Shown here: positions 1-64,000 of the stretch, piece after piece
Layout of the letters: each line of letters starts with the position of its first letter
Position numbering within the stretch: the first letter of the stretch is position 1
NCBI RefSeq assembly: GCF_900637295.1
Contig: NZ_LR134363.1
Coordinates: 1,302,001-1,366,000 of the forward strand
DNA length: 64,000 bases
DNA from: Actinomyces slackii
Lineage (GTDB): Bacteria > Actinomycetota > Actinomycetes > Actinomycetales > Actinomycetaceae
Reading direction: 5' to 3'
Position numbers and translations under genes: made by a program
The notes under the pieces: model-generated
What the model saw: only the letters and a program-made list of their open reading frames with translations
Told to the model about the DNA's origin: nothing
Database searches by the model: none

Positions 1-21
1 GCGGAACTCGCGGGCCCACCC

Positions 22-81
22 TCAGGCCTTGCGCAGCAGGACCTGACTCATGCGGCGCTCGGCCACCCCCGTGGCCCTCCA
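22..81 (-). pseudogene. Remnant duplicate of the coaA 3' end
   Basis: Read on the minus strand this ends in MSQVLLRKA-stop, exactly the C-terminus of the pantothenate kinase gene that ends at 4703. About 41 of the last 44 bases match that gene. Further upstream the match survives only as RAT-V followed by AERR, with roughly four codons missing relative to coaA, and then disappears. Nothing else of a kinase is present, so this is a short decayed copy in the same orientation as the intact gene 4.7 kb away. It could be the scar of an insertion or of a gene duplication. Confidence 0.7.
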
Positions 82-104
82 ATGGCTCTGCTGGGCGCGG
101 CGGC

Positions 105-698
105 CTAAGCCAAGGCGCGGAGAGTGAGGGTGACTTCCTCGCGGAGGAGAGTGGTCTGCTGCTCAGGAGGATAGGAATCCGGATCGAGGGATGAGAGGCC
201 CGCCAGTCCCTCGGTGAGCGCGATCAGTCGCATCGCGGCGTGACGAGTCGCAGTTGTCGATGCCTGCCCTGCGCACGCCTCGACCAGACTTTCGATCCTG
301 GCCCGCCAGCGCCGTGTGCTCGCGATATGGGTCTGGCGCATGTCGCCGTCTGGGAGCGCCGCCGCAGCGAATCCAGTCCAGACCCGTGCCTCCTGGCCTC
401 GCTCGGCGTCGAGGGTGAGTGAGCCCGACAGCACTTCGATGAGGCGCTCCTGCGGGTCACCGATGGCCCGCTCCGCCGCATCAGCGCGGGCGGCGGTGCG
501 CTCATAGAGCAGTTCGCGAGCATGGATGAGCATCGCGCTGCGGGTGCGGAAGTGATGCATGATGCGCCCCGTCGTGCAGCCGGCACGCTCAGCGACCCGC
601 CGCACGGTCGTTGCCTCGATCCCGTCCTCGGCGACGGTCCTCCACACCGCCTGCGAGATGTCCGCGGTGGGCTCGTCCGCAGTAGGCCGCTGCACCAT
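105..698 (-). CDS. TetR family transcriptional regulator
   Basis: This 197-residue protein has a TetR-type N-terminal helix-turn-helix (about residues 15-60, with EATTVRRVAERAGCTTGRIMHHF) and a helical ligand-binding C-terminal domain. The ATG at 698 is chosen because GGAGG lies five bases upstream and homology begins just after it; an upstream in-frame ATG at 842 would read through the promoter region. It is divergent from the MFS transporter gene, with a 12 bp near-palindrome in between, the usual layout of a TetR repressor controlling an exporter and itself. The ligand is unknown. Base composition is somewhat less GC-rich than the core genes that follow. Confidence 0.9.
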   Translation of the reverse strand: MVQRPTADEPTADISQAVWRTVAEDGIEATTVRRVAERAGCTTGRIMHHFRTRSAMLIHARELLYERTAARADAAERAIGDPQERLIEVLSGSLTLDAERGQEARVWTGFAAAALPDGDMRQTHIASTRRWRARIESLVEACAGQASTTATRHAAMRLIALTEGLAGLSSLDPDSYPPEQQTTLLREEVTLTLRALA

Positions 699-708
699 GG
701 AACCTCCA

Positions 709-720
709 TAACAAGTGTTA
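709..720. promoter_or_regulatory. Candidate TetR operator
   Basis: TAACAAGTGTTA has perfectly complementary five-base arms (TAACA/TGTTA) around a two-base centre. It lies between the divergent TetR and MFS genes, just upstream of the TetR ribosome binding site. Assignment as the operator is inference from position and symmetry. Confidence 0.5.
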
Positions 721-787
721 CGCTCGATGGTAGGAGGCGGGAGGCAGGCCGTCAATGCCGACCCAACCGAGCGGGGAGGACGCGCTA

Positions 788-2020
788 ATGACCATGACCG
801 CATCTGGTCGCACCCTGGAATGTCGTGAGCAGGGGGCCGCAATGCGCGAGGGGTCGTCGCGAGCGTTCTTCATCCGGTGGGTATGCGCCTACGGGGCGTT
901 CGGGATCCCGCAGGCAGCCGCACCGATAGCGTTCGCTCTGCTCGCGCTGCCGTTGACCGGCTCGGCTGAGCACGGCGCGGTCATCGTGCTGTCGATGACG
1001 ATTGCGCAGATCATCGGCGCGGTGCCCGTCACCCGATGGGGCCGGGGCAGGGGAGCCGTGGCCTATCTGCGACTGCTCGTCGGCATTCGCACGCTCGCGC
1101 TCATCCTCACCGCCGTGCTCGCCGCACTGCGAGTTCCCCTCACCGGTCTCGCGGCTGCCGCCATGGTCGCCGGGTTCGTCAACGGCGCCGCCTTCGGATA
1201 CCTGCGCGCACTGCTCAACAGTCTCGTCGAACCGCGCCAACTCCCGCGAGCACTCGGGGTCGCGGCGACACTCAACGAGGTCACCTTCGCGGCATTCCCC
1301 GTCGTGGCCTCCGCCCTCGGCGCTCTCTCCCCGGTGCTCGCCATCGCCGTGCTCGCCGTGCTGGGCTCGGCGCCGCTGTTCCTGGTGCCGTCGATCCACA
1401 ACGGACAGGCGCCTGAGGCCACCGGGTCGACGCGCGCTCTCCTGAAGCCCGAGTTCCTCGTGTGGCTGTTCTGCGCCGTCGCAGGCGCGGCATCGGTGTC
1501 CGTCGTGGAGATCGCCGCAGTGTCGCTGGCCGTGAGGTTCGGCCTCGACCCCGCTGCAGGGTTCATCTTCGCGCTGGCGCTGTGTCTGGCGTCGATCACG
1601 GGCGGAGTGTGGGTGAGCATCCACAACCGGCGGGCCCGCAACCGGCAGGTCCTCCTCTTCCTCGCCGCGACCACGCTCGGCATGGTGCTCGTGATGGGCG
1701 GCTGGTCGCTCGCCACGACGCTTGCGGGAGCGGCGCTCGTCGGGTTCTGCCTGCCGTGGCTCGGCACGCATTTCTCGCTTGTGCTCGACCTTCTCGCCCC
1801 ACCGGGCAAGCGCGCCGAGGCCTTCGCGCTGCTGCGCACCGCGACCTCCCTGGGCACCATCATCGCCAGCGGCACGCTCGCCATCGCCGGCATGGCCTCC
1901 GCCTTCGCCACCTGCGCGGTGCTCGTCGGCGCCGCGACGGTCCTCGTCCTTGTTCACTCCCTCAGCGCGCAACGGACCAGACCAGTGCCGCGCACTCTCG
2001 TTGAAAGGAACCCCGTATGA
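788..2020 (+). CDS. MFS transporter, probable drug/metabolite exporter
   Basis: The 410-residue product is almost wholly hydrophobic with about 12 membrane segments and basic cytoplasmic loops, as in major facilitator superfamily carriers. The start at 788 is preceded by GGGGAGGA at 773-780 with a seven-base gap; an in-frame ATG at 842 is an alternative. It is divergent from a TetR regulator and its stop overlaps the start of the AlaX-like gene by ATGA, so the two are translationally coupled. The substrate cannot be read from sequence. Pairing with a tRNA-editing protein suggests an amino acid, amino acid analogue or related compound, which is inference. Confidence 0.85.
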   Translation: MTMTASGRTLECREQGAAMREGSSRAFFIRWVCAYGAFGIPQAAAPIAFALLALPLTGSAEHGAVIVLSMTIAQIIGAVPVTRWGRGRGAVAYLRLLVGIRTLALILTAVLAALRVPLTGLAAAAMVAGFVNGAAFGYLRALLNSLVEPRQLPRALGVAATLNEVTFAAFPVVASALGALSPVLAIAVLAVLGSAPLFLVPSIHNGQAPEATGSTRALLKPEFLVWLFCAVAGAASVSVVEIAAVSLAVRFGLDPAAGFIFALALCLASITGGVWVSIHNRRARNRQVLLFLAATTLGMVLVMGGWSLATTLAGAALVGFCLPWLGTHFSLVLDLLAPPGKRAEAFALLRTATSLGTIIASGTLAIAGMASAFATCAVLVGAATVLVLVHSLSAQRTRPVPRTLVERNPV

Positions 2021-2892
2021 CCCTGCCCTCCACCGACACCATCATCACCTACCCTTCCGCGGAGACCCGCAGCCAGGGCGTGGTCATTCACGTCGAGCCG
2101 TTGCCTGATGGTCGCAGCGCGGTGCTGCTCGACCGCACCGCCGCGCACCCGGTCGATACCGCCTGGCCCGATCAGCCCGCCGATCGCGCCGCCCTCCACA
2201 CCGAGCACGGCAGGCTCGAGATCATCGACCTGGTGACCGGCGGCATCCACGAGGATCGTCTTCACCTCGGCGCCGATCTGCCGGTGCGCACCGGTACCGA
2301 GGGGTGGGTGTTCGTCGTTGCCCACATCATTGACGGCGCAGCACCCGGGGAGGGCTCTACCGTGCGGGTCGAGGTCGACGCCGAGTACCGTGCCGCTCTC
2401 AGCGCCGGGCACACAGCCTGCCACCTCGCGGCACTCGCGCTCGATGCGGCCCTGGCGAATCAGTGGACGAAGCCCGCGCCCGTCGATGCGCTCGGCAATC
2501 CGGCGTTCGACTCGCTGGCGATCCGGTCCTCCCGCATCGGCCCCTACCAGTCCGACGATGTCTACCGGCTGGGGAAGTCACTGCGCCGCAAGGGGTTTCC
2601 CGCAACCGGCTTCAACGACCTCGAGCGCATTACCGAGGAGGTGAATGGGCGGCTCGCCACCTGGATCGCGGGCGGCGGCGCGGTGCGCATCGCGGCGCCA
2701 TCACCGGGCCTATCGGGCCGGCGCTCCTGGAAGTGCCGACTGCCTGAAGGCGACGTCTCAATCCCGTGCGGAGGCACTCACGTCAGCGACCTCGCCGAAC
2801 TCGGCGCGGTGACGATCACGCTCGATCCCGTCGCAGTGCAGGGCGCCACGGAGATCACCATGCGCACCACCGCCGGAAGGTCCCATCGGTGA
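2017..2892 (+). CDS. AlaX-like alanyl-tRNA editing hydrolase
   Basis: This 291-residue protein belongs to the AlaX / second additional domain (SAD) family, free-standing relatives of the AlaRS editing domain that deacylate mischarged tRNA (typically Ser- or Gly-tRNA-Ala). The zinc-binding pattern is complete: H132 and H136 in GHTACH, and C251 and H255 in CGGTH. An N-terminal beta domain precedes the SAD domain, as in longer AlaX forms. It is coupled by a four-base overlap to the MFS transporter, so exporter and editing enzyme are co-expressed under the TetR regulator. Exact tRNA and amino acid specificity are not determined by the sequence. Confidence 0.8.
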   Translation: MTLPSTDTIITYPSAETRSQGVVIHVEPLPDGRSAVLLDRTAAHPVDTAWPDQPADRAALHTEHGRLEIIDLVTGGIHEDRLHLGADLPVRTGTEGWVFVVAHIIDGAAPGEGSTVRVEVDAEYRAALSAGHTACHLAALALDAALANQWTKPAPVDALGNPAFDSLAIRSSRIGPYQSDDVYRLGKSLRRKGFPATGFNDLERITEEVNGRLATWIAGGGAVRIAAPSPGLSGRRSWKCRLPEGDVSIPCGGTHVSDLAELGAVTITLDPVAVQGATEITMRTTAGRSHR

Positions 2893-3004
2893 ATCCCAGG
2901 CGCCATGCCGCCATGCGCGGCTTCGCCTCCGAGCACTTGCTCAGGCCTCACCGCCGAGGTGCTTGAGGCGCTGCTCGGCGGTGAGGCGGTCATCACGGGC
3001 CCTG

Positions 3005-4588
3005 TCAGCTCCGGTCGGGGTGAAGAAGCTCGGCGGGCAGGGACTCGATGAGGCGCAGCCAGATCTCGGAGGCCGTGGGATAGGCCGGCACCGCGTGGCG
3101 CAGCCGCTCCACGGGGACCTCGCCCACGATGGCGATGGTGGCGGCGTGGATGAGCTCCCCGGCCTCCGGCCCCACGAAGGTGGCGCCCACGATGGCGCGC
3201 GCGGCGCGGTCGACCACCAGCTGGGCCCGCCCACGGGCGTCGTCGCGCAGCAGCGCCGCCCCGGCGGCGGAGGTGTAGGCCACCTGCGCGGTGGCCACCT
3301 CCAGGCCCGCCTCCCGGGCCTGGGCCTCGGTCAGCCCGCAGGAGGCCACCTGCGGGTCGGTGAAGACCACGCGCGGCACCGGCACGTCCCCGGCCACCGG
3401 CTCCGGCTCCCGCCCCGTGGCGCGCGCGGCGATCCGCTCACCCACGACGCGCGCCTGGTACTTGCCCATATGAGTCAGCGGCGCGCCCCCACTGGCATCG
3501 CCCACGGCGTCGAGCCACTGCGGCATCCGGCCGGAGACGACGTCCTCGGCCGAGAGCCCCACCGACTCCAGGCCGAGGCCCTCCAGCAGGGGGCGGCGGC
3601 CCGTGGCCACGATGACCTCATCGGCCTCGATGCTCTCGCGGACGCCTCCCCGTGCGACCTCAAGGCTCACCGGCCCGCCGTGGAGGCGTCCCAGCGCGGG
3701 CCGGTCCTGCCTGCGCGGACGGGAGGCGGCGCTCACCCGGGCACCTGTGAGCACCCGCACCCCGAGCCCGGCCAGCGACTCGGCCACGATCTGGGAGGCG
3801 AAGGGCTCAGCCGTCGACAGCAGCCGGGGGCCGCGCACCAGCATGGTCACCTCGCTGCCCAGCGCCGACATCCAGGTCGCCGCCTCGCAGGCCACCACCC
3901 CGCCGCCCACGATCACGAGGCGCACGGGCACCTCCTGGACAGCGGTGGCATCCCGGGAGTCCCAGGCAGCCACCTCGCTCAGGGGATCGGGCACCACCGG
4001 CCGCGACCCGGTGGCCAGCACCACCGCCTGACGGGCCAGGAGCACGCGCTCACCCGCGGGCCCGGAGACGGCCACCCTGCGCTCTCCCGCCAGGCGCCCC
4101 CACCCGCGCACCACGGTGATGCCGGCGCCCTGGGCCCAGCGCACCTGACCGGCGTCGTCGTAGTGGGAGGCCCACCGGTCGCGCCGCTCCAGCAGCGCGG
4201 GGGCATCGAGCTCGGCGGGCCGGAGCCCCGGCAGGCTCCTGGAGGCGGCGGCCACCTCCAGGGGGCGCAGCAGAGCCTTGGAGGGCATGCACGCGAAGTA
4301 GGAGCACTCCCCGCCCATGAGCTCGCCCTCCACGATCGCCGCGGTCATGCCCGTGCCCGCGATGGCGTACTGGGCGGCGTTCTCCCCGGCGGGCCCACCG
4401 CCGATGACGACGACGTCGTAGCTGTCGTGACTGTCGGGACTGCCGTGACCCTGCGCGGCCTCCGGGCTCCCCTGAGCCTCCTGGGGCCCGGAGAGAACGG
4501 CCCTCCTGGAGGCCTCGGCCGCCTGCGTGGTCAGGGCCGGCCCGGCGCCGCCGCTCCCGGCGCCTCCTGCATTTCTCGCAATAGCCAT
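3005..4588 (-). CDS. FAD-dependent pyridine nucleotide-disulfide oxidoreductase (Lpd/MerA-like)
   Basis: The 527-residue protein has an N-terminal FAD-binding GxGxxG motif (VVIGGGPAG), a CSYFAC redox pair, an internal NAD(P) Rossmann motif (VIVGGGVVA) and a C-terminal dimerisation domain. In dihydrolipoamide dehydrogenase the C-terminal catalytic dyad lies in HPTxSE; here the segment reads YPTASE, so the proton-relay histidine is replaced by tyrosine. A true lipoamide dehydrogenase role is therefore unlikely; a quinone or other electron-acceptor reductase fits better. The first 50 residues are low-complexity. A CACCAT -10-like hexamer six bases upstream of the ATG fits a leaderless start. It stands alone, convergent to the AlaX gene. 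Confidence 0.8.
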   Translation of the reverse strand: MAIARNAGGAGSGGAGPALTTQAAEASRRAVLSGPQEAQGSPEAAQGHGSPDSHDSYDVVVIGGGPAGENAAQYAIAGTGMTAAIVEGELMGGECSYFACMPSKALLRPLEVAAASRSLPGLRPAELDAPALLERRDRWASHYDDAGQVRWAQGAGITVVRGWGRLAGERRVAVSGPAGERVLLARQAVVLATGSRPVVPDPLSEVAAWDSRDATAVQEVPVRLVIVGGGVVACEAATWMSALGSEVTMLVRGPRLLSTAEPFASQIVAESLAGLGVRVLTGARVSAASRPRRQDRPALGRLHGGPVSLEVARGGVRESIEADEVIVATGRRPLLEGLGLESVGLSAEDVVSGRMPQWLDAVGDASGGAPLTHMGKYQARVVGERIAARATGREPEPVAGDVPVPRVVFTDPQVASCGLTEAQAREAGLEVATAQVAYTSAAGAALLRDDARGRAQLVVDRAARAIVGATFVGPEAGELIHAATIAIVGEVPVERLRHAVPAYPTASEIWLRLIESLPAELLHPDRS

Positions 4589-4702
4589 GACTCGATGGTG
4601 GCATATCGGAGTCGACTCCCCTCCGCATTGTTCCCCCGGCGATTCCCGGGCATGCTCGGGCTGAGGCGAGCGCCTCCCGCTGGGGACCGTGGAAGGGGCC
4701 GA

Positions 4703-5641
4703 TCAGGCCTTGCGCAGCAGGACCTGGCTCATGCGGTGCTCGGCGTCCTTGCGCAGGACCAGGGTGGCCCGTCCCCGGGTGGGGGCGATGTTCTCCCGCA
4801 GATTCGCCAGGTTGACCGACTCCCAGATCTCGGAGGCCGCCGCCACCGCGATGTCGTCGGGGATGGCGGCGTAGCGCCGGAAGTAGGACTGCGGGTCGGT
4901 GAAGGCGGTGCGCTTGAGGGTCAGGAAGCGGTCCAGGTACCAGCGCCGGATATCGGCGGGGTCGGCGTCGACGTAGATGGAGAAGTCGATGAAGTCGCTG
5001 ACCGCCAGGGTCGAGGCCCCGGGGCGCGGGCCGCGCGGCGCCGGCTGGAGCACATTGAGGCCCTCTAAGACCAGGACATCGGGGCGCTGGACGGTGATGG
5101 AGCGCCCCGGGACGACGTCGTAGACGGTGTGGGAGTACACCGGGGCGCTGACGCTGGGGGCACCGGACTTCACCGCGGCGACGAAGTCCAGCAGGGCGCG
5201 GCGGTCATAGGACTCCGGGAAGCCCTTGCGGGCCAGCAGGCCGCGCTCCTCCAGGACCCGGTTGGGATGGAGGAAGCCGTCAGTGGTCACCAGGTCCACG
5301 CGCGGGGTGGCGGGGAAGCGGGCCAGCAGGTGGGCGATGAGCCGGGCCGTGGTGGACTTGCCCACCGCCACGGAGCCCGCCACGGCCACGATGAAGGGGG
5401 TCGGGGGCTCATCGACCCCCAGGAACCCGGCGGTGCGCTGGGCCCTGGCCCGGGTGGCGCCGATGTAGTCCTCCAGCAGCGCCGTCAGTGGGCGGTAGAC
5501 GGCGTCGACCTCGGCCAGGTCGATGGGGTCGCCCAGCCCGCGCAGCTTCTCGACATCCTCCTGGCTCAGGGGCAGGGGCGCCGAGGAGGCCAGAGCCGAC
5601 CACTGATCTCGGTTCAGCTCGATGTAGGGCGAGGTGATCAC
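4703..5641 (-). CDS. coaA: Type I pantothenate kinase
   Basis: CoaA phosphorylates pantothenate with ATP, the first committed step of coenzyme A synthesis. The P-loop GSVAVGKST is at about residues 89-97, followed by the conserved VTTDGF and ERGLLARKGFPESYD segments. The GTG at 5641 gives 312 residues, the usual length, and the N-terminus SPYIELNRDQW matches the family; a longer ATG frame to 5734 would add non-homologous sequence. No ribosome binding site is visible, but CAGACT lies exactly six bases upstream, fitting a leaderless transcript. The gene is divergent from glmS. Its last codons are duplicated at 22-81. Confidence 0.93.
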   Translation of the reverse strand: MITSPYIELNRDQWSALASSAPLPLSQEDVEKLRGLGDPIDLAEVDAVYRPLTALLEDYIGATRARAQRTAGFLGVDEPPTPFIVAVAGSVAVGKSTTARLIAHLLARFPATPRVDLVTTDGFLHPNRVLEERGLLARKGFPESYDRRALLDFVAAVKSGAPSVSAPVYSHTVYDVVPGRSITVQRPDVLVLEGLNVLQPAPRGPRPGASTLAVSDFIDFSIYVDADPADIRRWYLDRFLTLKRTAFTDPQSYFRRYAAIPDDIAVAAASEIWESVNLANLRENIAPTRGRATLVLRKDAEHRMSQVLLRKA

Positions 5642-5763
5642 CGGGACAGTCTGGCAAATCAGGGCCGACCTGGTCGCCTGCCCGCGGCCCGGCCGCACGG
5701 GATCACACCGCGTGCGCGGCCCGGCCATTGGCATCTGAACCTGCCTCGTGATTCGATCGTGTC

Positions 5764-7656
<1,893 letters not shown>

Positions 7657-7664
7657 GGCCTGGC

Positions 7665-8051
7665 TCAGGCCGCGGCGACGACGAAGGCCAGGGCCATCCC
7701 GCCGTCGTGCCCCAGGGACAGGTACCAGTGGCCGATGCCCAGATCCCGTGCGGTGGAGGCCACGACGCCGTCGAGCTCCAGGCGGGGGGCTGTCCCGGGG
7801 GCGGAGGTCACCTCCACCTCCTGGTAGGACCACCCCTGGGGGGCCTCGATGCCCTGCTCGGCGCAGGCGCTGCCCAGGGCCTTGAGGACGGCCTCCTTGG
7901 CGGCCAGGCGCGCGGCCAGTGACTCGGGCCGTCCCACGCAGGCGGCCAGCTCATCGGGGGTGAAGAGCCGCTCGGAGAGCCGATTCACCCGCTCCAGGTA
8001 GCCGCGGAAGCGCTCGACATCGACCAGATCGGTCCCGGCTGCACGGATCAC
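7665..8051 (-). CDS. acpS: Holo-[acyl-carrier-protein] synthase
   Basis: AcpS transfers the 4'-phosphopantetheine arm of CoA onto acyl carrier protein. The 128-residue length is normal, with the metal-binding GTDLVDVERF motif at the N-terminus and LAAKEAVLKALG in the middle. The GTG at 8051 is chosen because homology begins there and CACAAT (8058-8063, minus strand) sits exactly six bases upstream as a -10 for a leaderless message; the open frame extends further upstream without homology. It is convergent with glmS, only eight bases apart, and divergent from nnr. Confidence 0.93.
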   Translation of the reverse strand: MIRAAGTDLVDVERFRGYLERVNRLSERLFTPDELAACVGRPESLAARLAAKEAVLKALGSACAEQGIEAPQGWSYQEVEVTSAPGTAPRLELDGVVASTARDLGIGHWYLSLGHDGGMALAFVVAAA

Positions 8052-8154
8052 CCTGCCATTGTGCCGGAAGGAGCGCGCTGGGGAGTGGAATCCAGCACCA
8101 TCGAGGTGCCGATCAGCGGGCGCCGCGGCAGTGCCCTGGGACACAATGAGGTCC

Positions 8155-9822
8155 ATGAGCATGACCCACGCCCCCGATGCGGCCTGGCCCGCAGCGGCGA
8201 TCAGCCAGGCCGAGGCACCGATGACGGCGGACACGGACCGCTATATGCGCGCCGCGGCCCAGGCGGTCGCCCGCGCCGCCCTGGCCGAGCTGGATGCCAT
8301 GACGGACACGCAGGAGGCGGGGGGCGCCCCGGCGGTGCTGGCCCTGGCCGGCGGGGGTCACAACGGGGCCGACACTCTCCTGGCGGCCGCGCTCCTGGCC
8401 GGGCGGGGCCGCTCGGTCACCGCGGCGCTGTCCACCTCCAGGCCCCTGCCCATGGCCGTCGATGAGGCGGTCGGCGCGGGAGTGGTGATTGCCGCCGATG
8501 GCCCTCGGGCCGTGCGGTCCTTCCTGGCCAACGGCGGGGGACTGGTGCTCGATGGCCTGACCGGGATCGGCGCCAGCGGGGCGCTGCGGCCCCGGGCCGC
8601 AGCGCTCATCGCCCCGCTGCGGGCCGCGGATGAGCGCCCCGAGGGGAGGCCCTTCCGGGTCCTGGCCGTTGACCTGCCCAGTGGGACCGGGGTGGATGAG
8701 GGGGCCCTCCCCGGCCCGGTGCTCAGAGCCGATCGCACCGTGACCTTCACCTGCCTCAAGGGCGCCCTGTGCCTGCCCCCGGCCTGCCATGAGGCCGGGC
8801 GGGTCGAGGTCGTCGACCTGGGCCTGCCCCTGCCGGAGGGGCCGGAGCTGGTGAGCCGTCCCGCCGACGCCGCGCTGGCAGGAGCCCTGAGGGTCCCGGG
8901 GCTGGCCGACCACAAGTACACCCGCGGCGTGGTGGGGCTGTGGGCGGGCTCCGCCTCCTACCCGGGGGCCGCCCTCCTGGCGGCCTCAGGAGCGGGGCGC
9001 GCCGGGGCGGGCATGGTCAGGCTGTGCGCTCCCCACCGGGTGGCGGATCTGGTCGTGGCCAGCCGGCCCGAGGTCGTCCCCATGGCCGGTCGCAGCCAGG
9101 CCCTGGTCATGGGGCCGGGCATCGACACCGCGGACGGCCCCCGGGCCGTTGAGGTCCGCTCCGTCCTGGACGGCCTGCTCGCGGGCACCCTGGTGGGCAC
9201 CGGGGCCGGCGGCCCTCCCATCGTCATCGACGCCGGGGGCCTGAGCCTCCTGGCCGAGCTGATGGAGCAGGGCAGGTCCTGCCGGCCCGAGCACATCCTG
9301 ACCCCGCATGCCGGCGAGGCCGCAGCCCTGCTGACCGGCCTGGGGCGCAGCTGGACGCGCGAGGAGGTCGAGGCCCATGGTGCCCAGGCGGCCGGGCTCC
9401 TCCAGGAGCTGACCGGCGCCACGGTGGTGCTCAAGGGCGAGCCCACCCTCATCGCCTCGGCGGGAGTGGCCCTGACCAGTGTGGGCGCGGGTCCGGGATG
9501 GATGGCGACGGCGGGCAGCGGGGACGTCCTGTCCGGCATCCTGGGCGCCCTCCTGGCGGGCGCCGCCGTCGACTGGGAGCGGCGGGGCGGCGCGCCCGAG
9601 CCGAAGGAGATCGTCGCGGTGGTGGCGGCGGGCGTGCGTCTGCACGCCCGGGCGGGCGCCCTGGCCAGTGGCCTGGGCGCAGGGGCCGGAGCGCCGCGCG
9701 GCGGTGACGCCGCCGGACCGGCGCTCGGCGATGATCCCGGCGCCCCGATCCTCGCCCTGGACATCGCCGATGCCATCCCCGGGGCCTGGGCGGGCCTCGC
9801 CTCGGCGCGGGGACAACGGTGA
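8155..9822 (+). CDS. nnr: Bifunctional NAD(P)H-hydrate repair enzyme (epimerase + ADP-dependent dehydratase)
   Basis: This roughly 555-residue protein repairs damaged NAD(P)H hydrates. The N-terminal half is a YjeF_N-type epimerase domain (RYMRAAAQAVARAAL, ALAGGGHNGADTLLAAALLAGRG). The C-terminal half is a ribokinase-like dehydratase with TPHAGEAAALL, LKGEPTLIAS and the catalytic GSGDVLSG loop. Three close ATGs (8146, 8155, 8161) are possible; 8155 fits a leaderless start seven bases after CACAAT, while GAGG at 8148-8151 would suit 8161. The gene is divergent from acpS and precedes alr. Confidence 0.92.
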   Translation: MSMTHAPDAAWPAAAISQAEAPMTADTDRYMRAAAQAVARAALAELDAMTDTQEAGGAPAVLALAGGGHNGADTLLAAALLAGRGRSVTAALSTSRPLPMAVDEAVGAGVVIAADGPRAVRSFLANGGGLVLDGLTGIGASGALRPRAAALIAPLRAADERPEGRPFRVLAVDLPSGTGVDEGALPGPVLRADRTVTFTCLKGALCLPPACHEAGRVEVVDLGLPLPEGPELVSRPADAALAGALRVPGLADHKYTRGVVGLWAGSASYPGAALLAASGAGRAGAGMVRLCAPHRVADLVVASRPEVVPMAGRSQALVMGPGIDTADGPRAVEVRSVLDGLLAGTLVGTGAGGPPIVIDAGGLSLLAELMEQGRSCRPEHILTPHAGEAAALLTGLGRSWTREEVEAHGAQAAGLLQELTGATVVLKGEPTLIASAGVALTSVGAGPGWMATAGSGDVLSGILGALLAGAAVDWERRGGAPEPKEIVAVVAAGVRLHARAGALASGLGAGAGAPRGGDAAGPALGDDPGAPILALDIADAIPGAWAGLASARGQR

Positions 9823-9898
9823 GCGCGGGCGCCCAGTGGGGCAGGAGGCGGCGGGGATGCGAGAATCACGCCGTCAGCGCGCCTGAGAGGAGGCACCC

Positions 9899-11179
9899 GT
9901 GAGCACTGATCCCGCCCTGGCCGCCACCACGTCCCGGGCCGTCATCGACCTGGGCGCCATCGCCCACAACGCCCGTGTCCTGGCCCAGCGGACCACGGCC
10001 CCCTGGATGGCCGTGGTCAAGGCCGACGCCTACGGCCACGGCCTGGCGCAGGTGGCCACCACCTGTCTTGGCGCGGGCGCCAGCTGGCTGGGCGTGGCCC
10101 AGCTGGCCGAGGCCCTGAGCCTGCGCGCGGCCCTGGACGCCGCCGGCATCGCCCGCCCCGAGCCGGGGCCCGAGGCCGCGGCCGACCCCCGGGCGCCCCG
10201 CCTCATGACCTGGATCGCCCCGGTCCTGTCCGCCGAGCGCGCCCAGGCCCCCGACTCCCCGCTGCGCGCCGCCCTGGCCGCCGACCTGGACCTGTCGGCC
10301 TCCACCGTGGGGCAGGCCCGGGCCATCGCCGCCGCGGCCCGCGCCCATGGCGCCCCCGCCCGCGTCCACCTCAAGGTCGATACCGGCATGTCCCGCGGTG
10401 GGGCCACGGCCGAGGAGCTTGCCGAGGTCGCCGGTGCCCTGAGGGCCGCCGAGCAGGACGGGGCGCTGTGCGTCGTCGGCCTGTGGTCCCACCTCTCGCG
10501 CGCCGACGAGCCCGAGTCGGGATCCACCCGGGACCATCTGGAGCGCTTCCACGCAGCCGCCGAGCAGGTCGAGCGCTCAGGCCTGCGCCCGACCGTCCGC
10601 CACCTGGCCGCCACAGGGGGCCTGCTGTGGCATCCCGAGACGCATCTGGACCTGGTGCGCGCCGGAATCGGCCTGTACGGCCTGAGCCCCAACCCCGCCA
10701 CTGCCACCTCGCAGGAGCTGGGCCTGCGCCCGGCCATGACGCTCCAGGCCGAGCTCATCCAGGTCAAGCGCCTCCACGCCGGCCAGGCCGTCTCCTACGG
10801 CGGCACCTGGAGCGCCCCCGAGGAGCGCTGGGTGGGCCTGGTGCCCCTGGGCTATGCCGACGGCCTGCCCCGGTCGGCCTCCTCCTGCGGCCCCGTGTCG
10901 GTGGCGGGCATCTGGGCCCCGATCGTCGGGCGCGTGTGCATGGACCAGGTGGTCATCGACCTGGGGCCTGCCCGGGACGCCGACGGCGTCGCCCGTCCGG
11001 CCCCCGCCGTCGAGGGGCAGACCGCGGTGCTGTGGGGGGACCCGGCCCAGGCGCCCCACCCGGTCCCCACGGCGGATGATTGGGCCCGCGCCTGCGGGAC
11101 CATCAACTATGAGATCGTGACCAGGCTCGGGGCCCGGGTGCCGCGACGCCATATCCCCGCCGATGGCCGGGTGGACTAG
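9899..11179 (+). CDS. alr: Alanine racemase
   Basis: Alr interconverts L- and D-alanine with pyridoxal phosphate, supplying D-Ala for peptidoglycan. The PLP lysine is K41 in AVVKADAYGHG, and the catalytic tyrosine lies in VSYGGTW in the C-terminal beta domain. The 426 residues exceed the usual 370-390 mainly because of an insertion around residues 80-105. The GTG start follows a good AGGAGG six bases away. It lies between nnr and tsaE in the conserved actinobacterial order. Confidence 0.95.
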   Translation: MSTDPALAATTSRAVIDLGAIAHNARVLAQRTTAPWMAVVKADAYGHGLAQVATTCLGAGASWLGVAQLAEALSLRAALDAAGIARPEPGPEAAADPRAPRLMTWIAPVLSAERAQAPDSPLRAALAADLDLSASTVGQARAIAAAARAHGAPARVHLKVDTGMSRGGATAEELAEVAGALRAAEQDGALCVVGLWSHLSRADEPESGSTRDHLERFHAAAEQVERSGLRPTVRHLAATGGLLWHPETHLDLVRAGIGLYGLSPNPATATSQELGLRPAMTLQAELIQVKRLHAGQAVSYGGTWSAPEERWVGLVPLGYADGLPRSASSCGPVSVAGIWAPIVGRVCMDQVVIDLGPARDADGVARPAPAVEGQTAVLWGDPAQAPHPVPTADDWARACGTINYEIVTRLGARVPRRHIPADGRVD

Positions 11180-11224
11180 GCTTAGCGCCGTCCCCACGCC
11201 GATCAGGAGACACCAGGAGCCACC

Positions 11225-11836
11225 GTGAGTCCCCAGCAGATGCCCGAGGCAGCCCCCGCCGTGCCGGAGGCCGGGGAGGAGGGCGTCGTCGTGGCCACGG
11301 CCAGCGCCGGGCAGACCCGTGACCTGGGGGAGCGCCTGGCGGCCCTGCTGCGCGCTGGCGACCTCGTGGTCCTGGCCGGCGGGCTGGGCGCCGGCAAGAC
11401 CACCCTGGCCCAGGGCATCGGCGCGGGCCTGGGCGTGCGCGGGCGCGTGTCCTCCCCGACCTTCATCATCGCCCGCACCCACCCCTCGACCCGCGGCGGT
11501 CCCGACCTCATCCACGTCGACGCCTACCGCCTGGGCTCCCTGGAGGAGGTCGATGCCCTGGATCTGGACTCCTCACTCCAGGACTCGGTGACCCTGGTGG
11601 AGTGGGGCGAGGACAAGGTCGAGTCCCTGGCGGCCGAGCCCCTGACCGTCGAGGTGCGCCGGCCCCACGGCGGCCTGGAGGCCGGCACTGACCTGGACGG
11701 GGCCGACGACGGTCGCCGTCTCATCGTGCTGCGGGGCGCGGGGGAGCGCTGGTCCCGGGCCGAGCTGGAGACCCTGGCCGAGCCGGCCGGCCCGCTGGAG
11801 AGCCTGGCCGGCGCTGAGGAGGCCGGCAGTGACTGA
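11225..11836 (+). CDS. tsaE: tRNA t6A biosynthesis ATPase TsaE
   Basis: TsaE is the ATPase of the TsaBDE complex, which makes N6-threonylcarbamoyladenosine at position 37 of ANN-decoding tRNAs. The 203-residue protein carries the Walker A motif GGLGAGKTT, the SSPTF segment, and HVDAYRL with VEWGED further on, all diagnostic. The GTG start is preceded by AGGAG; a TAGGCT -10-like hexamer overlaps the alr stop at 11177-11182, so a short-leader promoter may drive tsaE. The 3' end overlaps the next gene by eight bases. The C-terminal 40 residues are acidic and not conserved. Confidence 0.93.
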   Translation: MSPQQMPEAAPAVPEAGEEGVVVATASAGQTRDLGERLAALLRAGDLVVLAGGLGAGKTTLAQGIGAGLGVRGRVSSPTFIIARTHPSTRGGPDLIHVDAYRLGSLEEVDALDLDSSLQDSVTLVEWGEDKVESLAAEPLTVEVRRPHGGLEAGTDLDGADDGRRLIVLRGAGERWSRAELETLAEPAGPLESLAGAEEAGSD

Positions 11837-12755
11837 CAGCCCCGATCAGCAGGTGGTCGTCCGCCCGGCTGCTGCGGTGATGCGCCGCGCGCTGGCCGGG
11901 CTCATCTCTATTGGCCTGCTCAGCGCGCTGGTGGCGCTGCCCGTCCTCGTCGGTGCGGGACTCACGGGTGCCTCGCCCGCGGCGGTGGCGGCCACGAAGC
12001 CCGCGCCCCCTGAGCACGGGCAGCCTCCCGAGCACGGGCAGCCGCCGGCCGAGCCGGCCGCCGATGCCTCCCTGAGTCCCGAGGAGCCCCAGGGCATCGC
12101 CCGGGCCTGGATGGAGCAGGAGGGCCTGACCCAGGCGCGTCAGCACACCGGTGAGCAGGGGGAGATGGTCCTGGGCGACCTGCGTCCCGTGAAGTCCTGG
12201 GCCCCGGGCTTCCTCGACGGCTCCCAGCCCGCCGCCCCACCGGTGAGCACCGGGGGATGGGTGGCCCCCATCAGCGTGGGCACGGAGCCCGTGGGGGTGG
12301 TGCTGGCCACCGTCACCGATGGCACTGCCAGCGGCAGCTTCGAGCAGGACGCCGCCCTGGGCCTGGACCTGACCGAGGAGCAGGACGCCGACGTCGTCCA
12401 CGACCAGAGCACGGACGCCTGGTACGCCGTGGCCAACGGCACGGTGAGCGCGATGGGCACCAAGGCGGCCTCCCTCCTGGCCGGCCCGATCGACCTGGCC
12501 GAGTACGGCCGCATCCTGCGCGAGCGCGCCAAGACCACCCCGGTGGCCGTCGCCGAGCCGCAGTTCGAGGAGGCCGCCGGGGGATGGGGCGTGTGGGGGC
12601 CCGTGCTGGGCGTCGCGATCGTGGGCGTCGTCATCGTTGTGGTCACCCTGCGCCATGAGCGCAAGGTCACCGCCCCCCTGCGCCAGCGCCACCAGGCCAC
12701 GCCCGTGGGCGCCGACACCATCCCCGAGAGCCACGTCGATCTGTCCAAGCTCTAG
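11829..12755 (+). CDS. Hypothetical two-anchor membrane protein
   Basis: No family was recognised. The 308-residue protein has a hydrophobic N-terminal segment (about residues 20-50, signal anchor or signal peptide), then a proline-rich stretch with two copies of PPEHGQ, an extracytoplasmic domain of about 180 residues, a second membrane helix (VLGVAIVGVVIVVVTL, about residues 258-275) and a basic cytoplasmic tail. The GTG start overlaps the end of tsaE by eight bases, so it is translationally coupled to t6A synthesis genes although its topology suggests envelope function. It sits where tsaB would normally follow tsaE. Confidence 0.7.
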   Translation: MTDSPDQQVVVRPAAAVMRRALAGLISIGLLSALVALPVLVGAGLTGASPAAVAATKPAPPEHGQPPEHGQPPAEPAADASLSPEEPQGIARAWMEQEGLTQARQHTGEQGEMVLGDLRPVKSWAPGFLDGSQPAAPPVSTGGWVAPISVGTEPVGVVLATVTDGTASGSFEQDAALGLDLTEEQDADVVHDQSTDAWYAVANGTVSAMGTKAASLLAGPIDLAEYGRILRERAKTTPVAVAEPQFEEAAGGWGVWGPVLGVAIVGVVIVVVTLRHERKVTAPLRQRHQATPVGADTIPESHVDLSKL

Positions 12756-12842
12756 GCGCACCTCCTCGTGACCTCCGACCGGCCCATTGACAGCTCGCTT
12801 CCCGGGCCCACAACGGTCGGCGGATGACGCGGGCACTTCCAC

Positions 12843-12944
12843 ATGAGGCATGGCGCCCCTCTCGCGGGCATCCATGCCATGGAGATCACCGACAACTGGC
12901 GCTGGCTCCTGCACGCGCCCGGACATACCCCCTGGGAGGACTGA
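12843..12944 (+). CDS. Possible 33-residue ORF upstream of RHH gene
   Basis: ATG at 12843 opens a 33-codon frame ending in HTPWED just six bases before the start of the ribbon-helix-helix gene; its last codons contain that gene's ribosome binding site. An internal ATG would give 21 residues. No ribosome binding site of its own is evident. It may be a leader peptide, a remnant of a deleted gene, or chance. Confidence 0.25.
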   Translation: MRHGAPLAGIHAMEITDNWRWLLHAPGHTPWED

Positions 12945-12949
12945 CACCC

Positions 12950-13270
12950 ATGACCACCTCGAACACCCACCTGACGGACACCACCACCAGCGCCGAGCTT
13001 GACGCTCTGGCCAGTGCCGGCGCGCTGCGCCCCATCGGTGCCCCCGCGGGCGGTGGCCCCATCGCCGACGAGGACGAGCTCAGAGCGATCCTCGGTGGGC
13101 GCCCCAACCTCGGCTCCGCGCACGCCACCGGCGCGGGCGCCTCCGCCCGCCGCCAGGTCCGCCTGCCCGAGCACCTCAACGCCGCCCTCGACGACTACGC
13201 TGCAGCCCACTCCACCACCCCTAGTGCCGTTATCCGTGACGCCCTGACCGCCTACCTCAACGCCGCCTGA
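12950..13270 (+). CDS. Ribbon-helix-helix (CopG/antitoxin-like) DNA-binding protein
   Basis: The 106-residue protein ends in a short ribbon-helix-helix domain: a beta strand (RRQVRLPEHLNAALDDYAA) and a second helix starting TTPSAVIRDALTAYL. The N-terminal 60 residues are flexible and rich in Gly, Ala and Thr. Such proteins are often antitoxins or small repressors. The ATG is preceded by GGGAGGA nine bases away. No toxin gene follows: downstream there is only a GAAGGA signal and a nine-codon frame (MFPPPRKYS) at 13324, which could be the stump of a lost partner. Confidence 0.65.
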   Translation: MTTSNTHLTDTTTSAELDALASAGALRPIGAPAGGGPIADEDELRAILGGRPNLGSAHATGAGASARRQVRLPEHLNAALDDYAAAHSTTPSAVIRDALTAYLNAA

Positions 13271-13360
13271 TCCTGGCCGTCCCGCAGGCCCGGCCACCTC
13301 AACCGCCTCACGAAGGACACCTCATGTTCCCGCCCCCAAGGAAGTACAGCTAGCCTGCTC

Positions 13361-13366
13361 TAGGCT
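13361..13366 (+). promoter_or_regulatory. -10 element for leaderless tsaB
   Basis: TAGGCT ends six bases before the GTG start of tsaB, and no ribosome binding site is present, so transcription should begin at or next to the start codon. Confidence 0.6.
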
Positions 13367-13372
13367 GGCCCC

Positions 13373-14107
13373 GTGCGTATCCTCTCCATCGACTCCTCCC
13401 TGGGCACGCAGGTCGCCGTGGTGGACGCCGGCCCCCACGGCCTGGAGGTCCTGACCCGGATCGAGCAGGACGATCCCCGCCGCCACGCCGAGTCCCTGGG
13501 GCCCCTGCTCGCCCAGGCACTGGCCGCCCCCGAGGCTGGCGCCCTGGACGCGGTGGTGGCGGCCACGGGCCCCGCTCCCTTCACCGGGCTGCGCGCCGGA
13601 CTGGTAGCCGCCCGCGCCCTGGGCAGGGCCCGGGGCATCCCGGTTCACGGCGTGCCCAGCCTGGATGCCGTGGCCCGCTGCGCCCTCGATGTCCTTGAGG
13701 CCCCTGAGGCCCCTGAGGTCCCCGCCGATCTCGCCGGGACCCGCTCCGATGCTCAGGCTGGCCCCGTGATCCTCGTGACCACCGATGCGCGACGCCGGGA
13801 GGTCTACGCCGCCCGGTACCGCGCCAGGGGCGCCGACGACGTCATCCGGCTCGACGACCTGGCCGTCGTGGCCCCGGACCGGGCGCGCGATCTCGGGGCG
13901 GCCCAGGCCGTGGCGGGATCGGGAGCCGTGCTCTACCCCGAGCTGGGCGAGGGCCTGCCGACCGTGGCGCCCGTCTCGGGGGATGCCGTGGCCCAGGTCC
14001 GCATCGCCCTGGCCCGCCTGGAGCGGGGCGAGGAGCTGGATGGGCGGCCCCTCTACCTGCGCCATGCCGATGTCCAGATGCCCCAGGCCCGCAAGCGCGT
14101 GACATGA
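13373..14107 (+). CDS. tsaB: tRNA t6A biosynthesis protein TsaB
   Basis: TsaB is the inactive TsaD paralogue that forms the core of the threonylcarbamoyl transfer complex. The 244-residue protein begins MRILSIDSSLGTQVAVVD and contains GPAPFTGLRAGLVAARALG, both typical of TsaB, and it lacks the metal-binding HxxxH found in TsaD. The start is a GTG without a ribosome binding site, six bases after TAGGCT. It overlaps rimI by four bases (ATGA) and is separated from tsaE by a membrane protein and a ribbon-helix-helix gene. Confidence 0.92.
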   Translation: MRILSIDSSLGTQVAVVDAGPHGLEVLTRIEQDDPRRHAESLGPLLAQALAAPEAGALDAVVAATGPAPFTGLRAGLVAARALGRARGIPVHGVPSLDAVARCALDVLEAPEAPEVPADLAGTRSDAQAGPVILVTTDARRREVYAARYRARGADDVIRLDDLAVVAPDRARDLGAAQAVAGSGAVLYPELGEGLPTVAPVSGDAVAQVRIALARLERGEELDGRPLYLRHADVQMPQARKRVT

Positions 14108-14682
14108 GCGCGCCTGATCAGGCCCCCGCGGGCCTCAGCCTGCGGCCCATGGAGGTGGCGGACCTTCCCCGCGTCGCCCGGATGGAGGCCGAGCTCTTCG
14201 GTGCCGAGGCCTGGAGCCGGCAGACGCTCAGCGCCGAGCTCCACGCGGCCGCACGGGGGGATCGGCGCTACATCGTCGTCGAGCCCGGTGAGGACGGCCA
14301 GGAGGATGGTCAGCAGGACGGCCGGGGCAGTCGGGATGGTCGGGACGGCTTCCCCCTGCTGGGCTATGCCGGGCTCTATCACGGCGACGGGCTGGGGGAC
14401 GCCGACCTGCTGACCCTGGCCACCGCCCCGGCCGCCCGGCGCCAGGGCCTGGGCCGCCTCATGCTCGCCGAGCTGGTGGAGTCCGCCCGCCGGGCGGGAT
14501 GCCGCGCCGTCCTGCTGGAGGTGCGCCACTCCAACACCGCGGCCCGGAGCCTCTACCTCTCCCAGGGATTCGAGCCCATCGGGCTGCGTCGCCGCTACTA
14601 CCGGGCGCCGGTGGAGGACGCCGTCGTCATGCGCCTGGGCCTGCGCGCCAGCACCGGCCCGGTGGGCGCCGAGGCCACCTGA
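14104..14682 (+). CDS. rimI: Ribosomal-protein-alanine N-acetyltransferase family (GNAT)
   Basis: The 192-residue GNAT protein has the acetyl-CoA binding motif A (LATAPAARRQGLGRLMLAELVESA) and motif B (LEVRHSNTAARSLYLSQGFEPIGLRRRYY), as in RimI, which acetylates the N-terminal alanine of ribosomal protein S18. It starts inside the end of tsaB (ATGA overlap), the usual place of rimI in actinobacterial t6A clusters. An insertion of about 20 residues (GEDGQEDGQQDGRGSRDG) between the first helices is repetitive and probably a surface loop. Confidence 0.88.
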   Translation: MSAPDQAPAGLSLRPMEVADLPRVARMEAELFGAEAWSRQTLSAELHAAARGDRRYIVVEPGEDGQEDGQQDGRGSRDGRDGFPLLGYAGLYHGDGLGDADLLTLATAPAARRQGLGRLMLAELVESARRAGCRAVLLEVRHSNTAARSLYLSQGFEPIGLRRRYYRAPVEDAVVMRLGLRASTGPVGAEAT

Positions 14683-14708
14683 GCCCCGGCGGGCGCGCAG
14701 GTCCCGCC

Positions 14709-14759
14709 GCCCTCTCCGGCCGCCCTCACCGCCCGGCACGATCCTCCGGCGGAGAGGGC
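14709..14759 (+). terminator. Possible terminator hairpin after rimI
   Basis: GCCCTCTCCG pairs with CGGAGAGGGC across a 31-base loop. There is no T-run, so intrinsic termination is only possible. Confidence 0.35.
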
Positions 14760-14928
14760 CCATCCGACCTGTTGTCATGCCGCGAGGAGGCGCCATCGGC
14801 AGCGCGCAGGGATTTCTGAACGCCGCCGTCACGAAAACGACTGGGAAACGGGGTGCTCAGGCGCGACGTCGGCAGGCGCCCAGGCCCGCCCAGCGGGCTC
14901 TCAGGCCCGGGATGACGCGGATCGCCCG

Positions 14929-14975
14929 CTCACCTGCGCGAACAGCGATGCGATGGGACCAAGGGCGCAGGTGAG
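14929..14975. promoter_or_regulatory. Inverted repeat upstream of sdhCAB
   Basis: CTCACCTGCGC (14929-14939) and GCGCAGGTGAG (14965-14975) are perfect 11 bp inverted arms separated by 25 bases. The right arm ends five bases before the sdhC -10, so the repeat covers the promoter -35 region and could be a repressor site with two half-sites. The function is inferred from position only. Confidence 0.45.
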
Positions 14976-14980
14976 TTGGA

Positions 14981-14986
14981 TAACCT
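14981..14986 (+). promoter_or_regulatory. -10 element for leaderless sdhC
   Basis: TAACCT ends six bases before the sdhC GTG; no ribosome binding site is visible. Confidence 0.55.
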
Positions 14987-14992
14987 GTCGGC

Positions 14993-15763
14993 GTGGCCAA
15001 AACACCTGCTCCGTCCCCGAGGAAGCGAACCGCCTTCCACACGACCGTCTTCATGAAGCGGATGATGGCGTTTTCAGGAATCGTGTTCCTGTTCTTCGTC
15101 ATCTTCCACGCCTACGGCAACCTCCACTACTTCGAGGGTGAGATCGCCTACGACCACTACGCGCACTTCCTGCGCGAGCTGCTGGTCCCGATCCTGCCGC
15201 ACAGTGGTGTGCTGTGGATCCTGCGCATCGTCCTGCTGGTCTGCCTGCTGGCCCACGCCGGCAGCGCCTTCCACCTGTGGGCCCGCAACCGCAGGGCCCG
15301 CGGATCGGACAAGTACGCGGTCAAGAAGTCCGGCGCCGACTACTTCGCCTCGCGCTACGCCATGCGCACCATGCGCTGGGGCGGGGTGATCCTGCTGCTG
15401 TTCATCGTCTGGCACATCCTGCAGTACACCACCCTGCACATCACGCCGGGAGGGGAGTACATCCACGGGCGGGCCTACTCCAACATGTACTACGGCTTCC
15501 AGCTGTGGTGGGTCTGGCTCATCTACGCCGTCTCCCTGGTGGCCCTGTGCCTGCACGTGTGGCACGGCGTGTGGTCGGCCCTCCAGACCCTGGGCGCGGT
15601 TCGCGGCAACACCATCCCTGTCATCCGCCTGATCGCCTTCGTCGTCGCCTTCGGGCTCTTCGCGGTCTTCATGATCGTCCCCACGCTGATCCTCTTCGGA
15701 TACTTCCCCGCGCCCATGTCCCCCGCCGAGTACGCCGCGGCCGCCGCCGCGGTCGGAATGTGA
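14993..15763 (+). CDS. sdhC: Succinate dehydrogenase / fumarate reductase cytochrome b subunit
   Basis: This 256-residue integral membrane protein is the b558-type single membrane anchor of a three-subunit succinate:quinone oxidoreductase. It has about five membrane helices with histidines placed for heme ligation (for example in [35 protein letters not shown] and [12 protein letters not shown]). The GTG start has no ribosome binding site and lies six bases after TAACCT. It is followed after ten bases by sdhA. In a fermentative host with pta-ackA the complex may run mainly as fumarate reductase producing succinate, which is inference. Confidence 0.93.
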
Positions 15764-15773
15764 GCGAGTAACC

Positions 15774-17770
<1,997 letters not shown>

Positions 17771-17774
<4 letters not shown>

Positions 17775-18541
17775 ACATCAAGCTCAAGATCTGGCGTCAG
17801 CAGAACCAGGACTCCCCGGGGCGCTTCGAGGAGTACGCGATGAGCGACATCGAGGAGCACATGAGCTTCCTCGAGGTCCTTGACCTGCTCAACGAGCAGC
17901 TCTTCGCCGCGGGCAAGGAGCCGGTGGCCTTCGACTCCGACTGCCGCGAGGGCATCTGCGGGCAGTGCGGCGTGGTCATCAACGGACAGGCCCACGGGCC
18001 CATCCGCTCCACGACCTGCCAGCTCCACATGCGCCACCTGGCCGAGGACCCGTCCTTCAAGGACGGCTCGACCATCACGATCGAGCCCTGGCGCTCCACC
18101 GGCTTCCCGGTGCTGCGCGACCTCATCGTGGACCGCTCGGCCCTGGACCGCATCGTCCAGGCCGGGGGGTACATCTCGGTCAACACGGGCGGGGCGCCCG
18201 ACGCCCACGCGGTGCCCGTCCAGAAGGAGAAGGCCGACGCCGCCTTCGAGGCGGCCGCCTGCATCGGCTGCGGCGCCTGCGTGGCGGCCTGCCCCAACGC
18301 CTCGGCCATGCTCTTCACGGGGGCCAAGATCGCCCACCTGGGCCTGCTGCCGCAGGGCCAGCCCGAGCGCCTGGCCCGCGTGGTCTCCATGCTGGGCCAG
18401 CACGACGCCGAGGGCTTCGGCGGCTGCACGAATATCGGCGAGTGCGCCGCCGTGTGCCCCAAGTCGGTGCCGCTGGAGGTCATCTCCCGCCTCAACCGGG
18501 ACCTGGGCCACGCCCTGTGGAAGGGGCAGAAGGCCCACTGA
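17771..18541 (+). CDS. sdhB: Succinate dehydrogenase / fumarate reductase iron-sulfur subunit
   Basis: The 256-residue subunit carries electrons between SdhA and the membrane anchor. It shows the [2Fe-2S] motif [10 protein letters not shown] with a later Cys in TTCQLHM, and two C-terminal cluster motifs, [13 protein letters not shown] and [15 protein letters not shown], for the [4Fe-4S] and [3Fe-4S] centres. The GTG start overlaps the sdhA stop, giving 256 residues; an upstream open frame in sdhA is not used. A strong hairpin follows 50 bases downstream, closing the sdhCAB operon. Confidence 0.95.
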
Positions 18542-18590
18542 CGAGCCGCTGACCAGCCCGCTGACGGGTGCTGACGCATCACTCACGCGC

Positions 18591-18632
18591 ACGGCGCCGG
18601 TCGCCTGCCATTGGTAGGTCGACCGGCGCCGT
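18591..18632 (+). terminator. Terminator hairpin after sdhB
   Basis: ACGGCGCCGGTCG pairs perfectly with CGACCGGCGCCGT (13 bp stem, 16-base loop) between sdhB and tsaD. Confidence 0.6.
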
Positions 18633-18665
18633 GACCGTGTCCGCGGGGCCGGGCCGCCGAGGCAC

Positions 18666-18671
18666 TAGGCT
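18666..18671 (+). promoter_or_regulatory. -10 element for leaderless tsaD
   Basis: TAGGCT ends seven bases before the GTG start of tsaD, without a ribosome binding site between them. Confidence 0.55.
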
Positions 18672-18678
18672 GGCGGCC

Positions 18679-19770
18679 GTGAGCGAACCATTGATCCTCG
18701 GCATCGAGTCGACCTGCGACGAGACCGGCGTGGCCCTGGTGCGCGGCCGCGAGCTCCTGGGTGACGTCACGGCCACCTCCATGGACGAGTACGCCCGCTA
18801 CGGCGGCATCATCCCCGAGATCGCCTCGCGCGCCCATCTGGAGTCCTTCCTCCCCACCCTCGACGCCGCCCTGGAGCGGGCCGAGGTGGACCTGGGGGAG
18901 GTCGACGCCATCGCCGTCAGCGCCGGGCCCGGGCTCGTGGGCTCCCTGACCGTGGGCATCACAGCGGCCAAGGCCTTGGCCGTCTCACTGGGCAAGCCCA
19001 TCTACGGGGTCAACCATGTCATCGGGCACCTGGCCGTTGACGAGCTCGTCACCGGACCCCTGCCCGAGCGCTTCATCGGCCTCATCGTCTCAGGAGGCCA
19101 CTCCAACCTGCTGAGCATCGGGGATATCGCCACCGACGTCGTCGAGCTGGGCGGGACCCTGGATGATGCCGCGGGAGAGGCCTTCGACAAGGTCGGCCGG
19201 CTGCTGGGCCTGCCCTACCCCGGCGGCCCGCATGTCGATCGCCTGGCCCGCGAGGGGGACCCCGGGGCGATCCGCTTCCCCCGGGGGCTGGCAGCGGCCA
19301 AGGACAGGGAGCGCCACCGCTACGACTTCTCCTTCTCGGGGCTCAAGACCGCGGTGGCCCGCTATATCGAGTCCCTCCAGGACGCGGGTCGGGAAGTGCC
19401 CCAGGCCGACGTCTGCGCGGGCTTCTCCGAGGCCGTCAACGACTCCCTGACCGCCAAGGCCGTGGCCGCCTGCCAGGCGGCCGACTGCTCGACCCTGGTG
19501 GTGGGCGGGGGATTCTCCGCCAACTCCCGCCTGCGCGAGCTCGCCGCCCAGCGCTGCCAGGAGGCGGGGATCGAGCTGCGCATCCCGCCGTTGCGCTACT
19601 GCACGGACAACGGCGCCCAGATCGCGGCCCTCGGGGCGGCTGCGGTGCGAGCCGGGGTCGAGCCCTCGCCCCTGGACTTCGCCCCCGATTCATCGATGCC
19701 ACTGGACACCATCGTGGCGGGCTCGCCCACGGCGCCAGGCTCGCCCACGGTGCCAGGTGCGCCGAGGTAG
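18679..19770 (+). CDS. tsaD: tRNA N6-adenosine threonylcarbamoyltransferase
   Basis: TsaD transfers the threonylcarbamoyl group from TC-AMP to A37 of tRNA. The 363-residue protein starts ILGIESTCDETGVALV, binds metal through HVIGH in the HxxxH motif, and has SGGHSNL and the KTAVARY segment of the ASKHA fold. The GTG at 18679 is chosen because homology starts there and TAGGCT lies seven bases upstream. The C-terminal tail (SPTAPGSPTVPGAPR) is repetitive, and its TAG stop codon lies inside a copy of the 71 bp palindromic element. The sdhCAB operon separates it from tsaB-rimI. Confidence 0.95.
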   Translation: MSEPLILGIESTCDETGVALVRGRELLGDVTATSMDEYARYGGIIPEIASRAHLESFLPTLDAALERAEVDLGEVDAIAVSAGPGLVGSLTVGITAAKALAVSLGKPIYGVNHVIGHLAVDELVTGPLPERFIGLIVSGGHSNLLSIGDIATDVVELGGTLDDAAGEAFDKVGRLLGLPYPGGPHVDRLAREGDPGAIRFPRGLAAAKDRERHRYDFSFSGLKTAVARYIESLQDAGREVPQADVCAGFSEAVNDSLTAKAVAACQAADCSTLVVGGGFSANSRLRELAAQRCQEAGIELRIPPLRYCTDNGAQIAALGAAAVRAGVEPSPLDFAPDSSMPLDTIVAGSPTAPGSPTVPGAPR

Positions 19771-19831
19771 ACATTTCCCGCCGAGGTCGACGCATTCACC
19801 GTCAATCTCGGCGGACAATGTCTACCTCGGC
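19761..19831. repeat. Dispersed palindromic element, copy A
   Basis: The outer arms GCCGAGGTAGACATT and AATGTCTACCTCGGC pair; the inner arms pair with a few mismatches, so this is the most decayed of five copies. The loop reads GACGCATTCACCGTC, the reverse complement of the loop in the other copies, so the element is inverted here. It supplies the TAG stop of tsaD and lies between convergent genes. Confidence 0.85.
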
Positions 19832-19867
19832 GAAGGGGGTGCGCGGCGAAGAGCGCGCGGCGAGAGG

Positions 19868-21106
19868 TCAGCGCGGCGAGGAGTGGACCGGCGTGGCCGA
19901 GGCCAGCACCTCGGTGGGGCGCAGGGGCCGCCCGGCGCGGGCCTCGGCCAGGAGCAGGCGGACCGCCGCCTCCCGCATGCCCCCGGCAGCACCCACCGCC
20001 GCGATCTGGCGCTGGTAGGAGGCCCCCGCCTCCAGGGTCGCCCGCACGCCGTCGAGCTCGGCGGCGCAGCCCAGGTCCTCAGCCACCGGCTCCAGATCGC
20101 GGAGCATGCGCTCCACCGTGTCCGTGACCAGCTCCTCCTCGCCCGCGGCATTGACGATGAGGATCGCATCCATGCCGTAGCGGGCCGAGCGCCACTTGTT
20201 CTCCGCCACATACCAGTCGGGCAGGGAGTCAATGGGCCGACCGGCATCGAGCCGGCGCGAGAGGTCCTCGACCAGGCACTGCGTCAGAGCGGCGATCCCC
20301 GCCAGCTCGGTGAGGTTGGTCGCCGCATCGCAGGACCTCACCTCGATGGTCCCCAGGCGCGGGGAGGGGCGCACATCCCAGCGGATCTCCGTGAAGTCCT
20401 CGATGACACCGGTGTGGATGAGGTCCCCGGTGTAGTTCTCCAGCTCCTCCCACGCGCTGAACTGGTGGGGCGCCCCGGCAGTGGGCAGCTGCTGGAACAT
20501 CATGGCCCGGTTGTCCGCATAGCCCGTGTCAGCACCGGCCCAGAAGGGCGAGGAGGCCGACAGGCACTGCAGGTGAGCTGTGCGGGTGAGCAGCCCCTGG
20601 AGGATCGGCAGGACCTTGGCGCGGTCCTCAACCCCCACATGGACGTGGGTGCCGAAGATCAGCATCTGGTGGCCCCACAGGCGCGTGCGATCCACCAGGC
20701 GCGCGTAGCGATCGGCGTCGGTGACCTTCTGCACCAGGGGATCGGCGAAGGGATGGGTCCCGGCCGAGCCCAGATCCACGCGCAGGCGATCGGTGACCGG
20801 CAGCACCCGGTCGAAGGCGAAGGCCAGGTCCTCCATGCACTGGCCCACCGTGGCGCGGGCCCCCGAGACCAGCTCCACCGTGTTGAGCATCATCTCGCCG
20901 TGGACGTGCGGGTCCTGCCCGACCTCGGCCAGCACCTCGGCGGCGCACTGGCGCAGGTCCAGGCTGTCGCGGTCGATGAGGGCCAGCTCCCACTCCACCC
21001 CCAGGGTGGAGCGCGGGGAGTCGTTGAAGCGCAGCGGGTGGTGGTGCGGGCCGCTGGCGGCCGAGGGGCCGGCTCCCCGGCCCGCTGGGTATGCGGATGC
21101 GCTCAT
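19868..21106 (-). CDS. Carboxylate-amine ligase, YbdK/GCS2 family
   Basis: The 412-residue protein belongs to the glutamate-cysteine ligase-like GCS2 family (YbdK, EgtA-related). It shows the N-terminal TLGVEWELALID with the acidic ATP/Mg ligands, GTHVHVGVED and the SSPFWAGADTGYADNRAMMF segment. Such enzymes join an amine to the gamma-carboxylate of glutamate, but the actual partner is not known for most YbdK proteins. The ATG at 21106 is preceded by AGGAAGG; a longer frame to 21130 is less likely. It is downstream of the methyltransferase gene on the same strand with a 56-base gap. Confidence 0.85.
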   Translation of the reverse strand: MSASAYPAGRGAGPSAASGPHHHPLRFNDSPRSTLGVEWELALIDRDSLDLRQCAAEVLAEVGQDPHVHGEMMLNTVELVSGARATVGQCMEDLAFAFDRVLPVTDRLRVDLGSAGTHPFADPLVQKVTDADRYARLVDRTRLWGHQMLIFGTHVHVGVEDRAKVLPILQGLLTRTAHLQCLSASSPFWAGADTGYADNRAMMFQQLPTAGAPHQFSAWEELENYTGDLIHTGVIEDFTEIRWDVRPSPRLGTIEVRSCDAATNLTELAGIAALTQCLVEDLSRRLDAGRPIDSLPDWYVAENKWRSARYGMDAILIVNAAGEEELVTDTVERMLRDLEPVAEDLGCAAELDGVRATLEAGASYQRQIAAVGAAGGMREAAVRLLLAEARAGRPLRPTEVLASATPVHSSPR

Positions 21107-21162
21107 GGCACGTGTCCTTCCTGGCGGCACTCGGCCCCGAGCCCCGGTGGGCCTCGGGCGGG

Positions 21163-22443
21163 CTACTGGTCGTCGTCTGTCAGGGCGCGGGGATCGTCGG
21201 CCTGATCGGGCTCGACGACGAGGACCGCCCCCTTGGCCCCCCGCCCCAGGCGGGTCAGGATCCAGGTCTCCGCGGCCTCGCCCCGCGGCTTGAGGGAGGC
21301 GCGCAGCGCGTCAGGGGAGACGTCGACGCCGCGCTTGTGGATCTCCAGGCGGCCGATGCCGCGCTCGCGGACGCGGGATCGCAGCCCCTTGAGGCGCAGG
21401 GGCAGGACCTCGGTGATCCGCCAGCTGCGCACGAAGGGGGCCAGGTGGTCGGGCGGGGGCGCATCGCCGGTCAGGTAGGCGATGCGCGGCCCCACGGGCT
21501 GGGCATCCATTCCCCGGGCCAGGTGGGGCACGAGGCCGGCGCGGATGGCGGCGCCGTCGGGCTCGTGGATGAGGGGGCCCAGGTCCTGCGGCGAGGCGAT
21601 GGGCTCGAGCTGCTCGGGCGGCGCGGAGGGATCGTCCACCGATGGGTCGGCCAGGGTATGAGCGGAGGCGCCCGCGCCCAGCACGAGGGCGGAGCGCCCC
21701 GGGCCCTCGGGGGCCAGGGGGCCGCACCAGATGGCGGCCTCGACAACCTCTCCGGCCACCGAGACCCACTGGACGTGGGCGTCGTCGGGCAGGGCCGCGT
21801 GGTCGATGCCGGGGGCGACCTTGACCCCCAGGGCCGGGACGCGCTCGCGCAGCGCCAGGATGCTGCTCAGTGCCGGGGACCAGTCCTCGGGGTCGGTGAG
21901 GCGCCTGCCGGCGGCGCGGCGGGCGGGGTCGGCGAAGACCGCGTCGATGCCGGCGGCCTCCATGTCGACCTCCAGGGCGTCGGCGCAGCGCACCTCGGCG
22001 TGGGGGAAGTGCATGAGGTTGACGGTGGCCAGCGCCGCGGTGGCCTCATCGCGCTCCACGGCCAGGACGGGCAGGTCCAGGCCGGCCAGCGCCATCGCGT
22101 CCCCGCCGATCCCGCAGCCCAGGTCGGCCACCCTCTGCGCCCCGGCAGCGGCGTAGCGGGCGGCGTGATGGGCGGCCACCTCCAGGCGGGTGGCCTGCTC
22201 CAGGCCGTCAGGGGTCAGCAGCATGGAGGAGGCGAAGGGCCCGAACTTGGACTGGGCGCGGGCCCGCAGGCGCTGCTGGGTCAGCCCGGCGGCCACCAGG
22301 GCGGGGGAGTGGCCCTGCTCGCGCAGGGACCTGCCCAGGGCCAGGGCCTCACCGGGGTCATAGGGCGGAAGGGAGGCCAGGAAGGCCCAGCCCTCCGGGG
22401 TCAGGAGCAGGGCGGCGTGCGAGCCGGCGGATGAATCGGTCAT
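21163..22443 (-). CDS. Class I SAM-dependent methyltransferase with THUMP-like domain
   Basis: The 426-residue protein has the SAM-binding motif ADLGCGIGGDAMALA at about residues 106-120, followed by LAVERDE and a DAVFADPARR motif resembling the catalytic NPP-type loop. The N-terminal 95 residues are helical, and the C-terminal third matches the THUMP-like extension seen in this actinobacterial family. The substrate is not known; an RNA or nucleobase target is suggested by the domain. It is divergent from groES and shares a strand with the YbdK-like gene, probably as an operon. Confidence 0.75.
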   Translation of the reverse strand: MTDSSAGSHAALLLTPEGWAFLASLPPYDPGEALALGRSLREQGHSPALVAAGLTQQRLRARAQSKFGPFASSMLLTPDGLEQATRLEVAAHHAARYAAAGAQRVADLGCGIGGDAMALAGLDLPVLAVERDEATAALATVNLMHFPHAEVRCADALEVDMEAAGIDAVFADPARRAAGRRLTDPEDWSPALSSILALRERVPALGVKVAPGIDHAALPDDAHVQWVSVAGEVVEAAIWCGPLAPEGPGRSALVLGAGASAHTLADPSVDDPSAPPEQLEPIASPQDLGPLIHEPDGAAIRAGLVPHLARGMDAQPVGPRIAYLTGDAPPPDHLAPFVRSWRITEVLPLRLKGLRSRVRERGIGRLEIHKRGVDVSPDALRASLKPRGEAAETWILTRLGRGAKGAVLVVEPDQADDPRALTDDDQ

Positions 22444-22557
22444 CGCCGCCCATCATCCCATGTGAGACGACCCCGCGCGCCGCAGGCCGGGGGTCGGCAG
22501 GGCGCGCCAGCGGCGCCGGGACAGGGCTGACGCCCGTGGCGAAACGACGACACGTCG

Positions 22558-22584
22558 TTGGCACTCGCGTTGACTGAGTGCTAA
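22558..22584. promoter_or_regulatory. CIRCE operator (HrcA site)
   Basis: TTGGCACTC, nine bases, then GAGTGCTAA differs from the consensus CIRCE inverted repeat at a single position. It overlaps the groES promoter, so HrcA should repress groES until heat shock. Confidence 0.92.
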
Positions 22585-22598
22585 CGACGTCGTAGATT
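22570..22598 (+). promoter_or_regulatory. groES promoter
   Basis: TTGACT (22570-22575) and TAGATT (22593-22598) are separated by 17 bases. The -35 lies inside the CIRCE spacer and right arm. The transcript would have a leader of about 180 bases before groES. Confidence 0.8.
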
Positions 22599-22786
22599 CT
22601 GCGCAGGCGCATGGCTCACCCACCCTGCCATGGTCTGGCATTCGCCCAGGTCAGGCACGGTTGGATGGGCTGTGCGACTCGCACTCCCAGTGTCGGGCCG
22701 ACCCCCGCGACGGCGGCCGGGCACAGCCCGGGAGGGCGAACAAGCCGTTCCACCGCACGCTGACAAGCGAGAAGGGGAGGTCCGCA

Positions 22787-23083
22787 ATGTCGATCTCCAT
22801 CAAGCCGCTGGAGGACCGCGTCGTCGTCCAGACGGTTGAGGCCGAGCAGACCACCGCATCGGGTCTGGTCATCCCTGACACCGCTCAGGAGAAGCCCCAG
22901 GAGGGCAAGGTCGTGGCCGTGGGCCCGGGTCGGGTCGACGACTCCGGCAACCGCGTCCCGGTCGACGTCGCCGAGGGCGACGTGGTCATCTACTCCAAGT
23001 ACGGGGGCACCGAGGTCAAGTACGCCGGTGAGGACTACCTCATCCTCTCGGCCCGCGACATCCTGGCGGTCGTCACCAAGTGA
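22787..23083 (+). CDS. groES: Co-chaperonin GroES
   Basis: The 98-residue protein is the lid of the GroEL folding chamber. It has the typical start [14 protein letters not shown], the mobile loop [19 protein letters not shown] and the C-terminal [18 protein letters not shown] 22787 follows GGGGAGG. Control is by CIRCE. Unusually, no groEL follows: a strong hairpin closes the transcript 50 bases downstream and the next 0.9 kb is non-coding. Confidence 0.97.
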
Positions 23084-23133
23084 TCGCATGCTCGCCCCGA
23101 GCCGGCTCGGGGCGATGCCTCCGGCGATAGCAT

Positions 23134-23187
23134 CGCGCAGCGTTGAGGGGCGACCACCAGATGGTGGTCGCCCCTCAACGCTGCGCG
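23134..23187 (+). terminator. Terminator hairpin after groES
   Basis: A 26 bp perfect stem with a two-base loop: CGCGCAGCGTTGAGGGG pairs with CCCCTCAACGCTGCGCG, extended inward by CGACCACCA/TGGTGGTCG. It ends the single-gene groES transcript. Confidence 0.8.
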
Positions 23188-23349
23188 AGTCAATGCCGCG
23201 CGAGATGAGTGAGCCTCTCTCATCGGGGTGGGGTGCAGGGGGGGGCGGTTCAGCGGGTCGTGCGCGTGCGGGCCGTGGTCCTGGCGCGACCACCCGAACC
23301 TCAGGCTCGACCTGCGGATCATGCGAGTGCGGGCCGCGGTCCTGGGCAT

Positions 23350-23583
23350 GGGGCGGCGGGCGTGCCGTGCCGCATGATCCTGAGTGCGATCGGCGGGGGC
23401 GACGCCGGGGCGGCGGGCGTGCCGTGCCGCATGATCCCGAGCGCGATCGGCGGGGGCGACGCCGGGGCGGCGGGCGTGCCGTGCCGCACGATCCCGAGCG
23501 CGATCGGTGGGGCGACGCCGGGGCGGCGGGTGTGCCGTGCCGCACGATCCCGAGTGCGATCGGTGGGGCGACGCCGGGGCGGC
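23350..23583 (+). repeat. Tandem array of four 56-57 bp units
   Basis: Units begin GGGGCGGCGGG at 23350, 23407, 23464 and 23520 (periods 57, 57, 56) and a partial fifth begins at 23576. Each contains GTGCCGTGCCGCAYGATCC and a GCGATCGG core. The units differ at a few positions, and the one-base length change between early and late units breaks any reading frame, so the array is unlikely to encode protein. Confidence 0.8.
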
Positions 23584-23585
23584 TC

Positions 23586-23757
23586 GGACGAGCCTTTGCG
23601 TCGTCGACGAACCTTTGCGTCAATCACCCCTGTGCTAACCCCAGTCCGATGACGCGAACCCTCGTCCGATACGCAGACCCTCGTCCGGTACGCAGGCGCA
23701 CGTCGTCGGCGCGAACCTTCGTCCGGTACGCAGACCCACGTCGTCGGCGCGAACCGG
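23586..23757 (+). repeat. Short interspersed repeats
   Basis: CGTCCGGTACGCAG and near copies recur at least three times, alternating with GTCGTCGGCGCGAACC and, earlier, GAACCTTTGCGTC. These follow directly after the tandem array. Their role is unknown. Confidence 0.6.
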
Positions 23758-23976
23758 CGCTCCGGCCTCCCATCGCTGGGCGGCGCCAGCATCACTGGGC
23801 GGCACGCAGGGGCGCCCCGCCCGAGGCCGGGGTCCCGGTCGCCCATGTCCGCCGGGGCGGCATCCAGGGGCGGCATCCCACCTACTCGCCGACCCCGACG
23901 AGAAAGGCTCGATGAGGCCCTGGTGCTTTCCCCCGGTGAATTCCGTTTTTGTGCGGAATGGTGAGGGGCTGCGCGA

Positions 23977-24282
23977 TTAGGCCGGCTCGTTGGGGATCGT
24001 GCGGCGCGCCCGGCGCTCATAGTGCGCGCGACGCTCGTCCTCGCTCATTCCTCCCCACACCCCATAGGGCTCATGGGTGCGCAGCGCATGGTCTCGGCAC
24101 TGAGCGATCACCGGGCAGCGCTCGCACACGGCCTTGGCCCGCTCGTCCCGCCTGTGCCGCGCGCTTCCGCGCTCGCCCTCGGGGTGGAAGAACATCGACG
24201 AGTCCATGCCGAGGCATGCCCCCTGGTACTGCCACTCCCACAGTGCGGAGATCGGGCCCGGCAGACGCGAGCTGTCATGCAT
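23977..24282 (-). CDS. WhiB family iron-sulfur transcriptional regulator
   Basis: The 101-residue protein has the four cluster-binding cysteines C23, C53, C56 and C62 (C-x29-C-x2-C-x5-C), the beta-turn motif GVWGG after them, and a basic C-terminal tail (RRAHYERRARR) for DNA contact. Wbl proteins bind a [4Fe-4S] cluster and act with the principal sigma factor; they occur only in actinobacteria and their phages. The start at 24282 follows AAGGGGGGGAT. Position next to groES and before guaB resembles the whiB3 site of mycobacteria, but subfamily assignment is uncertain. Confidence 0.93.
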   Translation of the reverse strand: MHDSSRLPGPISALWEWQYQGACLGMDSSMFFHPEGERGSARHRRDERAKAVCERCPVIAQCRDHALRTHEPYGVWGGMSEDERRAHYERRARRTIPNEPA

Positions 24283-26126
<1,844 letters not shown>

Positions 26127-26162
26127 GGCCTCCTGAGGCCGGCGGGCCCCGCCCGCCCCGGC

Positions 26163-26936
26163 TCAGAGCTCGGGCAGAGGCCAGGAGGTCTGGGCGCCGG
26201 GGCGAGAGGGGTTCTTCCTGGCCAGCCACTCGTTGAAGCTCGTGGCCCACTGGTGGTGCGCCCGGGCCTGCCAGTCCAGGAGCTCGGCCGCCGACAGCCC
26301 GGCGAGCTCGGGGTGGGCCGCCACCAGGGCCTCCAGGACATCCAGGGTGGCGGCCACGTCCACCTCCGCCGTGTGCAGGGCCGCATCGACACCGACCCCG
26401 TAGACCTCGCACAGATCCGACAGGCGGCGCTTGCCGCGACGGTAGCGGTCCACGGCGCGGTCCAGGACGAGGGGATCGGCGATCGGCCCCAGCTGGCCGC
26501 CCAGGCGCCGGCGCAGGGTGTCCAGGCCGTGGCGGGCGAGCTCGGACTCGATGAGGGTCAGGTCGAAGGAGCCGTTGAAGGCCGCCACCGGTGTTCCCCG
26601 GGACATCGCCTGAGCCAAGCGGGAGGCCACCTCCTCCAGCACCTCCACCACCGGGCGGCCCTCGGCGCGGGCCCGCTCGGTGCTCACGCCATGGACGGCC
26701 GCGGCCGCCTCAGGGATCTCCACGCCCGGGTCGGCCAGCCAGGAGCGCACCTCCTGGTGGCGCGTGCCATCGGCGCGGCGCGGCCCGCGGGAGACCAGGG
26801 CGGCGGTGACCAGGCGGTCCCGGGTGGGATCGACCCCGGTGGTCTCCGTGTCGAAGCCCAGCAGGGGGCCGTCGATCCAGGAGTCGGGCCGGGTGGGCGC
26901 AGTGGGCGGGGACTGCGGGTCGAGCGCATCGTTCAT
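26163..26936 (-). CDS. DnaQ-like 3'-5' exonuclease (DEDDh)
   Basis: The 257-residue protein has the exonuclease motifs of the DEDDh family: Exo I LLGFDTETTG, Exo II AFNGSFDLTLIE, and Exo III with LHTAEVDVAAT. HGVSTERA is the usual segment between I and II. It resembles free-standing polymerase III epsilon-like proteins and may act in repair or RNA/DNA end trimming. ATG 26936 gives the homologous start; CATGCT lies seven bases upstream, again suggesting little or no leader. It sits between guaB and guaB3 in opposite orientation. Confidence 0.85.
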   Translation of the reverse strand: MNDALDPQSPPTAPTRPDSWIDGPLLGFDTETTGVDPTRDRLVTAALVSRGPRRADGTRHQEVRSWLADPGVEIPEAAAAVHGVSTERARAEGRPVVEVLEEVASRLAQAMSRGTPVAAFNGSFDLTLIESELARHGLDTLRRRLGGQLGPIADPLVLDRAVDRYRRGKRRLSDLCEVYGVGVDAALHTAEVDVAATLDVLEALVAAHPELAGLSAAELLDWQARAHHQWATSFNEWLARKNPSRPGAQTSWPLPEL

Positions 26937-27065
26937 GACCAGAAGCATGCCATCGGGCCATGACACGAATGGTCGAATGGCAGTGCGCCCCGGCCGGCCG
27001 ATGACGCACAACACCGACGACGCGCAACACCGGCCGCGCGCGGCGAGGGCCCGGAGGGGCGCGCA

Positions 27066-27071
27066 TAGGAT
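27066..27071 (+). promoter_or_regulatory. -10 element for leaderless guaB3
   Basis: TAGGAT ends six bases before the ATG at 27078; there is no ribosome binding site. Confidence 0.6.
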
Positions 27072-27077
27072 TCCCCC

Positions 27078-28202
27078 ATGAGCTCAGAGATCGAGATCGG
27101 GCGCTCCAAGCGGGCCCGCCGGGCCTACTCCTTCGACGACATCGCCCTGGTCCCGGCCAGGCGCACCCGCGACACCACGGAGGTGCGGGTGGGCTGGCAG
27201 ATCGACGCCTACCACGTGGACCTGCCGGTGATGGCCTCGCCCATGGACTCGGTGATGAGCCCCCGCACCGCCATCCTGGTCGGCGAGCTCGGCGGCATCG
27301 GCGTGCTGGACCTGGAGGGCCTGTGGACCCGCTACGAGGACCCGGGCCCCGCCCTGGAGCGCATCCGCCAGGCCTCCCCCGAGCGCGCCACGGAGGTCCT
27401 CCAGGAGGTCTACCGCGCCCCCGTGGACCCCGGGCTCATCGTCGAGCGCCTGGCCCAGATCCGTCAGGCGGGCGTCGTCGTCGCCGGCCGCCTGAGCCCG
27501 GGCCAGACCCAGCGCCACTGGCGCACCGTGGTCGAGGCGGGCGTGGACCTGCTGGTCATCCGCGGCTCCGTGGTCTCGGCCGAGCATGTCTCCGGGGCCG
27601 TCGAGCCCCTCAACCTCAAGCGCTTCATCTACGAGCTCGATGTTCCCGTGGTCGTGGGCGGGGTCACCACCTACACCGCGGCCCTCCACCTCATGCGCAC
27701 CGGGGCGGCCGGCGTCCTGGTGGGCCAGGGCGGCGGGGCCTCCTCCTCGGTGCGCCAGGTCCTGGGCCTGCACATGCCCATGGCCACCGCGGTGGCCGAC
27801 GTCGCCGGCGCCCGACGCGACTACCTGGACGAGTCCGGCGGCCGCTACGTCCATGTCATCGCCGACGGCTCGGTGGGCAACTCCGGGGACGTGGTCAAGG
27901 CCCTGGCCTGCGGGGCCGACGCCGTCATGCTGGGCGCGGCCCTGGCCCGCGCCCAGGAGGCGCCCGGAGGGGGATACCATTGGGGCGCCGAGGCGCGGCA
28001 CGAGCGCCTCCCGCGGGGCTTCCGCAGTCACGTGGGAACCGTGGGCTCGATGGCGGAGATCCTCAACGGGCCGTCCAACCGGGCCGACGGCACTGTCAAC
28101 ATCATGGGGGCGCTGCGGCGCACCCTGGCCACCACCGGCTATGCCGACGTCAAGGAGCTCCAGCGGGTCGAGGTCGTTCTCGCCCCCTATGAGGCCTCCT
28201 GA
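27078..28202 (+). CDS. guaB3: GuaB3 family IMP dehydrogenase-related protein
   Basis: The 374-residue protein is a TIM-barrel relative of IMPDH without CBS domains, matching the actinobacterial GuaB3 group (VLGLHMPMATAVADVAGARRDYLDESGGRYVHVIADG). In the loop where IMPDH carries its catalytic cysteine this protein reads GGGASSSVR, with no cysteine, so ordinary IMPDH chemistry is not expected. Its reaction is unsettled. Start at 27078 fits a leaderless transcript. The alpha-galactosidase gene follows after about 40 bases on the same strand. Confidence 0.85.
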   Translation: MSSEIEIGRSKRARRAYSFDDIALVPARRTRDTTEVRVGWQIDAYHVDLPVMASPMDSVMSPRTAILVGELGGIGVLDLEGLWTRYEDPGPALERIRQASPERATEVLQEVYRAPVDPGLIVERLAQIRQAGVVVAGRLSPGQTQRHWRTVVEAGVDLLVIRGSVVSAEHVSGAVEPLNLKRFIYELDVPVVVGGVTTYTAALHLMRTGAAGVLVGQGGGASSSVRQVLGLHMPMATAVADVAGARRDYLDESGGRYVHVIADGSVGNSGDVVKALACGADAVMLGAALARAQEAPGGGYHWGAEARHERLPRGFRSHVGTVGSMAEILNGPSNRADGTVNIMGALRRTLATTGYADVKELQRVEVVLAPYEAS

Positions 28203-28243
28203 CCCCCGACCGTCCCACCCCACCTCACCCCGAAAGGCCAGCC

Positions 28244-30424
28244 ATGAGCGACCGCCTCCCCATCCACCTGCGCAACGCCGGAACCTCCGTGGTCCTGGAC
28301 CTGCCCGAGGACCGCTTCCCGGTGGTGCGCCACTGGGGCGAGGACCTGGGGGAGATCACCCCCGTGGCCCTGACCGACCTGGCCGTGGCCCAGTCCATGA
28401 GCACCGGCGAGAACGCCACCTGGACCACCCCCGACCTGCCGGTCCTGCCCCTGCCCCACCTGGGATGGGGCGGGCGCCCCGCCCTGCTGGTCCACCGCGC
28501 CGACGGCTCGGCCTTCAGCGCCCACCCCGGGGCCGTGACCCATGAGTCCCGCCAGGAGGAGGCCCCCGGCGGCACCGCCCACGTGGTGGTCTCCACCGGC
28601 TGCGACGAGGTCCACGGCATCACCGTGGCCACCGAGCTGCGCCTGGAGCCCTCGGGCCTGCTGCGCCTGCGCACCACCGTGACCAACTCCGCTGACGACG
28701 GCGCCCCTCTCGTGGTCGATGAGGCCAGCCCCGTCCTGCCGGTGCCCTCAGACGCCGTCGAGCTGCTGGACATGACCGGCCACCACTGCCTGGAGCGCCA
28801 GTTGCTGCGCACCCCCTTCACCCCGGGCATCCGCCTGCGCGAGTCCTGGGAGGGGCGCACCGGGCATGACGCCGCCACCTGGCTGGCCGCCGGCCAGGCA
28901 GGATTCGGCTGGAGGCGCGGCCGGGTCCACGGCGTGCACGTGGCGTGGTCGGGCAACACCCGCCACCTGGCCATCAACTCCACCCCCGGGCACAGGCTCA
29001 TCGGGGGCGGCGAGCTGCTCCACCCCGGGGAGGTCGTCCTGGAGGCGGGCCAGTCCTACGCCTCGCCCTGGCTGGTGGGCTCCTGGGGCCAGGGCCTGGA
29101 CGCCCTGGCCGCCCGCTCCCACGCCTGGCTGCGCTCGCTGCCGGCCCACCCCGAGCGCCCCCGGCCCGTGCTGCTCAACATCTGGGAGGCCGTCTACTTC
29201 AACCACGACCTGGACACGCTCAAGGCACTGGCCGATGAGGCCGCCGCCATCGGCATCGAGCGCTACGTCATCGACGACGGCTGGTTCGGCTCCCGGCGCG
29301 ACGACACCTCTGGCCTGGGGGACTGGCAGGTCTCGGAGGAGGCGTGGCCCACCGGCATCGAGCCCCTGGCCGAGCACGTGCGCTCCCTGGGCATGGAGCT
29401 GGGCCTGTGGTTCGAGCCGGAGATGATCAATGCCGACTCCGACCTGGCCCGGGAGCACCCCGACTGGATCCTGTCCGACGGCGCGGGCGGCGCCCCCGAG
29501 CACCGTCACCAGCGGGTCCTGGACCTGACCGCCCCGGGGGCCTGGGACTACCTCTTCGAGGCCATCTCCACCCTGGTTGAGCGCCTGTCCATCGCCTACA
29601 TCAAGTGGGACCACAACTCCACGGTGCTGGCGGGCGGCCATATGGCGGCCAACCCCGAGCTGGGCACCCGCCTGGGCGCCCCGGCCATCCGCGAGCAGAC
29701 CCTGGCCTTCTACCGGCTCCTGGACGCCCTGCACGAGCGCTTCCCCGCCCTGGAGATCGAGTCCTGCGCCGGAGGCGGCGGGCGCATCGACCTGGGGGTC
29801 ATGGAGCGCGCCCAGCGCGTGTGGACCTCGGACTGCAATGACGCCCACGACCGCCACAACATCTACCGGGGGACCACGCTGCTGCTGCCCCCCGAGCTGG
29901 TGGGCACCCACGTGGGCTCCGGCCACGACCACTCCACCCTGCGCAGCCTCGACATCTCCTTCCGCGCCGGCACCGCCCTGTGGGGGCATATGGGCGTGGA
30001 GTGGGACCTGGTGTCGGCCAGCGATGAGGACAAGCGCAACCTCGCCGAGCTCATCGCCCTGCACAAGGAGCTGCGCGGCCTGCTGCACTCGGGCACCGTG
30101 GTTCACGCCGACGTCGACGACGATGACGTCCTGCGCATCCAGGGCGTGGTGGCGCAGGACGGCTCCGACGCGCTGTTCGAGATCGCCTCCCTGGGCCAGC
30201 CCCTGACCTGGCCGGGCGCCCCGCGGCCCCTGCCCGGTCTCGACCCCCAGCGCACCTACCGGGTGTCCCTGGCGGTTCCGGCTTACGAGGGCCTGCACTA
30301 CAGGGCCGCCTGGCTCGAGCAGGGCGTGACCCTGCCCGGCGCCTACCTGTCGGCCACGGGCCTGGCCCTGCCCTTCATCCACCCCGACCACCTCATCCTG
30401 GTGCGGGCGACCGCCGTGGACTGA
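28244..30424 (+). CDS. Alpha-galactosidase, GH36 family
   Basis: The 726-residue enzyme should hydrolyse terminal alpha-galactosides such as melibiose or raffinose. It has the GH36 core: DDGWFGSRRDDTSGLGDW, the nucleophile D456 in YIKWDHNS, and the acid/base D530 in WTSDCND, plus an N-terminal beta-sandwich and a C-terminal beta domain. No signal peptide is visible, so it is cytoplasmic and needs a transporter. The start follows GAAAGG. A 15 bp terminator hairpin follows. A symporter of the SSS family is encoded nearby and could be a sugar partner. Confidence 0.93.
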   Translation: MSDRLPIHLRNAGTSVVLDLPEDRFPVVRHWGEDLGEITPVALTDLAVAQSMSTGENATWTTPDLPVLPLPHLGWGGRPALLVHRADGSAFSAHPGAVTHESRQEEAPGGTAHVVVSTGCDEVHGITVATELRLEPSGLLRLRTTVTNSADDGAPLVVDEASPVLPVPSDAVELLDMTGHHCLERQLLRTPFTPGIRLRESWEGRTGHDAATWLAAGQAGFGWRRGRVHGVHVAWSGNTRHLAINSTPGHRLIGGGELLHPGEVVLEAGQSYASPWLVGSWGQGLDALAARSHAWLRSLPAHPERPRPVLLNIWEAVYFNHDLDTLKALADEAAAIGIERYVIDDGWFGSRRDDTSGLGDWQVSEEAWPTGIEPLAEHVRSLGMELGLWFEPEMINADSDLAREHPDWILSDGAGGAPEHRHQRVLDLTAPGAWDYLFEAISTLVERLSIAYIKWDHNSTVLAGGHMAANPELGTRLGAPAIREQTLAFYRLLDALHERFPALEIESCAGGGGRIDLGVMERAQRVWTSDCNDAHDRHNIYRGTTLLLPPELVGTHVGSGHDHSTLRSLDISFRAGTALWGHMGVEWDLVSASDEDKRNLAELIALHKELRGLLHSGTVVHADVDDDDVLRIQGVVAQDGSDALFEIASLGQPLTWPGAPRPLPGLDPQRTYRVSLAVPAYEGLHYRAAWLEQGVTLPGAYLSATGLALPFIHPDHLILVRATAVD

Positions 30425-30440
30425 GCCCGTCGACCCACCC

Positions 30441-30477
30441 CGAGCGCCCCCGGCCCTTGCGCGGCCGGGGGCGCTCG
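30441..30477 (+). terminator. Terminator hairpin after alpha-galactosidase
   Basis: CGAGCGCCCCCGGCC pairs perfectly with GGCCGGGGGCGCTCG across a seven-base loop. Confidence 0.7.
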
Positions 30478-30720
30478 GCGATCGGCCCCGCCCGGGGCCT
30501 CGGGGACGGCAGGGGCGGCCGGGGGCGGCCGGGGGTCGCTGGGGGTCGCTGGGGGCTCGGCAATCGGGGGCCCAATGGAGATTCCCTCCATCTGATGGCT
30601 GCGCACCACGGGTCATCTCCGGTAATGTCAGGCCGTAGGCAGTCATTGGGCTGCTGCGTCCGGCACAAGGGGGCTCCGAGCGCCCGCCGTGCCGATCCCT
30701 TCACCACTAAGGAGTTCCAC

Positions 30721-30987
30721 ATGGCTCAGGTCACCGCCACCATCGCTTCCAAGGTCGGTCTGCACGCCCGCCCCGCTGCCACCTTCGTCAAGGCCGTTGC
30801 CGAGAAGGGCGTTCCCGTCACCATCGCCAAGGAGGGAGGGGCCGCTGTCGACGCCTCCTCCATCCTGGGCGTCATGACCCTGGGCGCCGGTTTCGGCGAC
30901 GTTGTCACCCTGTCCTCCGACGCCGACGGCGCCGACGCCGCCCTGGAGGAGCTCAAGGCCCTCCTGGAGACCGACCTCGACGCCTGA
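30721..30987 (+). CDS. ptsH: Phosphocarrier protein HPr
   Basis: The 88-residue protein is the histidine phosphocarrier of the sugar phosphotransferase system. H15 in GLHARPA is the site phosphorylated by enzyme I. The regulatory serine region reads DASSILGVM, so Ser46-type control by an HPr kinase is formally possible, though such kinases are rare in this group. The ATG follows AAGGAG. It is a single-gene unit between two strong hairpins, with no ptsI or EII genes beside it. Confidence 0.95.
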   Translation: MAQVTATIASKVGLHARPAATFVKAVAEKGVPVTIAKEGGAAVDASSILGVMTLGAGFGDVVTLSSDADGADAALEELKALLETDLDA

Positions 30988-31313
30988 GCCCAGCGCGTCG
31001 ACGATCCGGGGCGCGGCCACCTGACGGGTGGCCGCGCCCCGGATCGCGTATCAGAGGTTGTGCGGGTAGGCGGGTCTGGTCATCGAGCCTGGCGCGCCCT
31101 CGCGCCCGGGCGTCACTGCGGGCCGGCGGCGCCTGGGACGCAGACCGGCGCCTCCACCACCGCGCAACGCCGCACCCGGCCCATCCACGCAGGCTCCACG
31201 GTCCGGGCGGTGCCCCGCGTCGCCGTCGGGCATTGCTGCCAGTGGCGGATCGGCCCGAGCCGCAGCCCGGCGAGGGGCTGGACTCGGGCCGATGGCGCCA
31301 GTGCGGGGTGGAC
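30988..31313. other. Intergenic region after ptsH
   Basis: After the ptsH terminator no gene could be supported in these 326 bases; the remaining open frames lack ribosome binding sites and family resemblance. Confidence 0.5.
31002..31046 (+). terminator. Terminator hairpin after ptsH
   Basis: CGATCCGGGGCGCGGCCACC pairs with GGTGGCCGCGCCCCGGATCG, a 20 bp perfect stem with a five-base loop. Confidence 0.8.
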
Positions 31314-31553
31314 TCAGTCGTCAGCGGCGTCGGACGAGCCCCCGGGGACAGGGCGGATGAGCCACCACGCCCCCATGCCCACGGCAATGCCCAGCAGCCC
31401 CAGGCCGGACCACAGGTTGGCGTTGATCCCGCCGGTGCGGGACAGCTCCGAGGCGTCGGTGGCCAGGAGGGCGCAGGCCAGGAGGAACAGGCCGATCAGC
31501 CCCAGCGCGCCGGCGATCACCGCGCGGATATCGGATAAGGATCGCTTGGTCAT
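31314..31553 (-). CDS. Small two-helix membrane protein
   Basis: The 79-residue protein has two predicted membrane helices (VIAGALGLIGLFLLACALLA and LWSGLGLLGIAVGMGAWWLI) joined by a short polar loop, with an acidic C-terminus. No family was recognised. It starts 24 bases after the end of the SSS symporter gene on the same strand, with CGGAG upstream of the ATG, so it is very likely co-transcribed and may be a small accessory subunit of the symporter. Confidence 0.7.
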   Translation of the reverse strand: MTKRSLSDIRAVIAGALGLIGLFLLACALLATDASELSRTGGINANLWSGLGLLGIAVGMGAWWLIRPVPGGSSDAADD

Positions 31554-31577
31554 GGTGATTGCTCCGTTTCGTGGCGA

Positions 31578-33275
31578 TCAGTGGAAGACGACGTTGAGGA
31601 TGACGACCAGCGCTCCGGCGATGGCCGCCAGGGGGATGGGCCGGCGGTACCAGGGCAGCTCGTGGAGGTGGGGGTCCGTGCGCTCACTGGCCGGGGTCAG
31701 GGAGTAGACGAAGCCCTTGAGCTCGGCGTCGGGCTTGGGCTCGGTGACCAGGGAGACGGCCACTGTCACCACGACGTCGACCACGAAGGCGACGCCCGCC
31801 GCCAGGAAGGCCCCGCCCTGCCCCGGCATGGACAGCACCTCGCTCCACAGCAGGATATTGACCCCCAGGGCGGCCAGGGTCCCGGCCACCAGCCCGCTCC
31901 AGCCCGCCGCCGGAGTCGCCCGCTTCCAGAACATGCCGATGATGAAGGTGGCGAACAGCGGGGCGTTGAACATGGAGAACAGGGTCTGGAGGTAATCCAT
32001 GAGGTTGTCGTAGCGCGAGGCGATGAGCGCGGTGAAGATCGCGATGACCGCGGCCGCCAGGGTCGAGAGCTTGCCGACCTTGAGATAGTGGGCGTCGTCG
32101 GCGTCCTTCTTGATGTAGCGCTCGTAGAGGTCCACGCCCCACACCGTGTTGAAGGCCGAGATATTGGCCGCCATGCCCGCCATGAAGGAGGCCAGCAGAC
32201 CCGTGATGGCCAGGCCCAGCAGGCCGTTGGGCAGCACGTCGCGCATGAGGTAGAGGATCGCGTCGTTGTACTCATAGGAGGTGTTCGCCCCGGACTTCAG
32301 GTCCTGGACCTCCAGGACGAGGACCCCGGCCACCATCCCCGGCACGATCACTAGGAAGGGCACGAACATCTTGACGAAGGTGCCGATGATCGGCGTGGAC
32401 TGGGATGCGGAGATGGAATCCGAGGCCATGGCCCGCTGGACCTCCACGAAGTTCGTGGTCCAGTACCCGAAGGACAGCACGAAGCCCAGGCCGAAGACCA
32501 GGCCGACCACGGACAGGATGTTGGAGTCGAAGCCGGAGATCGCGTTGCCCGGCCAGGAGTGCAGCTGCTGGTCGGGGTTCGTTCCCGCGGCCAGGGCCGA
32601 GGAGGTGATCCGCTCGGTCAGGCCGCTCCATCCGCCCACCCGGTGAAGGCCGATGAGGGTCAGCGGCAGCAGGGCCGCCACAATGACGAAGAACTGCAGG
32701 ACCTCGTTGTAGATCGCGGCCGACAGCCCGCCCATCGTGATGTACGTGTAGACGATGACCGCGGCGATGATCAATCCGAGCCACAGGGGCCAGCCCAGGA
32801 GCCAGTTCATGATCTTGCCCAGCAGGAACAGGTTGATGCCGGCGATCAGCAGCTGCGCCAGGGCGAAGCTCAGTGAGTTGACCAGGTGGGCGGTCGTGCC
32901 GAAGCGCTTGAGCATGAACTCCGGCACCGAGCGGACCTTGGAGCCGTAGTAGAAGGGCATCATGACCAGGCCCAGGAAGAGCATGGCCGGGATGGCGCCG
33001 ATCCAGAAGTAGTGGAAGGTCGGCATGCCGTACTGGGCGCCGTTGGCGGACATGCCCATGATCTCCACAGCGCCCAGGTTGGCCGAGACGAAGGCGATTC
33101 CGGTGACCCAGGCGGGCAGGGAGCGCCCCGAGGTCAGGAAGCCGTCGGCTGTGGCGGCCTGGGAGCGGACCATGAGGCCCACTCCGATGACGAAGGCGAA
33201 GTAGATGATGATGGGAACGTAGTCGTACCACGTCGCCGCGATCAGGGTGGAGGTTGGGACAACGGTCGAGGACAT
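31578..33275 (-). CDS. Sodium:solute symporter, SSS/SLC5 family (probable sugar)
   Basis: This 565-residue integral membrane protein has about 14 helices. Segments such as SGRSLPAWVTGIAFVSANL, EIMGMSANGAQYG, YYGSKVRSVPEFMLKRFG and TYITMGGLSAAIYNEVLQF are typical of the SGLT-like branch, which couples sodium entry to sugar or inositol uptake. The ATG at 33275 is chosen from the family start and AGAGG upstream; the open frame continues about 210 codons further into promoter DNA. A small membrane protein gene follows in the same unit. Galactose or galactoside is a reasonable guess from the neighbouring alpha-galactosidase, not proven. Confidence 0.88.
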   Translation of the reverse strand: MSSTVVPTSTLIAATWYDYVPIIIYFAFVIGVGLMVRSQAATADGFLTSGRSLPAWVTGIAFVSANLGAVEIMGMSANGAQYGMPTFHYFWIGAIPAMLFLGLVMMPFYYGSKVRSVPEFMLKRFGTTAHLVNSLSFALAQLLIAGINLFLLGKIMNWLLGWPLWLGLIIAAVIVYTYITMGGLSAAIYNEVLQFFVIVAALLPLTLIGLHRVGGWSGLTERITSSALAAGTNPDQQLHSWPGNAISGFDSNILSVVGLVFGLGFVLSFGYWTTNFVEVQRAMASDSISASQSTPIIGTFVKMFVPFLVIVPGMVAGVLVLEVQDLKSGANTSYEYNDAILYLMRDVLPNGLLGLAITGLLASFMAGMAANISAFNTVWGVDLYERYIKKDADDAHYLKVGKLSTLAAAVIAIFTALIASRYDNLMDYLQTLFSMFNAPLFATFIIGMFWKRATPAAGWSGLVAGTLAALGVNILLWSEVLSMPGQGGAFLAAGVAFVVDVVVTVAVSLVTEPKPDAELKGFVYSLTPASERTDPHLHELPWYRRPIPLAAIAGALVVILNVVFH

Positions 33276-33524
33276 CGGTGTACCTCTCGTACTGATAGGT
33301 GGAGGAGTCGGCAGACTCGTGGGCCAGGCTAGTCGGGGGAGCGTGGTTTGCGCAGGCGTTCTCCACTGAAATTGATGAAATGTTTGATTTGGTGGTCCGC
33401 CGGGCCGCTGGAGCGAGGATCTCCGGACGGGGGCCTGGACCGGGGGACCTGGACGGGCGGGTCTGGGCGGGCGGGTCTGGGCGGGGCGGGCCGGGGCCGG
33501 CGGGTCTGTCCCGCCGGCGCCCGG

Positions 33525-33530
33525 TAGGGT
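33525..33530 (+). promoter_or_regulatory. -10 element for leaderless rnhA
   Basis: TAGGGT ends six bases before the ATG at 33537, with no ribosome binding site. Confidence 0.6.
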
Positions 33531-33536
33531 GCGCGC

Positions 33537-34178
33537 ATGACGATCATCGCTGCGGCGGACGGCTCCGCCCTGGGCAACCCGGGCCCCGCCGGCTGGGCCT
33601 GGTACGTGAATGAGGAGTGCTGGGCGGCCGGGGGCTGGCAGAGCTCGACGAACAACCGCGGTGAGCTCACCGCCGTCCTGGAGCTCCTGCGCGCCACGCA
33701 GGCCGCCGGGCTGGCCGGCGAGGAGCTGCTCATCCAGTGCGACTCCCAGTACGTCATCAACTCCCTGACCAGGTGGATGGCCGGCTGGAAGCGGCGCGGA
33801 TGGCGCAAGGCCGACGGCAAGCCGGTCCTCAACGAGGACCTCATGCGCGAGCTCGACGCCGCGCTCGCGGGCAGGCCGGTGCGCTTCGAGTGGGTGCGCG
33901 GGCATGTGGGTCACCCCATGAATGAGGCGGCCGACACCCGGGCCCGCGCCGCGGCCACGGCCTACCAGCGGGGCAGTCGGGTGCCCAGTGGCCCGGGCTG
34001 GCCGGCAGCCGGCAGCAGTGCATCGGGGGGCAGCGCGGCTAAGGGCGGCGCGGCGGACCCGGCGCGCGGCGCGGCGGGTCCCGGGCCCGCAGGATCCGGG
34101 GAGCCCGGGCAGGTCATCCCCGGCGCCACGGCCGCCCGCCGCGCCCGAATGCGCCGGGAGAGCGGCACGCTGTTCTGA
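33537..34178 (+). CDS. rnhA: Ribonuclease HI
   Basis: RNase HI cleaves RNA in RNA-DNA hybrids. All catalytic positions are visible: D8 in AADGSALGNPGP, E43 in NNRGEL, D69 in IQCDSQYV, H123 in VRGHVG and D133 in NEAADTRA. The catalytic domain ends near residue 145; the remaining 68 residues are a disordered Gly/Ala/Pro/Ser-rich tail ending in a basic patch (ARRARMRRESG). The start fits a leaderless transcript, and the gene is divergent from the symporter gene. Confidence 0.93.
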   Translation: MTIIAAADGSALGNPGPAGWAWYVNEECWAAGGWQSSTNNRGELTAVLELLRATQAAGLAGEELLIQCDSQYVINSLTRWMAGWKRRGWRKADGKPVLNEDLMRELDAALAGRPVRFEWVRGHVGHPMNEAADTRARAAATAYQRGSRVPSGPGWPAAGSSASGGSAAKGGAADPARGAAGPGPAGSGEPGQVIPGATAARRARMRRESGTLF

Positions 34179-34327
34179 GCGGGAGACCTGCGCCGTCGTC
34201 GGGCCGCGGAGCGCTCATCGCCGCCTGAGGGCGCGGTCAGGGCCTGAGAATCCCGGTGCCGCCTCTTCACAGAATCGGCACAGGCAGGTCATGACGGCGG
34301 CATATGGCCGGCAGTCAGGGTTGAGCC

Positions 34328-34864
34328 ATGACAACGAGCACGGCCCCCACCGCTTCCCTGGCCCTCGGCAGCCTCCCGGCCGATCTCCTCGCCACGCTGC
34401 GCCAGGACATGGCCGCCCACCTGGACTCGGCCATGGGCGTCCTGCGGGGCCTGCGCCGTCGGGTCCCCACGGTGGCGCTCTTCGCCGCCTCGTCGCTGTC
34501 CAGCTGGACCGTGGACTACGTGCTGGTCCTGCTCCTCAACAGCATGACCGACTCCGTCCTGCTGCCGGTGGTCATGGCCAGGCTCGTGTCCTGCACCATG
34601 AACTTCCTCATCAACCGCAGGCTCTTCAATGCCGACCCCGCCACGCTGTGGTCCTCGGCGGCCGGCTACGCCACTGTCCAGAGCAGCGTCATGACGGCCT
34701 CCTACCTCCTCATCGCGGCCCTGCAGAGCGCGGGCGCGCCCCTGTGGCTGGCCAAGATCCTGGCGGACAGCGTGCTCTTCGCCGTCAACTACCTGGTCCA
34801 GTCCCGCCTGGTCTACCGGGCCCGCCGCCTCCCCTCACTCCGCTCACTCCGCCAATTTGCGTGA
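34328..34864 (+). CDS. GtrA-like membrane protein
   Basis: The 178-residue protein has about four membrane helices with the GtrA/DPMS pattern (ALFAASSLSSWTVDYVLVLLL, ARLVSCTMNFLINRRLFN, and near the end KILADSVLFAVNYLVQSRLVY). GtrA-like proteins are linked to polyprenyl-phosphate sugar flipping and wall glycosylation. CAGGGT lies six bases before the ATG, as at other leaderless genes. The last codons and the TGA stop fall inside a 72 bp perfect palindrome, so the C-terminus QFA is encoded by that element. Confidence 0.8.
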   Translation: MTTSTAPTASLALGSLPADLLATLRQDMAAHLDSAMGVLRGLRRRVPTVALFAASSLSSWTVDYVLVLLLNSMTDSVLLPVVMARLVSCTMNFLINRRLFNADPATLWSSAAGYATVQSSVMTASYLLIAALQSAGAPLWLAKILADSVLFAVNYLVQSRLVYRARRLPSLRSLRQFA

Positions 34865-34917
34865 GTTCGTACTTTTCCGGGCCCGGAAAAGTACGAACTC
34901 ACGCAAATTGGCGGAGT
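34846..34917. repeat. 72 bp perfect palindrome without spacer
   Basis: The left half, starting ACTCCGCCAATTTGCG and ending TACTTTTCCGGG, is mirrored exactly by the right half, starting CCCGGAAAAGTA and ending CGCAAATTGGCGGAGT. All 36 pairs match and there is no loop. It lies between convergent genes, supplies the stop of the GtrA-like gene, and ends six bases before the ackA stop. It could act as a two-way terminator. It is unrelated in sequence to the five dispersed elements. Confidence 0.95.
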
Positions 34918-34922
34918 CAGGG

Positions 34923-36107
34923 TTAGAGGAGGGTGAGGGCCTGGCGGGCGATGGCCAGCTCCTCGTTGGTGGGCACCACCAGCACGGCCGCGCGGGAGCC
35001 CTCGGGGGAGACCACGCGAGCCTCATCTGAGCGGGTCCCGTTGAGCGCGTCATCGACCTCCAGGCCCAGGAATGCCAGGCGCTGGCACAGCTCGGCGCGC
35101 AGGCGGGCGTCGTTCTCACCGATGCCGGCGGTGAAGGTCAGGGCATCGAGGCCCCCCATCACCGCGGCGTAGGCGCCCACGTACTTGGTGAGCCGGTGCA
35201 GGTAGATGTCCATGGCGTCGCGCGCCTCCTGCTCGCCGGCATCGACCCGCTTCCACACCTCGCGCATGTCGTTGTCGCCGGTCAGCCCCTTCATGCCCGA
35301 GGCGCGGTTGAACAGCTGGTCGATCTCATCGATGCTCAGCCCCGCCACGCGCCAGAGGTGGAAGACGGCCGCCGGGTCGATGTCCCCGGTGCGCCCGCCC
35401 ATGACCAGGCCCTCCAGGGGGGTCAGGCCCATGGAGGTCTCCACGGCGTGGCGCCCGACGACGGCGGAGGCCGAGGCCCCGTTGCCCAGGTGCAGGACCA
35501 CCTGCTTGAGGTCCTCGCGCCCCAGCAGGGCGCGGACCTCGCCGGAGACGAACTGGTGGCTGGTGCCGTGGGCCCCGTAGCGGCGGATCTCGTAGCGGTC
35601 GGCGATCTCCCGGTTCAGGGCGTATCGGGCCGCCTCCTCGGGCAGGTCCTGGAAGAAGGCGGTGTCGAAGACGGCCACATGCGGAACGTCGGCCAGGAGC
35701 GCGCGCCCCACCTCGATGCCCTTGAGGTGGGCGGGGTTGTGCAGCGGCCCCAGCGGCACGAGGCGCTCGATGGTGGACACGACCTCGTCATCGATGATGA
35801 CGGGCCCGGAGAAGTACTTGCCGCCCTGGACCACGCGGTGGCCCACGGCCACGACGTGGGCCTCGGCCAGCGTGGGGCCCTTCTCCTCGAACAGGCGCAG
35901 CACCTCGGACAGGCCCGCGCCGTGGTCGGCGACCGGCTCGGCCAGCTCGGTGACGTCCTGGCCGTGCTTGTGGATGATGGCGCCCGTCTCCTCGCCGATC
36001 CGCTCGACCAGGCCCGAGGCCAGGGCCTGTCCGGAGTCGGGATCCACGAGCTGGTACTTGATGGAGGAGGAGCCGGAGTTGATGACGAGCACGGTGCGGG
36101 TGGTCAC
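34923..36107 (-). CDS. ackA: Acetate kinase
   Basis: AckA makes acetate and ATP from acetyl phosphate, the energy-yielding end of acetate fermentation. The 394-residue ASKHA-fold protein starts TVLVINSGSSSIKYQL and has VVQGGKYF, FDTAFFQDLPEEAARYALN, RYGAHGTSHQFV and TAGIGEN, all standard. It lies 61 bases downstream of pta on the same strand, preceded by GAAAGG, forming the usual pta-ackA operon. Confidence 0.96.
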   Translation of the reverse strand: MTTRTVLVINSGSSSIKYQLVDPDSGQALASGLVERIGEETGAIIHKHGQDVTELAEPVADHGAGLSEVLRLFEEKGPTLAEAHVVAVGHRVVQGGKYFSGPVIIDDEVVSTIERLVPLGPLHNPAHLKGIEVGRALLADVPHVAVFDTAFFQDLPEEAARYALNREIADRYEIRRYGAHGTSHQFVSGEVRALLGREDLKQVVLHLGNGASASAVVGRHAVETSMGLTPLEGLVMGGRTGDIDPAAVFHLWRVAGLSIDEIDQLFNRASGMKGLTGDNDMREVWKRVDAGEQEARDAMDIYLHRLTKYVGAYAAVMGGLDALTFTAGIGENDARLRAELCQRLAFLGLEVDDALNGTRSDEARVVSPEGSRAAVLVVPTNEELAIARQALTLL

Positions 36108-36168
36108 GGAAGGGGCCTTTCGGTTGTGGGTGGGTGGTGGGCCGCAGCGGGCGCTCGGGGACGGGAGC

Positions 36169-38223
36169 TCAGCCCTGGGCCTGGACGGCGGTGATGGCCA
36201 CCGTGTTGATGATGTCCTCGACCAGGGCCCCGCGGGACAGGTCGTTGACCGGCTTGTTCAGTCCCTGGAGGACCGGGCCGACGGCGATCGCCCCGCTGGA
36301 GCGCTGCACCGCCTTGTAGCCGATGTTGCCGCTGGACAGGTCCGGGAAGATGAAGACGTTGGCCCGTCCGGCCACCGCCGAGTCGGGGGCCTTCTTGGCG
36401 GCCACGGTGGGGTCGATGGCGGCGTCGTACTGGATGGGCCCGTCCACGGCGAGCTCGGGGGCCTTGGCCCGCACCAGCTCGGTGGCCTCGCGCACCTTGT
36501 CCACATCCGCGCCCTGGCCGGAGGTCCCTGTGGAGAAGGAGAGCATGGCCACGCGCGGCTCGACGCCGAACTGCACGGCGGTGGCCGCCGAGGAGATGGC
36601 GATGTCCGCCAGCTGCTCGGCGGTGGGCTCGGGGTTGACGGCGCAGTCGCCGTAGACCAGGACCCGGTCCTCCAGGAGCATGAGGAAGACCGAGGAGACG
36701 ATGGAGGTGCCGGGCTTGGTCTTGATGATCTGGAAGGAGGGCACGATGGTGTGAGCCGTGGTGTGGGCCGCCCCCGAGACCATGCCGTCGGCGTCGCCCA
36801 TGTGAACCATCATGGTGCCGAAGTAGGACACGTCCTGGACCTTCTCGCGGGCGTCCTCCAGGGTCACGCCCTTCTTGGCGCGCAGGCGGGCGAACTCGGC
36901 GGCGTACTTCTCCAGCAGCTCGGGGTCACTGGTGGGCACCACGCGGGCGGCGGCGATGTCCAGGCCCAGCTCGGCGGCGCGGGCCCGAACCGCGGTCTCA
37001 TCGCCCAGCAGCACCAGGTCGGCGATGGAGCGGCGCAGGATCGCGTCGGCGGCGCGCAGCACGCGGTCGTCGTCGGACTCGGGAAGGACGATGGTCTTGC
37101 GGTCGGTGCGGGAGCGCTCGACCAGCTCGGCCTGGAACATGATGGGGGTGACCACGCCGGAGGGCTCGACCTCCAGGGTGGCCAGCAGCGCGTTGACGTC
37201 GGCCTCCTGCTCGAAGGTGGTCACGGCCACGTCCAGCTTGCGCGCTGAGCCGTGGGCCAGCAGGCCCCTGAGGGAGCCCGAGACCGAGGCCGCCTCGAAG
37301 GTGTCCAGCGGGGAGGTGATGACCGGGATGGAGATCTTCAGCCCCTCCAGCAGGTGCATGGCGTGGGGCGCCACCTGGAAGCCGCCGTTGAGGATGAGGC
37401 CGGAGAGCACCGGGAAGTTGGAGGAGGCCTGGGCCGCGGCCAGGGAGATGAGGACGGCGGAGCGGTCGGCGGGCACGATGGCCAGCTGGCCCTCGCTCAG
37501 GCGCTCCAGGACATGGGAGACGTCCATGGCGCACACCAGGACGGACTCGGCCTCGCGCTCGAGCAGGACGGGGTCGCCGGCGATGAGGGTGCCGTCGACG
37601 CTGGCCATGACCTCGCGCACCGAGGGGGCTGACAGCAGCGGCACCTCCGGGATGGTGGTGGAGACGATGCCCTCCAGGTCGCCCAGGGCCTCGGCGACGG
37701 CCGAGCGGGTCTCGGGGCGGCACTTGTTGGCCACGACGGCCACGGTGCGGGCGTGGTTGTCGGCGATCTCGGCGATGGAGACCTCCACCGAGCCGCGCAC
37801 GTCCTCGGGGTCGTGGGCGCCGGAGACCACCAGGAGGATCGGCACGCCGATATTGGCCGCCACGCGGGCGTTGAGCGCGAGCTCGGGGTTGCCCACCACA
37901 TCGGTGAAATCCGAGCCGTCGATGATGACGACGTCGTGCTCGCGGGCGACCTCCCTGTAGGCGGATACGATCTGGGACAGGGACTCCTCGGGGTCGGCGT
38001 GGAACTCGTCCCAGGTGGCGCCGATGCACTGGGCTGCCGGCGTGGTCGAGCCCGAGCGGGCCAGGAGGAGGTTGAGGAAGTCGTCGTTGTCGCGCGACTC
38101 CACGAAGGGGCGGAAGACCCCGACTCTCGCGACCACCTTCCTCAGGCAGGCCACCAGGCCCAGGGCCACTGTTGACTTCCCGGTTCCTGCATTGGGTGAG
38201 GCGATGTAGATGCTGCGCGCCAC
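36169..38223 (-). CDS. pta: Phosphate acetyltransferase
   Basis: Pta converts acetyl-CoA and phosphate to acetyl phosphate. The 684-residue long form has an N-terminal P-loop domain (ASPNAGTGKST at about residues 8-18), a central DRTGG domain, and the catalytic C-terminal domain from about residue 365 (VLPESDDDRVLRAADAILRR, then MVSGAAHTTAHT and STGTSGQGADVDKV). The GTG at 38223 is chosen because the P-loop start aligns there and GGAAGGA lies seven bases upstream. It is first in the pta-ackA operon. Confidence 0.95.
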   Translation of the reverse strand: MARSIYIASPNAGTGKSTVALGLVACLRKVVARVGVFRPFVESRDNDDFLNLLLARSGSTTPAAQCIGATWDEFHADPEESLSQIVSAYREVAREHDVVIIDGSDFTDVVGNPELALNARVAANIGVPILLVVSGAHDPEDVRGSVEVSIAEIADNHARTVAVVANKCRPETRSAVAEALGDLEGIVSTTIPEVPLLSAPSVREVMASVDGTLIAGDPVLLEREAESVLVCAMDVSHVLERLSEGQLAIVPADRSAVLISLAAAQASSNFPVLSGLILNGGFQVAPHAMHLLEGLKISIPVITSPLDTFEAASVSGSLRGLLAHGSARKLDVAVTTFEQEADVNALLATLEVEPSGVVTPIMFQAELVERSRTDRKTIVLPESDDDRVLRAADAILRRSIADLVLLGDETAVRARAAELGLDIAAARVVPTSDPELLEKYAAEFARLRAKKGVTLEDAREKVQDVSYFGTMMVHMGDADGMVSGAAHTTAHTIVPSFQIIKTKPGTSIVSSVFLMLLEDRVLVYGDCAVNPEPTAEQLADIAISSAATAVQFGVEPRVAMLSFSTGTSGQGADVDKVREATELVRAKAPELAVDGPIQYDAAIDPTVAAKKAPDSAVAGRANVFIFPDLSSGNIGYKAVQRSSGAIAVGPVLQGLNKPVNDLSRGALVEDIINTVAITAVQAQG

Positions 38224-38457
38224 GTTGGGTCCTTCCCGTGTCTCGACGTCGAGTGGGGCGCCGCAGGACGCTCCGGCTCTGCTCGGGTCTGATTCTGCCC
38301 CAGGTGATAGGGAAGTGTGACCAAAGGCCCGGTGTTGAGTCGTTCTGTGATGTGGGACCAGGCACATCCGATGGGCGAATTCGGGGCGTCGGCGAAAATG
38401 GCGCAGGTGACGGCCGGCCAGCCGGTGATGATCGCTCGGGCCGCCGGCGGCCCGGGC

Positions 38458-39303
38458 TCAGACCAGCAGGGGCAGCGCTGAGATGATCGTCAGCGCGATG
38501 ACCACGGGCTCGAAGATCCGCTGCTCCATGCGCTGGGCCAGGCGGCGGCCGGCCAGCGCGGCGAGGACCACCACCGGGGCGACGGCGACCGCCAGTGCGA
38601 CAGTGGTGGGGTTGACCAGGCCGATGGACACCGAGAAGGGCAGCTTGACCAGGTTGACGGCGAAGAAGAACCAGGCGGTGGTGCCCAGGAAGGCCTTGAC
38701 CGGGTAGCGGCAGGCCAGGAAGTACATGGAGGTCACCGGGCCACCGGCATTGGCGACCATGGTGGTGAAGCCGGCCAGGGAGCCGTAGATCAGGCGCGCG
38801 GCAGGCGAGGCGGCGGTGGCCGACAGCCCCGGCGCCCTCGGGGCGGTGGGGGACTGCTCGACGGCGGGGGAGGGGGAGCCGACGGCCCGACGGCGCTGCC
38901 ACAGGGTGATGGCGATGAGGGCCAGCAGGAGGGCGCCGATGACCCGGCGGGTGGAGTCGTTGGAGGCCAGGGCCAGGAAGATCGCCCCGGCCGCGACCCC
39001 GGTCACCACGGCGGGCACGAGCCGGCGCAGCATGGCGAGGTCGGCGTCGCGCCGGTAGGCCCACACGGCCAGCAGGTCCCCGGTCATGAGCATGAGCAGC
39101 ATGGCGCCGGTGGACTCCTTGGCGGGCAGGACGGCTGCGCACAGGGCGACGGCGATGGTGGCGGCCCCGGGCAGCGCGGTCTTGGCGATGCCGGCCAGGG
39201 CGGCGGCCGCGATGAGCATGGCCCAGTCGGCAGCGCCCAGATCGGGGAGCGGGAGTGCTGCGGGCAGTGCGGGCAGCAGGCAGGGGACCGGGCTGGCGAG
39301 CAC
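38458..39303 (-). CDS. TSUP (TauE/SafE) family permease
   Basis: The 281-residue membrane protein has about eight hydrophobic helices and the TSUP features ALAGIAKTALPGAATIAVAL near the N-terminus and GSLAGFTTMVANAGGPVTSMYFLA in the second half. Such permeases move sulfite, sulfonates, thiosulfate or other organic anions, usually exporting them. The GTG start is preceded by AAAGG. No sulfur metabolism genes are adjacent, so the substrate is open. Confidence 0.85.
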   Translation of the reverse strand: MLASPVPCLLPALPAALPLPDLGAADWAMLIAAAALAGIAKTALPGAATIAVALCAAVLPAKESTGAMLLMLMTGDLLAVWAYRRDADLAMLRRLVPAVVTGVAAGAIFLALASNDSTRRVIGALLLALIAITLWQRRRAVGSPSPAVEQSPTAPRAPGLSATAASPAARLIYGSLAGFTTMVANAGGPVTSMYFLACRYPVKAFLGTTAWFFFAVNLVKLPFSVSIGLVNPTTVALAVAVAPVVVLAALAGRRLAQRMEQRIFEPVVIALTIISALPLLV

Positions 39304-39440
39304 GGCAGGCCTTTCTGAGTTGGTTGACGGAGAGTCTAGTCAGGCCGGCGGCGGGCGGCCCTTCGCGCGGTCCCAGGCGCCCCCGCCCTGGAGGCCCACC
39401 GTCCTGGCCTCCCCGGGAGCTCGCCGCCTCGATGCGCCCG

Positions 39441-39488
39441 GACCCGGCGGTGGACCCGCGGGGGTCGCCCGCGGTCCACCACCGGGTC
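39441..39488. terminator. Hairpin after the isomerase gene
   Basis: GACCCGGCGGTGGACC and GGTCCACCACCGGGTC pair with one mismatch, extended by CGCGGG/CCCGCG. It lies just downstream of the gene ending at 39515 on the minus strand. Confidence 0.6.
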
Positions 39489-39514
39489 CCCAGGCGGGCC
39501 CGGCGGCTGGTCGC

Positions 39515-40522
39515 TCACAGCGCGGCTGCGGCCTCCAGGAGGTTCGCGGCGGAGATCCGCAGGCCCTCGACATTGCCGTACTCGGCGTCCTCATGCTCGA
39601 TGTTGACGTTCATCTCCGGGTTGACCTCGGCGATGGCGGCCAGGAACCGGGTCCAGTAGGCGGTGTCGTGGCCCAGGCCGAAGGCCACGAAGCGCCAGGC
39701 CGGGTCCTGGGGCCAGGCATTGCACCAGTAGTTGTAGGCCACGGGGACCTTGCCCTCGGCCTCGGGCGGGACGTGGCCGAAGTCGGTGTCGAGCACGCCG
39801 CGGTAGGCGGCGCCGGGGAAGATCTTGGTGTCCTTGGCGTGGACATGGCCGATGAGGCTCCCCAGGCGCTCGGTGGCGGCGATGGGGTCCATCTGCTGCC
39901 AGAACAGGTGCGAGGGGTCCATGTTGACCTTGACGTTGGTGGCCCCGGTCTCCTCGATGAGCCGCTCGAAGGAGGGCACGTTGAACACGAGGTTGCGCGG
40001 GTGGAGCTCCAGGCAGACCTGGACGTCGTTGTCGCGGGCGATGGCGTCAACCTCCTTGAAGAAGGGGACGACGACGCTCCACTGGTAGTCCAGGATCTCC
40101 ATGTCGATGCCGTTCCACGGGTTGACCACCCAGGTGGGGTACTTCGCCGTGGGGTCGGTGCCGGGCGTGCCGGACATGGTGACGATCTCCTTGACCCCCA
40201 GCGCGCCCGCCAGCTCGATGGTCTGGCGCACGTCGTGGCTGTGCTTGAGGCCCTCGTTGGGCAGGGGCGAGACGGGGTTGCCGGAGGTGTTGAGGCCCAG
40301 CAGGCTCATGCCCTTGTCCTCGAAGATCCCCAGGTAGTCCTCGCGGGCGGTCTGGGAGGCCAGCAGGGCGTCGACGGGGCAGTGGGGGGAGGGGATGAAT
40401 CCGCCGGCGTTGACCTCCGCGCCGCTCAGGCCGGCCTCCTTGAGGACGTCGAGGGCCTGGGCCAGGGGGCGGTCCTGGAGGCAGGCGGTGTAGGCGCCGT
40501 AGTTCAGTGTCTTCAGTGTCAT
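39515..40522 (-). CDS. Sugar phosphate isomerase/epimerase family protein (IolE/IolI-like TIM barrel)
   Basis: The 335-residue protein belongs to the xylose isomerase-like TIM barrel superfamily. Likely metal ligands are E in CLELHPRN, D and H in NMDPSH, H in IGHVHAKD, and E in NIEHED. Relatives include inosose dehydratase and inosose isomerase. It follows a Gfo/Idh/MocA dehydrogenase gene by 69 bases in the same operon, downstream of a LacI-type operator, so it probably acts on the keto product of that dehydrogenase. The exact substrate is not known. Confidence 0.8.
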   Translation of the reverse strand: MTLKTLNYGAYTACLQDRPLAQALDVLKEAGLSGAEVNAGGFIPSPHCPVDALLASQTAREDYLGIFEDKGMSLLGLNTSGNPVSPLPNEGLKHSHDVRQTIELAGALGVKEIVTMSGTPGTDPTAKYPTWVVNPWNGIDMEILDYQWSVVVPFFKEVDAIARDNDVQVCLELHPRNLVFNVPSFERLIEETGATNVKVNMDPSHLFWQQMDPIAATERLGSLIGHVHAKDTKIFPGAAYRGVLDTDFGHVPPEAEGKVPVAYNYWCNAWPQDPAWRFVAFGLGHDTAYWTRFLAAIAEVNPEMNVNIEHEDAEYGNVEGLRISAANLLEAAAAL

Positions 40523-40591
40523 GGTGGTGCGCTCCTTCGCAGGTTGATGTGGTGAGTTGATGGGGGTGGCTGGGGCGGGTCAGGCGGGCGG

Positions 40592-41800
40592 TCAGATGGG
40601 CAGGTCGGTCAGGTCCACCTCGGCCCCGCCGCTTGCGGCCGAGCGGGCGACGGCGTCGGCGATGAGCATCTCGCGGTAGCCGTCGGCGAAGGTGGCGCAG
40701 GGCGGCAGGGCGCCCTCGGTGACGCCGGCGACCTGCTGGAGGAAGGCGTGGGCCTGGTAGGTGAACTGCTCGATCTGGCTCAGGCCCACCCCGGCCACGG
40801 CCATGGAGGACCCGCGCGCGTAGTAGGGGAAGTCCGGGCCCACCAGGACCCTGCGCGCTCCGCCCAGGCCTGCGGGGGAGGCGACGTCGTCGATCTTGAT
40901 CTCCCCGCAGCGGGCCAGGTCCCAGGAGGCCCGGCCCTTGGACCCCAGGACGTCGACCATGAGGGAGTTGGGCAGGCCCCAGGCCACGCGGGAGCAGGAG
41001 AAGGTGCCCACGGCGCCGCTGGCGAAGCGCGCGGTGAAGGTGGCGACGTCGTCGTTCTCCACCTCCTCGTAGACGGCGTCGGCGGTGTCCAGGGCGGTGC
41101 CGCGAGTGACGTGGCCCTTGGCGACGGGGCGCTCCTTGATCGAGGTCATCATGGCGGCGCCGGACACGGAGACCAGGGGGCCGCAGATGGTCTCGGCGGT
41201 GTCGATGAGGTGGGAGCCGACGTCGCCCAGCGCCCCTGAGCCCATGGGGCCCTTGTAGCGCCAGGCCATGGGGGTCTGGGGGTCGGCGCCGTAATCACAC
41301 CAGTAGCGGGCGTCGAAGTGGTTGACCTCGCCGAGGTGGCCGGTGGAGACGAGCTCGGCGAGCTTGGCGACGGAGGCGTTGCGTCGGAAGGTGAAGCCGG
41401 TGGCGGTCACGACCCCGGCCTGCTTCTCCGCCTCGGCCATGGCCCTGGCGCTCTCCAGGGTGTCCGCCAGGGGCTTCTCGCACAGGACGTGCTTGCCGGC
41501 CTTGATGAGGGCCTCGGCGATCTCGCGGTGCAGGGCGTTGCCCACGACGATGGAGACGATGTCAATGCTGGGGTCATCGGCGATGTCGCGCCAGTCGGTC
41601 ACGGCCTTCTCATAGCCGTAGCGCTCGGCGGCGTCGGTGGCGAAGGGCTCGTAGGCGTCGGCGATGGCGGCCAGGCGGACCGGGGGCAGGCCCAGGTCGT
41701 AGACGGTGCCGACCTGGCGCCAGGCGTTGGCGTGGGTGGTGCCGGCCATCCCGGCGCCGATGACGGCGACTGACAAGGGGGTTGCGGTGGAGGTGCTCAT
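40592..41800 (-). CDS. Gfo/Idh/MocA family oxidoreductase (inositol/sugar dehydrogenase)
   Basis: The 402-residue protein has the N-terminal NAD-binding motif SVAVIGAGMAGTTHANAW and the catalytic EKP motif in VLCEKPLADTLE, followed by GFTFRRNASVAKL and a histidine in DVGSHLIDTAE. Such enzymes oxidise a ring hydroxyl of inositols or sugars with NAD(P). The ATG at 41800 is preceded by AGAAGGA. It is first in an operon with the isomerase gene, and TTCACGCGCGTGAA lies 50 bases upstream of its start. Confidence 0.85.
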   Translation of the reverse strand: MSTSTATPLSVAVIGAGMAGTTHANAWRQVGTVYDLGLPPVRLAAIADAYEPFATDAAERYGYEKAVTDWRDIADDPSIDIVSIVVGNALHREIAEALIKAGKHVLCEKPLADTLESARAMAEAEKQAGVVTATGFTFRRNASVAKLAELVSTGHLGEVNHFDARYWCDYGADPQTPMAWRYKGPMGSGALGDVGSHLIDTAETICGPLVSVSGAAMMTSIKERPVAKGHVTRGTALDTADAVYEEVENDDVATFTARFASGAVGTFSCSRVAWGLPNSLMVDVLGSKGRASWDLARCGEIKIDDVASPAGLGGARRVLVGPDFPYYARGSSMAVAGVGLSQIEQFTYQAHAFLQQVAGVTEGALPPCATFADGYREMLIADAVARSAASGGAEVDLTDLPI

Positions 41801-41850
41801 GAGTGTCCTTCTGTCCTCGGTGACGGATGGGGGGTTGTGTCTCATAGCGA

Positions 41851-41864
41851 TTCACGCGCGTGAA
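41851..41864. promoter_or_regulatory. LacI-type operator, site 1
   Basis: TTCACGCGCGTGAA is a perfect 14 bp palindrome (16 bp with the flanking A and T) with the central CG step typical of LacI-family sites. It lies upstream of the dehydrogenase-isomerase operon. An identical 14-mer precedes the transporter gene. Confidence 0.75.
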
Positions 41865-42030
41865 TTCGTGATGCCAGTATTGTGGGGCGGCGAGTTGGAT
41901 GTCAATACCCCAGGTGGTCTCCGCCCCAGCGCGGGGGGGGCGGCGTCGCGCCAGGGCGTCAGCCGCTGGGCCGAACGGCAGGGCCGAACCGTCGGGCCGA
42001 ACGGCAGGGCCGAACCGCCTGGCCAAGCCG

Positions 42031-42099
42031 CCGAGGTAGACGTTTTCCGCCGAGGTCGACGGTGAATGCGTCTACCTCGGCGGAAAACGTCTACCTCGG
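42031..42099. repeat. Dispersed palindromic element, copy B
   Basis: The arms CCGAGGTAGACGTTTTCC and GGAAAACGTCTACCTCGG pair perfectly, with a second inner pair CCGAGGTCGACG/CGTCTACCTCGG and loop GTGAATG. The G-C pair in GACGTTTTCC/GGAAAACGTC replaces the A-T pair found in copies C and E. The TAG stop of the lacI-family gene (42091-42093) lies inside it. Confidence 0.9.
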
Positions 42100-43143
42100 T
42101 GCGGGGGTTGGCGGGGTGGCTGGCGCAGTGAGCGGCTCGCGGCCCAGGGAGGAGGAGCGCACGACGAGCTCGGGGGGCAGGACCACGGTGCGGGCAGGCG
42201 CATCCGGGGCCGCGGGGCCGCCGATGCCGGCGCGCTCGCACAGGAGCTCGATGGCGCGACCTGCCATGATCTCCTCGGGCTGGTTGACGCTGGTCAGGGA
42301 GAACTCCTCACGCTGGGCAAGGTAGGTGTTGTCATAGGAGACCAGGGCGACCCTGCTCCTGGTCTGACGCTCGGCCTCGCGCAGGACCGGCACGGCGTCG
42401 ATGGCGAAGACGTCGTTGTGGATGACCAGGCCCAGGGGCTCGGGGCGGACCTGAAGCATCTGGCGCACCGCCGGCCCGGCATCCTCCCCGCAACCCTGGA
42501 CCACCACCGGGACCCCGGCCTCGGTGCCGGCGCGGCGGAGCGCCACCTCCCGATCGTGGCGCGAGGCCTGGTCGGTCACCCGCGGACTGACATAGCCGAT
42601 GGTCTGGGCCCCCTGCTCCTGCAGGTGGCGCACGACGAGGCCGGCGGCGGCCTCCTCATCGACATGGACGGCGTCCACCCGTCCCCCGGGGCTGCGCCGG
42701 CCCACCAGGCACACGGGCGTCTCCTCGGCAATGGCGAGCAGGTCGTCGTCGATCAGCCAGGGGGAGACCAGGATGATGCCGGCCACGCGCACGCCCAGGA
42801 GGGACTCGATCGCCTGGTGGAGCACCTCGGGCTGCTCGGCCCCCACCGTCACGAAGAGCGTGAGACCGCGGGCCGCGGCCGCCTCCCCCAAGCAGCGGGC
42901 GAGGCGCTCGAAGAAGGCGTTGCGCAGATTGGGCAGGACCAGGCCGATGATGGTCGAGCTCTGGCGCGCCAGGGATGAGGCGGCCACGTTGACCCGATAG
43001 CCGAGCTCGGCGGCGACCTGCTGGATGCGCTCGCGGGTCTGGCGGGCGACCTTGGGCGATCCGCTGAGTGCGAGGGAGACCAGCGAGCGCGAGACCCCGG
43101 CTGCGCGCGCGACGTCGCTCTGCGTGGCGGCATGCGTGCCCAT
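42091..43143 (-). CDS. LacI family transcriptional regulator
   Basis: The 350-residue protein has an N-terminal LacI helix-turn-helix (TQSDVARAAGVSRSLVSLALSGSPKVA), the hinge region, and a periplasmic-binding-like sensor domain. It sits between the dehydrogenase-isomerase operon and an SP-family transporter gene, both of which carry the same TTCACGCGCGTGAA palindrome, so it is the likely repressor of both, released by the transported sugar or inositol. AGGAACGAT precedes the ATG. Its stop codon is provided by a dispersed palindromic element. Confidence 0.88.
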   Translation of the reverse strand: MGTHAATQSDVARAAGVSRSLVSLALSGSPKVARQTRERIQQVAAELGYRVNVAASSLARQSSTIIGLVLPNLRNAFFERLARCLGEAAAARGLTLFVTVGAEQPEVLHQAIESLLGVRVAGIILVSPWLIDDDLLAIAEETPVCLVGRRSPGGRVDAVHVDEEAAAGLVVRHLQEQGAQTIGYVSPRVTDQASRHDREVALRRAGTEAGVPVVVQGCGEDAGPAVRQMLQVRPEPLGLVIHNDVFAIDAVPVLREAERQTRSRVALVSYDNTYLAQREEFSLTSVNQPEEIMAGRAIELLCERAGIGGPAAPDAPARTVVLPPELVVRSSSLGREPLTAPATPPTPAPR

Positions 43144-43252
43144 ATCGTTCCTGACGTGCGGTGATTGAGGACGGTGTGGGGCATTCTACTTGTGTCGCGA
43201 AGGCCTCAGGCCGCGCGCCGCCGTCCGGGCACGCGGTCGTCCGGGCCACACC

Positions 43253-43323
43253 GCCGAGGTCGACATTTTCCGCCGAGGTCGACGGCGAATGCGTCGACCT
43301 CGGCGGAAAATGTCTACCTCGGC
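43253..43323. repeat. Dispersed palindromic element, copy C
   Basis: The outer arms GCCGAGGTCGACATTTTCC and GGAAAATGTCTACCTCGGC pair with one mismatch; the inner arms CCGAGGTCGACG/CGTCGACCTCGG pair perfectly around GCGAATG. It lies between the transporter gene's 3' end and the lacI-family gene's 5' end. Confidence 0.9.
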
Positions 43324-43390
43324 GAGCTCAGGAGGGTGGGCTCGGCGGGTCCGACGGCGATCCCGCCAGTCCCGATGCCGATCCGGTGGC

Positions 43391-45019
43391 TCACGCGTAG
43401 CGCTGCTGGAACTCCTCCTCCAGCTCCTCCAGTGAGGAGTACTTGGTCTCGGGGACCCTGCGGATCATGTAGATCACCGCCACGACGTTGATGATGGAGA
43501 AGATGAGGTAGGTGGCCACCGGCCCCAGCTTGTCCATCATGATGGGGAAGAGGAAGGTGATGATGGCATTGACCACCCACAGGCACAGGACCGCGAAGCC
43601 CATGGCGGCCCCACGCATGCGTGCGGGGAAGAGCTCGGACATGATGACCCAGGTCCCCGGAGCATTGCCGCCCTGCATGAAGAGCATGTAGACGATGATG
43701 ACCACGACCACGAGATAGGGGATCAGTGCTGGCATCGTGCTCAGCACATTGCCGGCCTCATCGAGATGCGGGTTGATGCCGAACAGGAAGAGCGCCGTCA
43801 TCACCCACAGCATGACCGTCAGCCCCACGGTCCCGCCGATGAGCACTGCTCGGCGGGAGAATCTCAGGAGGAGCCACAGGCCCAGGGATGATCCGATCAC
43901 TGAGGCCACACCGGTCAACACGGTCAGAGTGATCGCCGCCTCGGTGCCGAATCCGGCGTTCTGCAGGATCTTGGGGGCGTAGTACATCATGGTGTTCACG
44001 CCGGTGGTCTGGTTGAACACGCCCACCAAGACCCCGATGATGAGCACCCGGCGCGTCCAGCGCGTGGAGAAGCAGCGTGCCAGGGTCCACTGCTCCTGCG
44101 TGGCCTCGCGGCGGTTGACCTCGATCATCTCATCGATCTCGCCGGCGATGTCATCGTCCTCCTTGCGCACGCGCTTGAGGTCGGCGATGGCTTTGGCGTA
44201 GTGGTAGTTGGCGGCGTGCCAGCGGGAGGATTCCGGCATCATGCGCATGCCCAGCCACAGGGCGATGGCTGGAATGGAGCAGATGACCAGCATGTAGCGC
44301 CAGGTCTCGCCATTGCCGCCGTCGACGGTCACGTAGTCGGACACGGCTTTGAGCGCGTCCCAGGAGTAGGTCTGGCCGACCTCGACCACGGTTGCCTGAC
44401 CGTCGACGGTGATGGTCTGCTGCCCCTCGACTGCGGTGACCGTGGCCTCGGGGCCGCCGCTGAGTCGGGCGATGCCGGCGTTCATGGCGAAGGCCAGGAA
44501 CTGCCCGGTGACGATCATGAGCTGGTCGATGCCCACCAGGGTGCCGCGGATGGACTTGGGCGCGGTCTCGGCGAGATAGACCGGCACGGTCGCCGAGGCC
44601 CCGCCCACGGCCAGGCCCAGGATGAAGCGCGCGATGTAGAGCACCCAGATGTTGGGGGAGAAGGTGCAGCCCATGGCGCCGATGAAGAACACGACGGCGA
44701 GAAGGAGGATGTTGTGCCGGCGCCCGTACTGGTCCGACAGGCGTCCCCCGAAAAAGGCCCCCAGGGCGCAGCCGCCCAGAAGGGTGGCACCGACCAGGCC
44801 CTCCTCGGTGGAGTTCAGGTGCATGCCCCCGGCGCCGTGCGGCAGGTACATGTAGGGCAGCGCGCCGGAGATGACGCCTGTGTCGTAGCCGAAGAGCAGG
44901 GAGCCCAGCGTGGCGATGAGGGCGACGAAGCCGACGGAGCGGCGCTTGCCCGACGGCGGGGTCTTCTCAACCAGGTCTTCGATCTCCGCTCGGGTGAGGT
45001 CGGTGGGTGGTGCTGTCAT
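43391..45019 (-). CDS. SP-family MFS sugar/inositol transporter
   Basis: The 542-residue protein has 12 membrane helices and the sugar porter signatures GYDTGVISGALPY, GGRLSDQYGRRHNIL, RFILGLAVGGASATVPVYLAE, PESSRW and the PAMRGAAMG-like PARMRGAAMGF. It is close to inositol or xylose proton symporters such as IolT. About 50 residues are inserted between helices 5 and 6 (about residues 186-238), with a repeated VxxxGQ pattern, and should face outside. ATG 45019 follows AGAAGGA. The LacI-type operator lies 77 bases upstream. Confidence 0.9.
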   Translation of the reverse strand: MTAPPTDLTRAEIEDLVEKTPPSGKRRSVGFVALIATLGSLLFGYDTGVISGALPYMYLPHGAGGMHLNSTEEGLVGATLLGGCALGAFFGGRLSDQYGRRHNILLLAVVFFIGAMGCTFSPNIWVLYIARFILGLAVGGASATVPVYLAETAPKSIRGTLVGIDQLMIVTGQFLAFAMNAGIARLSGGPEATVTAVEGQQTITVDGQATVVEVGQTYSWDALKAVSDYVTVDGGNGETWRYMLVICSIPAIALWLGMRMMPESSRWHAANYHYAKAIADLKRVRKEDDDIAGEIDEMIEVNRREATQEQWTLARCFSTRWTRRVLIIGVLVGVFNQTTGVNTMMYYAPKILQNAGFGTEAAITLTVLTGVASVIGSSLGLWLLLRFSRRAVLIGGTVGLTVMLWVMTALFLFGINPHLDEAGNVLSTMPALIPYLVVVVIIVYMLFMQGGNAPGTWVIMSELFPARMRGAAMGFAVLCLWVVNAIITFLFPIMMDKLGPVATYLIFSIINVVAVIYMIRRVPETKYSSLEELEEEFQQRYA

Positions 45020-45357
45020 GAGAGGGATCCTTCTGTGCGTGCCCGTCTGCTGCGACGAGCGGGTGGTGGGCACGTCCGTGTGCTCCAGACACAAGTTCAC
45101 GCGCGTGAATTGATGTTGTCAATACCCTCTCGTGCTTCGGTCCATCAATGCAGGCGTGCGCGTCCGGATGGCGGTCTTGACTCTCGGCCTTGTGAGCGGG
45201 CTTGGCATGCGGCGCCCCTCCCTCCCTGGAGAGAGGCGCCACCGCGGATTCGAGGGGCACTGCCCGGTGGCCCACTCCTGCCAGTCCCGCCTGGGAGGGG
45301 CACCGCCGCGGGTCCGGAGGCGCTGCCACTCCGGTCTGCCCGGTGGCGCCTGTCGTG
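45020..45357. other. Intergenic region upstream of the transporter gene
   Basis: These 338 bases hold the LacI-type operator at 45096-45109 and presumably the transporter promoter. The rest has several GC-rich inverted segments around CACCGCGG and GGCGCC but no supported gene. Confidence 0.5.
45096..45109. promoter_or_regulatory. LacI-type operator, site 2
   Basis: TTCACGCGCGTGAA is identical to site 1 at 41851-41864 and lies upstream of the SP-family transporter gene. Confidence 0.75.
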
Positions 45358-46050
45358 CTATCGGTGCGATGCGCGGATGCGCGCGACCCGCCGGTTCATG
45401 AGGTGCCGTACGAGGTGCTGGTAGACCCAGCTCTGGATGCCGCTGAGGTTGATGCCATGGCGGGCGTAGAAGTCGTCGGGTGAGTCGAAGGTTCCGAAGT
45501 CGCGGTTGATGCCGGTCTGCTGAATGGCGGTGTCGGTGCCGCACCAGTTCACGGGCGGGTCGGCGAGGCTGTCGGTGCCCACCGCGAAGCCCAGGAACTC
45601 GCCCGTCACTCCCGTCAGGCGACGCACTCCGTCGAGATAGGCCGGATCGCAGATCACGCCTTCAAGACCCGTCCAGCGCTCACCGATGCGCACCTCGGCC
45701 CAGGTGTGCACGATGCTGTCGGGGGCCAGCCGATAGGCGAGACCGGTGACGACGCCCCGCTGGAGGCTCTTGTGGATGGTGGCGCCATGCAGCCGGCACG
45801 GCACGCCCGCCGCTCTCAGTAGCGCCATGAGCAGGATCGTCTTGGTGTTGCATTGCCCATAGCCGTCGGCGAGCACGCGAGACGCGGGCAGGTCGTCCCG
45901 TGCGTTGTACCCGAAGGGCAGCTCGCGGACGAAGTCGTAGACTGCGCCGATCCGCTCGGAGACGGCGAGCTCTCGCCAGCGGCGCTCGCGCACCAGCGGC
46001 TCGACGGCGGGCAGGTCGAGCAGGCGGGTCTCACGCAGGTGGGGGTCCAT
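45358..46050 (-). CDS. Transglutaminase-like superfamily protein
   Basis: The 230-residue protein has the transglutaminase/protease core triad: Cys in GYGQCNTKTILLMALLRAAGV, His in IVHTWAEV, and Asp in VICDPAYLD. Members are often thiol proteases or amidases. No signal peptide or membrane helix is seen, so it is cytoplasmic. It lies 53 bases downstream of an AraC-type regulator on the same strand but also has its own TAGCCT -10 six bases before the ATG. The substrate is unknown. Confidence 0.8.
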   Translation of the reverse strand: MDPHLRETRLLDLPAVEPLVRERRWRELAVSERIGAVYDFVRELPFGYNARDDLPASRVLADGYGQCNTKTILLMALLRAAGVPCRLHGATIHKSLQRGVVTGLAYRLAPDSIVHTWAEVRIGERWTGLEGVICDPAYLDGVRRLTGVTGEFLGFAVGTDSLADPPVNWCGTDTAIQQTGINRDFGTFDSPDDFYARHGINLSGIQSWVYQHLVRHLMNRRVARIRASHR

Positions 46051-46056
46051 GCGTTG

Positions 46057-46062
46057 AGGCTA
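46057..46062 (-). promoter_or_regulatory. -10 element for leaderless transglutaminase-like gene
   Basis: On the minus strand TAGCCT ends six bases before the ATG at 46050; no ribosome binding site is seen. Confidence 0.5.
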
Positions 46063-46103
46063 GGAGCACCCGGGGGACGCGGTCTTGAACGTTCCGGCTG
46101 ACC

Positions 46104-46823
46104 TCATGGCCAGTTGTCGACACTCGTGGTCATGCGCAGCAACTGCGACGGCGGCAGTCCGACGTTGCGGCGAAAGACCCGGGACAGGTGAGCCCCGTCG
46201 CTGAAACCGCTGTGGGCGGCGGCGTCGGCAAGGCCCGCGCCACGCGCTATGGCCTCCACGGCGGTGCGCAGCCGTACCCACAGTGCGTAGCGCCGAAACG
46301 GTATACCCACCTCTGCGGTGAACCGGTGAGTCAGGCGCGACGGCGACAGGTGCGCGGCCCGAGCCGCGCGACTGAGGGAGGCAAGGGAGGCGTCGGGGCC
46401 GCTGGCGTGCTCGTCGAGATGGCGCAGCGCGGCGTCCACGGCAGGCGAAAGGTCGACGGGCTTGGCCCGCCCGATGATCGCCTCCACCACATCGGCTGGA
46501 GTCCCCGAGACCGGCACATCCGCAGGCGCCGTCGGCAGCCCGCCGACCCGTCGACCGCGGGGGCCATACGGCTCCACAAGCAGCAGCGTCAACTCACCCT
46601 GACAGCTGAGTCGGTGCCTTTGCCCGCTGGGCACCATCAGGGTCTCTCCGACGGGGACCTCGGTGAGACCGTCGCTCGTCTCCACTTCGCACGGCCCGCC
46701 GCTGGCCACGATGACCTGGATGGCCAGGTGCTGGTGCCAGTGCGCAACGCCTCCGGGCCCGCGATAGACGACGGCGCCGGGCAGCAGATCCAGTCCTCCG
46801 CTCCACGGCTCCGGTCGTCCCAT
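46104..46823 (-). CDS. AraC family transcriptional regulator
   Basis: The 239-residue protein has an N-terminal cupin-like sensor domain (YRGPGGVAHWHQHLAIQVIVA, PSGQRHRL) and a C-terminal double helix-turn-helix (SLSRAARAAHLSPSRLTHRFTAEVGIPFRRY, GLADAAAHSGFSDGAHLSRVFRRNVG). The ATG at 46823 has no ribosome binding site but is six bases after TAGGGT. Palindromic element D begins just upstream of that hexamer, so any -35 contacts would fall within the repeat. It probably controls the transglutaminase-like gene downstream. Confidence 0.88.
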   Translation of the reverse strand: MGRPEPWSGGLDLLPGAVVYRGPGGVAHWHQHLAIQVIVASGGPCEVETSDGLTEVPVGETLMVPSGQRHRLSCQGELTLLLVEPYGPRGRRVGGLPTAPADVPVSGTPADVVEAIIGRAKPVDLSPAVDAALRHLDEHASGPDASLASLSRAARAAHLSPSRLTHRFTAEVGIPFRRYALWVRLRTAVEAIARGAGLADAAAHSGFSDGAHLSRVFRRNVGLPPSQLLRMTTSVDNWP

Positions 46824-46829
46824 GCACCG

Positions 46830-46835
46830 ACCCTA
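46830..46835 (-). promoter_or_regulatory. -10 element for araC-type gene abutting repeat D
   Basis: TAGGGT (minus strand) ends six bases before the ATG and touches the edge of palindromic element D at 46836. Confidence 0.55.
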
Positions 46836-46904
46836 CCGAGGTAGACGTTTTCCGCCGAGGTAGACGTCGAGTGCGTCTACCTCGGCGGAAAACGTCTACC
46901 TCGG
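46836..46904. repeat. Dispersed palindromic element, copy D
   Basis: The outer arms CCGAGGTAGACGTTTTCC/GGAAAACGTCTACCTCGG and inner arms CCGAGGTAGACG/CGTCTACCTCGG all pair perfectly; the loop is TCGAGTG. Like copy B it has the G-C variant in the outer stem. It lies between the iolE 3' end and the araC-type gene's start. Confidence 0.9.
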
Positions 46905-46942
46905 CGGCAGGGGGGCGGCGGGGCCGGCGGGGCCGCCGGGGG

Positions 46943-47869
46943 TCAGGAGGCGAACAGCGTGTCCTCCAGGTAGTTGCGCGCGATGCGGGCGTAGGTCAGG
47001 GGGTTGGCGATGGCCGGGTCCTGCTCGGCCTCGACCAGGATCCAGTCGCGGTAGCCGTGGTCCACCAGGAAGCGGTAGGGCTCGGTGAAGTCGATGGTGC
47101 CGTCCCCGGGGACGGTGAACATGCCCGCGAGGAAGGAGTCCAGGAAGGAGCGCTGGGCCTGGCGCGACTCCTCCATCTTCTCGGGGCGCACATCCTTGAA
47201 GTGGACGTGCTTGATCCTCTCGATGGTGGCGCGCAGCAGACCCATGACATCGCCGTCGCCCACGAAGGCATGGCCGGTGTCGAAGAGCAGGGAGACCAGG
47301 GCGGGGTCGGTCGCCTCCATGAGGCGGATCGTCTCCTCCTTGGTCTGGACCACCGTGCCCAGGTGGTGGTGGTAGACCAGCTCCAGGCCGTGGGACTGGG
47401 CGATCTCCCCCAGGCGGTTGAGGCCCTCGGCCAGGACGGGCCACTCCTCATCGCTCAGCACGGGCTTGTTCTCGAAGATGCACACATCGCGCTTGCCCTG
47501 GACCGAGCCGGTCTGCTCCGAGACCACCACGCGGGTCGCGCCCAGGAACTGCAGGTACTCGCAGGTCGCCGTGAAGTCGGGGACGACGGCGTCGATCCCG
47601 TCGCGCACGATGAAGGAGGAGAACCACTGGGCCACGATCCGGATCCCGCGAGCATCCGCGGCCGCCTTGACCTCCTCCTTGGGCGGGAAGAAGCCGGCGC
47701 ACTCGGTGCCGGCGTAGCCGGTGTCGGCCAGGTCCAGGAGCATGTCCTCCAGGGTGTTCCAGGCGCCCACCTCCGGGATGTCATCGTTGCGCCAGCTGAT
47801 GGGGTGCATGCCCCAGGAGATCCCGTTGGGGTCCTTGATGGCGGTGGCGGGATCGAGGGTGAAGGACAT
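46943..47869 (-). CDS. iolE: Myo-inosose-2 dehydratase
   Basis: IolE dehydrates 2-keto-myo-inositol to the trihydroxycyclohexane dione that IolD cleaves. The 308-residue TIM-barrel protein shows GISWGMHPISWRNDDIPEVG near the N-terminus, ELVYHHHLGTVVQT, FDTGHAF, HVHFKDVRPE and PGDGTIDF, all typical. The ATG at 47869 follows AAGGAG. A TTGTCATGACAA site overlaps its promoter (TTGTCA-17-TAGCGT). Confidence 0.93.
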   Translation of the reverse strand: MSFTLDPATAIKDPNGISWGMHPISWRNDDIPEVGAWNTLEDMLLDLADTGYAGTECAGFFPPKEEVKAAADARGIRIVAQWFSSFIVRDGIDAVVPDFTATCEYLQFLGATRVVVSEQTGSVQGKRDVCIFENKPVLSDEEWPVLAEGLNRLGEIAQSHGLELVYHHHLGTVVQTKEETIRLMEATDPALVSLLFDTGHAFVGDGDVMGLLRATIERIKHVHFKDVRPEKMEESRQAQRSFLDSFLAGMFTVPGDGTIDFTEPYRFLVDHGYRDWILVEAEQDPAIANPLTYARIARNYLEDTLFAS

Positions 47870-48223
47870 CGTTGCTCCTTGTGGTGGAAGGGGCGGACTC
47901 GGTCGAGTCCGCGGTTGTCTCGGGCGGTCGGATTGCTGAGCGGGGACTGGCAGGCGGTGCGCGCGCTCCGGTCGTCCTCGACGGCGTCCTGCGCTCCAGT
48001 GCCGCAGAGTCGACGCTAGCAGTCCTGAATTGTCATGACAAGGGACATGTGTCTGGGGCTGATCTCTGGAGGGGCCCAGGGGCACCCGCTCGGCGCCCGG
48101 GCGGCTCGCGGCCCGGTGGTCCGCAGCGCGCCGATGGCACGAGCGCGGGGGCGACGGCGCGCAGGCGAGCCGGCTGAAGCCCTCCCCGGCGCCTGCGCGC
48201 CGGACCGGTCGGGCCCCGTGGGC
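47870..48223. other. Intergenic region upstream of iolE
   Basis: These 354 bases carry the iolE promoter and operator at about 48012-48041; the transcript would have a 140-base leader. No gene was supported. The Gfo/Idh/MocA gene ending at 48224 has no obvious hairpin terminator here. Confidence 0.5.
48030..48041. promoter_or_regulatory. GntR-type (IolR-like) operator, site 1, at iolE
   Basis: TTGTCATGACAA is a perfect palindrome. On the minus strand its first half forms the -35 (TTGTCA), followed after 17 bases by TAGCGT. Confidence 0.75.
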
Positions 48224-49429
48224 TCAGGCGTCGAAGGTGGTGCGCCCCTGGACGCGGGGAACGTCATGCCACTGCCCGTCCGCGGCCGAGGCGACAGCGG
48301 CCTCATCGACCTCCGCGGCGCACCAGGCATCGGCGGCGGAGGGGGCGAGCTGCTCGCCGTTGAGCACCGAGCGCAGGAACTGGGCGGCCTCAACGCACTT
48401 CATGTCGTCAAAGCCCATGGAGGTGCCGATGGCGGGCTGGAAGCGCTGCCACTGGCCCCACTGCGGCCCCGCCATGGCGCGGGTGTAGCCGTGGATGGCT
48501 CCGCCGTCGGCCACCGGGCAGATCTCCAGCTCGTTGAGCCGCTCGAAGTTCCACCGCGCCGAGCCGGAGGTCCCGTAGACCTCGATGACGTACTCGGCGC
48601 GCGGCCCCACGCTCACACGGGAGGACTCCATCGTGCCCACGGCCCCGCCCTCGAAGCGCACGAGCATGGCCACGTAGTCCTCGTTCTCCACCGGCCCCGT
48701 CTCCTCGCCGATCTCGAAGCCGGAGTGGCCGAATCCCACCTTGGTGGGGATGGGGCGCTGGGTGATGAAGGTGTCCGTCATCGCGCTGACCGAGGCGATG
48801 CGCCCCACCACGTACTGGGCCAGATCGGCGCCGTGGCTCATGAGATCGGAGATGACGCCCGCCCCGGCCTTCTCCCGCGAGGCCCTCCAGGTCAGGGGGC
48901 TGTGCGGTGAGGAGTTGTAGTCGGCGATGAGCCAGACGCGCACATTCGTGATCCGGCCCAGCGCGCCGTCGCGCACGAGTTCGCGCAGGTACTCGATGGC
49001 CGGGGTGTGGCGGTAGTTGAAGCCGACGGCGGTGGCCAGCCCAGCCGCCTCGGCCGCCTGGGCGACCCGCCGGGACTGGGCGGCGCTGGTGCCCATGGGC
49101 TTCTCGATCCAGAAGGGCTTGCCGGCCTCGATGGCCGCCAGGGCGATCTCCTCGTGCAGGAAGTTGGGGGCGCAGATGGAGACGACCTCCACCTCGGGAT
49201 CGGCCAGGAGCTCGTGGTAGTCGGCGTAGGCGCGCTCGAAGCCGAGCTCGTGGAGCGCCGCGTCACGGATCTCATCGACCGGATCCGCGGCGGCCACCAG
49301 GCGCGGGGTCACGCCCAGCTCGGGGAAGCGCTCGCGAACGGCCTTGTAGCTGCGGGTGTGGAGGCGGCCCATCCAGCCCAGGGAGACAACCCCGACACCC
49401 AGCGACTTCCGTCCATCCTGCTCAGTCAT
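48224..49429 (-). CDS. Gfo/Idh/MocA family oxidoreductase
   Basis: The 401-residue protein has the NAD-binding motif GVGVVSLGWMGRLHTRSY, the catalytic EKP in FWIEKPMGTS, FNYRHTPAIEYL and a histidine in DLMSHGADL. It resembles scyllo-inositol or other polyol dehydrogenases. The ATG at 49429 follows GAAAGGA. The promoter carries an operator of the same family as iolE (TTGTCC-17-TACGGT), so it belongs to the inositol regulon. It is in the same direction as iolE but has its own promoter. Confidence 0.85.
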   Translation of the reverse strand: MTEQDGRKSLGVGVVSLGWMGRLHTRSYKAVRERFPELGVTPRLVAAADPVDEIRDAALHELGFERAYADYHELLADPEVEVVSICAPNFLHEEIALAAIEAGKPFWIEKPMGTSAAQSRRVAQAAEAAGLATAVGFNYRHTPAIEYLRELVRDGALGRITNVRVWLIADYNSSPHSPLTWRASREKAGAGVISDLMSHGADLAQYVVGRIASVSAMTDTFITQRPIPTKVGFGHSGFEIGEETGPVENEDYVAMLVRFEGGAVGTMESSRVSVGPRAEYVIEVYGTSGSARWNFERLNELEICPVADGGAIHGYTRAMAGPQWGQWQRFQPAIGTSMGFDDMKCVEAAQFLRSVLNGEQLAPSAADAWCAAEVDEAAVASAADGQWHDVPRVQGRTTFDA

Positions 49430-49528
49430 GTCCGGTCCTTTCCGACGGCGATGTCGGGTGCTCTGGTGGCCGACGACGGTGTGAGAACACCTGCCAGCCC
49501 TGCTGATCCTCACCGTAACAGGACTCGT

Positions 49529-49540
49529 ATGTCAGGACAA
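49529..49540. promoter_or_regulatory. GntR-type operator, site 2
   Basis: ATGTCAGGACAA; on the minus strand TTGTCC serves as the -35 with TACGGT 17 bases on, upstream of the dehydrogenase gene starting at 49429. Confidence 0.65.
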
Positions 49541-49681
49541 GGGTGAGTGTGGGCGGTGGTCGCGATGGCCTCTGGGGGCGGCCGGGCCCTGCCGGCGCGG
49601 CCGCCGGGGCGGGGCGGCACGGTAGGATCTGGGCTCATCGGGAGAATTGCCGATGACTGCCCGGGCGAGGAGAGGATATTC

Positions 49682-50737
49682 ATGGCGCGAGGGCGCGATG
49701 GCCGCGTGACGATTGCGACGGTCGCGGCCCGCACGGGCCGCTCCATCTCCACGGTCTCGGCGGCCCTCAACGGCCAGGCCGGGGTGGCGGCCTCCACCCG
49801 CGCCCAGATCCTCCAGGCGGCCCAGGAGCTCGGCTACAGCGCGGACCCGCGCGCCCGCATGCTGCGCCAGCGCCATACCGGGCTCATCGGCGCCAGCTTC
49901 GCCGTCGACCAGGCCTTCCAGGGGCTCATCGTCGACGGGCTCTACCGCGCCTCCTCGGAGCTCGGTCACTCCCTGGTGCTGGCCGCCTCCACCCCGCACC
50001 GCGGCGTCGCCCAGGGCCTGGAGGGCCTGCTCTCCGAGCGCTGCGAGGGGCTCGTCCTCATCGACCCCGATGCCTCCGACCCCGTCCTGACCGCTGCGGC
50101 GCGGCGCGCCCAGACGGTGCTCATCTGCCGCGACACCTCCTTGGAGGATGTTGACGAGGTCAACTCGCGCGACGACGTCGGCGTCACCGCCCTGGTGGAC
50201 CACCTGGTGATGACCGGTCGGCGCGCCATCGTCCATGTCGACGGCGCCAGGCAGACCTCGGCCGCGCCCCGGGTCCGCATCTACTCCCGGGCCATGACCG
50301 AGCACGGCCTGGGCGACCAGGTCCGCGTCCTGCCCGGCGGGGCCGACGAGGAGTCGGGGGCGCGGGCCGTGTGCGCCCTGATGGAGGGGGAGGGCCCGCT
50401 GCCCGAGGCGCTGCTGTGCTTCAACGATCACTGCGCCGTCGGGGCCCTCATGGAGCTTCGCCGTCGGGGGGTCAGGGTGCCTCAGGAGGTCGCCGTCACC
50501 GGCTATGACGGGATCCCGCTGACCGGCGCCTCCTCCTTCAGCCTGACCACGGTGCGCCAGGAGGCCGGGGTGCTGGCGGAGGTCGCCGTGCGGGCCCTGC
50601 TGGCGCGCACGCATCCTGAGCGAGCGGGGCAGATGCCCGCGGGCGTGGTGCGCCGGGAGCGCGAGCTGGGGGGTTCGACCTACTCGGTCATGCCCAGTCT
50701 TCTCATCCGGGACACGACGGCGCCCCGGCACGCTTGA
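49682..50737 (+). CDS. LacI family transcriptional regulator (second)
   Basis: The 351-residue protein has a LacI-type helix-turn-helix (VTIATVAARTGRSISTVSAALNGQAGVAASTRAQILQAAQELGYS) and a sugar-binding sensor domain. The ATG follows GAGGAGAGGA. It is divergent from the dehydrogenase gene at 48224-49429 and convergent with iolG, with a dispersed palindromic element at its 3' end. Its operator was not identified; the inositol promoters around it instead carry GntR-type sites. Confidence 0.87.
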   Translation: MARGRDGRVTIATVAARTGRSISTVSAALNGQAGVAASTRAQILQAAQELGYSADPRARMLRQRHTGLIGASFAVDQAFQGLIVDGLYRASSELGHSLVLAASTPHRGVAQGLEGLLSERCEGLVLIDPDASDPVLTAAARRAQTVLICRDTSLEDVDEVNSRDDVGVTALVDHLVMTGRRAIVHVDGARQTSAAPRVRIYSRAMTEHGLGDQVRVLPGGADEESGARAVCALMEGEGPLPEALLCFNDHCAVGALMELRRRGVRVPQEVAVTGYDGIPLTGASSFSLTTVRQEAGVLAEVAVRALLARTHPERAGQMPAGVVRRERELGGSTYSVMPSLLIRDTTAPRHA

Positions 50738-50738
50738 C

Positions 50739-50809
50739 GCCGAGGTAGACATTTTCCGCCGAGATCGACGGTGAATGCGTCTATCTCGGCGGAAAATGTC
50801 TACCTCGGC
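50739..50809. repeat. Dispersed palindromic element, copy E
   Basis: The outer arms GCCGAGGTAGACATTTTCC/GGAAAATGTCTACCTCGGC pair perfectly. The inner arm CCGAGATCGACG faces CGTCTATCTCGG: the A-T pair replaces the G-C pair of the other intact copies, a compensatory change. It fills the space between two convergent genes, starting two bases after the LacI-type gene stop. Confidence 0.92.
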
Positions 50810-50821
50810 GTCAGTGCCAGC

Positions 50822-51811
50822 TCAGCTCAGGCGCACGGGCTGGCCGGTTGTGGCGGACTCGGTGGCCGCCTCGGCCAGGCGCAGGGCCTCGACGGCGTCG
50901 GCGATGGAGGTGGGGGGAGTGGTGCCCGCCTCGACGGCCTCGATGAAGGCCGACAGCTCCAGGCGGTAGGCGTCGGCGTAGCGCTCGAGGAAGAAGTCCA
51001 GGTAGGGCTCCTGGGCGTCGGTGACCTCGGCATTGGACAGGCGCACCGTGGTGGGGCGGATGTTCTCGGCGAAGAGCGCCCCCTCGCGGCCCGAGGCCTC
51101 CAGGCGCTGGTCGTAGCCCGAGGAGCAGTGCCGGTTGTTGATGATCGTGGCCACCGCCCCCGAGGCGGCGCGCAGCGTCACCACGGCGGCGTCGAAGTCC
51201 CCGGTCTCCTTGATGGCCGGGTCCAGGTTCTGGCCCATGGCGTGGACCTCGACGATGTCGCCCAGGAAGAAGCGAGCGGTGTCGAAGTCGTGGATGGTCA
51301 TGTCCCGGAAGATGCCGCCGGAGACCTTGATGTACTCCACCGGCGGGGCGGCGGGGTCGCGGCTGATGATGGTCAGCTGCTCCAGCTCCCCGATCTTGCC
51401 CGCCTCCACCGCGGCGCGCACCGCGGCGAAGCTCGGGTCGAAGCGCCGGTTGAAGCCGAACATGACCGGGGTGGTCACCGCGTCGAGCTCGGCGCGGGCC
51501 GCCTCGACGTCCTTCATGTCCAGGGCGATGGGCTTCTCGCACAGGACCGCCTTGCCGGCCTTGGCGGCGGCCAGGAGGTGGGGGATGTGGAAGGGCGTGG
51601 GCGAGCCCACGATGACGGCGTCGACCTTGGGGTCGGCGAAGACGTCCTCGGCCTGGGTGCATGAGCGGGCACCGTAGGTCTGCGCCAGGGCGGTGGCGGC
51701 CTCCTCGATGGGGTCGCAGACCAGGGCGAGCTCGGCCTGGGGGTGGGCGGCGATGGTCTTGGCGTGGACCTGGCCGATTCGGCCTGCTCCGATGACGGCG
51801 ATTCTCAGCAT
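50822..51811 (-). CDS. iolG: Inositol 2-dehydrogenase
   Basis: IolG oxidises myo-inositol to 2-keto-myo-inositol with NAD, the first step of the pathway. The 329-residue protein starts LRIAVIGAGRIGQVHAKTIA, has the EKP motif in VLCEKPIALD, GFNRRFDPSFAAV, and the catalytic Asp/His in IHDFDTARFFLG. This is the closest to classical IolG among the Gfo-type genes here. The start follows AAGGAG-like sequence, and it lies 94 bases downstream of the transaldolase gene on the same strand, probably one operon. Confidence 0.92.
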   Translation of the reverse strand: MLRIAVIGAGRIGQVHAKTIAAHPQAELALVCDPIEEAATALAQTYGARSCTQAEDVFADPKVDAVIVGSPTPFHIPHLLAAAKAGKAVLCEKPIALDMKDVEAARAELDAVTTPVMFGFNRRFDPSFAAVRAAVEAGKIGELEQLTIISRDPAAPPVEYIKVSGGIFRDMTIHDFDTARFFLGDIVEVHAMGQNLDPAIKETGDFDAAVVTLRAASGAVATIINNRHCSSGYDQRLEASGREGALFAENIRPTTVRLSNAEVTDAQEPYLDFFLERYADAYRLELSAFIEAVEAGTTPPTSIADAVEALRLAEAATESATTGQPVRLS

Positions 51812-51905
51812 CGTTGCTCCTTGAGAATTGAGTGGTGGTGAGACGGATGGGGGACGGGCACGCCCCGCGCGGCCCAGGGCGCGGGGCGAGCGCCGGAGGG
51901 GGTGA

Positions 51906-52982
51906 TCAGGGCTGGGGCATGATGACGTTGCGCACGAGGGTGTCGAGGTCCTGGTCGGCCTCCAGGAAGCCGCGCAGGGTGCGGCGGGTGGCGCCGAAGG
52001 AGTCGAACTCCTCGGGAGTCATGCCGTCGGGCTCGTAGGCGCGCACGAACTCGGGGATCGACAGCAGGGTCTTCATGATCTCGGGGGCCACGGGAACATC
52101 GATGCGGTTGGTGACCTTGTAGCCGGACTTGTTGATGATCTCCTGCCAGGCGAAGGGCGGGGAGACCACCAGGTCGCCGCCGACCAGCTCGGACCAGTGC
52201 ATGACATTGCGGAAGGCGGCGGACAGGACGCGGGCGCGCAGGCCCCGGGACTGGAACTCCTGGTAGGCGCGCTTGAGGGCGGCCACGCCGGCCCACTCCA
52301 GGTGGCCGGGGTCGATGAAGAGCTCATCGCGCTTGGCCACGATCTTGATCCAGTCGTCCAGGCGGCCCCCCATGAGCGTGACCACCGGGCCCATGGTGGA
52401 GGTGTCCAGGCCCTCGGCCTCGCGGCGCTTGAGGCCCCGCTCGATCGCCTCGCCGGTGGTCACGGCCTGGGCCACGGAGAAGGAGACGGTGACGTTAATG
52501 GACACCCCGCGGTAGGTCGCGTCCTCGATGGCCTTGACGCCCACGGAAGTGGCGGGGATCTTGACGATGATGTTCTTGGCCAGGCCGGAGAACTCCTCGG
52601 CCTGGTCCGCCAGGGCCTTGGCGCTGCGGGCCAGGCGGGGGTCGGTCTGCATGGACAGGCGGCCGTTACGCCCCTTGTGCTCCTCGAAGATGGGCTCCAG
52701 GAGTCCCGCGGCCTCGATGCTCATCTCGCGCACCACCTGCCAGCCGATCTCGGACTCGCTGGCCTCGGGCATCTCCTCGGCCAGCTCGGCGATGCGGGGC
52801 AGCCAGACGTCCTTGCGCTGGTTGATGCAGGTGTAGGCGATGGTGGGGTTGCAGGTGGCGCCCACGCCTCCGAAGGAGATCGACTGGCGCAGCTCGTTGG
52901 GGTCGGCGGAGTCGTTCCACAGCGCAGTGGGGGTGCTGCGGGCGGCGTCGAGAAGCGGTCCGGGGGTGTATTCGATGCTCAT
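51906..52982 (-). CDS. Transaldolase family protein in the inositol cluster
   Basis: The 358-residue protein is a transaldolase-type TIM barrel: the Schiff-base lysine is K141 in IIVKIPAT, with GVGATCNPTI near the N-terminus and SINVTVSFSVAQAV following. It differs from housekeeping transaldolase in the GATCNPT segment and in its long N-terminal region. ATG 52982 is chosen by homology. The promoter TTGACA-18-TTCAAT is abutted by a perfect 20 bp palindromic operator, and iolG follows it, so it is part of the inositol regulon. Its substrate is uncertain; it may act on an aldol intermediate of inositol breakdown. Confidence 0.8.
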   Translation of the reverse strand: MSIEYTPGPLLDAARSTPTALWNDSADPNELRQSISFGGVGATCNPTIAYTCINQRKDVWLPRIAELAEEMPEASESEIGWQVVREMSIEAAGLLEPIFEEHKGRNGRLSMQTDPRLARSAKALADQAEEFSGLAKNIIVKIPATSVGVKAIEDATYRGVSINVTVSFSVAQAVTTGEAIERGLKRREAEGLDTSTMGPVVTLMGGRLDDWIKIVAKRDELFIDPGHLEWAGVAALKRAYQEFQSRGLRARVLSAAFRNVMHWSELVGGDLVVSPPFAWQEIINKSGYKVTNRIDVPVAPEIMKTLLSIPEFVRAYEPDGMTPEEFDSFGATRRTLRGFLEADQDLDTLVRNVIMPQP

Positions 52983-53075
52983 CTGTCTGCTCTCTTCGGG
53001 GGTCGTCCGCGAGCGGGCTTCCTTGCATGCGCGGACCGTGCCCCTATTGAAGAAGATGGAGGGGGCATCTGTCAA

Positions 53076-53095
53076 CGGTTTGTCATGACAAACCG
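53076..53095. promoter_or_regulatory. GntR-type operator, site 3 (extended 20 bp palindrome)
   Basis: The core TTGTCATGACAA (53080-53091) is extended on both sides by CGGT/ACCG into a perfect 20 bp palindrome. It abuts the -35 (TTGACA on the minus strand, 53070-53075) of the transaldolase-iolG operon. Confidence 0.8.
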
Positions 53096-53171
53096 CGTCA
53101 AGGCGCTGGCCGACGGCGTCTCTGGGGCCGGTGGGGCCCGTGTGGCCCGTCCGGCGGAGCCGGGCGGTGGG

Positions 53172-53933
53172 TCAGGCGGTGAACAGGGCGGTCTCGAAGG
53201 AGTAGCGCGAGGCGCGGTAGATGTGCTTGCCCACCTCGATGACCCGTCCCGACTGGTCGTAGGTGGTGCGCCTGGCGGTCAGCAGGGCGGCGCGGCGCCG
53301 CTCGTGAAGGAGCTCGGCCTCCCGGGTGGTGGCGTTGCGGGCGCCGATGATCTGCTTGGCGCTGGAGGGGATCGCCCCCGACTCCCGCATGAGGTCGTAG
53401 AGCCCGGATGCGCCCAGCTCCTCGGCGCTGGGGGCGATGGCGGCGGGCATGAGGTTGTGCAGGACGGCGATGGGCTCGTCGTCGGCCATGCGGATGCGGG
53501 TGAAGGTGACCACCGGCGTGTCCTCCTCGGTCTCCAGCAGCTCGGCCTCCTCGGCGCTGGCGGCGTGCTCGTCATAGTCCAGCAGGGTGGTGGAGGTCGT
53601 ATGGCCCGCTGCGGCCAGGTCCGCCAGCAGGCTGGTCAGCTCCATGGGGCGGTGGACATGGGGCGGGGCGACACTCGTGCCCGCGCCCCGGCGGCGCGTG
53701 AGCAGCCCGCGGTCCACGAGGGCCTGGAGGGCCTGGCGAGCGGTGGGGCGGGAGACCCGGAGCCTCTTGGCCATGGACAGCTCGTCCTCCAGCCTGGTGC
53801 CCGGTGCCAGGGTGCCGTCCAGGATGAGGGCCGCCAGCGGCTCTGAGATCTGCATGTGCAGGGGGGTGGAGCTGGAGCGGTCGATGGTGATGTCGAGCGC
53901 GAAGGGGGTCGGGGTGGGTCGTGCCGCGGACAT
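53172..53933 (-). CDS. GntR/HutC family regulator, probable inositol regulator
   Basis: The 253-residue protein has an N-terminal winged helix of the GntR type (PLHMQISEPLAALILDGTLAPGTRLEDELSMAKRLRVSRPTARQALQALVDRGLLTRRRGAGT) and a C-terminal UTRA sensor domain, as in the HutC subfamily. The ATG at 53933 gives the homologous start. It is divergent from iolC. Six TTGTCATGACAA-like sites at the inositol promoters, one in the intergenic space beside it, make it the most likely regulator of the whole iol set; the effector would be an inositol catabolite. Confidence 0.88.
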   Translation of the reverse strand: MSAARPTPTPFALDITIDRSSSTPLHMQISEPLAALILDGTLAPGTRLEDELSMAKRLRVSRPTARQALQALVDRGLLTRRRGAGTSVAPPHVHRPMELTSLLADLAAAGHTTSTTLLDYDEHAASAEEAELLETEEDTPVVTFTRIRMADDEPIAVLHNLMPAAIAPSAEELGASGLYDLMRESGAIPSSAKQIIGARNATTREAELLHERRRAALLTARRTTYDQSGRVIEVGKHIYRASRYSFETALFTA

Positions 53934-54066
53934 GGAGAACCTGACTGGGGGCGGAGTGAGGGTGGGTGCGGTGGGCGCTGATCGAATCAGTGCTGCGAGC
54001 ATACGAAGCGGCCGGGGGTCTTGTCACGCGGCGCGGCCTCTGGAGCGGCCGTGCTCGGAGCGCAAT

Positions 54067-54078
54067 ATGTTCTGACAA
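54067..54078. promoter_or_regulatory. GntR-type operator, site 4, at iolC
   Basis: ATGTTCTGACAA lies four bases upstream of TTGACC (54083-54088), a -35 for the iolC operon with CAGGCT 18 bases on. Its position just upstream of the -35 matches site 3. Confidence 0.6.
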
Positions 54079-54175
54079 TTGCTTGACCCGGGGGGTGCTC
54101 GTGGGGCAGGCTTCGTGTATCACGGCACGGGGCCGCCGGCCCCTGCTCCACCCCGACGACGTGGGAGAGTGACTC

Positions 54176-55165
54176 ATGACCGCCTCGACGACGCCTGCAC
54201 TGGATGTCCTGACCATCGGGCGCTGCGGGATCGATATCTACCCGCTCCAGGTGGGCGTGGGCCTGGAGGAGGTCGAGACCTTCGGCAAGTTCTTGGGCGG
54301 CAGCCCCACGAATGTCGCCGTGGCCGCGGCGCGCTACGGGCACACCTCGGCCGTGGTCACGGGCGTGGGCGCTGATCCCTTCGGTCGCTTCGTGCGCACC
54401 GAGATGCGGCGCCTGGGGGTCGACGACGAGTACGTGGTGACCAAGGCCGACTACAACACCCCCGTCACCTTCTGCGAGATCTTCCCGCCCGACGACTTCC
54501 CCCTCTACTTCTACCGCGAGCCCTCGGCGCCGGACCTGGAGCTGACCGCCGCCGATATGCCCATGGAGGCGATCCGCTCGGCCTCCATCTTCTGGGTCTC
54601 GGCCACCGGCGTGAGCCAGGAGCCCTCTCGCGCGGCCCATCACGCCGCCCTGGATGCCCGACGTCGCCAGGGCCTGACGATCGTGGACCTGGACTACCGG
54701 CCCATGTTCTGGGAGAGCCGCCAGGCCGCCCACCGGGAGGTGTCCGCCCTCCTGCCCAAGGTCACCGTGGCCATCGGCAACCGCGAGGAGTGCGAGGTCG
54801 CCGTCGGGCACAGCGATCCCGAGGCGGCCGCCGACGCCCTCCTGGAGGCCGGGGTGGAGCTGGCCATCGTCAAGCAGGGCCTGGCCGGGACTCTGGCCAA
54901 GACCCGCTCCGAGCGCGTGGTCATGCCCGTCACCCGGGTGGAGACCAAGAACGGCCTGGGCGCCGGGGATGCCTTCGGGGGCGCCCTGTGCCACGGGCTG
55001 CTGGCGGGCTGGCCGCTGGAGAAGACCATCTACGCCGCCTCCACCGCGGGGGCCATCGTCTCCTCGCGACTGGAGTGCTCCACGGCGATGCCCACCGAGC
55101 CAGAGCTGCTCGACCTCATGCGGGCCAACCGGGAGGCCGTGGCCCCGGGGGGCACGGAGCTGTGA
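54176..55165 (+). CDS. iolC: 5-dehydro-2-deoxygluconokinase
   Basis: IolC phosphorylates 5-dehydro-2-deoxygluconate (DKG) to DKG-6-phosphate. The 329-residue PfkB-family protein has the FGKFLGGSPTNVAVAAARYG substrate loop near the N-terminus and the catalytic GLGAGDAFGGAL anion hole near the C-terminus. The ATG follows GGGAGAG. It is first in the iolC-aldolase-iolB-iolD run, divergent from the GntR regulator. Confidence 0.93.
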   Translation: MTASTTPALDVLTIGRCGIDIYPLQVGVGLEEVETFGKFLGGSPTNVAVAAARYGHTSAVVTGVGADPFGRFVRTEMRRLGVDDEYVVTKADYNTPVTFCEIFPPDDFPLYFYREPSAPDLELTAADMPMEAIRSASIFWVSATGVSQEPSRAAHHAALDARRRQGLTIVDLDYRPMFWESRQAAHREVSALLPKVTVAIGNREECEVAVGHSDPEAAADALLEAGVELAIVKQGLAGTLAKTRSERVVMPVTRVETKNGLGAGDAFGGALCHGLLAGWPLEKTIYAASTAGAIVSSRLECSTAMPTEPELLDLMRANREAVAPGGTEL

Positions 55166-55232
55166 ACCGGCCCGCAGGCGGATCCCGCATGAGCAACCAG
55201 CAGCACCCCGGATACAGGCACGGAGGACAGGC

Positions 55233-56132
55233 ATGACGCGCACGACCGCCATCGATGTCGATGAGCCCCTCATCGCCGCGCTGACTCGTATCCGCGCCAC
55301 GGAGCCCGAGCGCATCGCCCAGGCGCTGGCCCACCGGCCCCGCGGCGACCTGGCCGGCACCAAGGCCCTCATGGTCATCGCCTGCGACCACCCCGCCCGC
55401 GGCGCCCTGGGGGCGGGCGGCGACCCGCTGGCCATGGCCTCCCGCGAGGAGCTCCTGCGGCGCTGCCTCACGGCGCTGTCGCGCCCGGGGGTCAACGGCT
55501 TCCTGGGCACGGCCGACATCATCGAGGACCTCGCCCTCCTGGGCGCCCTGGACGGCAAGCTCGTGTGGGGGTCGATGAACCGGATCGGCCTTCAGGGATC
55601 CAGCTTCGAGATGGATGACCGATTCGGCGGCTATGACGCCCAGGGCATCGGGGAGGCCGGCCTGGACGGCGGCAAGATGCTCACCCGCATCAACTACGAG
55701 GACCCCCGCAGCGCCGACACCCTGGAGGCCAGCGCCCGGGCCATCGACTCGCTGAGCCAGCGGGGGCTGTCCGCCATGGTGGAGCCCTTCCTCACCCGCT
55801 GGCGCGACGGGCGGGCCGTCAACGACCTGAGCCCCGAGGCGGTCATCCGCTCCATCGCCGTCGCCCAGGGCCTGGGGCGCAGCTCGGCGCGCACCTGGCT
55901 GAAGCTGCCCTGCGTCCAGGACATGGAGCGCGTCATGGACTCCACCACGCTGCCCAGCCTCATCCTGGGCGGAGAGGTCTCCTCGGATGCCGACGCGGTC
56001 CTGGCCTCCTGGGGCCGGGCCCTGGCCCTGCCCAATGTCAGGGGCCTGGTCGTGGGCAGGTCCCTGCTCTATCCTCCCAGCGGGGATGTGGCCGGTGCCG
56101 TTGACAGAGCCGTTGAACTCCTGAACCACTGA
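55233..56132 (+). CDS. DeoC/LacD-family aldolase, probable DKG-6-phosphate aldolase
   Basis: The 299-residue protein is a (beta/alpha)8 barrel of the type found next to iolC in corynebacterial and other actinobacterial inositol clusters (from memory, the Cgl0158 family). Visible segments are ALMVIACDHPARGALG, GVNGFLGTADIIEDL, SAMVEPFLTRW, TWLKLPCVQDMERVM and SLILGGEVSSD. By position it should split DKG-6-phosphate into malonate semialdehyde and dihydroxyacetone phosphate in place of a classical IolJ. The ATG at 55233 follows GGAGGA and lies 67 bases after iolC. Confidence 0.78.
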   Translation: MTRTTAIDVDEPLIAALTRIRATEPERIAQALAHRPRGDLAGTKALMVIACDHPARGALGAGGDPLAMASREELLRRCLTALSRPGVNGFLGTADIIEDLALLGALDGKLVWGSMNRIGLQGSSFEMDDRFGGYDAQGIGEAGLDGGKMLTRINYEDPRSADTLEASARAIDSLSQRGLSAMVEPFLTRWRDGRAVNDLSPEAVIRSIAVAQGLGRSSARTWLKLPCVQDMERVMDSTTLPSLILGGEVSSDADAVLASWGRALALPNVRGLVVGRSLLYPPSGDVAGAVDRAVELLNH

Positions 56133-56141
56133 AATGAGGAC

Positions 56142-57041
56142 ATGATGACCCAGTCAGACCAGTCTCAGTACATCATCCGCCGCGGCGAGCTCGCCCACGG
56201 GGATTACGAGCTCGACCTGGATCCCGAGCGAGCCGGGTGGGAGTGGTCGTCCCTGCGCGTCATCGCTCTTGAGCCAGGGCAGAGCGCCGAGGTGCCCGGT
56301 GGCGAGCACGAGTTCCTCGTCCTGCCCCTGTCCGGGGGCTGCACCGTGGAGGCCGGTGGGAGCGCCTATGAGGTGGCCGGGCGCGAGTCGGTCTTCACCG
56401 ACATCACCGACTACGTCTACGTCCCGCGGCGCACCGACATCCGCGTCACCGCGGCGGAGCGGGGAGCCCGCCTGGCCCTGCCCGGGGCCAAGGCGACGGC
56501 GGACCTGCCCCTGCGCTACTGCCCGCGCTCCGAGGTGGGCACCGGCCTGCGCGGGGCCGGCCCCTCCTCCCGCCAGGTCAACAACTACGCCCTGGGCAAC
56601 GAGGTGAGCACCTCCCACCTCCTGGCCTGCGAGGTGCTGACCCCGGGGGGCAACTGGTCCTCCTACCCGCCCCACAAGCACGACGAGCACACCGAGGTCG
56701 AGCGCGTCCTGGAGGAGATCTACTACTACGAGGTCCGCCAGGGCGGCGTGGGGGATGACAGCGCCGAGGGCTTCGCCATCCAGCGCATCTACCCCTCGCC
56801 CGGCCACGACATCGATGTGTGCACCGAGGTGCGCGCCGGCGACGTCGTCATCATGCCCTACGGCTACCACGGCCCCTCGGTGGCGGCCCCCGGCTACGAC
56901 CTCTACTACCTCAACGTCATGGCGGGGCCCGCCGAGGACTCGACCTGGCTCATGACCGACGACCCCCACCACACCTGGGTGCGTCAGACCTGGGAGGACC
57001 AGGAGGTCGATCCCCGCCTGCCCATGACCCCCATGAACTGA
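56142..57041 (+). CDS. iolB: 5-deoxy-glucuronate isomerase
   Basis: IolB isomerises 5-deoxyglucuronate to DKG. The 299-residue double-cupin protein has the metal site YPPHKHDEHTEVERVLEEIYYYEV and the later PYGYHGPSVAAPGYDLYYLNVMAG. Two adjacent ATGs (56142, 56145) are both possible; GAGG lies five bases before the first. It lies nine bases after the aldolase gene. Confidence 0.93.
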   Translation: MMTQSDQSQYIIRRGELAHGDYELDLDPERAGWEWSSLRVIALEPGQSAEVPGGEHEFLVLPLSGGCTVEAGGSAYEVAGRESVFTDITDYVYVPRRTDIRVTAAERGARLALPGAKATADLPLRYCPRSEVGTGLRGAGPSSRQVNNYALGNEVSTSHLLACEVLTPGGNWSSYPPHKHDEHTEVERVLEEIYYYEVRQGGVGDDSAEGFAIQRIYPSPGHDIDVCTEVRAGDVVIMPYGYHGPSVAAPGYDLYYLNVMAGPAEDSTWLMTDDPHHTWVRQTWEDQEVDPRLPMTPMN

Positions 57042-57115
57042 GCGGTCACCACCGGTCCAGTTCCACCCGCATCGATCCGCAAACCATCCACCTGTACGTA
57101 GGGAAGAAAGAGCAC

Positions 57116-59023
57116 GTGAGCAACGAAGCCTATGCCGGCACTGTCCGCCTGACCGTCGCCCAGGCGACGATCCGATTCCTCACCAACCAGTACTCCGAGC
57201 GCGACGGCGTCGAGCAGCGCCTCATCGCCGGGGCCTTCGGCATCTTCGGCCACGGCAACGTGGCCGGGATCGGCCAGGCCCTGCTGCAGAACGAGGTCGA
57301 CCCCGCCCAGGGCGAGGGCGAGATGCCCTACATCATGCCCCGCAACGAGCAGGGCCAGGTCCATGCGGCGGCCGCCTACGCCAAGACCACCAACCGGCTC
57401 CAGACCTACATGTGCACCGCCTCGATCGGCCCGGGCAGTCTCAACATGGTCACCGGTGCCGCTCTGGCCACCACCAACCGCCTGCCAGTGCTGCTCTTCC
57501 CCTCCGACCAGTTCGCCACCCGGATCCCCGACCCGGTGCTCCAGCAGCTGGAGGACCCCACGACCCTGGACATCACGGTCAATGACGCCTTCCGGCCGGT
57601 CTCGCGCTTCTTCGACCGCATCAACCGGCCCGAGCAGCTCATCCCCTCCCTGCTCAATGCCATGAGGGTCCTCACCGACCCGGCCGAGACCGGCGCGGTG
57701 ACCATCGCCATGCCCCAGGACGTCCAGGCCGAGGCCTTCGACTGGCCCGTCGAGCTCTTCCGCAAGCGCGTGTGGCATGTGCGCCGCCCCGTGCCCGAGC
57801 CCGCGGCCCTGGAGCGGGCAGTGGCCATGATCAAGGCGGCCAAGCGCCCGCTCATCATCTCCGGCGGGGGGACCATCTACTCCGAGGCCTCCGAGGAGCT
57901 GCGCGCCCTGGCCCAGGCCACGGGCATCCCGGTGGCGGACACCCAGGCCGGCAAGGGCGCCATCAACGCCGATCACCCCTGCGCGGTGGGCGGCGTGGGC
58001 TCCACGGGGGGCGACAGCGGCAACCACCTGGCGGACAAGGCCGATCTCATCATCGGCATCGGCACCCGCTACTCTGACTTCACCACCGCCTCGAAGACCC
58101 AGTTCAAGAACCCCGACGTTCGCTTCGTCAACATCAATGTCTGCGCCTTCGACGCCGCCAAGGAGAGCGCCGAGATGGTGGTGGCCGACGCCCGCGAGGC
58201 CCTGGTGGCACTGGCCGGCGCGCTGGAGGGTCACCGGGTCGAGGAGTCCTACACCGCTGAGATCGCCGCCGAGCGCGAGGCCTGGCTGGCCAGGGTCCAG
58301 GAGTGCTACCACCGCGATCACGGCCCGGCCCCGGCCCAGACCGAGGTCTTCGGCGCCCTCAACGAGCTCATGGGGGATGAGGACATCGTCATCAACGCCG
58401 CGGGCTCCATGCCCGGTGATCTCCAGGCCCTGTGGCAGGCCCGCACCCCCGTGCAGTACCACGTGGAGTACGCCTTCAGCTGCATGGGCTACGAGGTCCC
58501 CGCCGCCATGGGCGTCAAGCTGGCCCGCCCCGACTCCGAGGTCGTGGCCATCGTGGGGGACGGCACCTACCAGATGCTGCCCATGGAGCTGGCCACCGTG
58601 GTCCAGGAGGGGATCAAGGTCATCTACGTGCTGCTGCAGAACCACGGCTTCGCCTCCATCGGGGCGCTGTCGGAGTCGCGCGGATCCCAGCGCTTCGGCA
58701 CCAAGTACCGCCAGCGGGGCACCGGCAGCCACCTGGCCGACGACGAGTTGATCGCGGGCGTGGACATCGCCGCCAATGCGCGGTCCTGGGGCCTTGACGT
58801 TCTCGAGGTCCGCACCATTGAGGAGTTCCGTGAGGCCTACAAGAAGGCCGCAGCCAGCGACCGGGCCACGATGATCCACATCGAGACCGACCTCTACGGG
58901 CCCAACCCTCCCGGCTCGAGCTGGTGGGATGTCCCGGTCTCGGGGGTCTCCCGCCTGGAGTCCACGCAGAAGGCCTATGAGGACTACGAGCGCGACCGCG
59001 CCCCCCAGCGCCACTACCTGTGA
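57116..59023 (+). CDS. iolD: 3D-(3,5/4)-trihydroxycyclohexane-1,2-dione acylhydrolase
   Basis: IolD is a thiamine diphosphate enzyme that opens the inositol-derived ring to 5-deoxyglucuronate. The 635-residue protein has the three-domain acetolactate synthase fold; the ThDP/Mg motif begins VGDGTYQML and ends LLQNHGF, and the N-terminal domain contains GIFGHGNVAGIGQAL. The GTG at 57116 is chosen since homology starts at RLTVAQATIRFL and GGAAGAAAGAG precedes it; an upstream open frame antisense to no gene but overlapping iolB is not used. It is last in the operon and followed by a strong terminator. Confidence 0.94.
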   Translation: MSNEAYAGTVRLTVAQATIRFLTNQYSERDGVEQRLIAGAFGIFGHGNVAGIGQALLQNEVDPAQGEGEMPYIMPRNEQGQVHAAAAYAKTTNRLQTYMCTASIGPGSLNMVTGAALATTNRLPVLLFPSDQFATRIPDPVLQQLEDPTTLDITVNDAFRPVSRFFDRINRPEQLIPSLLNAMRVLTDPAETGAVTIAMPQDVQAEAFDWPVELFRKRVWHVRRPVPEPAALERAVAMIKAAKRPLIISGGGTIYSEASEELRALAQATGIPVADTQAGKGAINADHPCAVGGVGSTGGDSGNHLADKADLIIGIGTRYSDFTTASKTQFKNPDVRFVNINVCAFDAAKESAEMVVADAREALVALAGALEGHRVEESYTAEIAAEREAWLARVQECYHRDHGPAPAQTEVFGALNELMGDEDIVINAAGSMPGDLQALWQARTPVQYHVEYAFSCMGYEVPAAMGVKLARPDSEVVAIVGDGTYQMLPMELATVVQEGIKVIYVLLQNHGFASIGALSESRGSQRFGTKYRQRGTGSHLADDELIAGVDIAANARSWGLDVLEVRTIEEFREAYKKAAASDRATMIHIETDLYGPNPPGSSWWDVPVSGVSRLESTQKAYEDYERDRAPQRHYL

Positions 59024-59053
59024 GAGCGCCTCTGTGAGGAGGCAGTAGTCAGG

Positions 59054-59095
59054 CCGGTCAGGCCCCCGCCCAGCTATGGGCGGGGGCCTGACCGG
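59054..59095 (+). terminator. Terminator hairpin after iolD
   Basis: CCGGTCAGGCCCCCGCCCA pairs with TGGGCGGGGGCCTGACCGG, a 19 bp perfect stem with a four-base loop, then TTGTG. Confidence 0.85.
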
Positions 59096-59247
59096 TTGTG
59101 GGGGATGGTTGTCGGGGGCGGGGTGGGATTCTCGGTGGGGCGGGGGAGGATTGGACGGTGAATACTTCTGCGCCGGGCGCGGGCGGCGGATAGGCTGAGC
59201 CTCGGTGCGCGTGGCACGGGCCCGCGCAGCAGGTGCGAGGAGGCATC

Positions 59248-59367
59248 ATGTCTTTGGCCGTTGGGATTGATGAGATCGAGGCTGCGCGCGCCAGCATGAG
59301 CGCCGCAACTGGCGATCAGTTTGCGGATGGTGAGAAGTATGTCGCAGGCACGGGTATCGGAGAATGA
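59248..59367 (+). CDS. Small 39-residue ORF upstream of the lipoprotein gene
   Basis: ATG 59248 follows GAGGAGG with a good spacing and opens a 39-codon frame beginning MSLAVGIDEIEAARASM. Its TGA overlaps the start of the lipoprotein frame (ATGA), suggesting coupling. No family was recognised. The acidic, helix-prone sequence could be a small secreted or partner protein. The strong ribosome binding site is the main support. Confidence 0.5.
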   Translation: MSLAVGIDEIEAARASMSAATGDQFADGEKYVAGTGIGE

Positions 59368-59491
59368 TCGCAGTGAATGTCGTTGATGCCCGGTGGTTCC
59401 GAGGCGGGAAACCACGTCTCATGTGGAGAGTTCTGCTCAGTCTTATCGTCGTGCTGCTTGTGGTGGCGTGCGGGTGTGGGTATGGCCAGAA

Positions 59492-60556
59492 TTAAACAAG
59501 ATCGTGTGCTGGCGTGATGTTTGGGAGGTGTTCGAAGTCGTAGTCGAAGGTGCGGGTGTTGATGTAGCCCATGAATGCGGTGTAGGTCTCCTCGGGGGTG
59601 TCTCTCTGGATGTTCGCGATTGTGCCTTTGGCGGTGTTCCAGACGTGCTCGACCGGATTGTGGTCGGGTGCGTAGGGCGGCAGGTAGATGAGCTTGAGGC
59701 TCTCGAGCCGGCCTCCGGGCTGAAGCTGCTCTCTTAGCGCTTTGGCGTGGTGGAACCCGGCATTGTCGAGAACCACGGCGATCTTGTCGTTATCGGTCTC
59801 GCGCACCAGGCGAGTCAGGCAGGAGAGGATCTTCTCGGTGTTCTGGTTGCCCTCGATGGGGTAGACCTTGACCTTCTTGGATCTCAGGGACAGTGCGCCG
59901 AAGAAGGAGCAGGCGTTGCGGGTGCGGTCCACGTAGATCTTCGTTCGTTTACCCTGGGGCAACCACATGCGGCGGGTCTCAGCCTCGTGCTCCACGCGCA
60001 CCTCATCGGCCGCGTACACCTCCCACCCGTCGCTCAGGAGGTCTGCGACCTCGTCTTGGATCTGGGCCATCCGCTTGGTGATGGCCTCCTCGTCGCGGCG
60101 CTTGTCAAAGGGGTCGGGCAGCTTGAAGCTCATGCCCGCAAAGTGCATGAGCAGCCGGTAGGAGGAGTCCGACTCGTACTCCACGTCGAATCTGGTCCTC
60201 ACCACGTCAGCCAGGGCGGGAACATCCCAGAAGTCCGCCTTGATGCCGGACTGTGACGGTGGCCGGCTCAGAACCTCTTTGAGCTGCTCCTTCTGCTCGC
60301 GGGTGAGCTTGGCCGCATTCTGATTTCCCTTATGACCGGTGACCACCGAATGCAGACGGCTGACACGCCAAGACGCCAACCACTCCTTAACAGTCCTCAC
60401 CGTGCGCCCCACCATCTCCGCAATGAAATCCAGGTCAACGCCGTGCGAGGCGTAGAGAATAGCCTCAGCTTTCAACCGGATGAGAATGAGGGAGTCACCT
60501 CGCTTCTTCCACCTGATAAGGACCTGCTGCTCCTCGTCTGTCACAACCACGTGCAT
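59492..60556 (-). CDS. IS630-family transposase
   Basis: The 354-residue protein has an N-terminal helix-turn-helix (DLDFIAEMVGRTVRTVKEWLASWRV) and a DDE catalytic domain with D in VYAADEVRVE, D in VLDNAGFHHAK and E in PDHNPVEHVWN. The frame is complete with no stop or shift, so the element may still be active. The TAA stop lies in the left terminal repeat and flanking TA. Confidence 0.92.
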   Translation of the reverse strand: MHVVVTDEEQQVLIRWKKRGDSLILIRLKAEAILYASHGVDLDFIAEMVGRTVRTVKEWLASWRVSRLHSVVTGHKGNQNAAKLTREQKEQLKEVLSRPPSQSGIKADFWDVPALADVVRTRFDVEYESDSSYRLLMHFAGMSFKLPDPFDKRRDEEAITKRMAQIQDEVADLLSDGWEVYAADEVRVEHEAETRRMWLPQGKRTKIYVDRTRNACSFFGALSLRSKKVKVYPIEGNQNTEKILSCLTRLVRETDNDKIAVVLDNAGFHHAKALREQLQPGGRLESLKLIYLPPYAPDHNPVEHVWNTAKGTIANIQRDTPEETYTAFMGYINTRTFDYDFEHLPNITPAHDLV

Positions 60557-60622
60557 GAAGAAATTCTACAACGAAAGGTGCCGTCATATCCAGCCCAGAA
60601 AGCCCCGGAATACGGTTTTGTT
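59495..60622 (-). mobile_element. IS630-family insertion sequence
   Basis: A 1128 bp element bounded by AACAAGATCG on the left and the inverse of AACAAAACCG on the right (8 of 10 matching), with TA on both sides (59493-59494 and 60623-60624), the target duplication expected for IS630/Tc1-mariner elements. It carries one complete transposase gene and is visibly less GC-rich than its surroundings. It interrupts a putative lipoprotein gene. Confidence 0.85.
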
Positions 60623-61081
60623 TAATTTCGGCCATATGTGTGGTGGACGCGGCCCTCGCTGCGGAGTGTTCCGCTTCCTGAGGGAGTAGAGGCAGGGGCT
60701 GATGAATATGTATCTACTGGAGCCATTCCTCCGCTTAAGAATGAGGAAGGGAGGCTGGGGCCGGGTAAGATGTATTCTCGTGGGCATGAGTGGGTAGGGG
60801 TGCTTGTGTGGGCGGATGATTACACAGGGGAGAAGGAGTGGTATGAACTACGTCTGGGCGAGAGCGTTCATATCGAAGGTTTGGGGGTGGTGACGCTTCT
60901 GGCGGTCAATCCAGGTCCGCTTATCTCTCTTCCCACTGACGAGGCTGGAGGGACTTGGGTTTATTATGTGAATATTGTGTATGATCCCGGCGTGGTTCCG
61001 CTTTATCTTGGTGGGATTCCTCCTGCGAGTGTGTCCCCCTCCCCGGAGGCGTCCTCCGTGTCCACTGAAGAAGGATCCTGA

Positions 61082-61538
61082 TGTTGCGGTGGCGCAGCCG
61101 AGGCGGCGGCCGCGGTGTGGGGGTCTGAGTCGGAGCTCGCCGAGCAGGTGCGCCAGGCGGTCGGGGTCGATCGGCCCTCCTCGCGACCGGGGGGTCTGCC
61201 CGGTGATCCCGGATCGAGGCAGGCGCCTCCGGAGCTCAGGGCGTCGGCGTGGGACATCGGTCCTGCTGGACGCCGTCGGCATCCATGGTCCTCCTGATGC
61301 TCCGAGCCTCTCGCCGCCACCTCCCGCACCCGCAGGTGATGGCCGCAGCGGCGCCGACCGTCCACAGGATGCGATGCTCGTCTCGTTGCTCGAATTGTGC
61401 TGACAAACTCAGGGTGCTGGGACTAAAGTACGAGATGTCCATACGCCGCCAGCGCGGCGCCTGGGGCGGTGCGGCGCCGTCGGCGCTGGGACTGCCCTTC
61501 CGCGGCGACATGCCCGCAACACTGAGGAGTCAAAGACG
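61082..61538. other. Intergenic region upstream of mmsA
   Basis: No gene is supported in these 457 bases. The left part contains degraded GC-rich sequence; the right part carries the mmsA promoter and operator (61395-61420). Confidence 0.5.
61395..61406. promoter_or_regulatory. GntR-type operator, site 5, at mmsA
   Basis: TTGTGCTGACAA keeps both outer half-sites of the inositol operator. CTGACA within it can serve as -35 with TAAAGT 18 bases on. The leader to mmsA is then about 110 bases. Confidence 0.55.
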
Positions 61539-63032
61539 ATGAAGACGCTGTCCCACTGGATCGACGGCAAGTACTACGAGGGCACCCCCATCGGGCGCTT
61601 CCCGGTGGAGAACCCCGGCACCGGCGAGGTGGAGAAGGAGCTGCTGCAGGCCTCCGACGCCGACCTCGATCACGCCGTCGAGGTCGCCACCCGCGCCCAG
61701 AAGGAGTGGGCCAAGTTCTCCCTGGCCAAGCGCACCGCCATCATGTTCAAGATGCGCGAGCTCGTCCTGGCCCACCAGGACGAGATGGCCCGTCTGATCG
61801 TCGAGGAGCACGGCAAGAACTACTCCGACGCGGTCGGCGAGATCCAGCGCGGCCGCGAGACCCTCGACTTCGCCACGGCCATCAACCTGGCCCTCAAGGG
61901 CGAGTTCTCCTACGACATCGCCACCGGCGTCGACATCCACACCCTGCGCCAGCCCGTGGGCGTGGTCGCCGGGATCTGCCCCTTCAACTTCCCCACCATG
62001 GTGCCCATGTGGATGCACCCGGTGGCCATCGCCACCGGCAACGCCTTCATCCTCAAGCCGGCCTCGGCCACCCCCTCGGCCGCGCTGCTGACCGCCGAGC
62101 TCTACAAGGAGGCCGGCCTTCCCGACGGCGTGTTCAACGTCGTCTCCGGCAACCGCACCATGGTCACCAAGGTCCTGGAGCACCCCGGCATCCACGCCAT
62201 CTCCTTCGTGGGCTCCACCCCGGTGGCCCACATCGTCCAGGACACCGGCGTGTCCCACGGCAAGCGCGTCCAGGCGCTGGGCGGGGCCAACAACCACGCC
62301 ATCGTCATGCCCGACTCCGACCTCGACTTCGCCGCCCAGCACCTGTCCGCCGCGGCCTTCGGCGCCGCCGGCGAGCGCTGCATGGCCCTTCCGGTGGTCG
62401 TGGCCGTGGGCGGCTGCGGACCGGACCTGGCCCAGCGCGTCAAGGCCCACGCCGAGAAGATCAAGGTCGGCTACGGCATGGATGAGGGCGTGGAGATGGG
62501 CCCGGTCATCGACGCCAAGTCCAAGGAGTTCATCATCGGCCTCATCAACGAGGGCGAGTCCAAGGGCGGGGAGGTCGTCCTCGACGGGCGCGACCTGGTG
62601 ATCCCCGGCCACGAGAAGGGGCACTTCGTCGGCCCCACCATCGTGGACAACGTCCCCCTGGACTCCGACCTCTACCGCGAGGAGGTCTTCGGCCCGGTGC
62701 TGTCCATCGTGCACGCCGAGACCTACGAGGAGGCCATCGAGATCGTCAACTCCTCGCCCTTCGGCAACGGCTCGGCCATCTTCACCAACGACGGCGGCGT
62801 GGCCCGCCGCTTCGAGCTGGACGTCGAGGCCGGCATGGTGGGCATCAACGTGCCCATCCCCACGCCGGTGGCCTACTACTCCTTCGGCGGCTGGAAGGAG
62901 TCGCTGCTGGGCGACACCCACATCCACGGCCCCGAGGGCGTGCGCTTCTACACCCGGGCCAAGGCCGTGACCTCCCGCTGGCCCTCGGAGAAGACCTTCG
63001 CGGCCACCATGTCATTCCAGCGCGAGGAGTGA
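61539..63032 (+). CDS. mmsA: Methylmalonate-semialdehyde dehydrogenase (CoA-acylating)
   Basis: This enzyme, called IolA in inositol clusters, oxidises malonate semialdehyde with CoA to acetyl-CoA and CO2, the last step of the pathway. The 497-residue aldehyde dehydrogenase has GVVAGICPFNFPTMVPMWM, the catalytic C281 in AAGERCMALPVV, and GSTPVAH, all typical of MmsA. The ATG is preceded by GAGGAG-like sequence. A GntR-type operator lies in its promoter, and a terminator follows. Confidence 0.94.
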   Translation: MKTLSHWIDGKYYEGTPIGRFPVENPGTGEVEKELLQASDADLDHAVEVATRAQKEWAKFSLAKRTAIMFKMRELVLAHQDEMARLIVEEHGKNYSDAVGEIQRGRETLDFATAINLALKGEFSYDIATGVDIHTLRQPVGVVAGICPFNFPTMVPMWMHPVAIATGNAFILKPASATPSAALLTAELYKEAGLPDGVFNVVSGNRTMVTKVLEHPGIHAISFVGSTPVAHIVQDTGVSHGKRVQALGGANNHAIVMPDSDLDFAAQHLSAAAFGAAGERCMALPVVVAVGGCGPDLAQRVKAHAEKIKVGYGMDEGVEMGPVIDAKSKEFIIGLINEGESKGGEVVLDGRDLVIPGHEKGHFVGPTIVDNVPLDSDLYREEVFGPVLSIVHAETYEEAIEIVNSSPFGNGSAIFTNDGGVARRFELDVEAGMVGINVPIPTPVAYYSFGGWKESLLGDTHIHGPEGVRFYTRAKAVTSRWPSEKTFAATMSFQREE

Positions 63033-63059
63033 GCCGCACTCACGCGCCGTAGGCACGAC

Positions 63060-63097
63060 GGCGCCCTCTCGGGGACGACCAATCCCTGAGAGGGCGC
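63060..63097 (+). terminator. Terminator hairpin after mmsA
   Basis: GGCGCCCTCTC pairs with GAGAGGGCGCC (11 bp), extended by GGGA/TCCC inside the loop. Confidence 0.7.
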
Positions 63098-63160
63098 CAT
63101 CGCGCCCGGGCCTCCGCGCCGCGGGCGCAGACACGCCCCGCTCGCGACGTAAGACGTAAT

Positions 63161-63172
63161 ATGTCAGGACGT
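63161..63172. promoter_or_regulatory. GntR-type operator, site 6
   Basis: ATGTCAGGACGT shares its first ten bases with site 2. It sits at the -35 of a promoter with TACAGT at 63183-63188, upstream of the dehydrogenase gene starting at 63297. Confidence 0.5.
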
Positions 63173-63296
63173 TCGAGTATGCTACAGTTCCCTAGCCGCA
63201 TCCCAGAGCGGTGAGATTGCAGGCGAAGATGCCTGTGCTCAACAATCGCGGGAGGCCTTCCCAGGCTTCTCGCCCTGCCCTGAAACGAGGTCACCG

Positions 63297-64000
63297 ATGA
63301 CCCAGACCGCTGCCTCAGCGATCCGATGCGCCCTGCTGGGCGCAGGACGCATCGGAGTCGGCCATGCCGAGGCACTGGCGCAGATCGATCAGGTCGCGCT
63401 GACCGTGGCCGACGCCGATCCCCAGCGCGCCCAGCAGGTGGCCCAGAGCCTTGAGCCGGCCTCGGGGATCACCGTGGCGCACACGACGCCCCAGGAGGTC
63501 TTCTCCCGGGCCGAGGACTACGACGCCGTCGTCATCGCCACGCCCACGGCCACCCATGAGGAGCTGGTCCTGGCCTGCGCCCGAGCGGGCCTGCCCTTCT
63601 TCTGCGAGAAGCCCCTGGCCTCCGACCTCGCCGGGACCCAGCGCTGCATCGAGGCCGTCGAGCGGGCCGGGATCGCCTCCCAGGTCGGCTTCCAGCGCCG
63701 CTTCGATCCCGCCTACACCGAGGCCAGGCGCCGGGTGCAGGCCGGTGAGCTCGGCCAGGTCCACCGCGTGCACATGCTCACCTGCGACCAGTCACCGCCC
63801 CCGGAGTCCTTCGTGGCCATGTCCGGCGGGATCTGGCGGGACTGCCTCATCCACGACATCGACGCCCTGCGCTGGGTCACCGGCCGTGAGGTTGAGGAGG
63901 TCATGGCCTTCGGCCAGGTGCGCGGCGCCGACTACTTCCGTGCGCACGGTGACATCGATGAGGGCGTGGCCCTCCTGAGGCTCGACGACGGCACCCTGGT
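63297..64000 (+). CDS. Gfo/Idh/MocA family oxidoreductase, partial (runs off the window)
   Basis: The first 234 codons are visible. The N-terminal NAD-binding motif is RCALLGAGRIGVGHAEALA, the EKP motif is in FFCEKPLASD, then GFQRRFDPAYTEARRRV and the catalytic DIDALRWV. It is related to inositol dehydrogenases and may be a second IolG or a scyllo/chiro-inositol dehydrogenase. The ATG lies at 63297 after ACGAGG. The promoter has a GntR-type site, so it belongs to the inositol regulon. Confidence 0.85.
   Translation, partial: MTQTAASAIRCALLGAGRIGVGHAEALAQIDQVALTVADADPQRAQQVAQSLEPASGITVAHTTPQEVFSRAEDYDAVVIATPTATHEELVLACARAGLPFFCEKPLASDLAGTQRCIEAVERAGIASQVGFQRRFDPAYTEARRRVQAGELGQVHRVHMLTCDQSPPPESFVAMSGGIWRDCLIHDIDALRWVTGREVEEVMAFGQVRGADYFRAHGDIDEGVALLRLDDGTL

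Follow-up and report, generated by a model that had tools for sequence, protein, structure and literature searches.

What are the five dispersed palindromes in a 64,000-nt stretch of the Actinomyces slackii genome (the window), and how did they come to lie there? A sequence-only reading of this DNA had described them as elements of 69-71 bp, and all five were confirmed as near-perfect palindromes of that size. Strand was assigned as the one reading CATTC in the loop or, for element D, the variant CACTC.

Element A, 19761..19831, + strand, 71-bp palindrome between convergent genes; a TsaD-like gene ends at 19770 (at a TAG within the element) and a GCS2-like gene ends at 19868
Element B, 42031..42099, - strand, 69-bp palindrome 3′ of one gene, LacI-like, whose stop at 42091 is the element's own TAG
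Element C, 43253..43323, - strand, 71-bp palindrome 3′ of one gene, ~66 nt past the stop of a sugar-transporter gene (43391)
Element D, 46836..46904, - strand, 69-bp palindrome 3′ of one gene, ~36 nt past its stop (46943); neighbour, an AP_endonuc_2 (xylose isomerase-like TIM barrel) gene
Element E, 50739..50809, - strand, 71-bp palindrome between convergent genes; LacI-like (+ strand, stop 50737) and Gfo/Idh/MocA (- strand, stop 50822)

The palindrome family and its placement

Searching the whole genome (3.22 Mb, Actinomyces-group) extended the family to 32 full-length copies and one half-size copy; two further weak model matches (G000, 111799 and 723296) were discarded by eye, their sequence being unrelated to the palindromes. 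No Rfam family matched the window at gathering scores. The core CCGAGGTMGAC is enriched, with 38 occurrences in the window at ≤1 mismatch versus 4.99 ± 2.09 in shuffled sequence, and each arm holds two cores; however, their start-to-start distance is 19 bp rather than the 20 bp first given. Likewise, the supposedly conserved loop GTGAATG is present in A (reverse strand), B and E, but reads GCGAATG in C and TCGAGTG in D. Beyond this genome, no 22-mer of the own dialect (as we term the lineage-specific form of the repeat) occurs exactly in genome_contigs or viral_contigs, and no phage matched; two partial plasmid matches, both at E 0.5, cover 48% and 37% of the element.

Using a home-made codon-usage gene caller (applied throughout, except to the Collinsella and Tsukamurella records), we found 32 of the 33 copies directly 3′ of stop codons, 14 of them between convergent and 18 between tandem genes, and a single copy in a 5′/5′ gap. 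The same in-element TAG serves as the stop codon of ten genes, and neighbouring copies have flank sequence in common, as after conversion. The repeat dialect of A. oris behaves alike: all 44 placements with genes on both sides are 3′ of stop codons, and none of the 44 is in a 5′/5′ gap. At orthologous gene ends, relatives carry other hairpins.

The placement, the shared flanks and the other hairpins of relatives speak for a first alternative, in which the palindromes are only strong 3′-end hairpins acting as bidirectional terminators, copied and homogenised by ordinary recombination, with a harmful nuclease-like gene (described below) insulated by them on both sides. The terminator idea had been raised from the sequence, and the placement indeed agrees with it. 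A classical intrinsic terminator is a hairpin followed by a U-tract, whereas here none of 64 element sides has more than three T within the 8 nt past the element. Moreover, the spc ribosomal operon itself contains two copies, in the interval from rpsQ to rplN, and the joint change of repeat and bracketed gene over many lineages would be left unexplained. We therefore consider this account unlikely.

A second alternative is that the copies are MITE-like miniature elements whose insertion sequence or integron-like recombinase has been lost or was missed. The long, near-perfect inverted arms and the ten gene stops supplied by one in-element TAG are in its favour, as is a parDE module that lies between two elements in two genomes (G006 and G023) at a place where three others (G003, G065, G060) carry one element. 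Half-palindrome matches in the A. slackii genome are nearly all paired one element length apart, so that no larger element with these ends was seen. The transposase search, which covered the Y1 family only, returned no Y1 transposase (PF01797) in 49 genus genomes, the control search being positive in 5 of 14 named genomes; no integron integrase (TIGR02249) exceeded the cut-off in the 49, which gave general tyrosine-recombinase scores only. An integron-cassette reading of the toxin-antitoxin modules between element pairs was also rejected: the vapBC copies of two strains proved to be the same locus, and the parDE pattern is equally explained by loss through recombination between direct copies. 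A MITE-like origin appears very improbable.

Pairing within and between dialects

The stems had been read as co-varying, with preserved pairing taken as an argument for selection on the folded form or on a protein binding it. The quoted swaps between B/D and C/E do exist but are not the rule. In the 27 copies whose loop reveals their orientation, pairing holds in 804 of 891 cells, versus 797.7 ± 4.5 when arms are randomly re-paired among copies (p 0.10; p 0.06 after removal of two local duplicates). When the complete set of 32 full-length copies is taken without orientation, pairing holds in 958 of 1056 cells versus 942.7 ± 5.2 (p 0.004), a weak excess and the only one; none of eight variable stem pairs tested singly was significant (Fisher p 0.14 to 1). 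The A. oris dialect gave similar values (p 0.063 for 51 distinct copies; 0.27, 0.55 and 0.24 for single genomes). As re-paired arms pair almost equally well, neither compensatory evolution within the genome nor the argument for selection drawn from it is borne out at this level. Selection at the RNA level through G-U pairs is also unsupported, because tandem copies, when read in the sense of the upstream gene, show more A-C mismatches (20) than G-U pairs (9), besides 17 others. Between species dialects, by contrast, pairing is clearly retained despite wide sequence change.

A partner gene bracketed by the repeats

Two copies of the palindrome bracket a gene of 328 aa at about G000:C1:1280181-1281167, 21 kb outside the window, and it is these that stand between rpsQ and rplN. 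The protein combines an AbiEi-like N-terminal part with a C-terminal PD-(D/E)XK-type motif: across 29 aligned sequences E217, E259 and D261 are invariant and D248 and K265 nearly so. Profile matches in the nuclease part are very weak (DUF559, 0.03; MTES_1575, 0.06), and no relative of solved structure was found. A structure prediction for the WE8B-23 protein from a two-sequence alignment reached pLDDT 34 and was set aside; the gene looks damaged in WE8B-23 and S64C. No phage match to the gene was found, and none was confirmed in viral contigs.

The palindromes and this gene are linked. We compared 30 loci, leaving out one at a contig edge; a repeat pair brackets the gene in 27 of the 29 testable genus relatives versus 0 of 204 control genes, and 21 of these 27 pairs include one or two copies with a hairpin. 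G062 is not bracketed, and G061 is bracketed only at a wider distance. Outside the family, three of four Tsukamurella and Collinsella relatives are bracketed; one Tsukamurella relative is not, the two that are have repeats without a clear hairpin, and one Tsukamurella relative carries an AbiEi annotation. At the loci read, a single long ORF fills the interval bounded by the repeats. The 29 loci fall into 15 groups without common flanks, and loci that do have common flanks can differ in dialect (G027 and G060 versus G018).

The bracketing repeats vary in sequence between lineages, and cores ~19-20 bp apart recur: a spacing of 18-22 bp was found in 18.8 of 23 dialects versus 6.1 expected, with shuffle p ≤0.05 for 10 of the 23 taken singly. 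Protein and repeat similarity are correlated (Mantel r 0.33, p 0.0005, kinship being included in this value). Several dialects are dispersed beyond the bracketed gene, namely those of A. slackii, A. oris, G029 and G031; those of G018, G007 and G027 occur at further loci, and the roughly 300 kb of Collinsella sequence that was read holds five more clusters of its dialect. Dispersed copies in several genomes are mostly 3′ of stop codons. Among 25 genomes with hits to repeat model R2, 16 have a strong-class partner gene, versus 5 among the 24 lacking such hits (Fisher p 0.004); the nine with hits and no such gene include G059 (84 matches, both strands together) and G069 (47).

PADLOC AbiEi models match 13 of the 29 partner proteins (best 3.7e-11), and the cores, tandem and inverted, are operator-like; the protein could accordingly be an AbiEi-kind DNA-binding regulator or defence protein, and the palindromes its operators or marks that have multiplied into a regulon. 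A regulon of this kind seems improbable, given that the copies lie 3′ of stops and not 5′ of genes in both A. slackii and A. oris.

Proposed mode of spread and comparison with known systems

We rather favour the reading that a resident nuclease accompanies the palindromes and probably spreads them, elements A-E being dispersed non-autonomous copies; the whole looks like a repeat system of a new type, either selfish or co-opted. The partner protein would recognise the cores, which recur at ~19-20 bp within an arm and in inverted order in the opposite arm, and would then cut or nick the palindrome or a target; the repeat might spread by repair from another copy or by re-insertion of the hairpin, along the lines proposed for homing endonucleases or RAYTs. 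Activity, insertion and target duplication were not observed. Insertions would persist chiefly at the 3′ ends of genes, since a long hairpin may do no harm there or may serve as a bidirectional terminator or mRNA end. Protein and repeat may drift jointly, and each lineage would therefore have its own dialect; repeats could persist after loss of the protein.

The established case of short palindromes maintained in bacteria alongside a single enzyme gene is REP/RAYT, and a second, unrelated protein class with this layout would suggest more than one origin of the lifestyle. If true, the proposal would assign a function to a group of AbiEi/DUF559-like genes in Actinomycetota that have so far lacked one. 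It would also offer about 20 protein-repeat pairs, not all of them independent, for direct tests of recognition and co-evolution, and the system may account for large gene-end differences between related species of these bacteria.

In type IV toxin-antitoxin AbiE systems, AbiEi is encoded in the same operon as its toxin partner AbiEii. Part of the partner family matches the AbiEi domain, but here there is a C-terminal PD-(D/E)XK-type motif, a pair of bracketing repeats and one long ORF. Some free-standing homing endonucleases have a Vsr-like fold, and the nuclease-like gene might similarly spread its surroundings through cutting and repair; however, nearly all palindrome copies are without the gene. 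Neisseriaceae DNA uptake sequences are found as inverted pairs in terminators. They occur as dialects, according to the available part of PMC3630211, and thus resemble our repeats in being lineage-specific and partly at gene ends, but the palindromes here number in the tens and have a linked gene.

REP/REPIN sequences with RAYT (a Y1 tyrosine transposase), and REPtrons, are described in the available parts of PMC3116915, PMC3733652 and PMC8049555 as dispersed, lineage-specific extragenic palindromes flanking an enzyme gene. The REP-like suggestion made from the sequence stands for this organisation, since here too dispersed extragenic palindromes of lineage-specific sequence include two that bracket one enzyme-like gene, but not for the linked Y1 transposase that it anticipated, and we do not class the palindromes as REP/RAYT because that enzyme was not found in the genus genomes searched. 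Here the protein linked to the repeats belongs to a different class (AbiEi-like, with a PD-(D/E)XK-type motif), and each palindrome spans ~70 bp, every arm holding a pair of cores. REP classes have a conserved end tag, GTAG or CGTC, in the text available from PMC3733652; GTAG occurs inside our own core, but in the alignment it is not common to other dialects. Whether the tandem-core palindromes at gene 3′ ends form an undescribed class of intragenomic replicator in Actinomycetota is evenly balanced in our judgement; such a class would be propagated by an AbiEi-type nuclease through co-evolving dialects, as a non-Y1 counterpart of REP/RAYT.

The palindrome family and its placement

The A. slackii chromosome is a single contig of 3,220,508 bases, of which the window covers bases 1302001–1366000. 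All five palindromes that the sequence-only reading had described here (elements A–E) were recovered in place, and they are not the only ones: 32 full-length copies are present genome-wide, together with a 35-bp copy consisting of the inner unit only. Two weak model matches were excluded by eye. A second long palindrome, with 39-nt arms that are 97 % complementary and no loop, occupies a convergent gene junction (window 34843–34920); its core recurs as an inverted pair in another stretch of this genome (L051, 5703–5748), and it may therefore represent another dialect, i.e. another lineage-specific repeat sequence. Adjoining short tandem arrays lie at 23339–23568 and 23653–23747 (four units of ~57 bp and units of 19/38 bp, respectively).

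Using a home-made gene caller, we placed the 33 copies in 14 convergent gaps, 18 tandem positions (behind one gene) and one 5′/5′ gap; convergent gaps hold more copies than expected from the intergenic space of the window (p=5e-6), and divergent gaps hold fewer (p=7e-4). The same in-element TAG serves as the stop codon of ten genes, and element E has convergent genes on both sides, also according to Pfam matches. Among the 17 full-length tandem copies, CATTC is read on the same strand as the upstream gene in 13 and on the opposite strand in 2, with 2 unassigned (p=0.007). A U-tract was looked for after the elements and none was found. The A. oris dialect, located by pattern in named genomes with one element counted twice, gave 49 placed sites (31 convergent, 13 tandem, 0 divergent), 5 of which have no called gene on one side; another 4 fall at the ends of the stretches.

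Some convergent junctions carry toxin–antitoxin (TA) modules (vapBC-like, parDE-like) between two element copies, as listed below.

TA modules between element copies
L143, 1775–2570: TA module
L170, 664–1377: TA module
L153, 4359–5073: TA module
L151, 6953–7678: TA module

The parDE junction holds a single element in other genomes of the A. oris group. The neighbouring copies at L143 ~1710 and 2571 share the element together with ~85 nt of the 3′ end of the upstream gene, as after gene conversion.

A partner gene bracketed by repeats

A segment of ~1.1 kb between neighbouring copies encodes the same gene in A. slackii, A. oris WE8B-23, A. oris S64C and two further genomes of the genus (G029 and G031). 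In A. slackii, this partner gene is situated 21 kb left of the window, between rpsQ and rplN, which are normally adjacent. The N-terminal part of the 328-aa product is AbiEi-like: the PADLOC model for AbiEi matches 13 of 29 members (best 3.7e-11) and Pfam AbiEi_1 matches 3 (best 8e-6). Conserved residues of the PD-(D/E)XK type suggest a putative nuclease in the C-terminal part, where domain matches are weak (DUF559, 0.03; MTES_1575, 0.06; one member each). A search for a solved relative found none. Profile searching placed relatives in at least 45 of the 49 genus genomes; among the matches listed, these comprise a strong class of 27 genes that score 320 bits or more and come from 21 genomes, a middle class of ~160–208 bits and a weak tail.

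Bracketing was assessed at 30 loci, one of which lay at a contig edge, with a repeat-pair score of at least 25: a repeat pair surrounds the partner gene at 27 of 29 loci versus 0 of 204 control genes. The exceptions are in G062 and G061, the latter with a second copy ~1 kb behind the gene. By our own hairpin score, at least one copy forms a hairpin at 21 of the 27 bracketed loci and both copies do so at 17; the remaining loci have diffuse arrays. The bracketing sequences differ widely among lineages. The internal self-match is nonetheless best at 18–22 bp in 18.8 of 23 dialects versus 6.1 expected, with one chosen copy per dialect and related dialects included; taken singly, 10 of 23 reach p≤0.05.

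Beyond the genus, two of three Tsukamurella relatives are bracketed by repeats with no clear hairpin, and a Collinsella relative by palindromes. The Collinsella record (six stretches, ~300 of 900 kb) contains these and five further clusters, which by its annotation occupy two convergent gaps, two tandem positions behind a stop and one divergent gap. G018, G007 and G027 have further copies of their bracketing dialects elsewhere; the dialects of G013, G036, G008, G025, G067, G032, G030 and G009 were seen only at partner-gene loci, for most of them the only loci examined. A distant relative of 61 bits (L059; G025:C47, ~37.6–38.7 kb) is likewise bracketed, here by a repeat specific to G025 (score 49), a hint that the repeat–gene system extends into the weak tail of the protein family.

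Distribution, arm pairing and movement

A model built from the five copies matched 15 of 59 genomes including A. slackii, all within its genus, and a broader repeat model (R2) matched 25 of 49 genus genomes, very unevenly (1 to at least 100 matches per genome, both strands together). The exact A. slackii 22-mer was absent from genome_contigs and viral_contigs, in which close records of this genome may be missing. By eye, orthologous gene ends in relatives (B, 12; C, 4; D, 20; E, 18) carry no A. slackii-dialect element and often hold another hairpin; the G018 dialect is present at the D junction of G018 and G070. Copies lie nearer dnaA than uniform in A. slackii, G029, G031 and G069 (p=1e-4, 4e-6, 0.006 and 0.002); with clusters collapsed (p=0.006, 6e-4, 0.18 and 0.007), the G031 effect is lost.

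The compensatory stem changes proposed from the sequence alone were not borne out within A. slackii, where 804 of 891 cells pair in 27 copies and re-paired arms give 797.7±4.5 (p=0.10); when the full set of 32 copies is taken unoriented, there is a weak excess (p=0.004). The A. oris dialect behaves similarly (51 distinct copies, p=0.063; single genomes, 0.27, 0.55 and 0.24). Between dialects (24 copies, 10 genomes), both sides have changed in 22 of 33 pairs and 93.8 % of cells pair versus 76.7 % in shuffles, most of these copies having come from a structure-model search biased toward pairing. Thus, the palindromes outlast lineage divergence, yet individual copies do not clearly show compensation pair by pair.

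Of the 25 genomes with R2 matches, 16 have a strong-class gene; of the 24 that lack R2 matches, 5 have one (Fisher p=0.004), and these five (G013, G018, G032, G004 and G067) have dialects that differ from R2. Counting against the link, however, 9 of the 25 R2-positive genomes lack a strong-class gene, including G059 and G069 with many matches. Flanks within ~1.1 kb divide 29 loci into 15 groups that have no flanks in common; G027 and G060 share flanks with G018 and differ from it in dialect. This pattern fits relocation as well as a switch of dialect at a fixed site. Similarity among the proteins is correlated with similarity among the repeats (Mantel r=0.33, p=0.0005, uncorrected for kinship). 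The analysis revealed no insertion at strain level, no target duplication and no activity.

Comparison with REP/RAYT systems

The REP-like reading first put forward holds for layout: in the text available from PMC3116915, PMC3733652 and PMC8049555, REP/RAYT elements are arranged as are the Actinomyces repeats and partner gene. However, REP/RAYT is defined by a Y1 transposase and none was found in the 49 genus genomes; therefore, we do not file the system there. Searches of openly accessible articles on DUF559, AbiEi or endonucleases with palindromic or inverted repeats, and on REP in Actinobacteria or Actinomyces, judged by their listings, gave no description of such a link. The organisation is already known, but neither the DNA architecture nor the protein is; if the partner protein is shown to mobilise the repeats, it would be more apt to speak of a new class.
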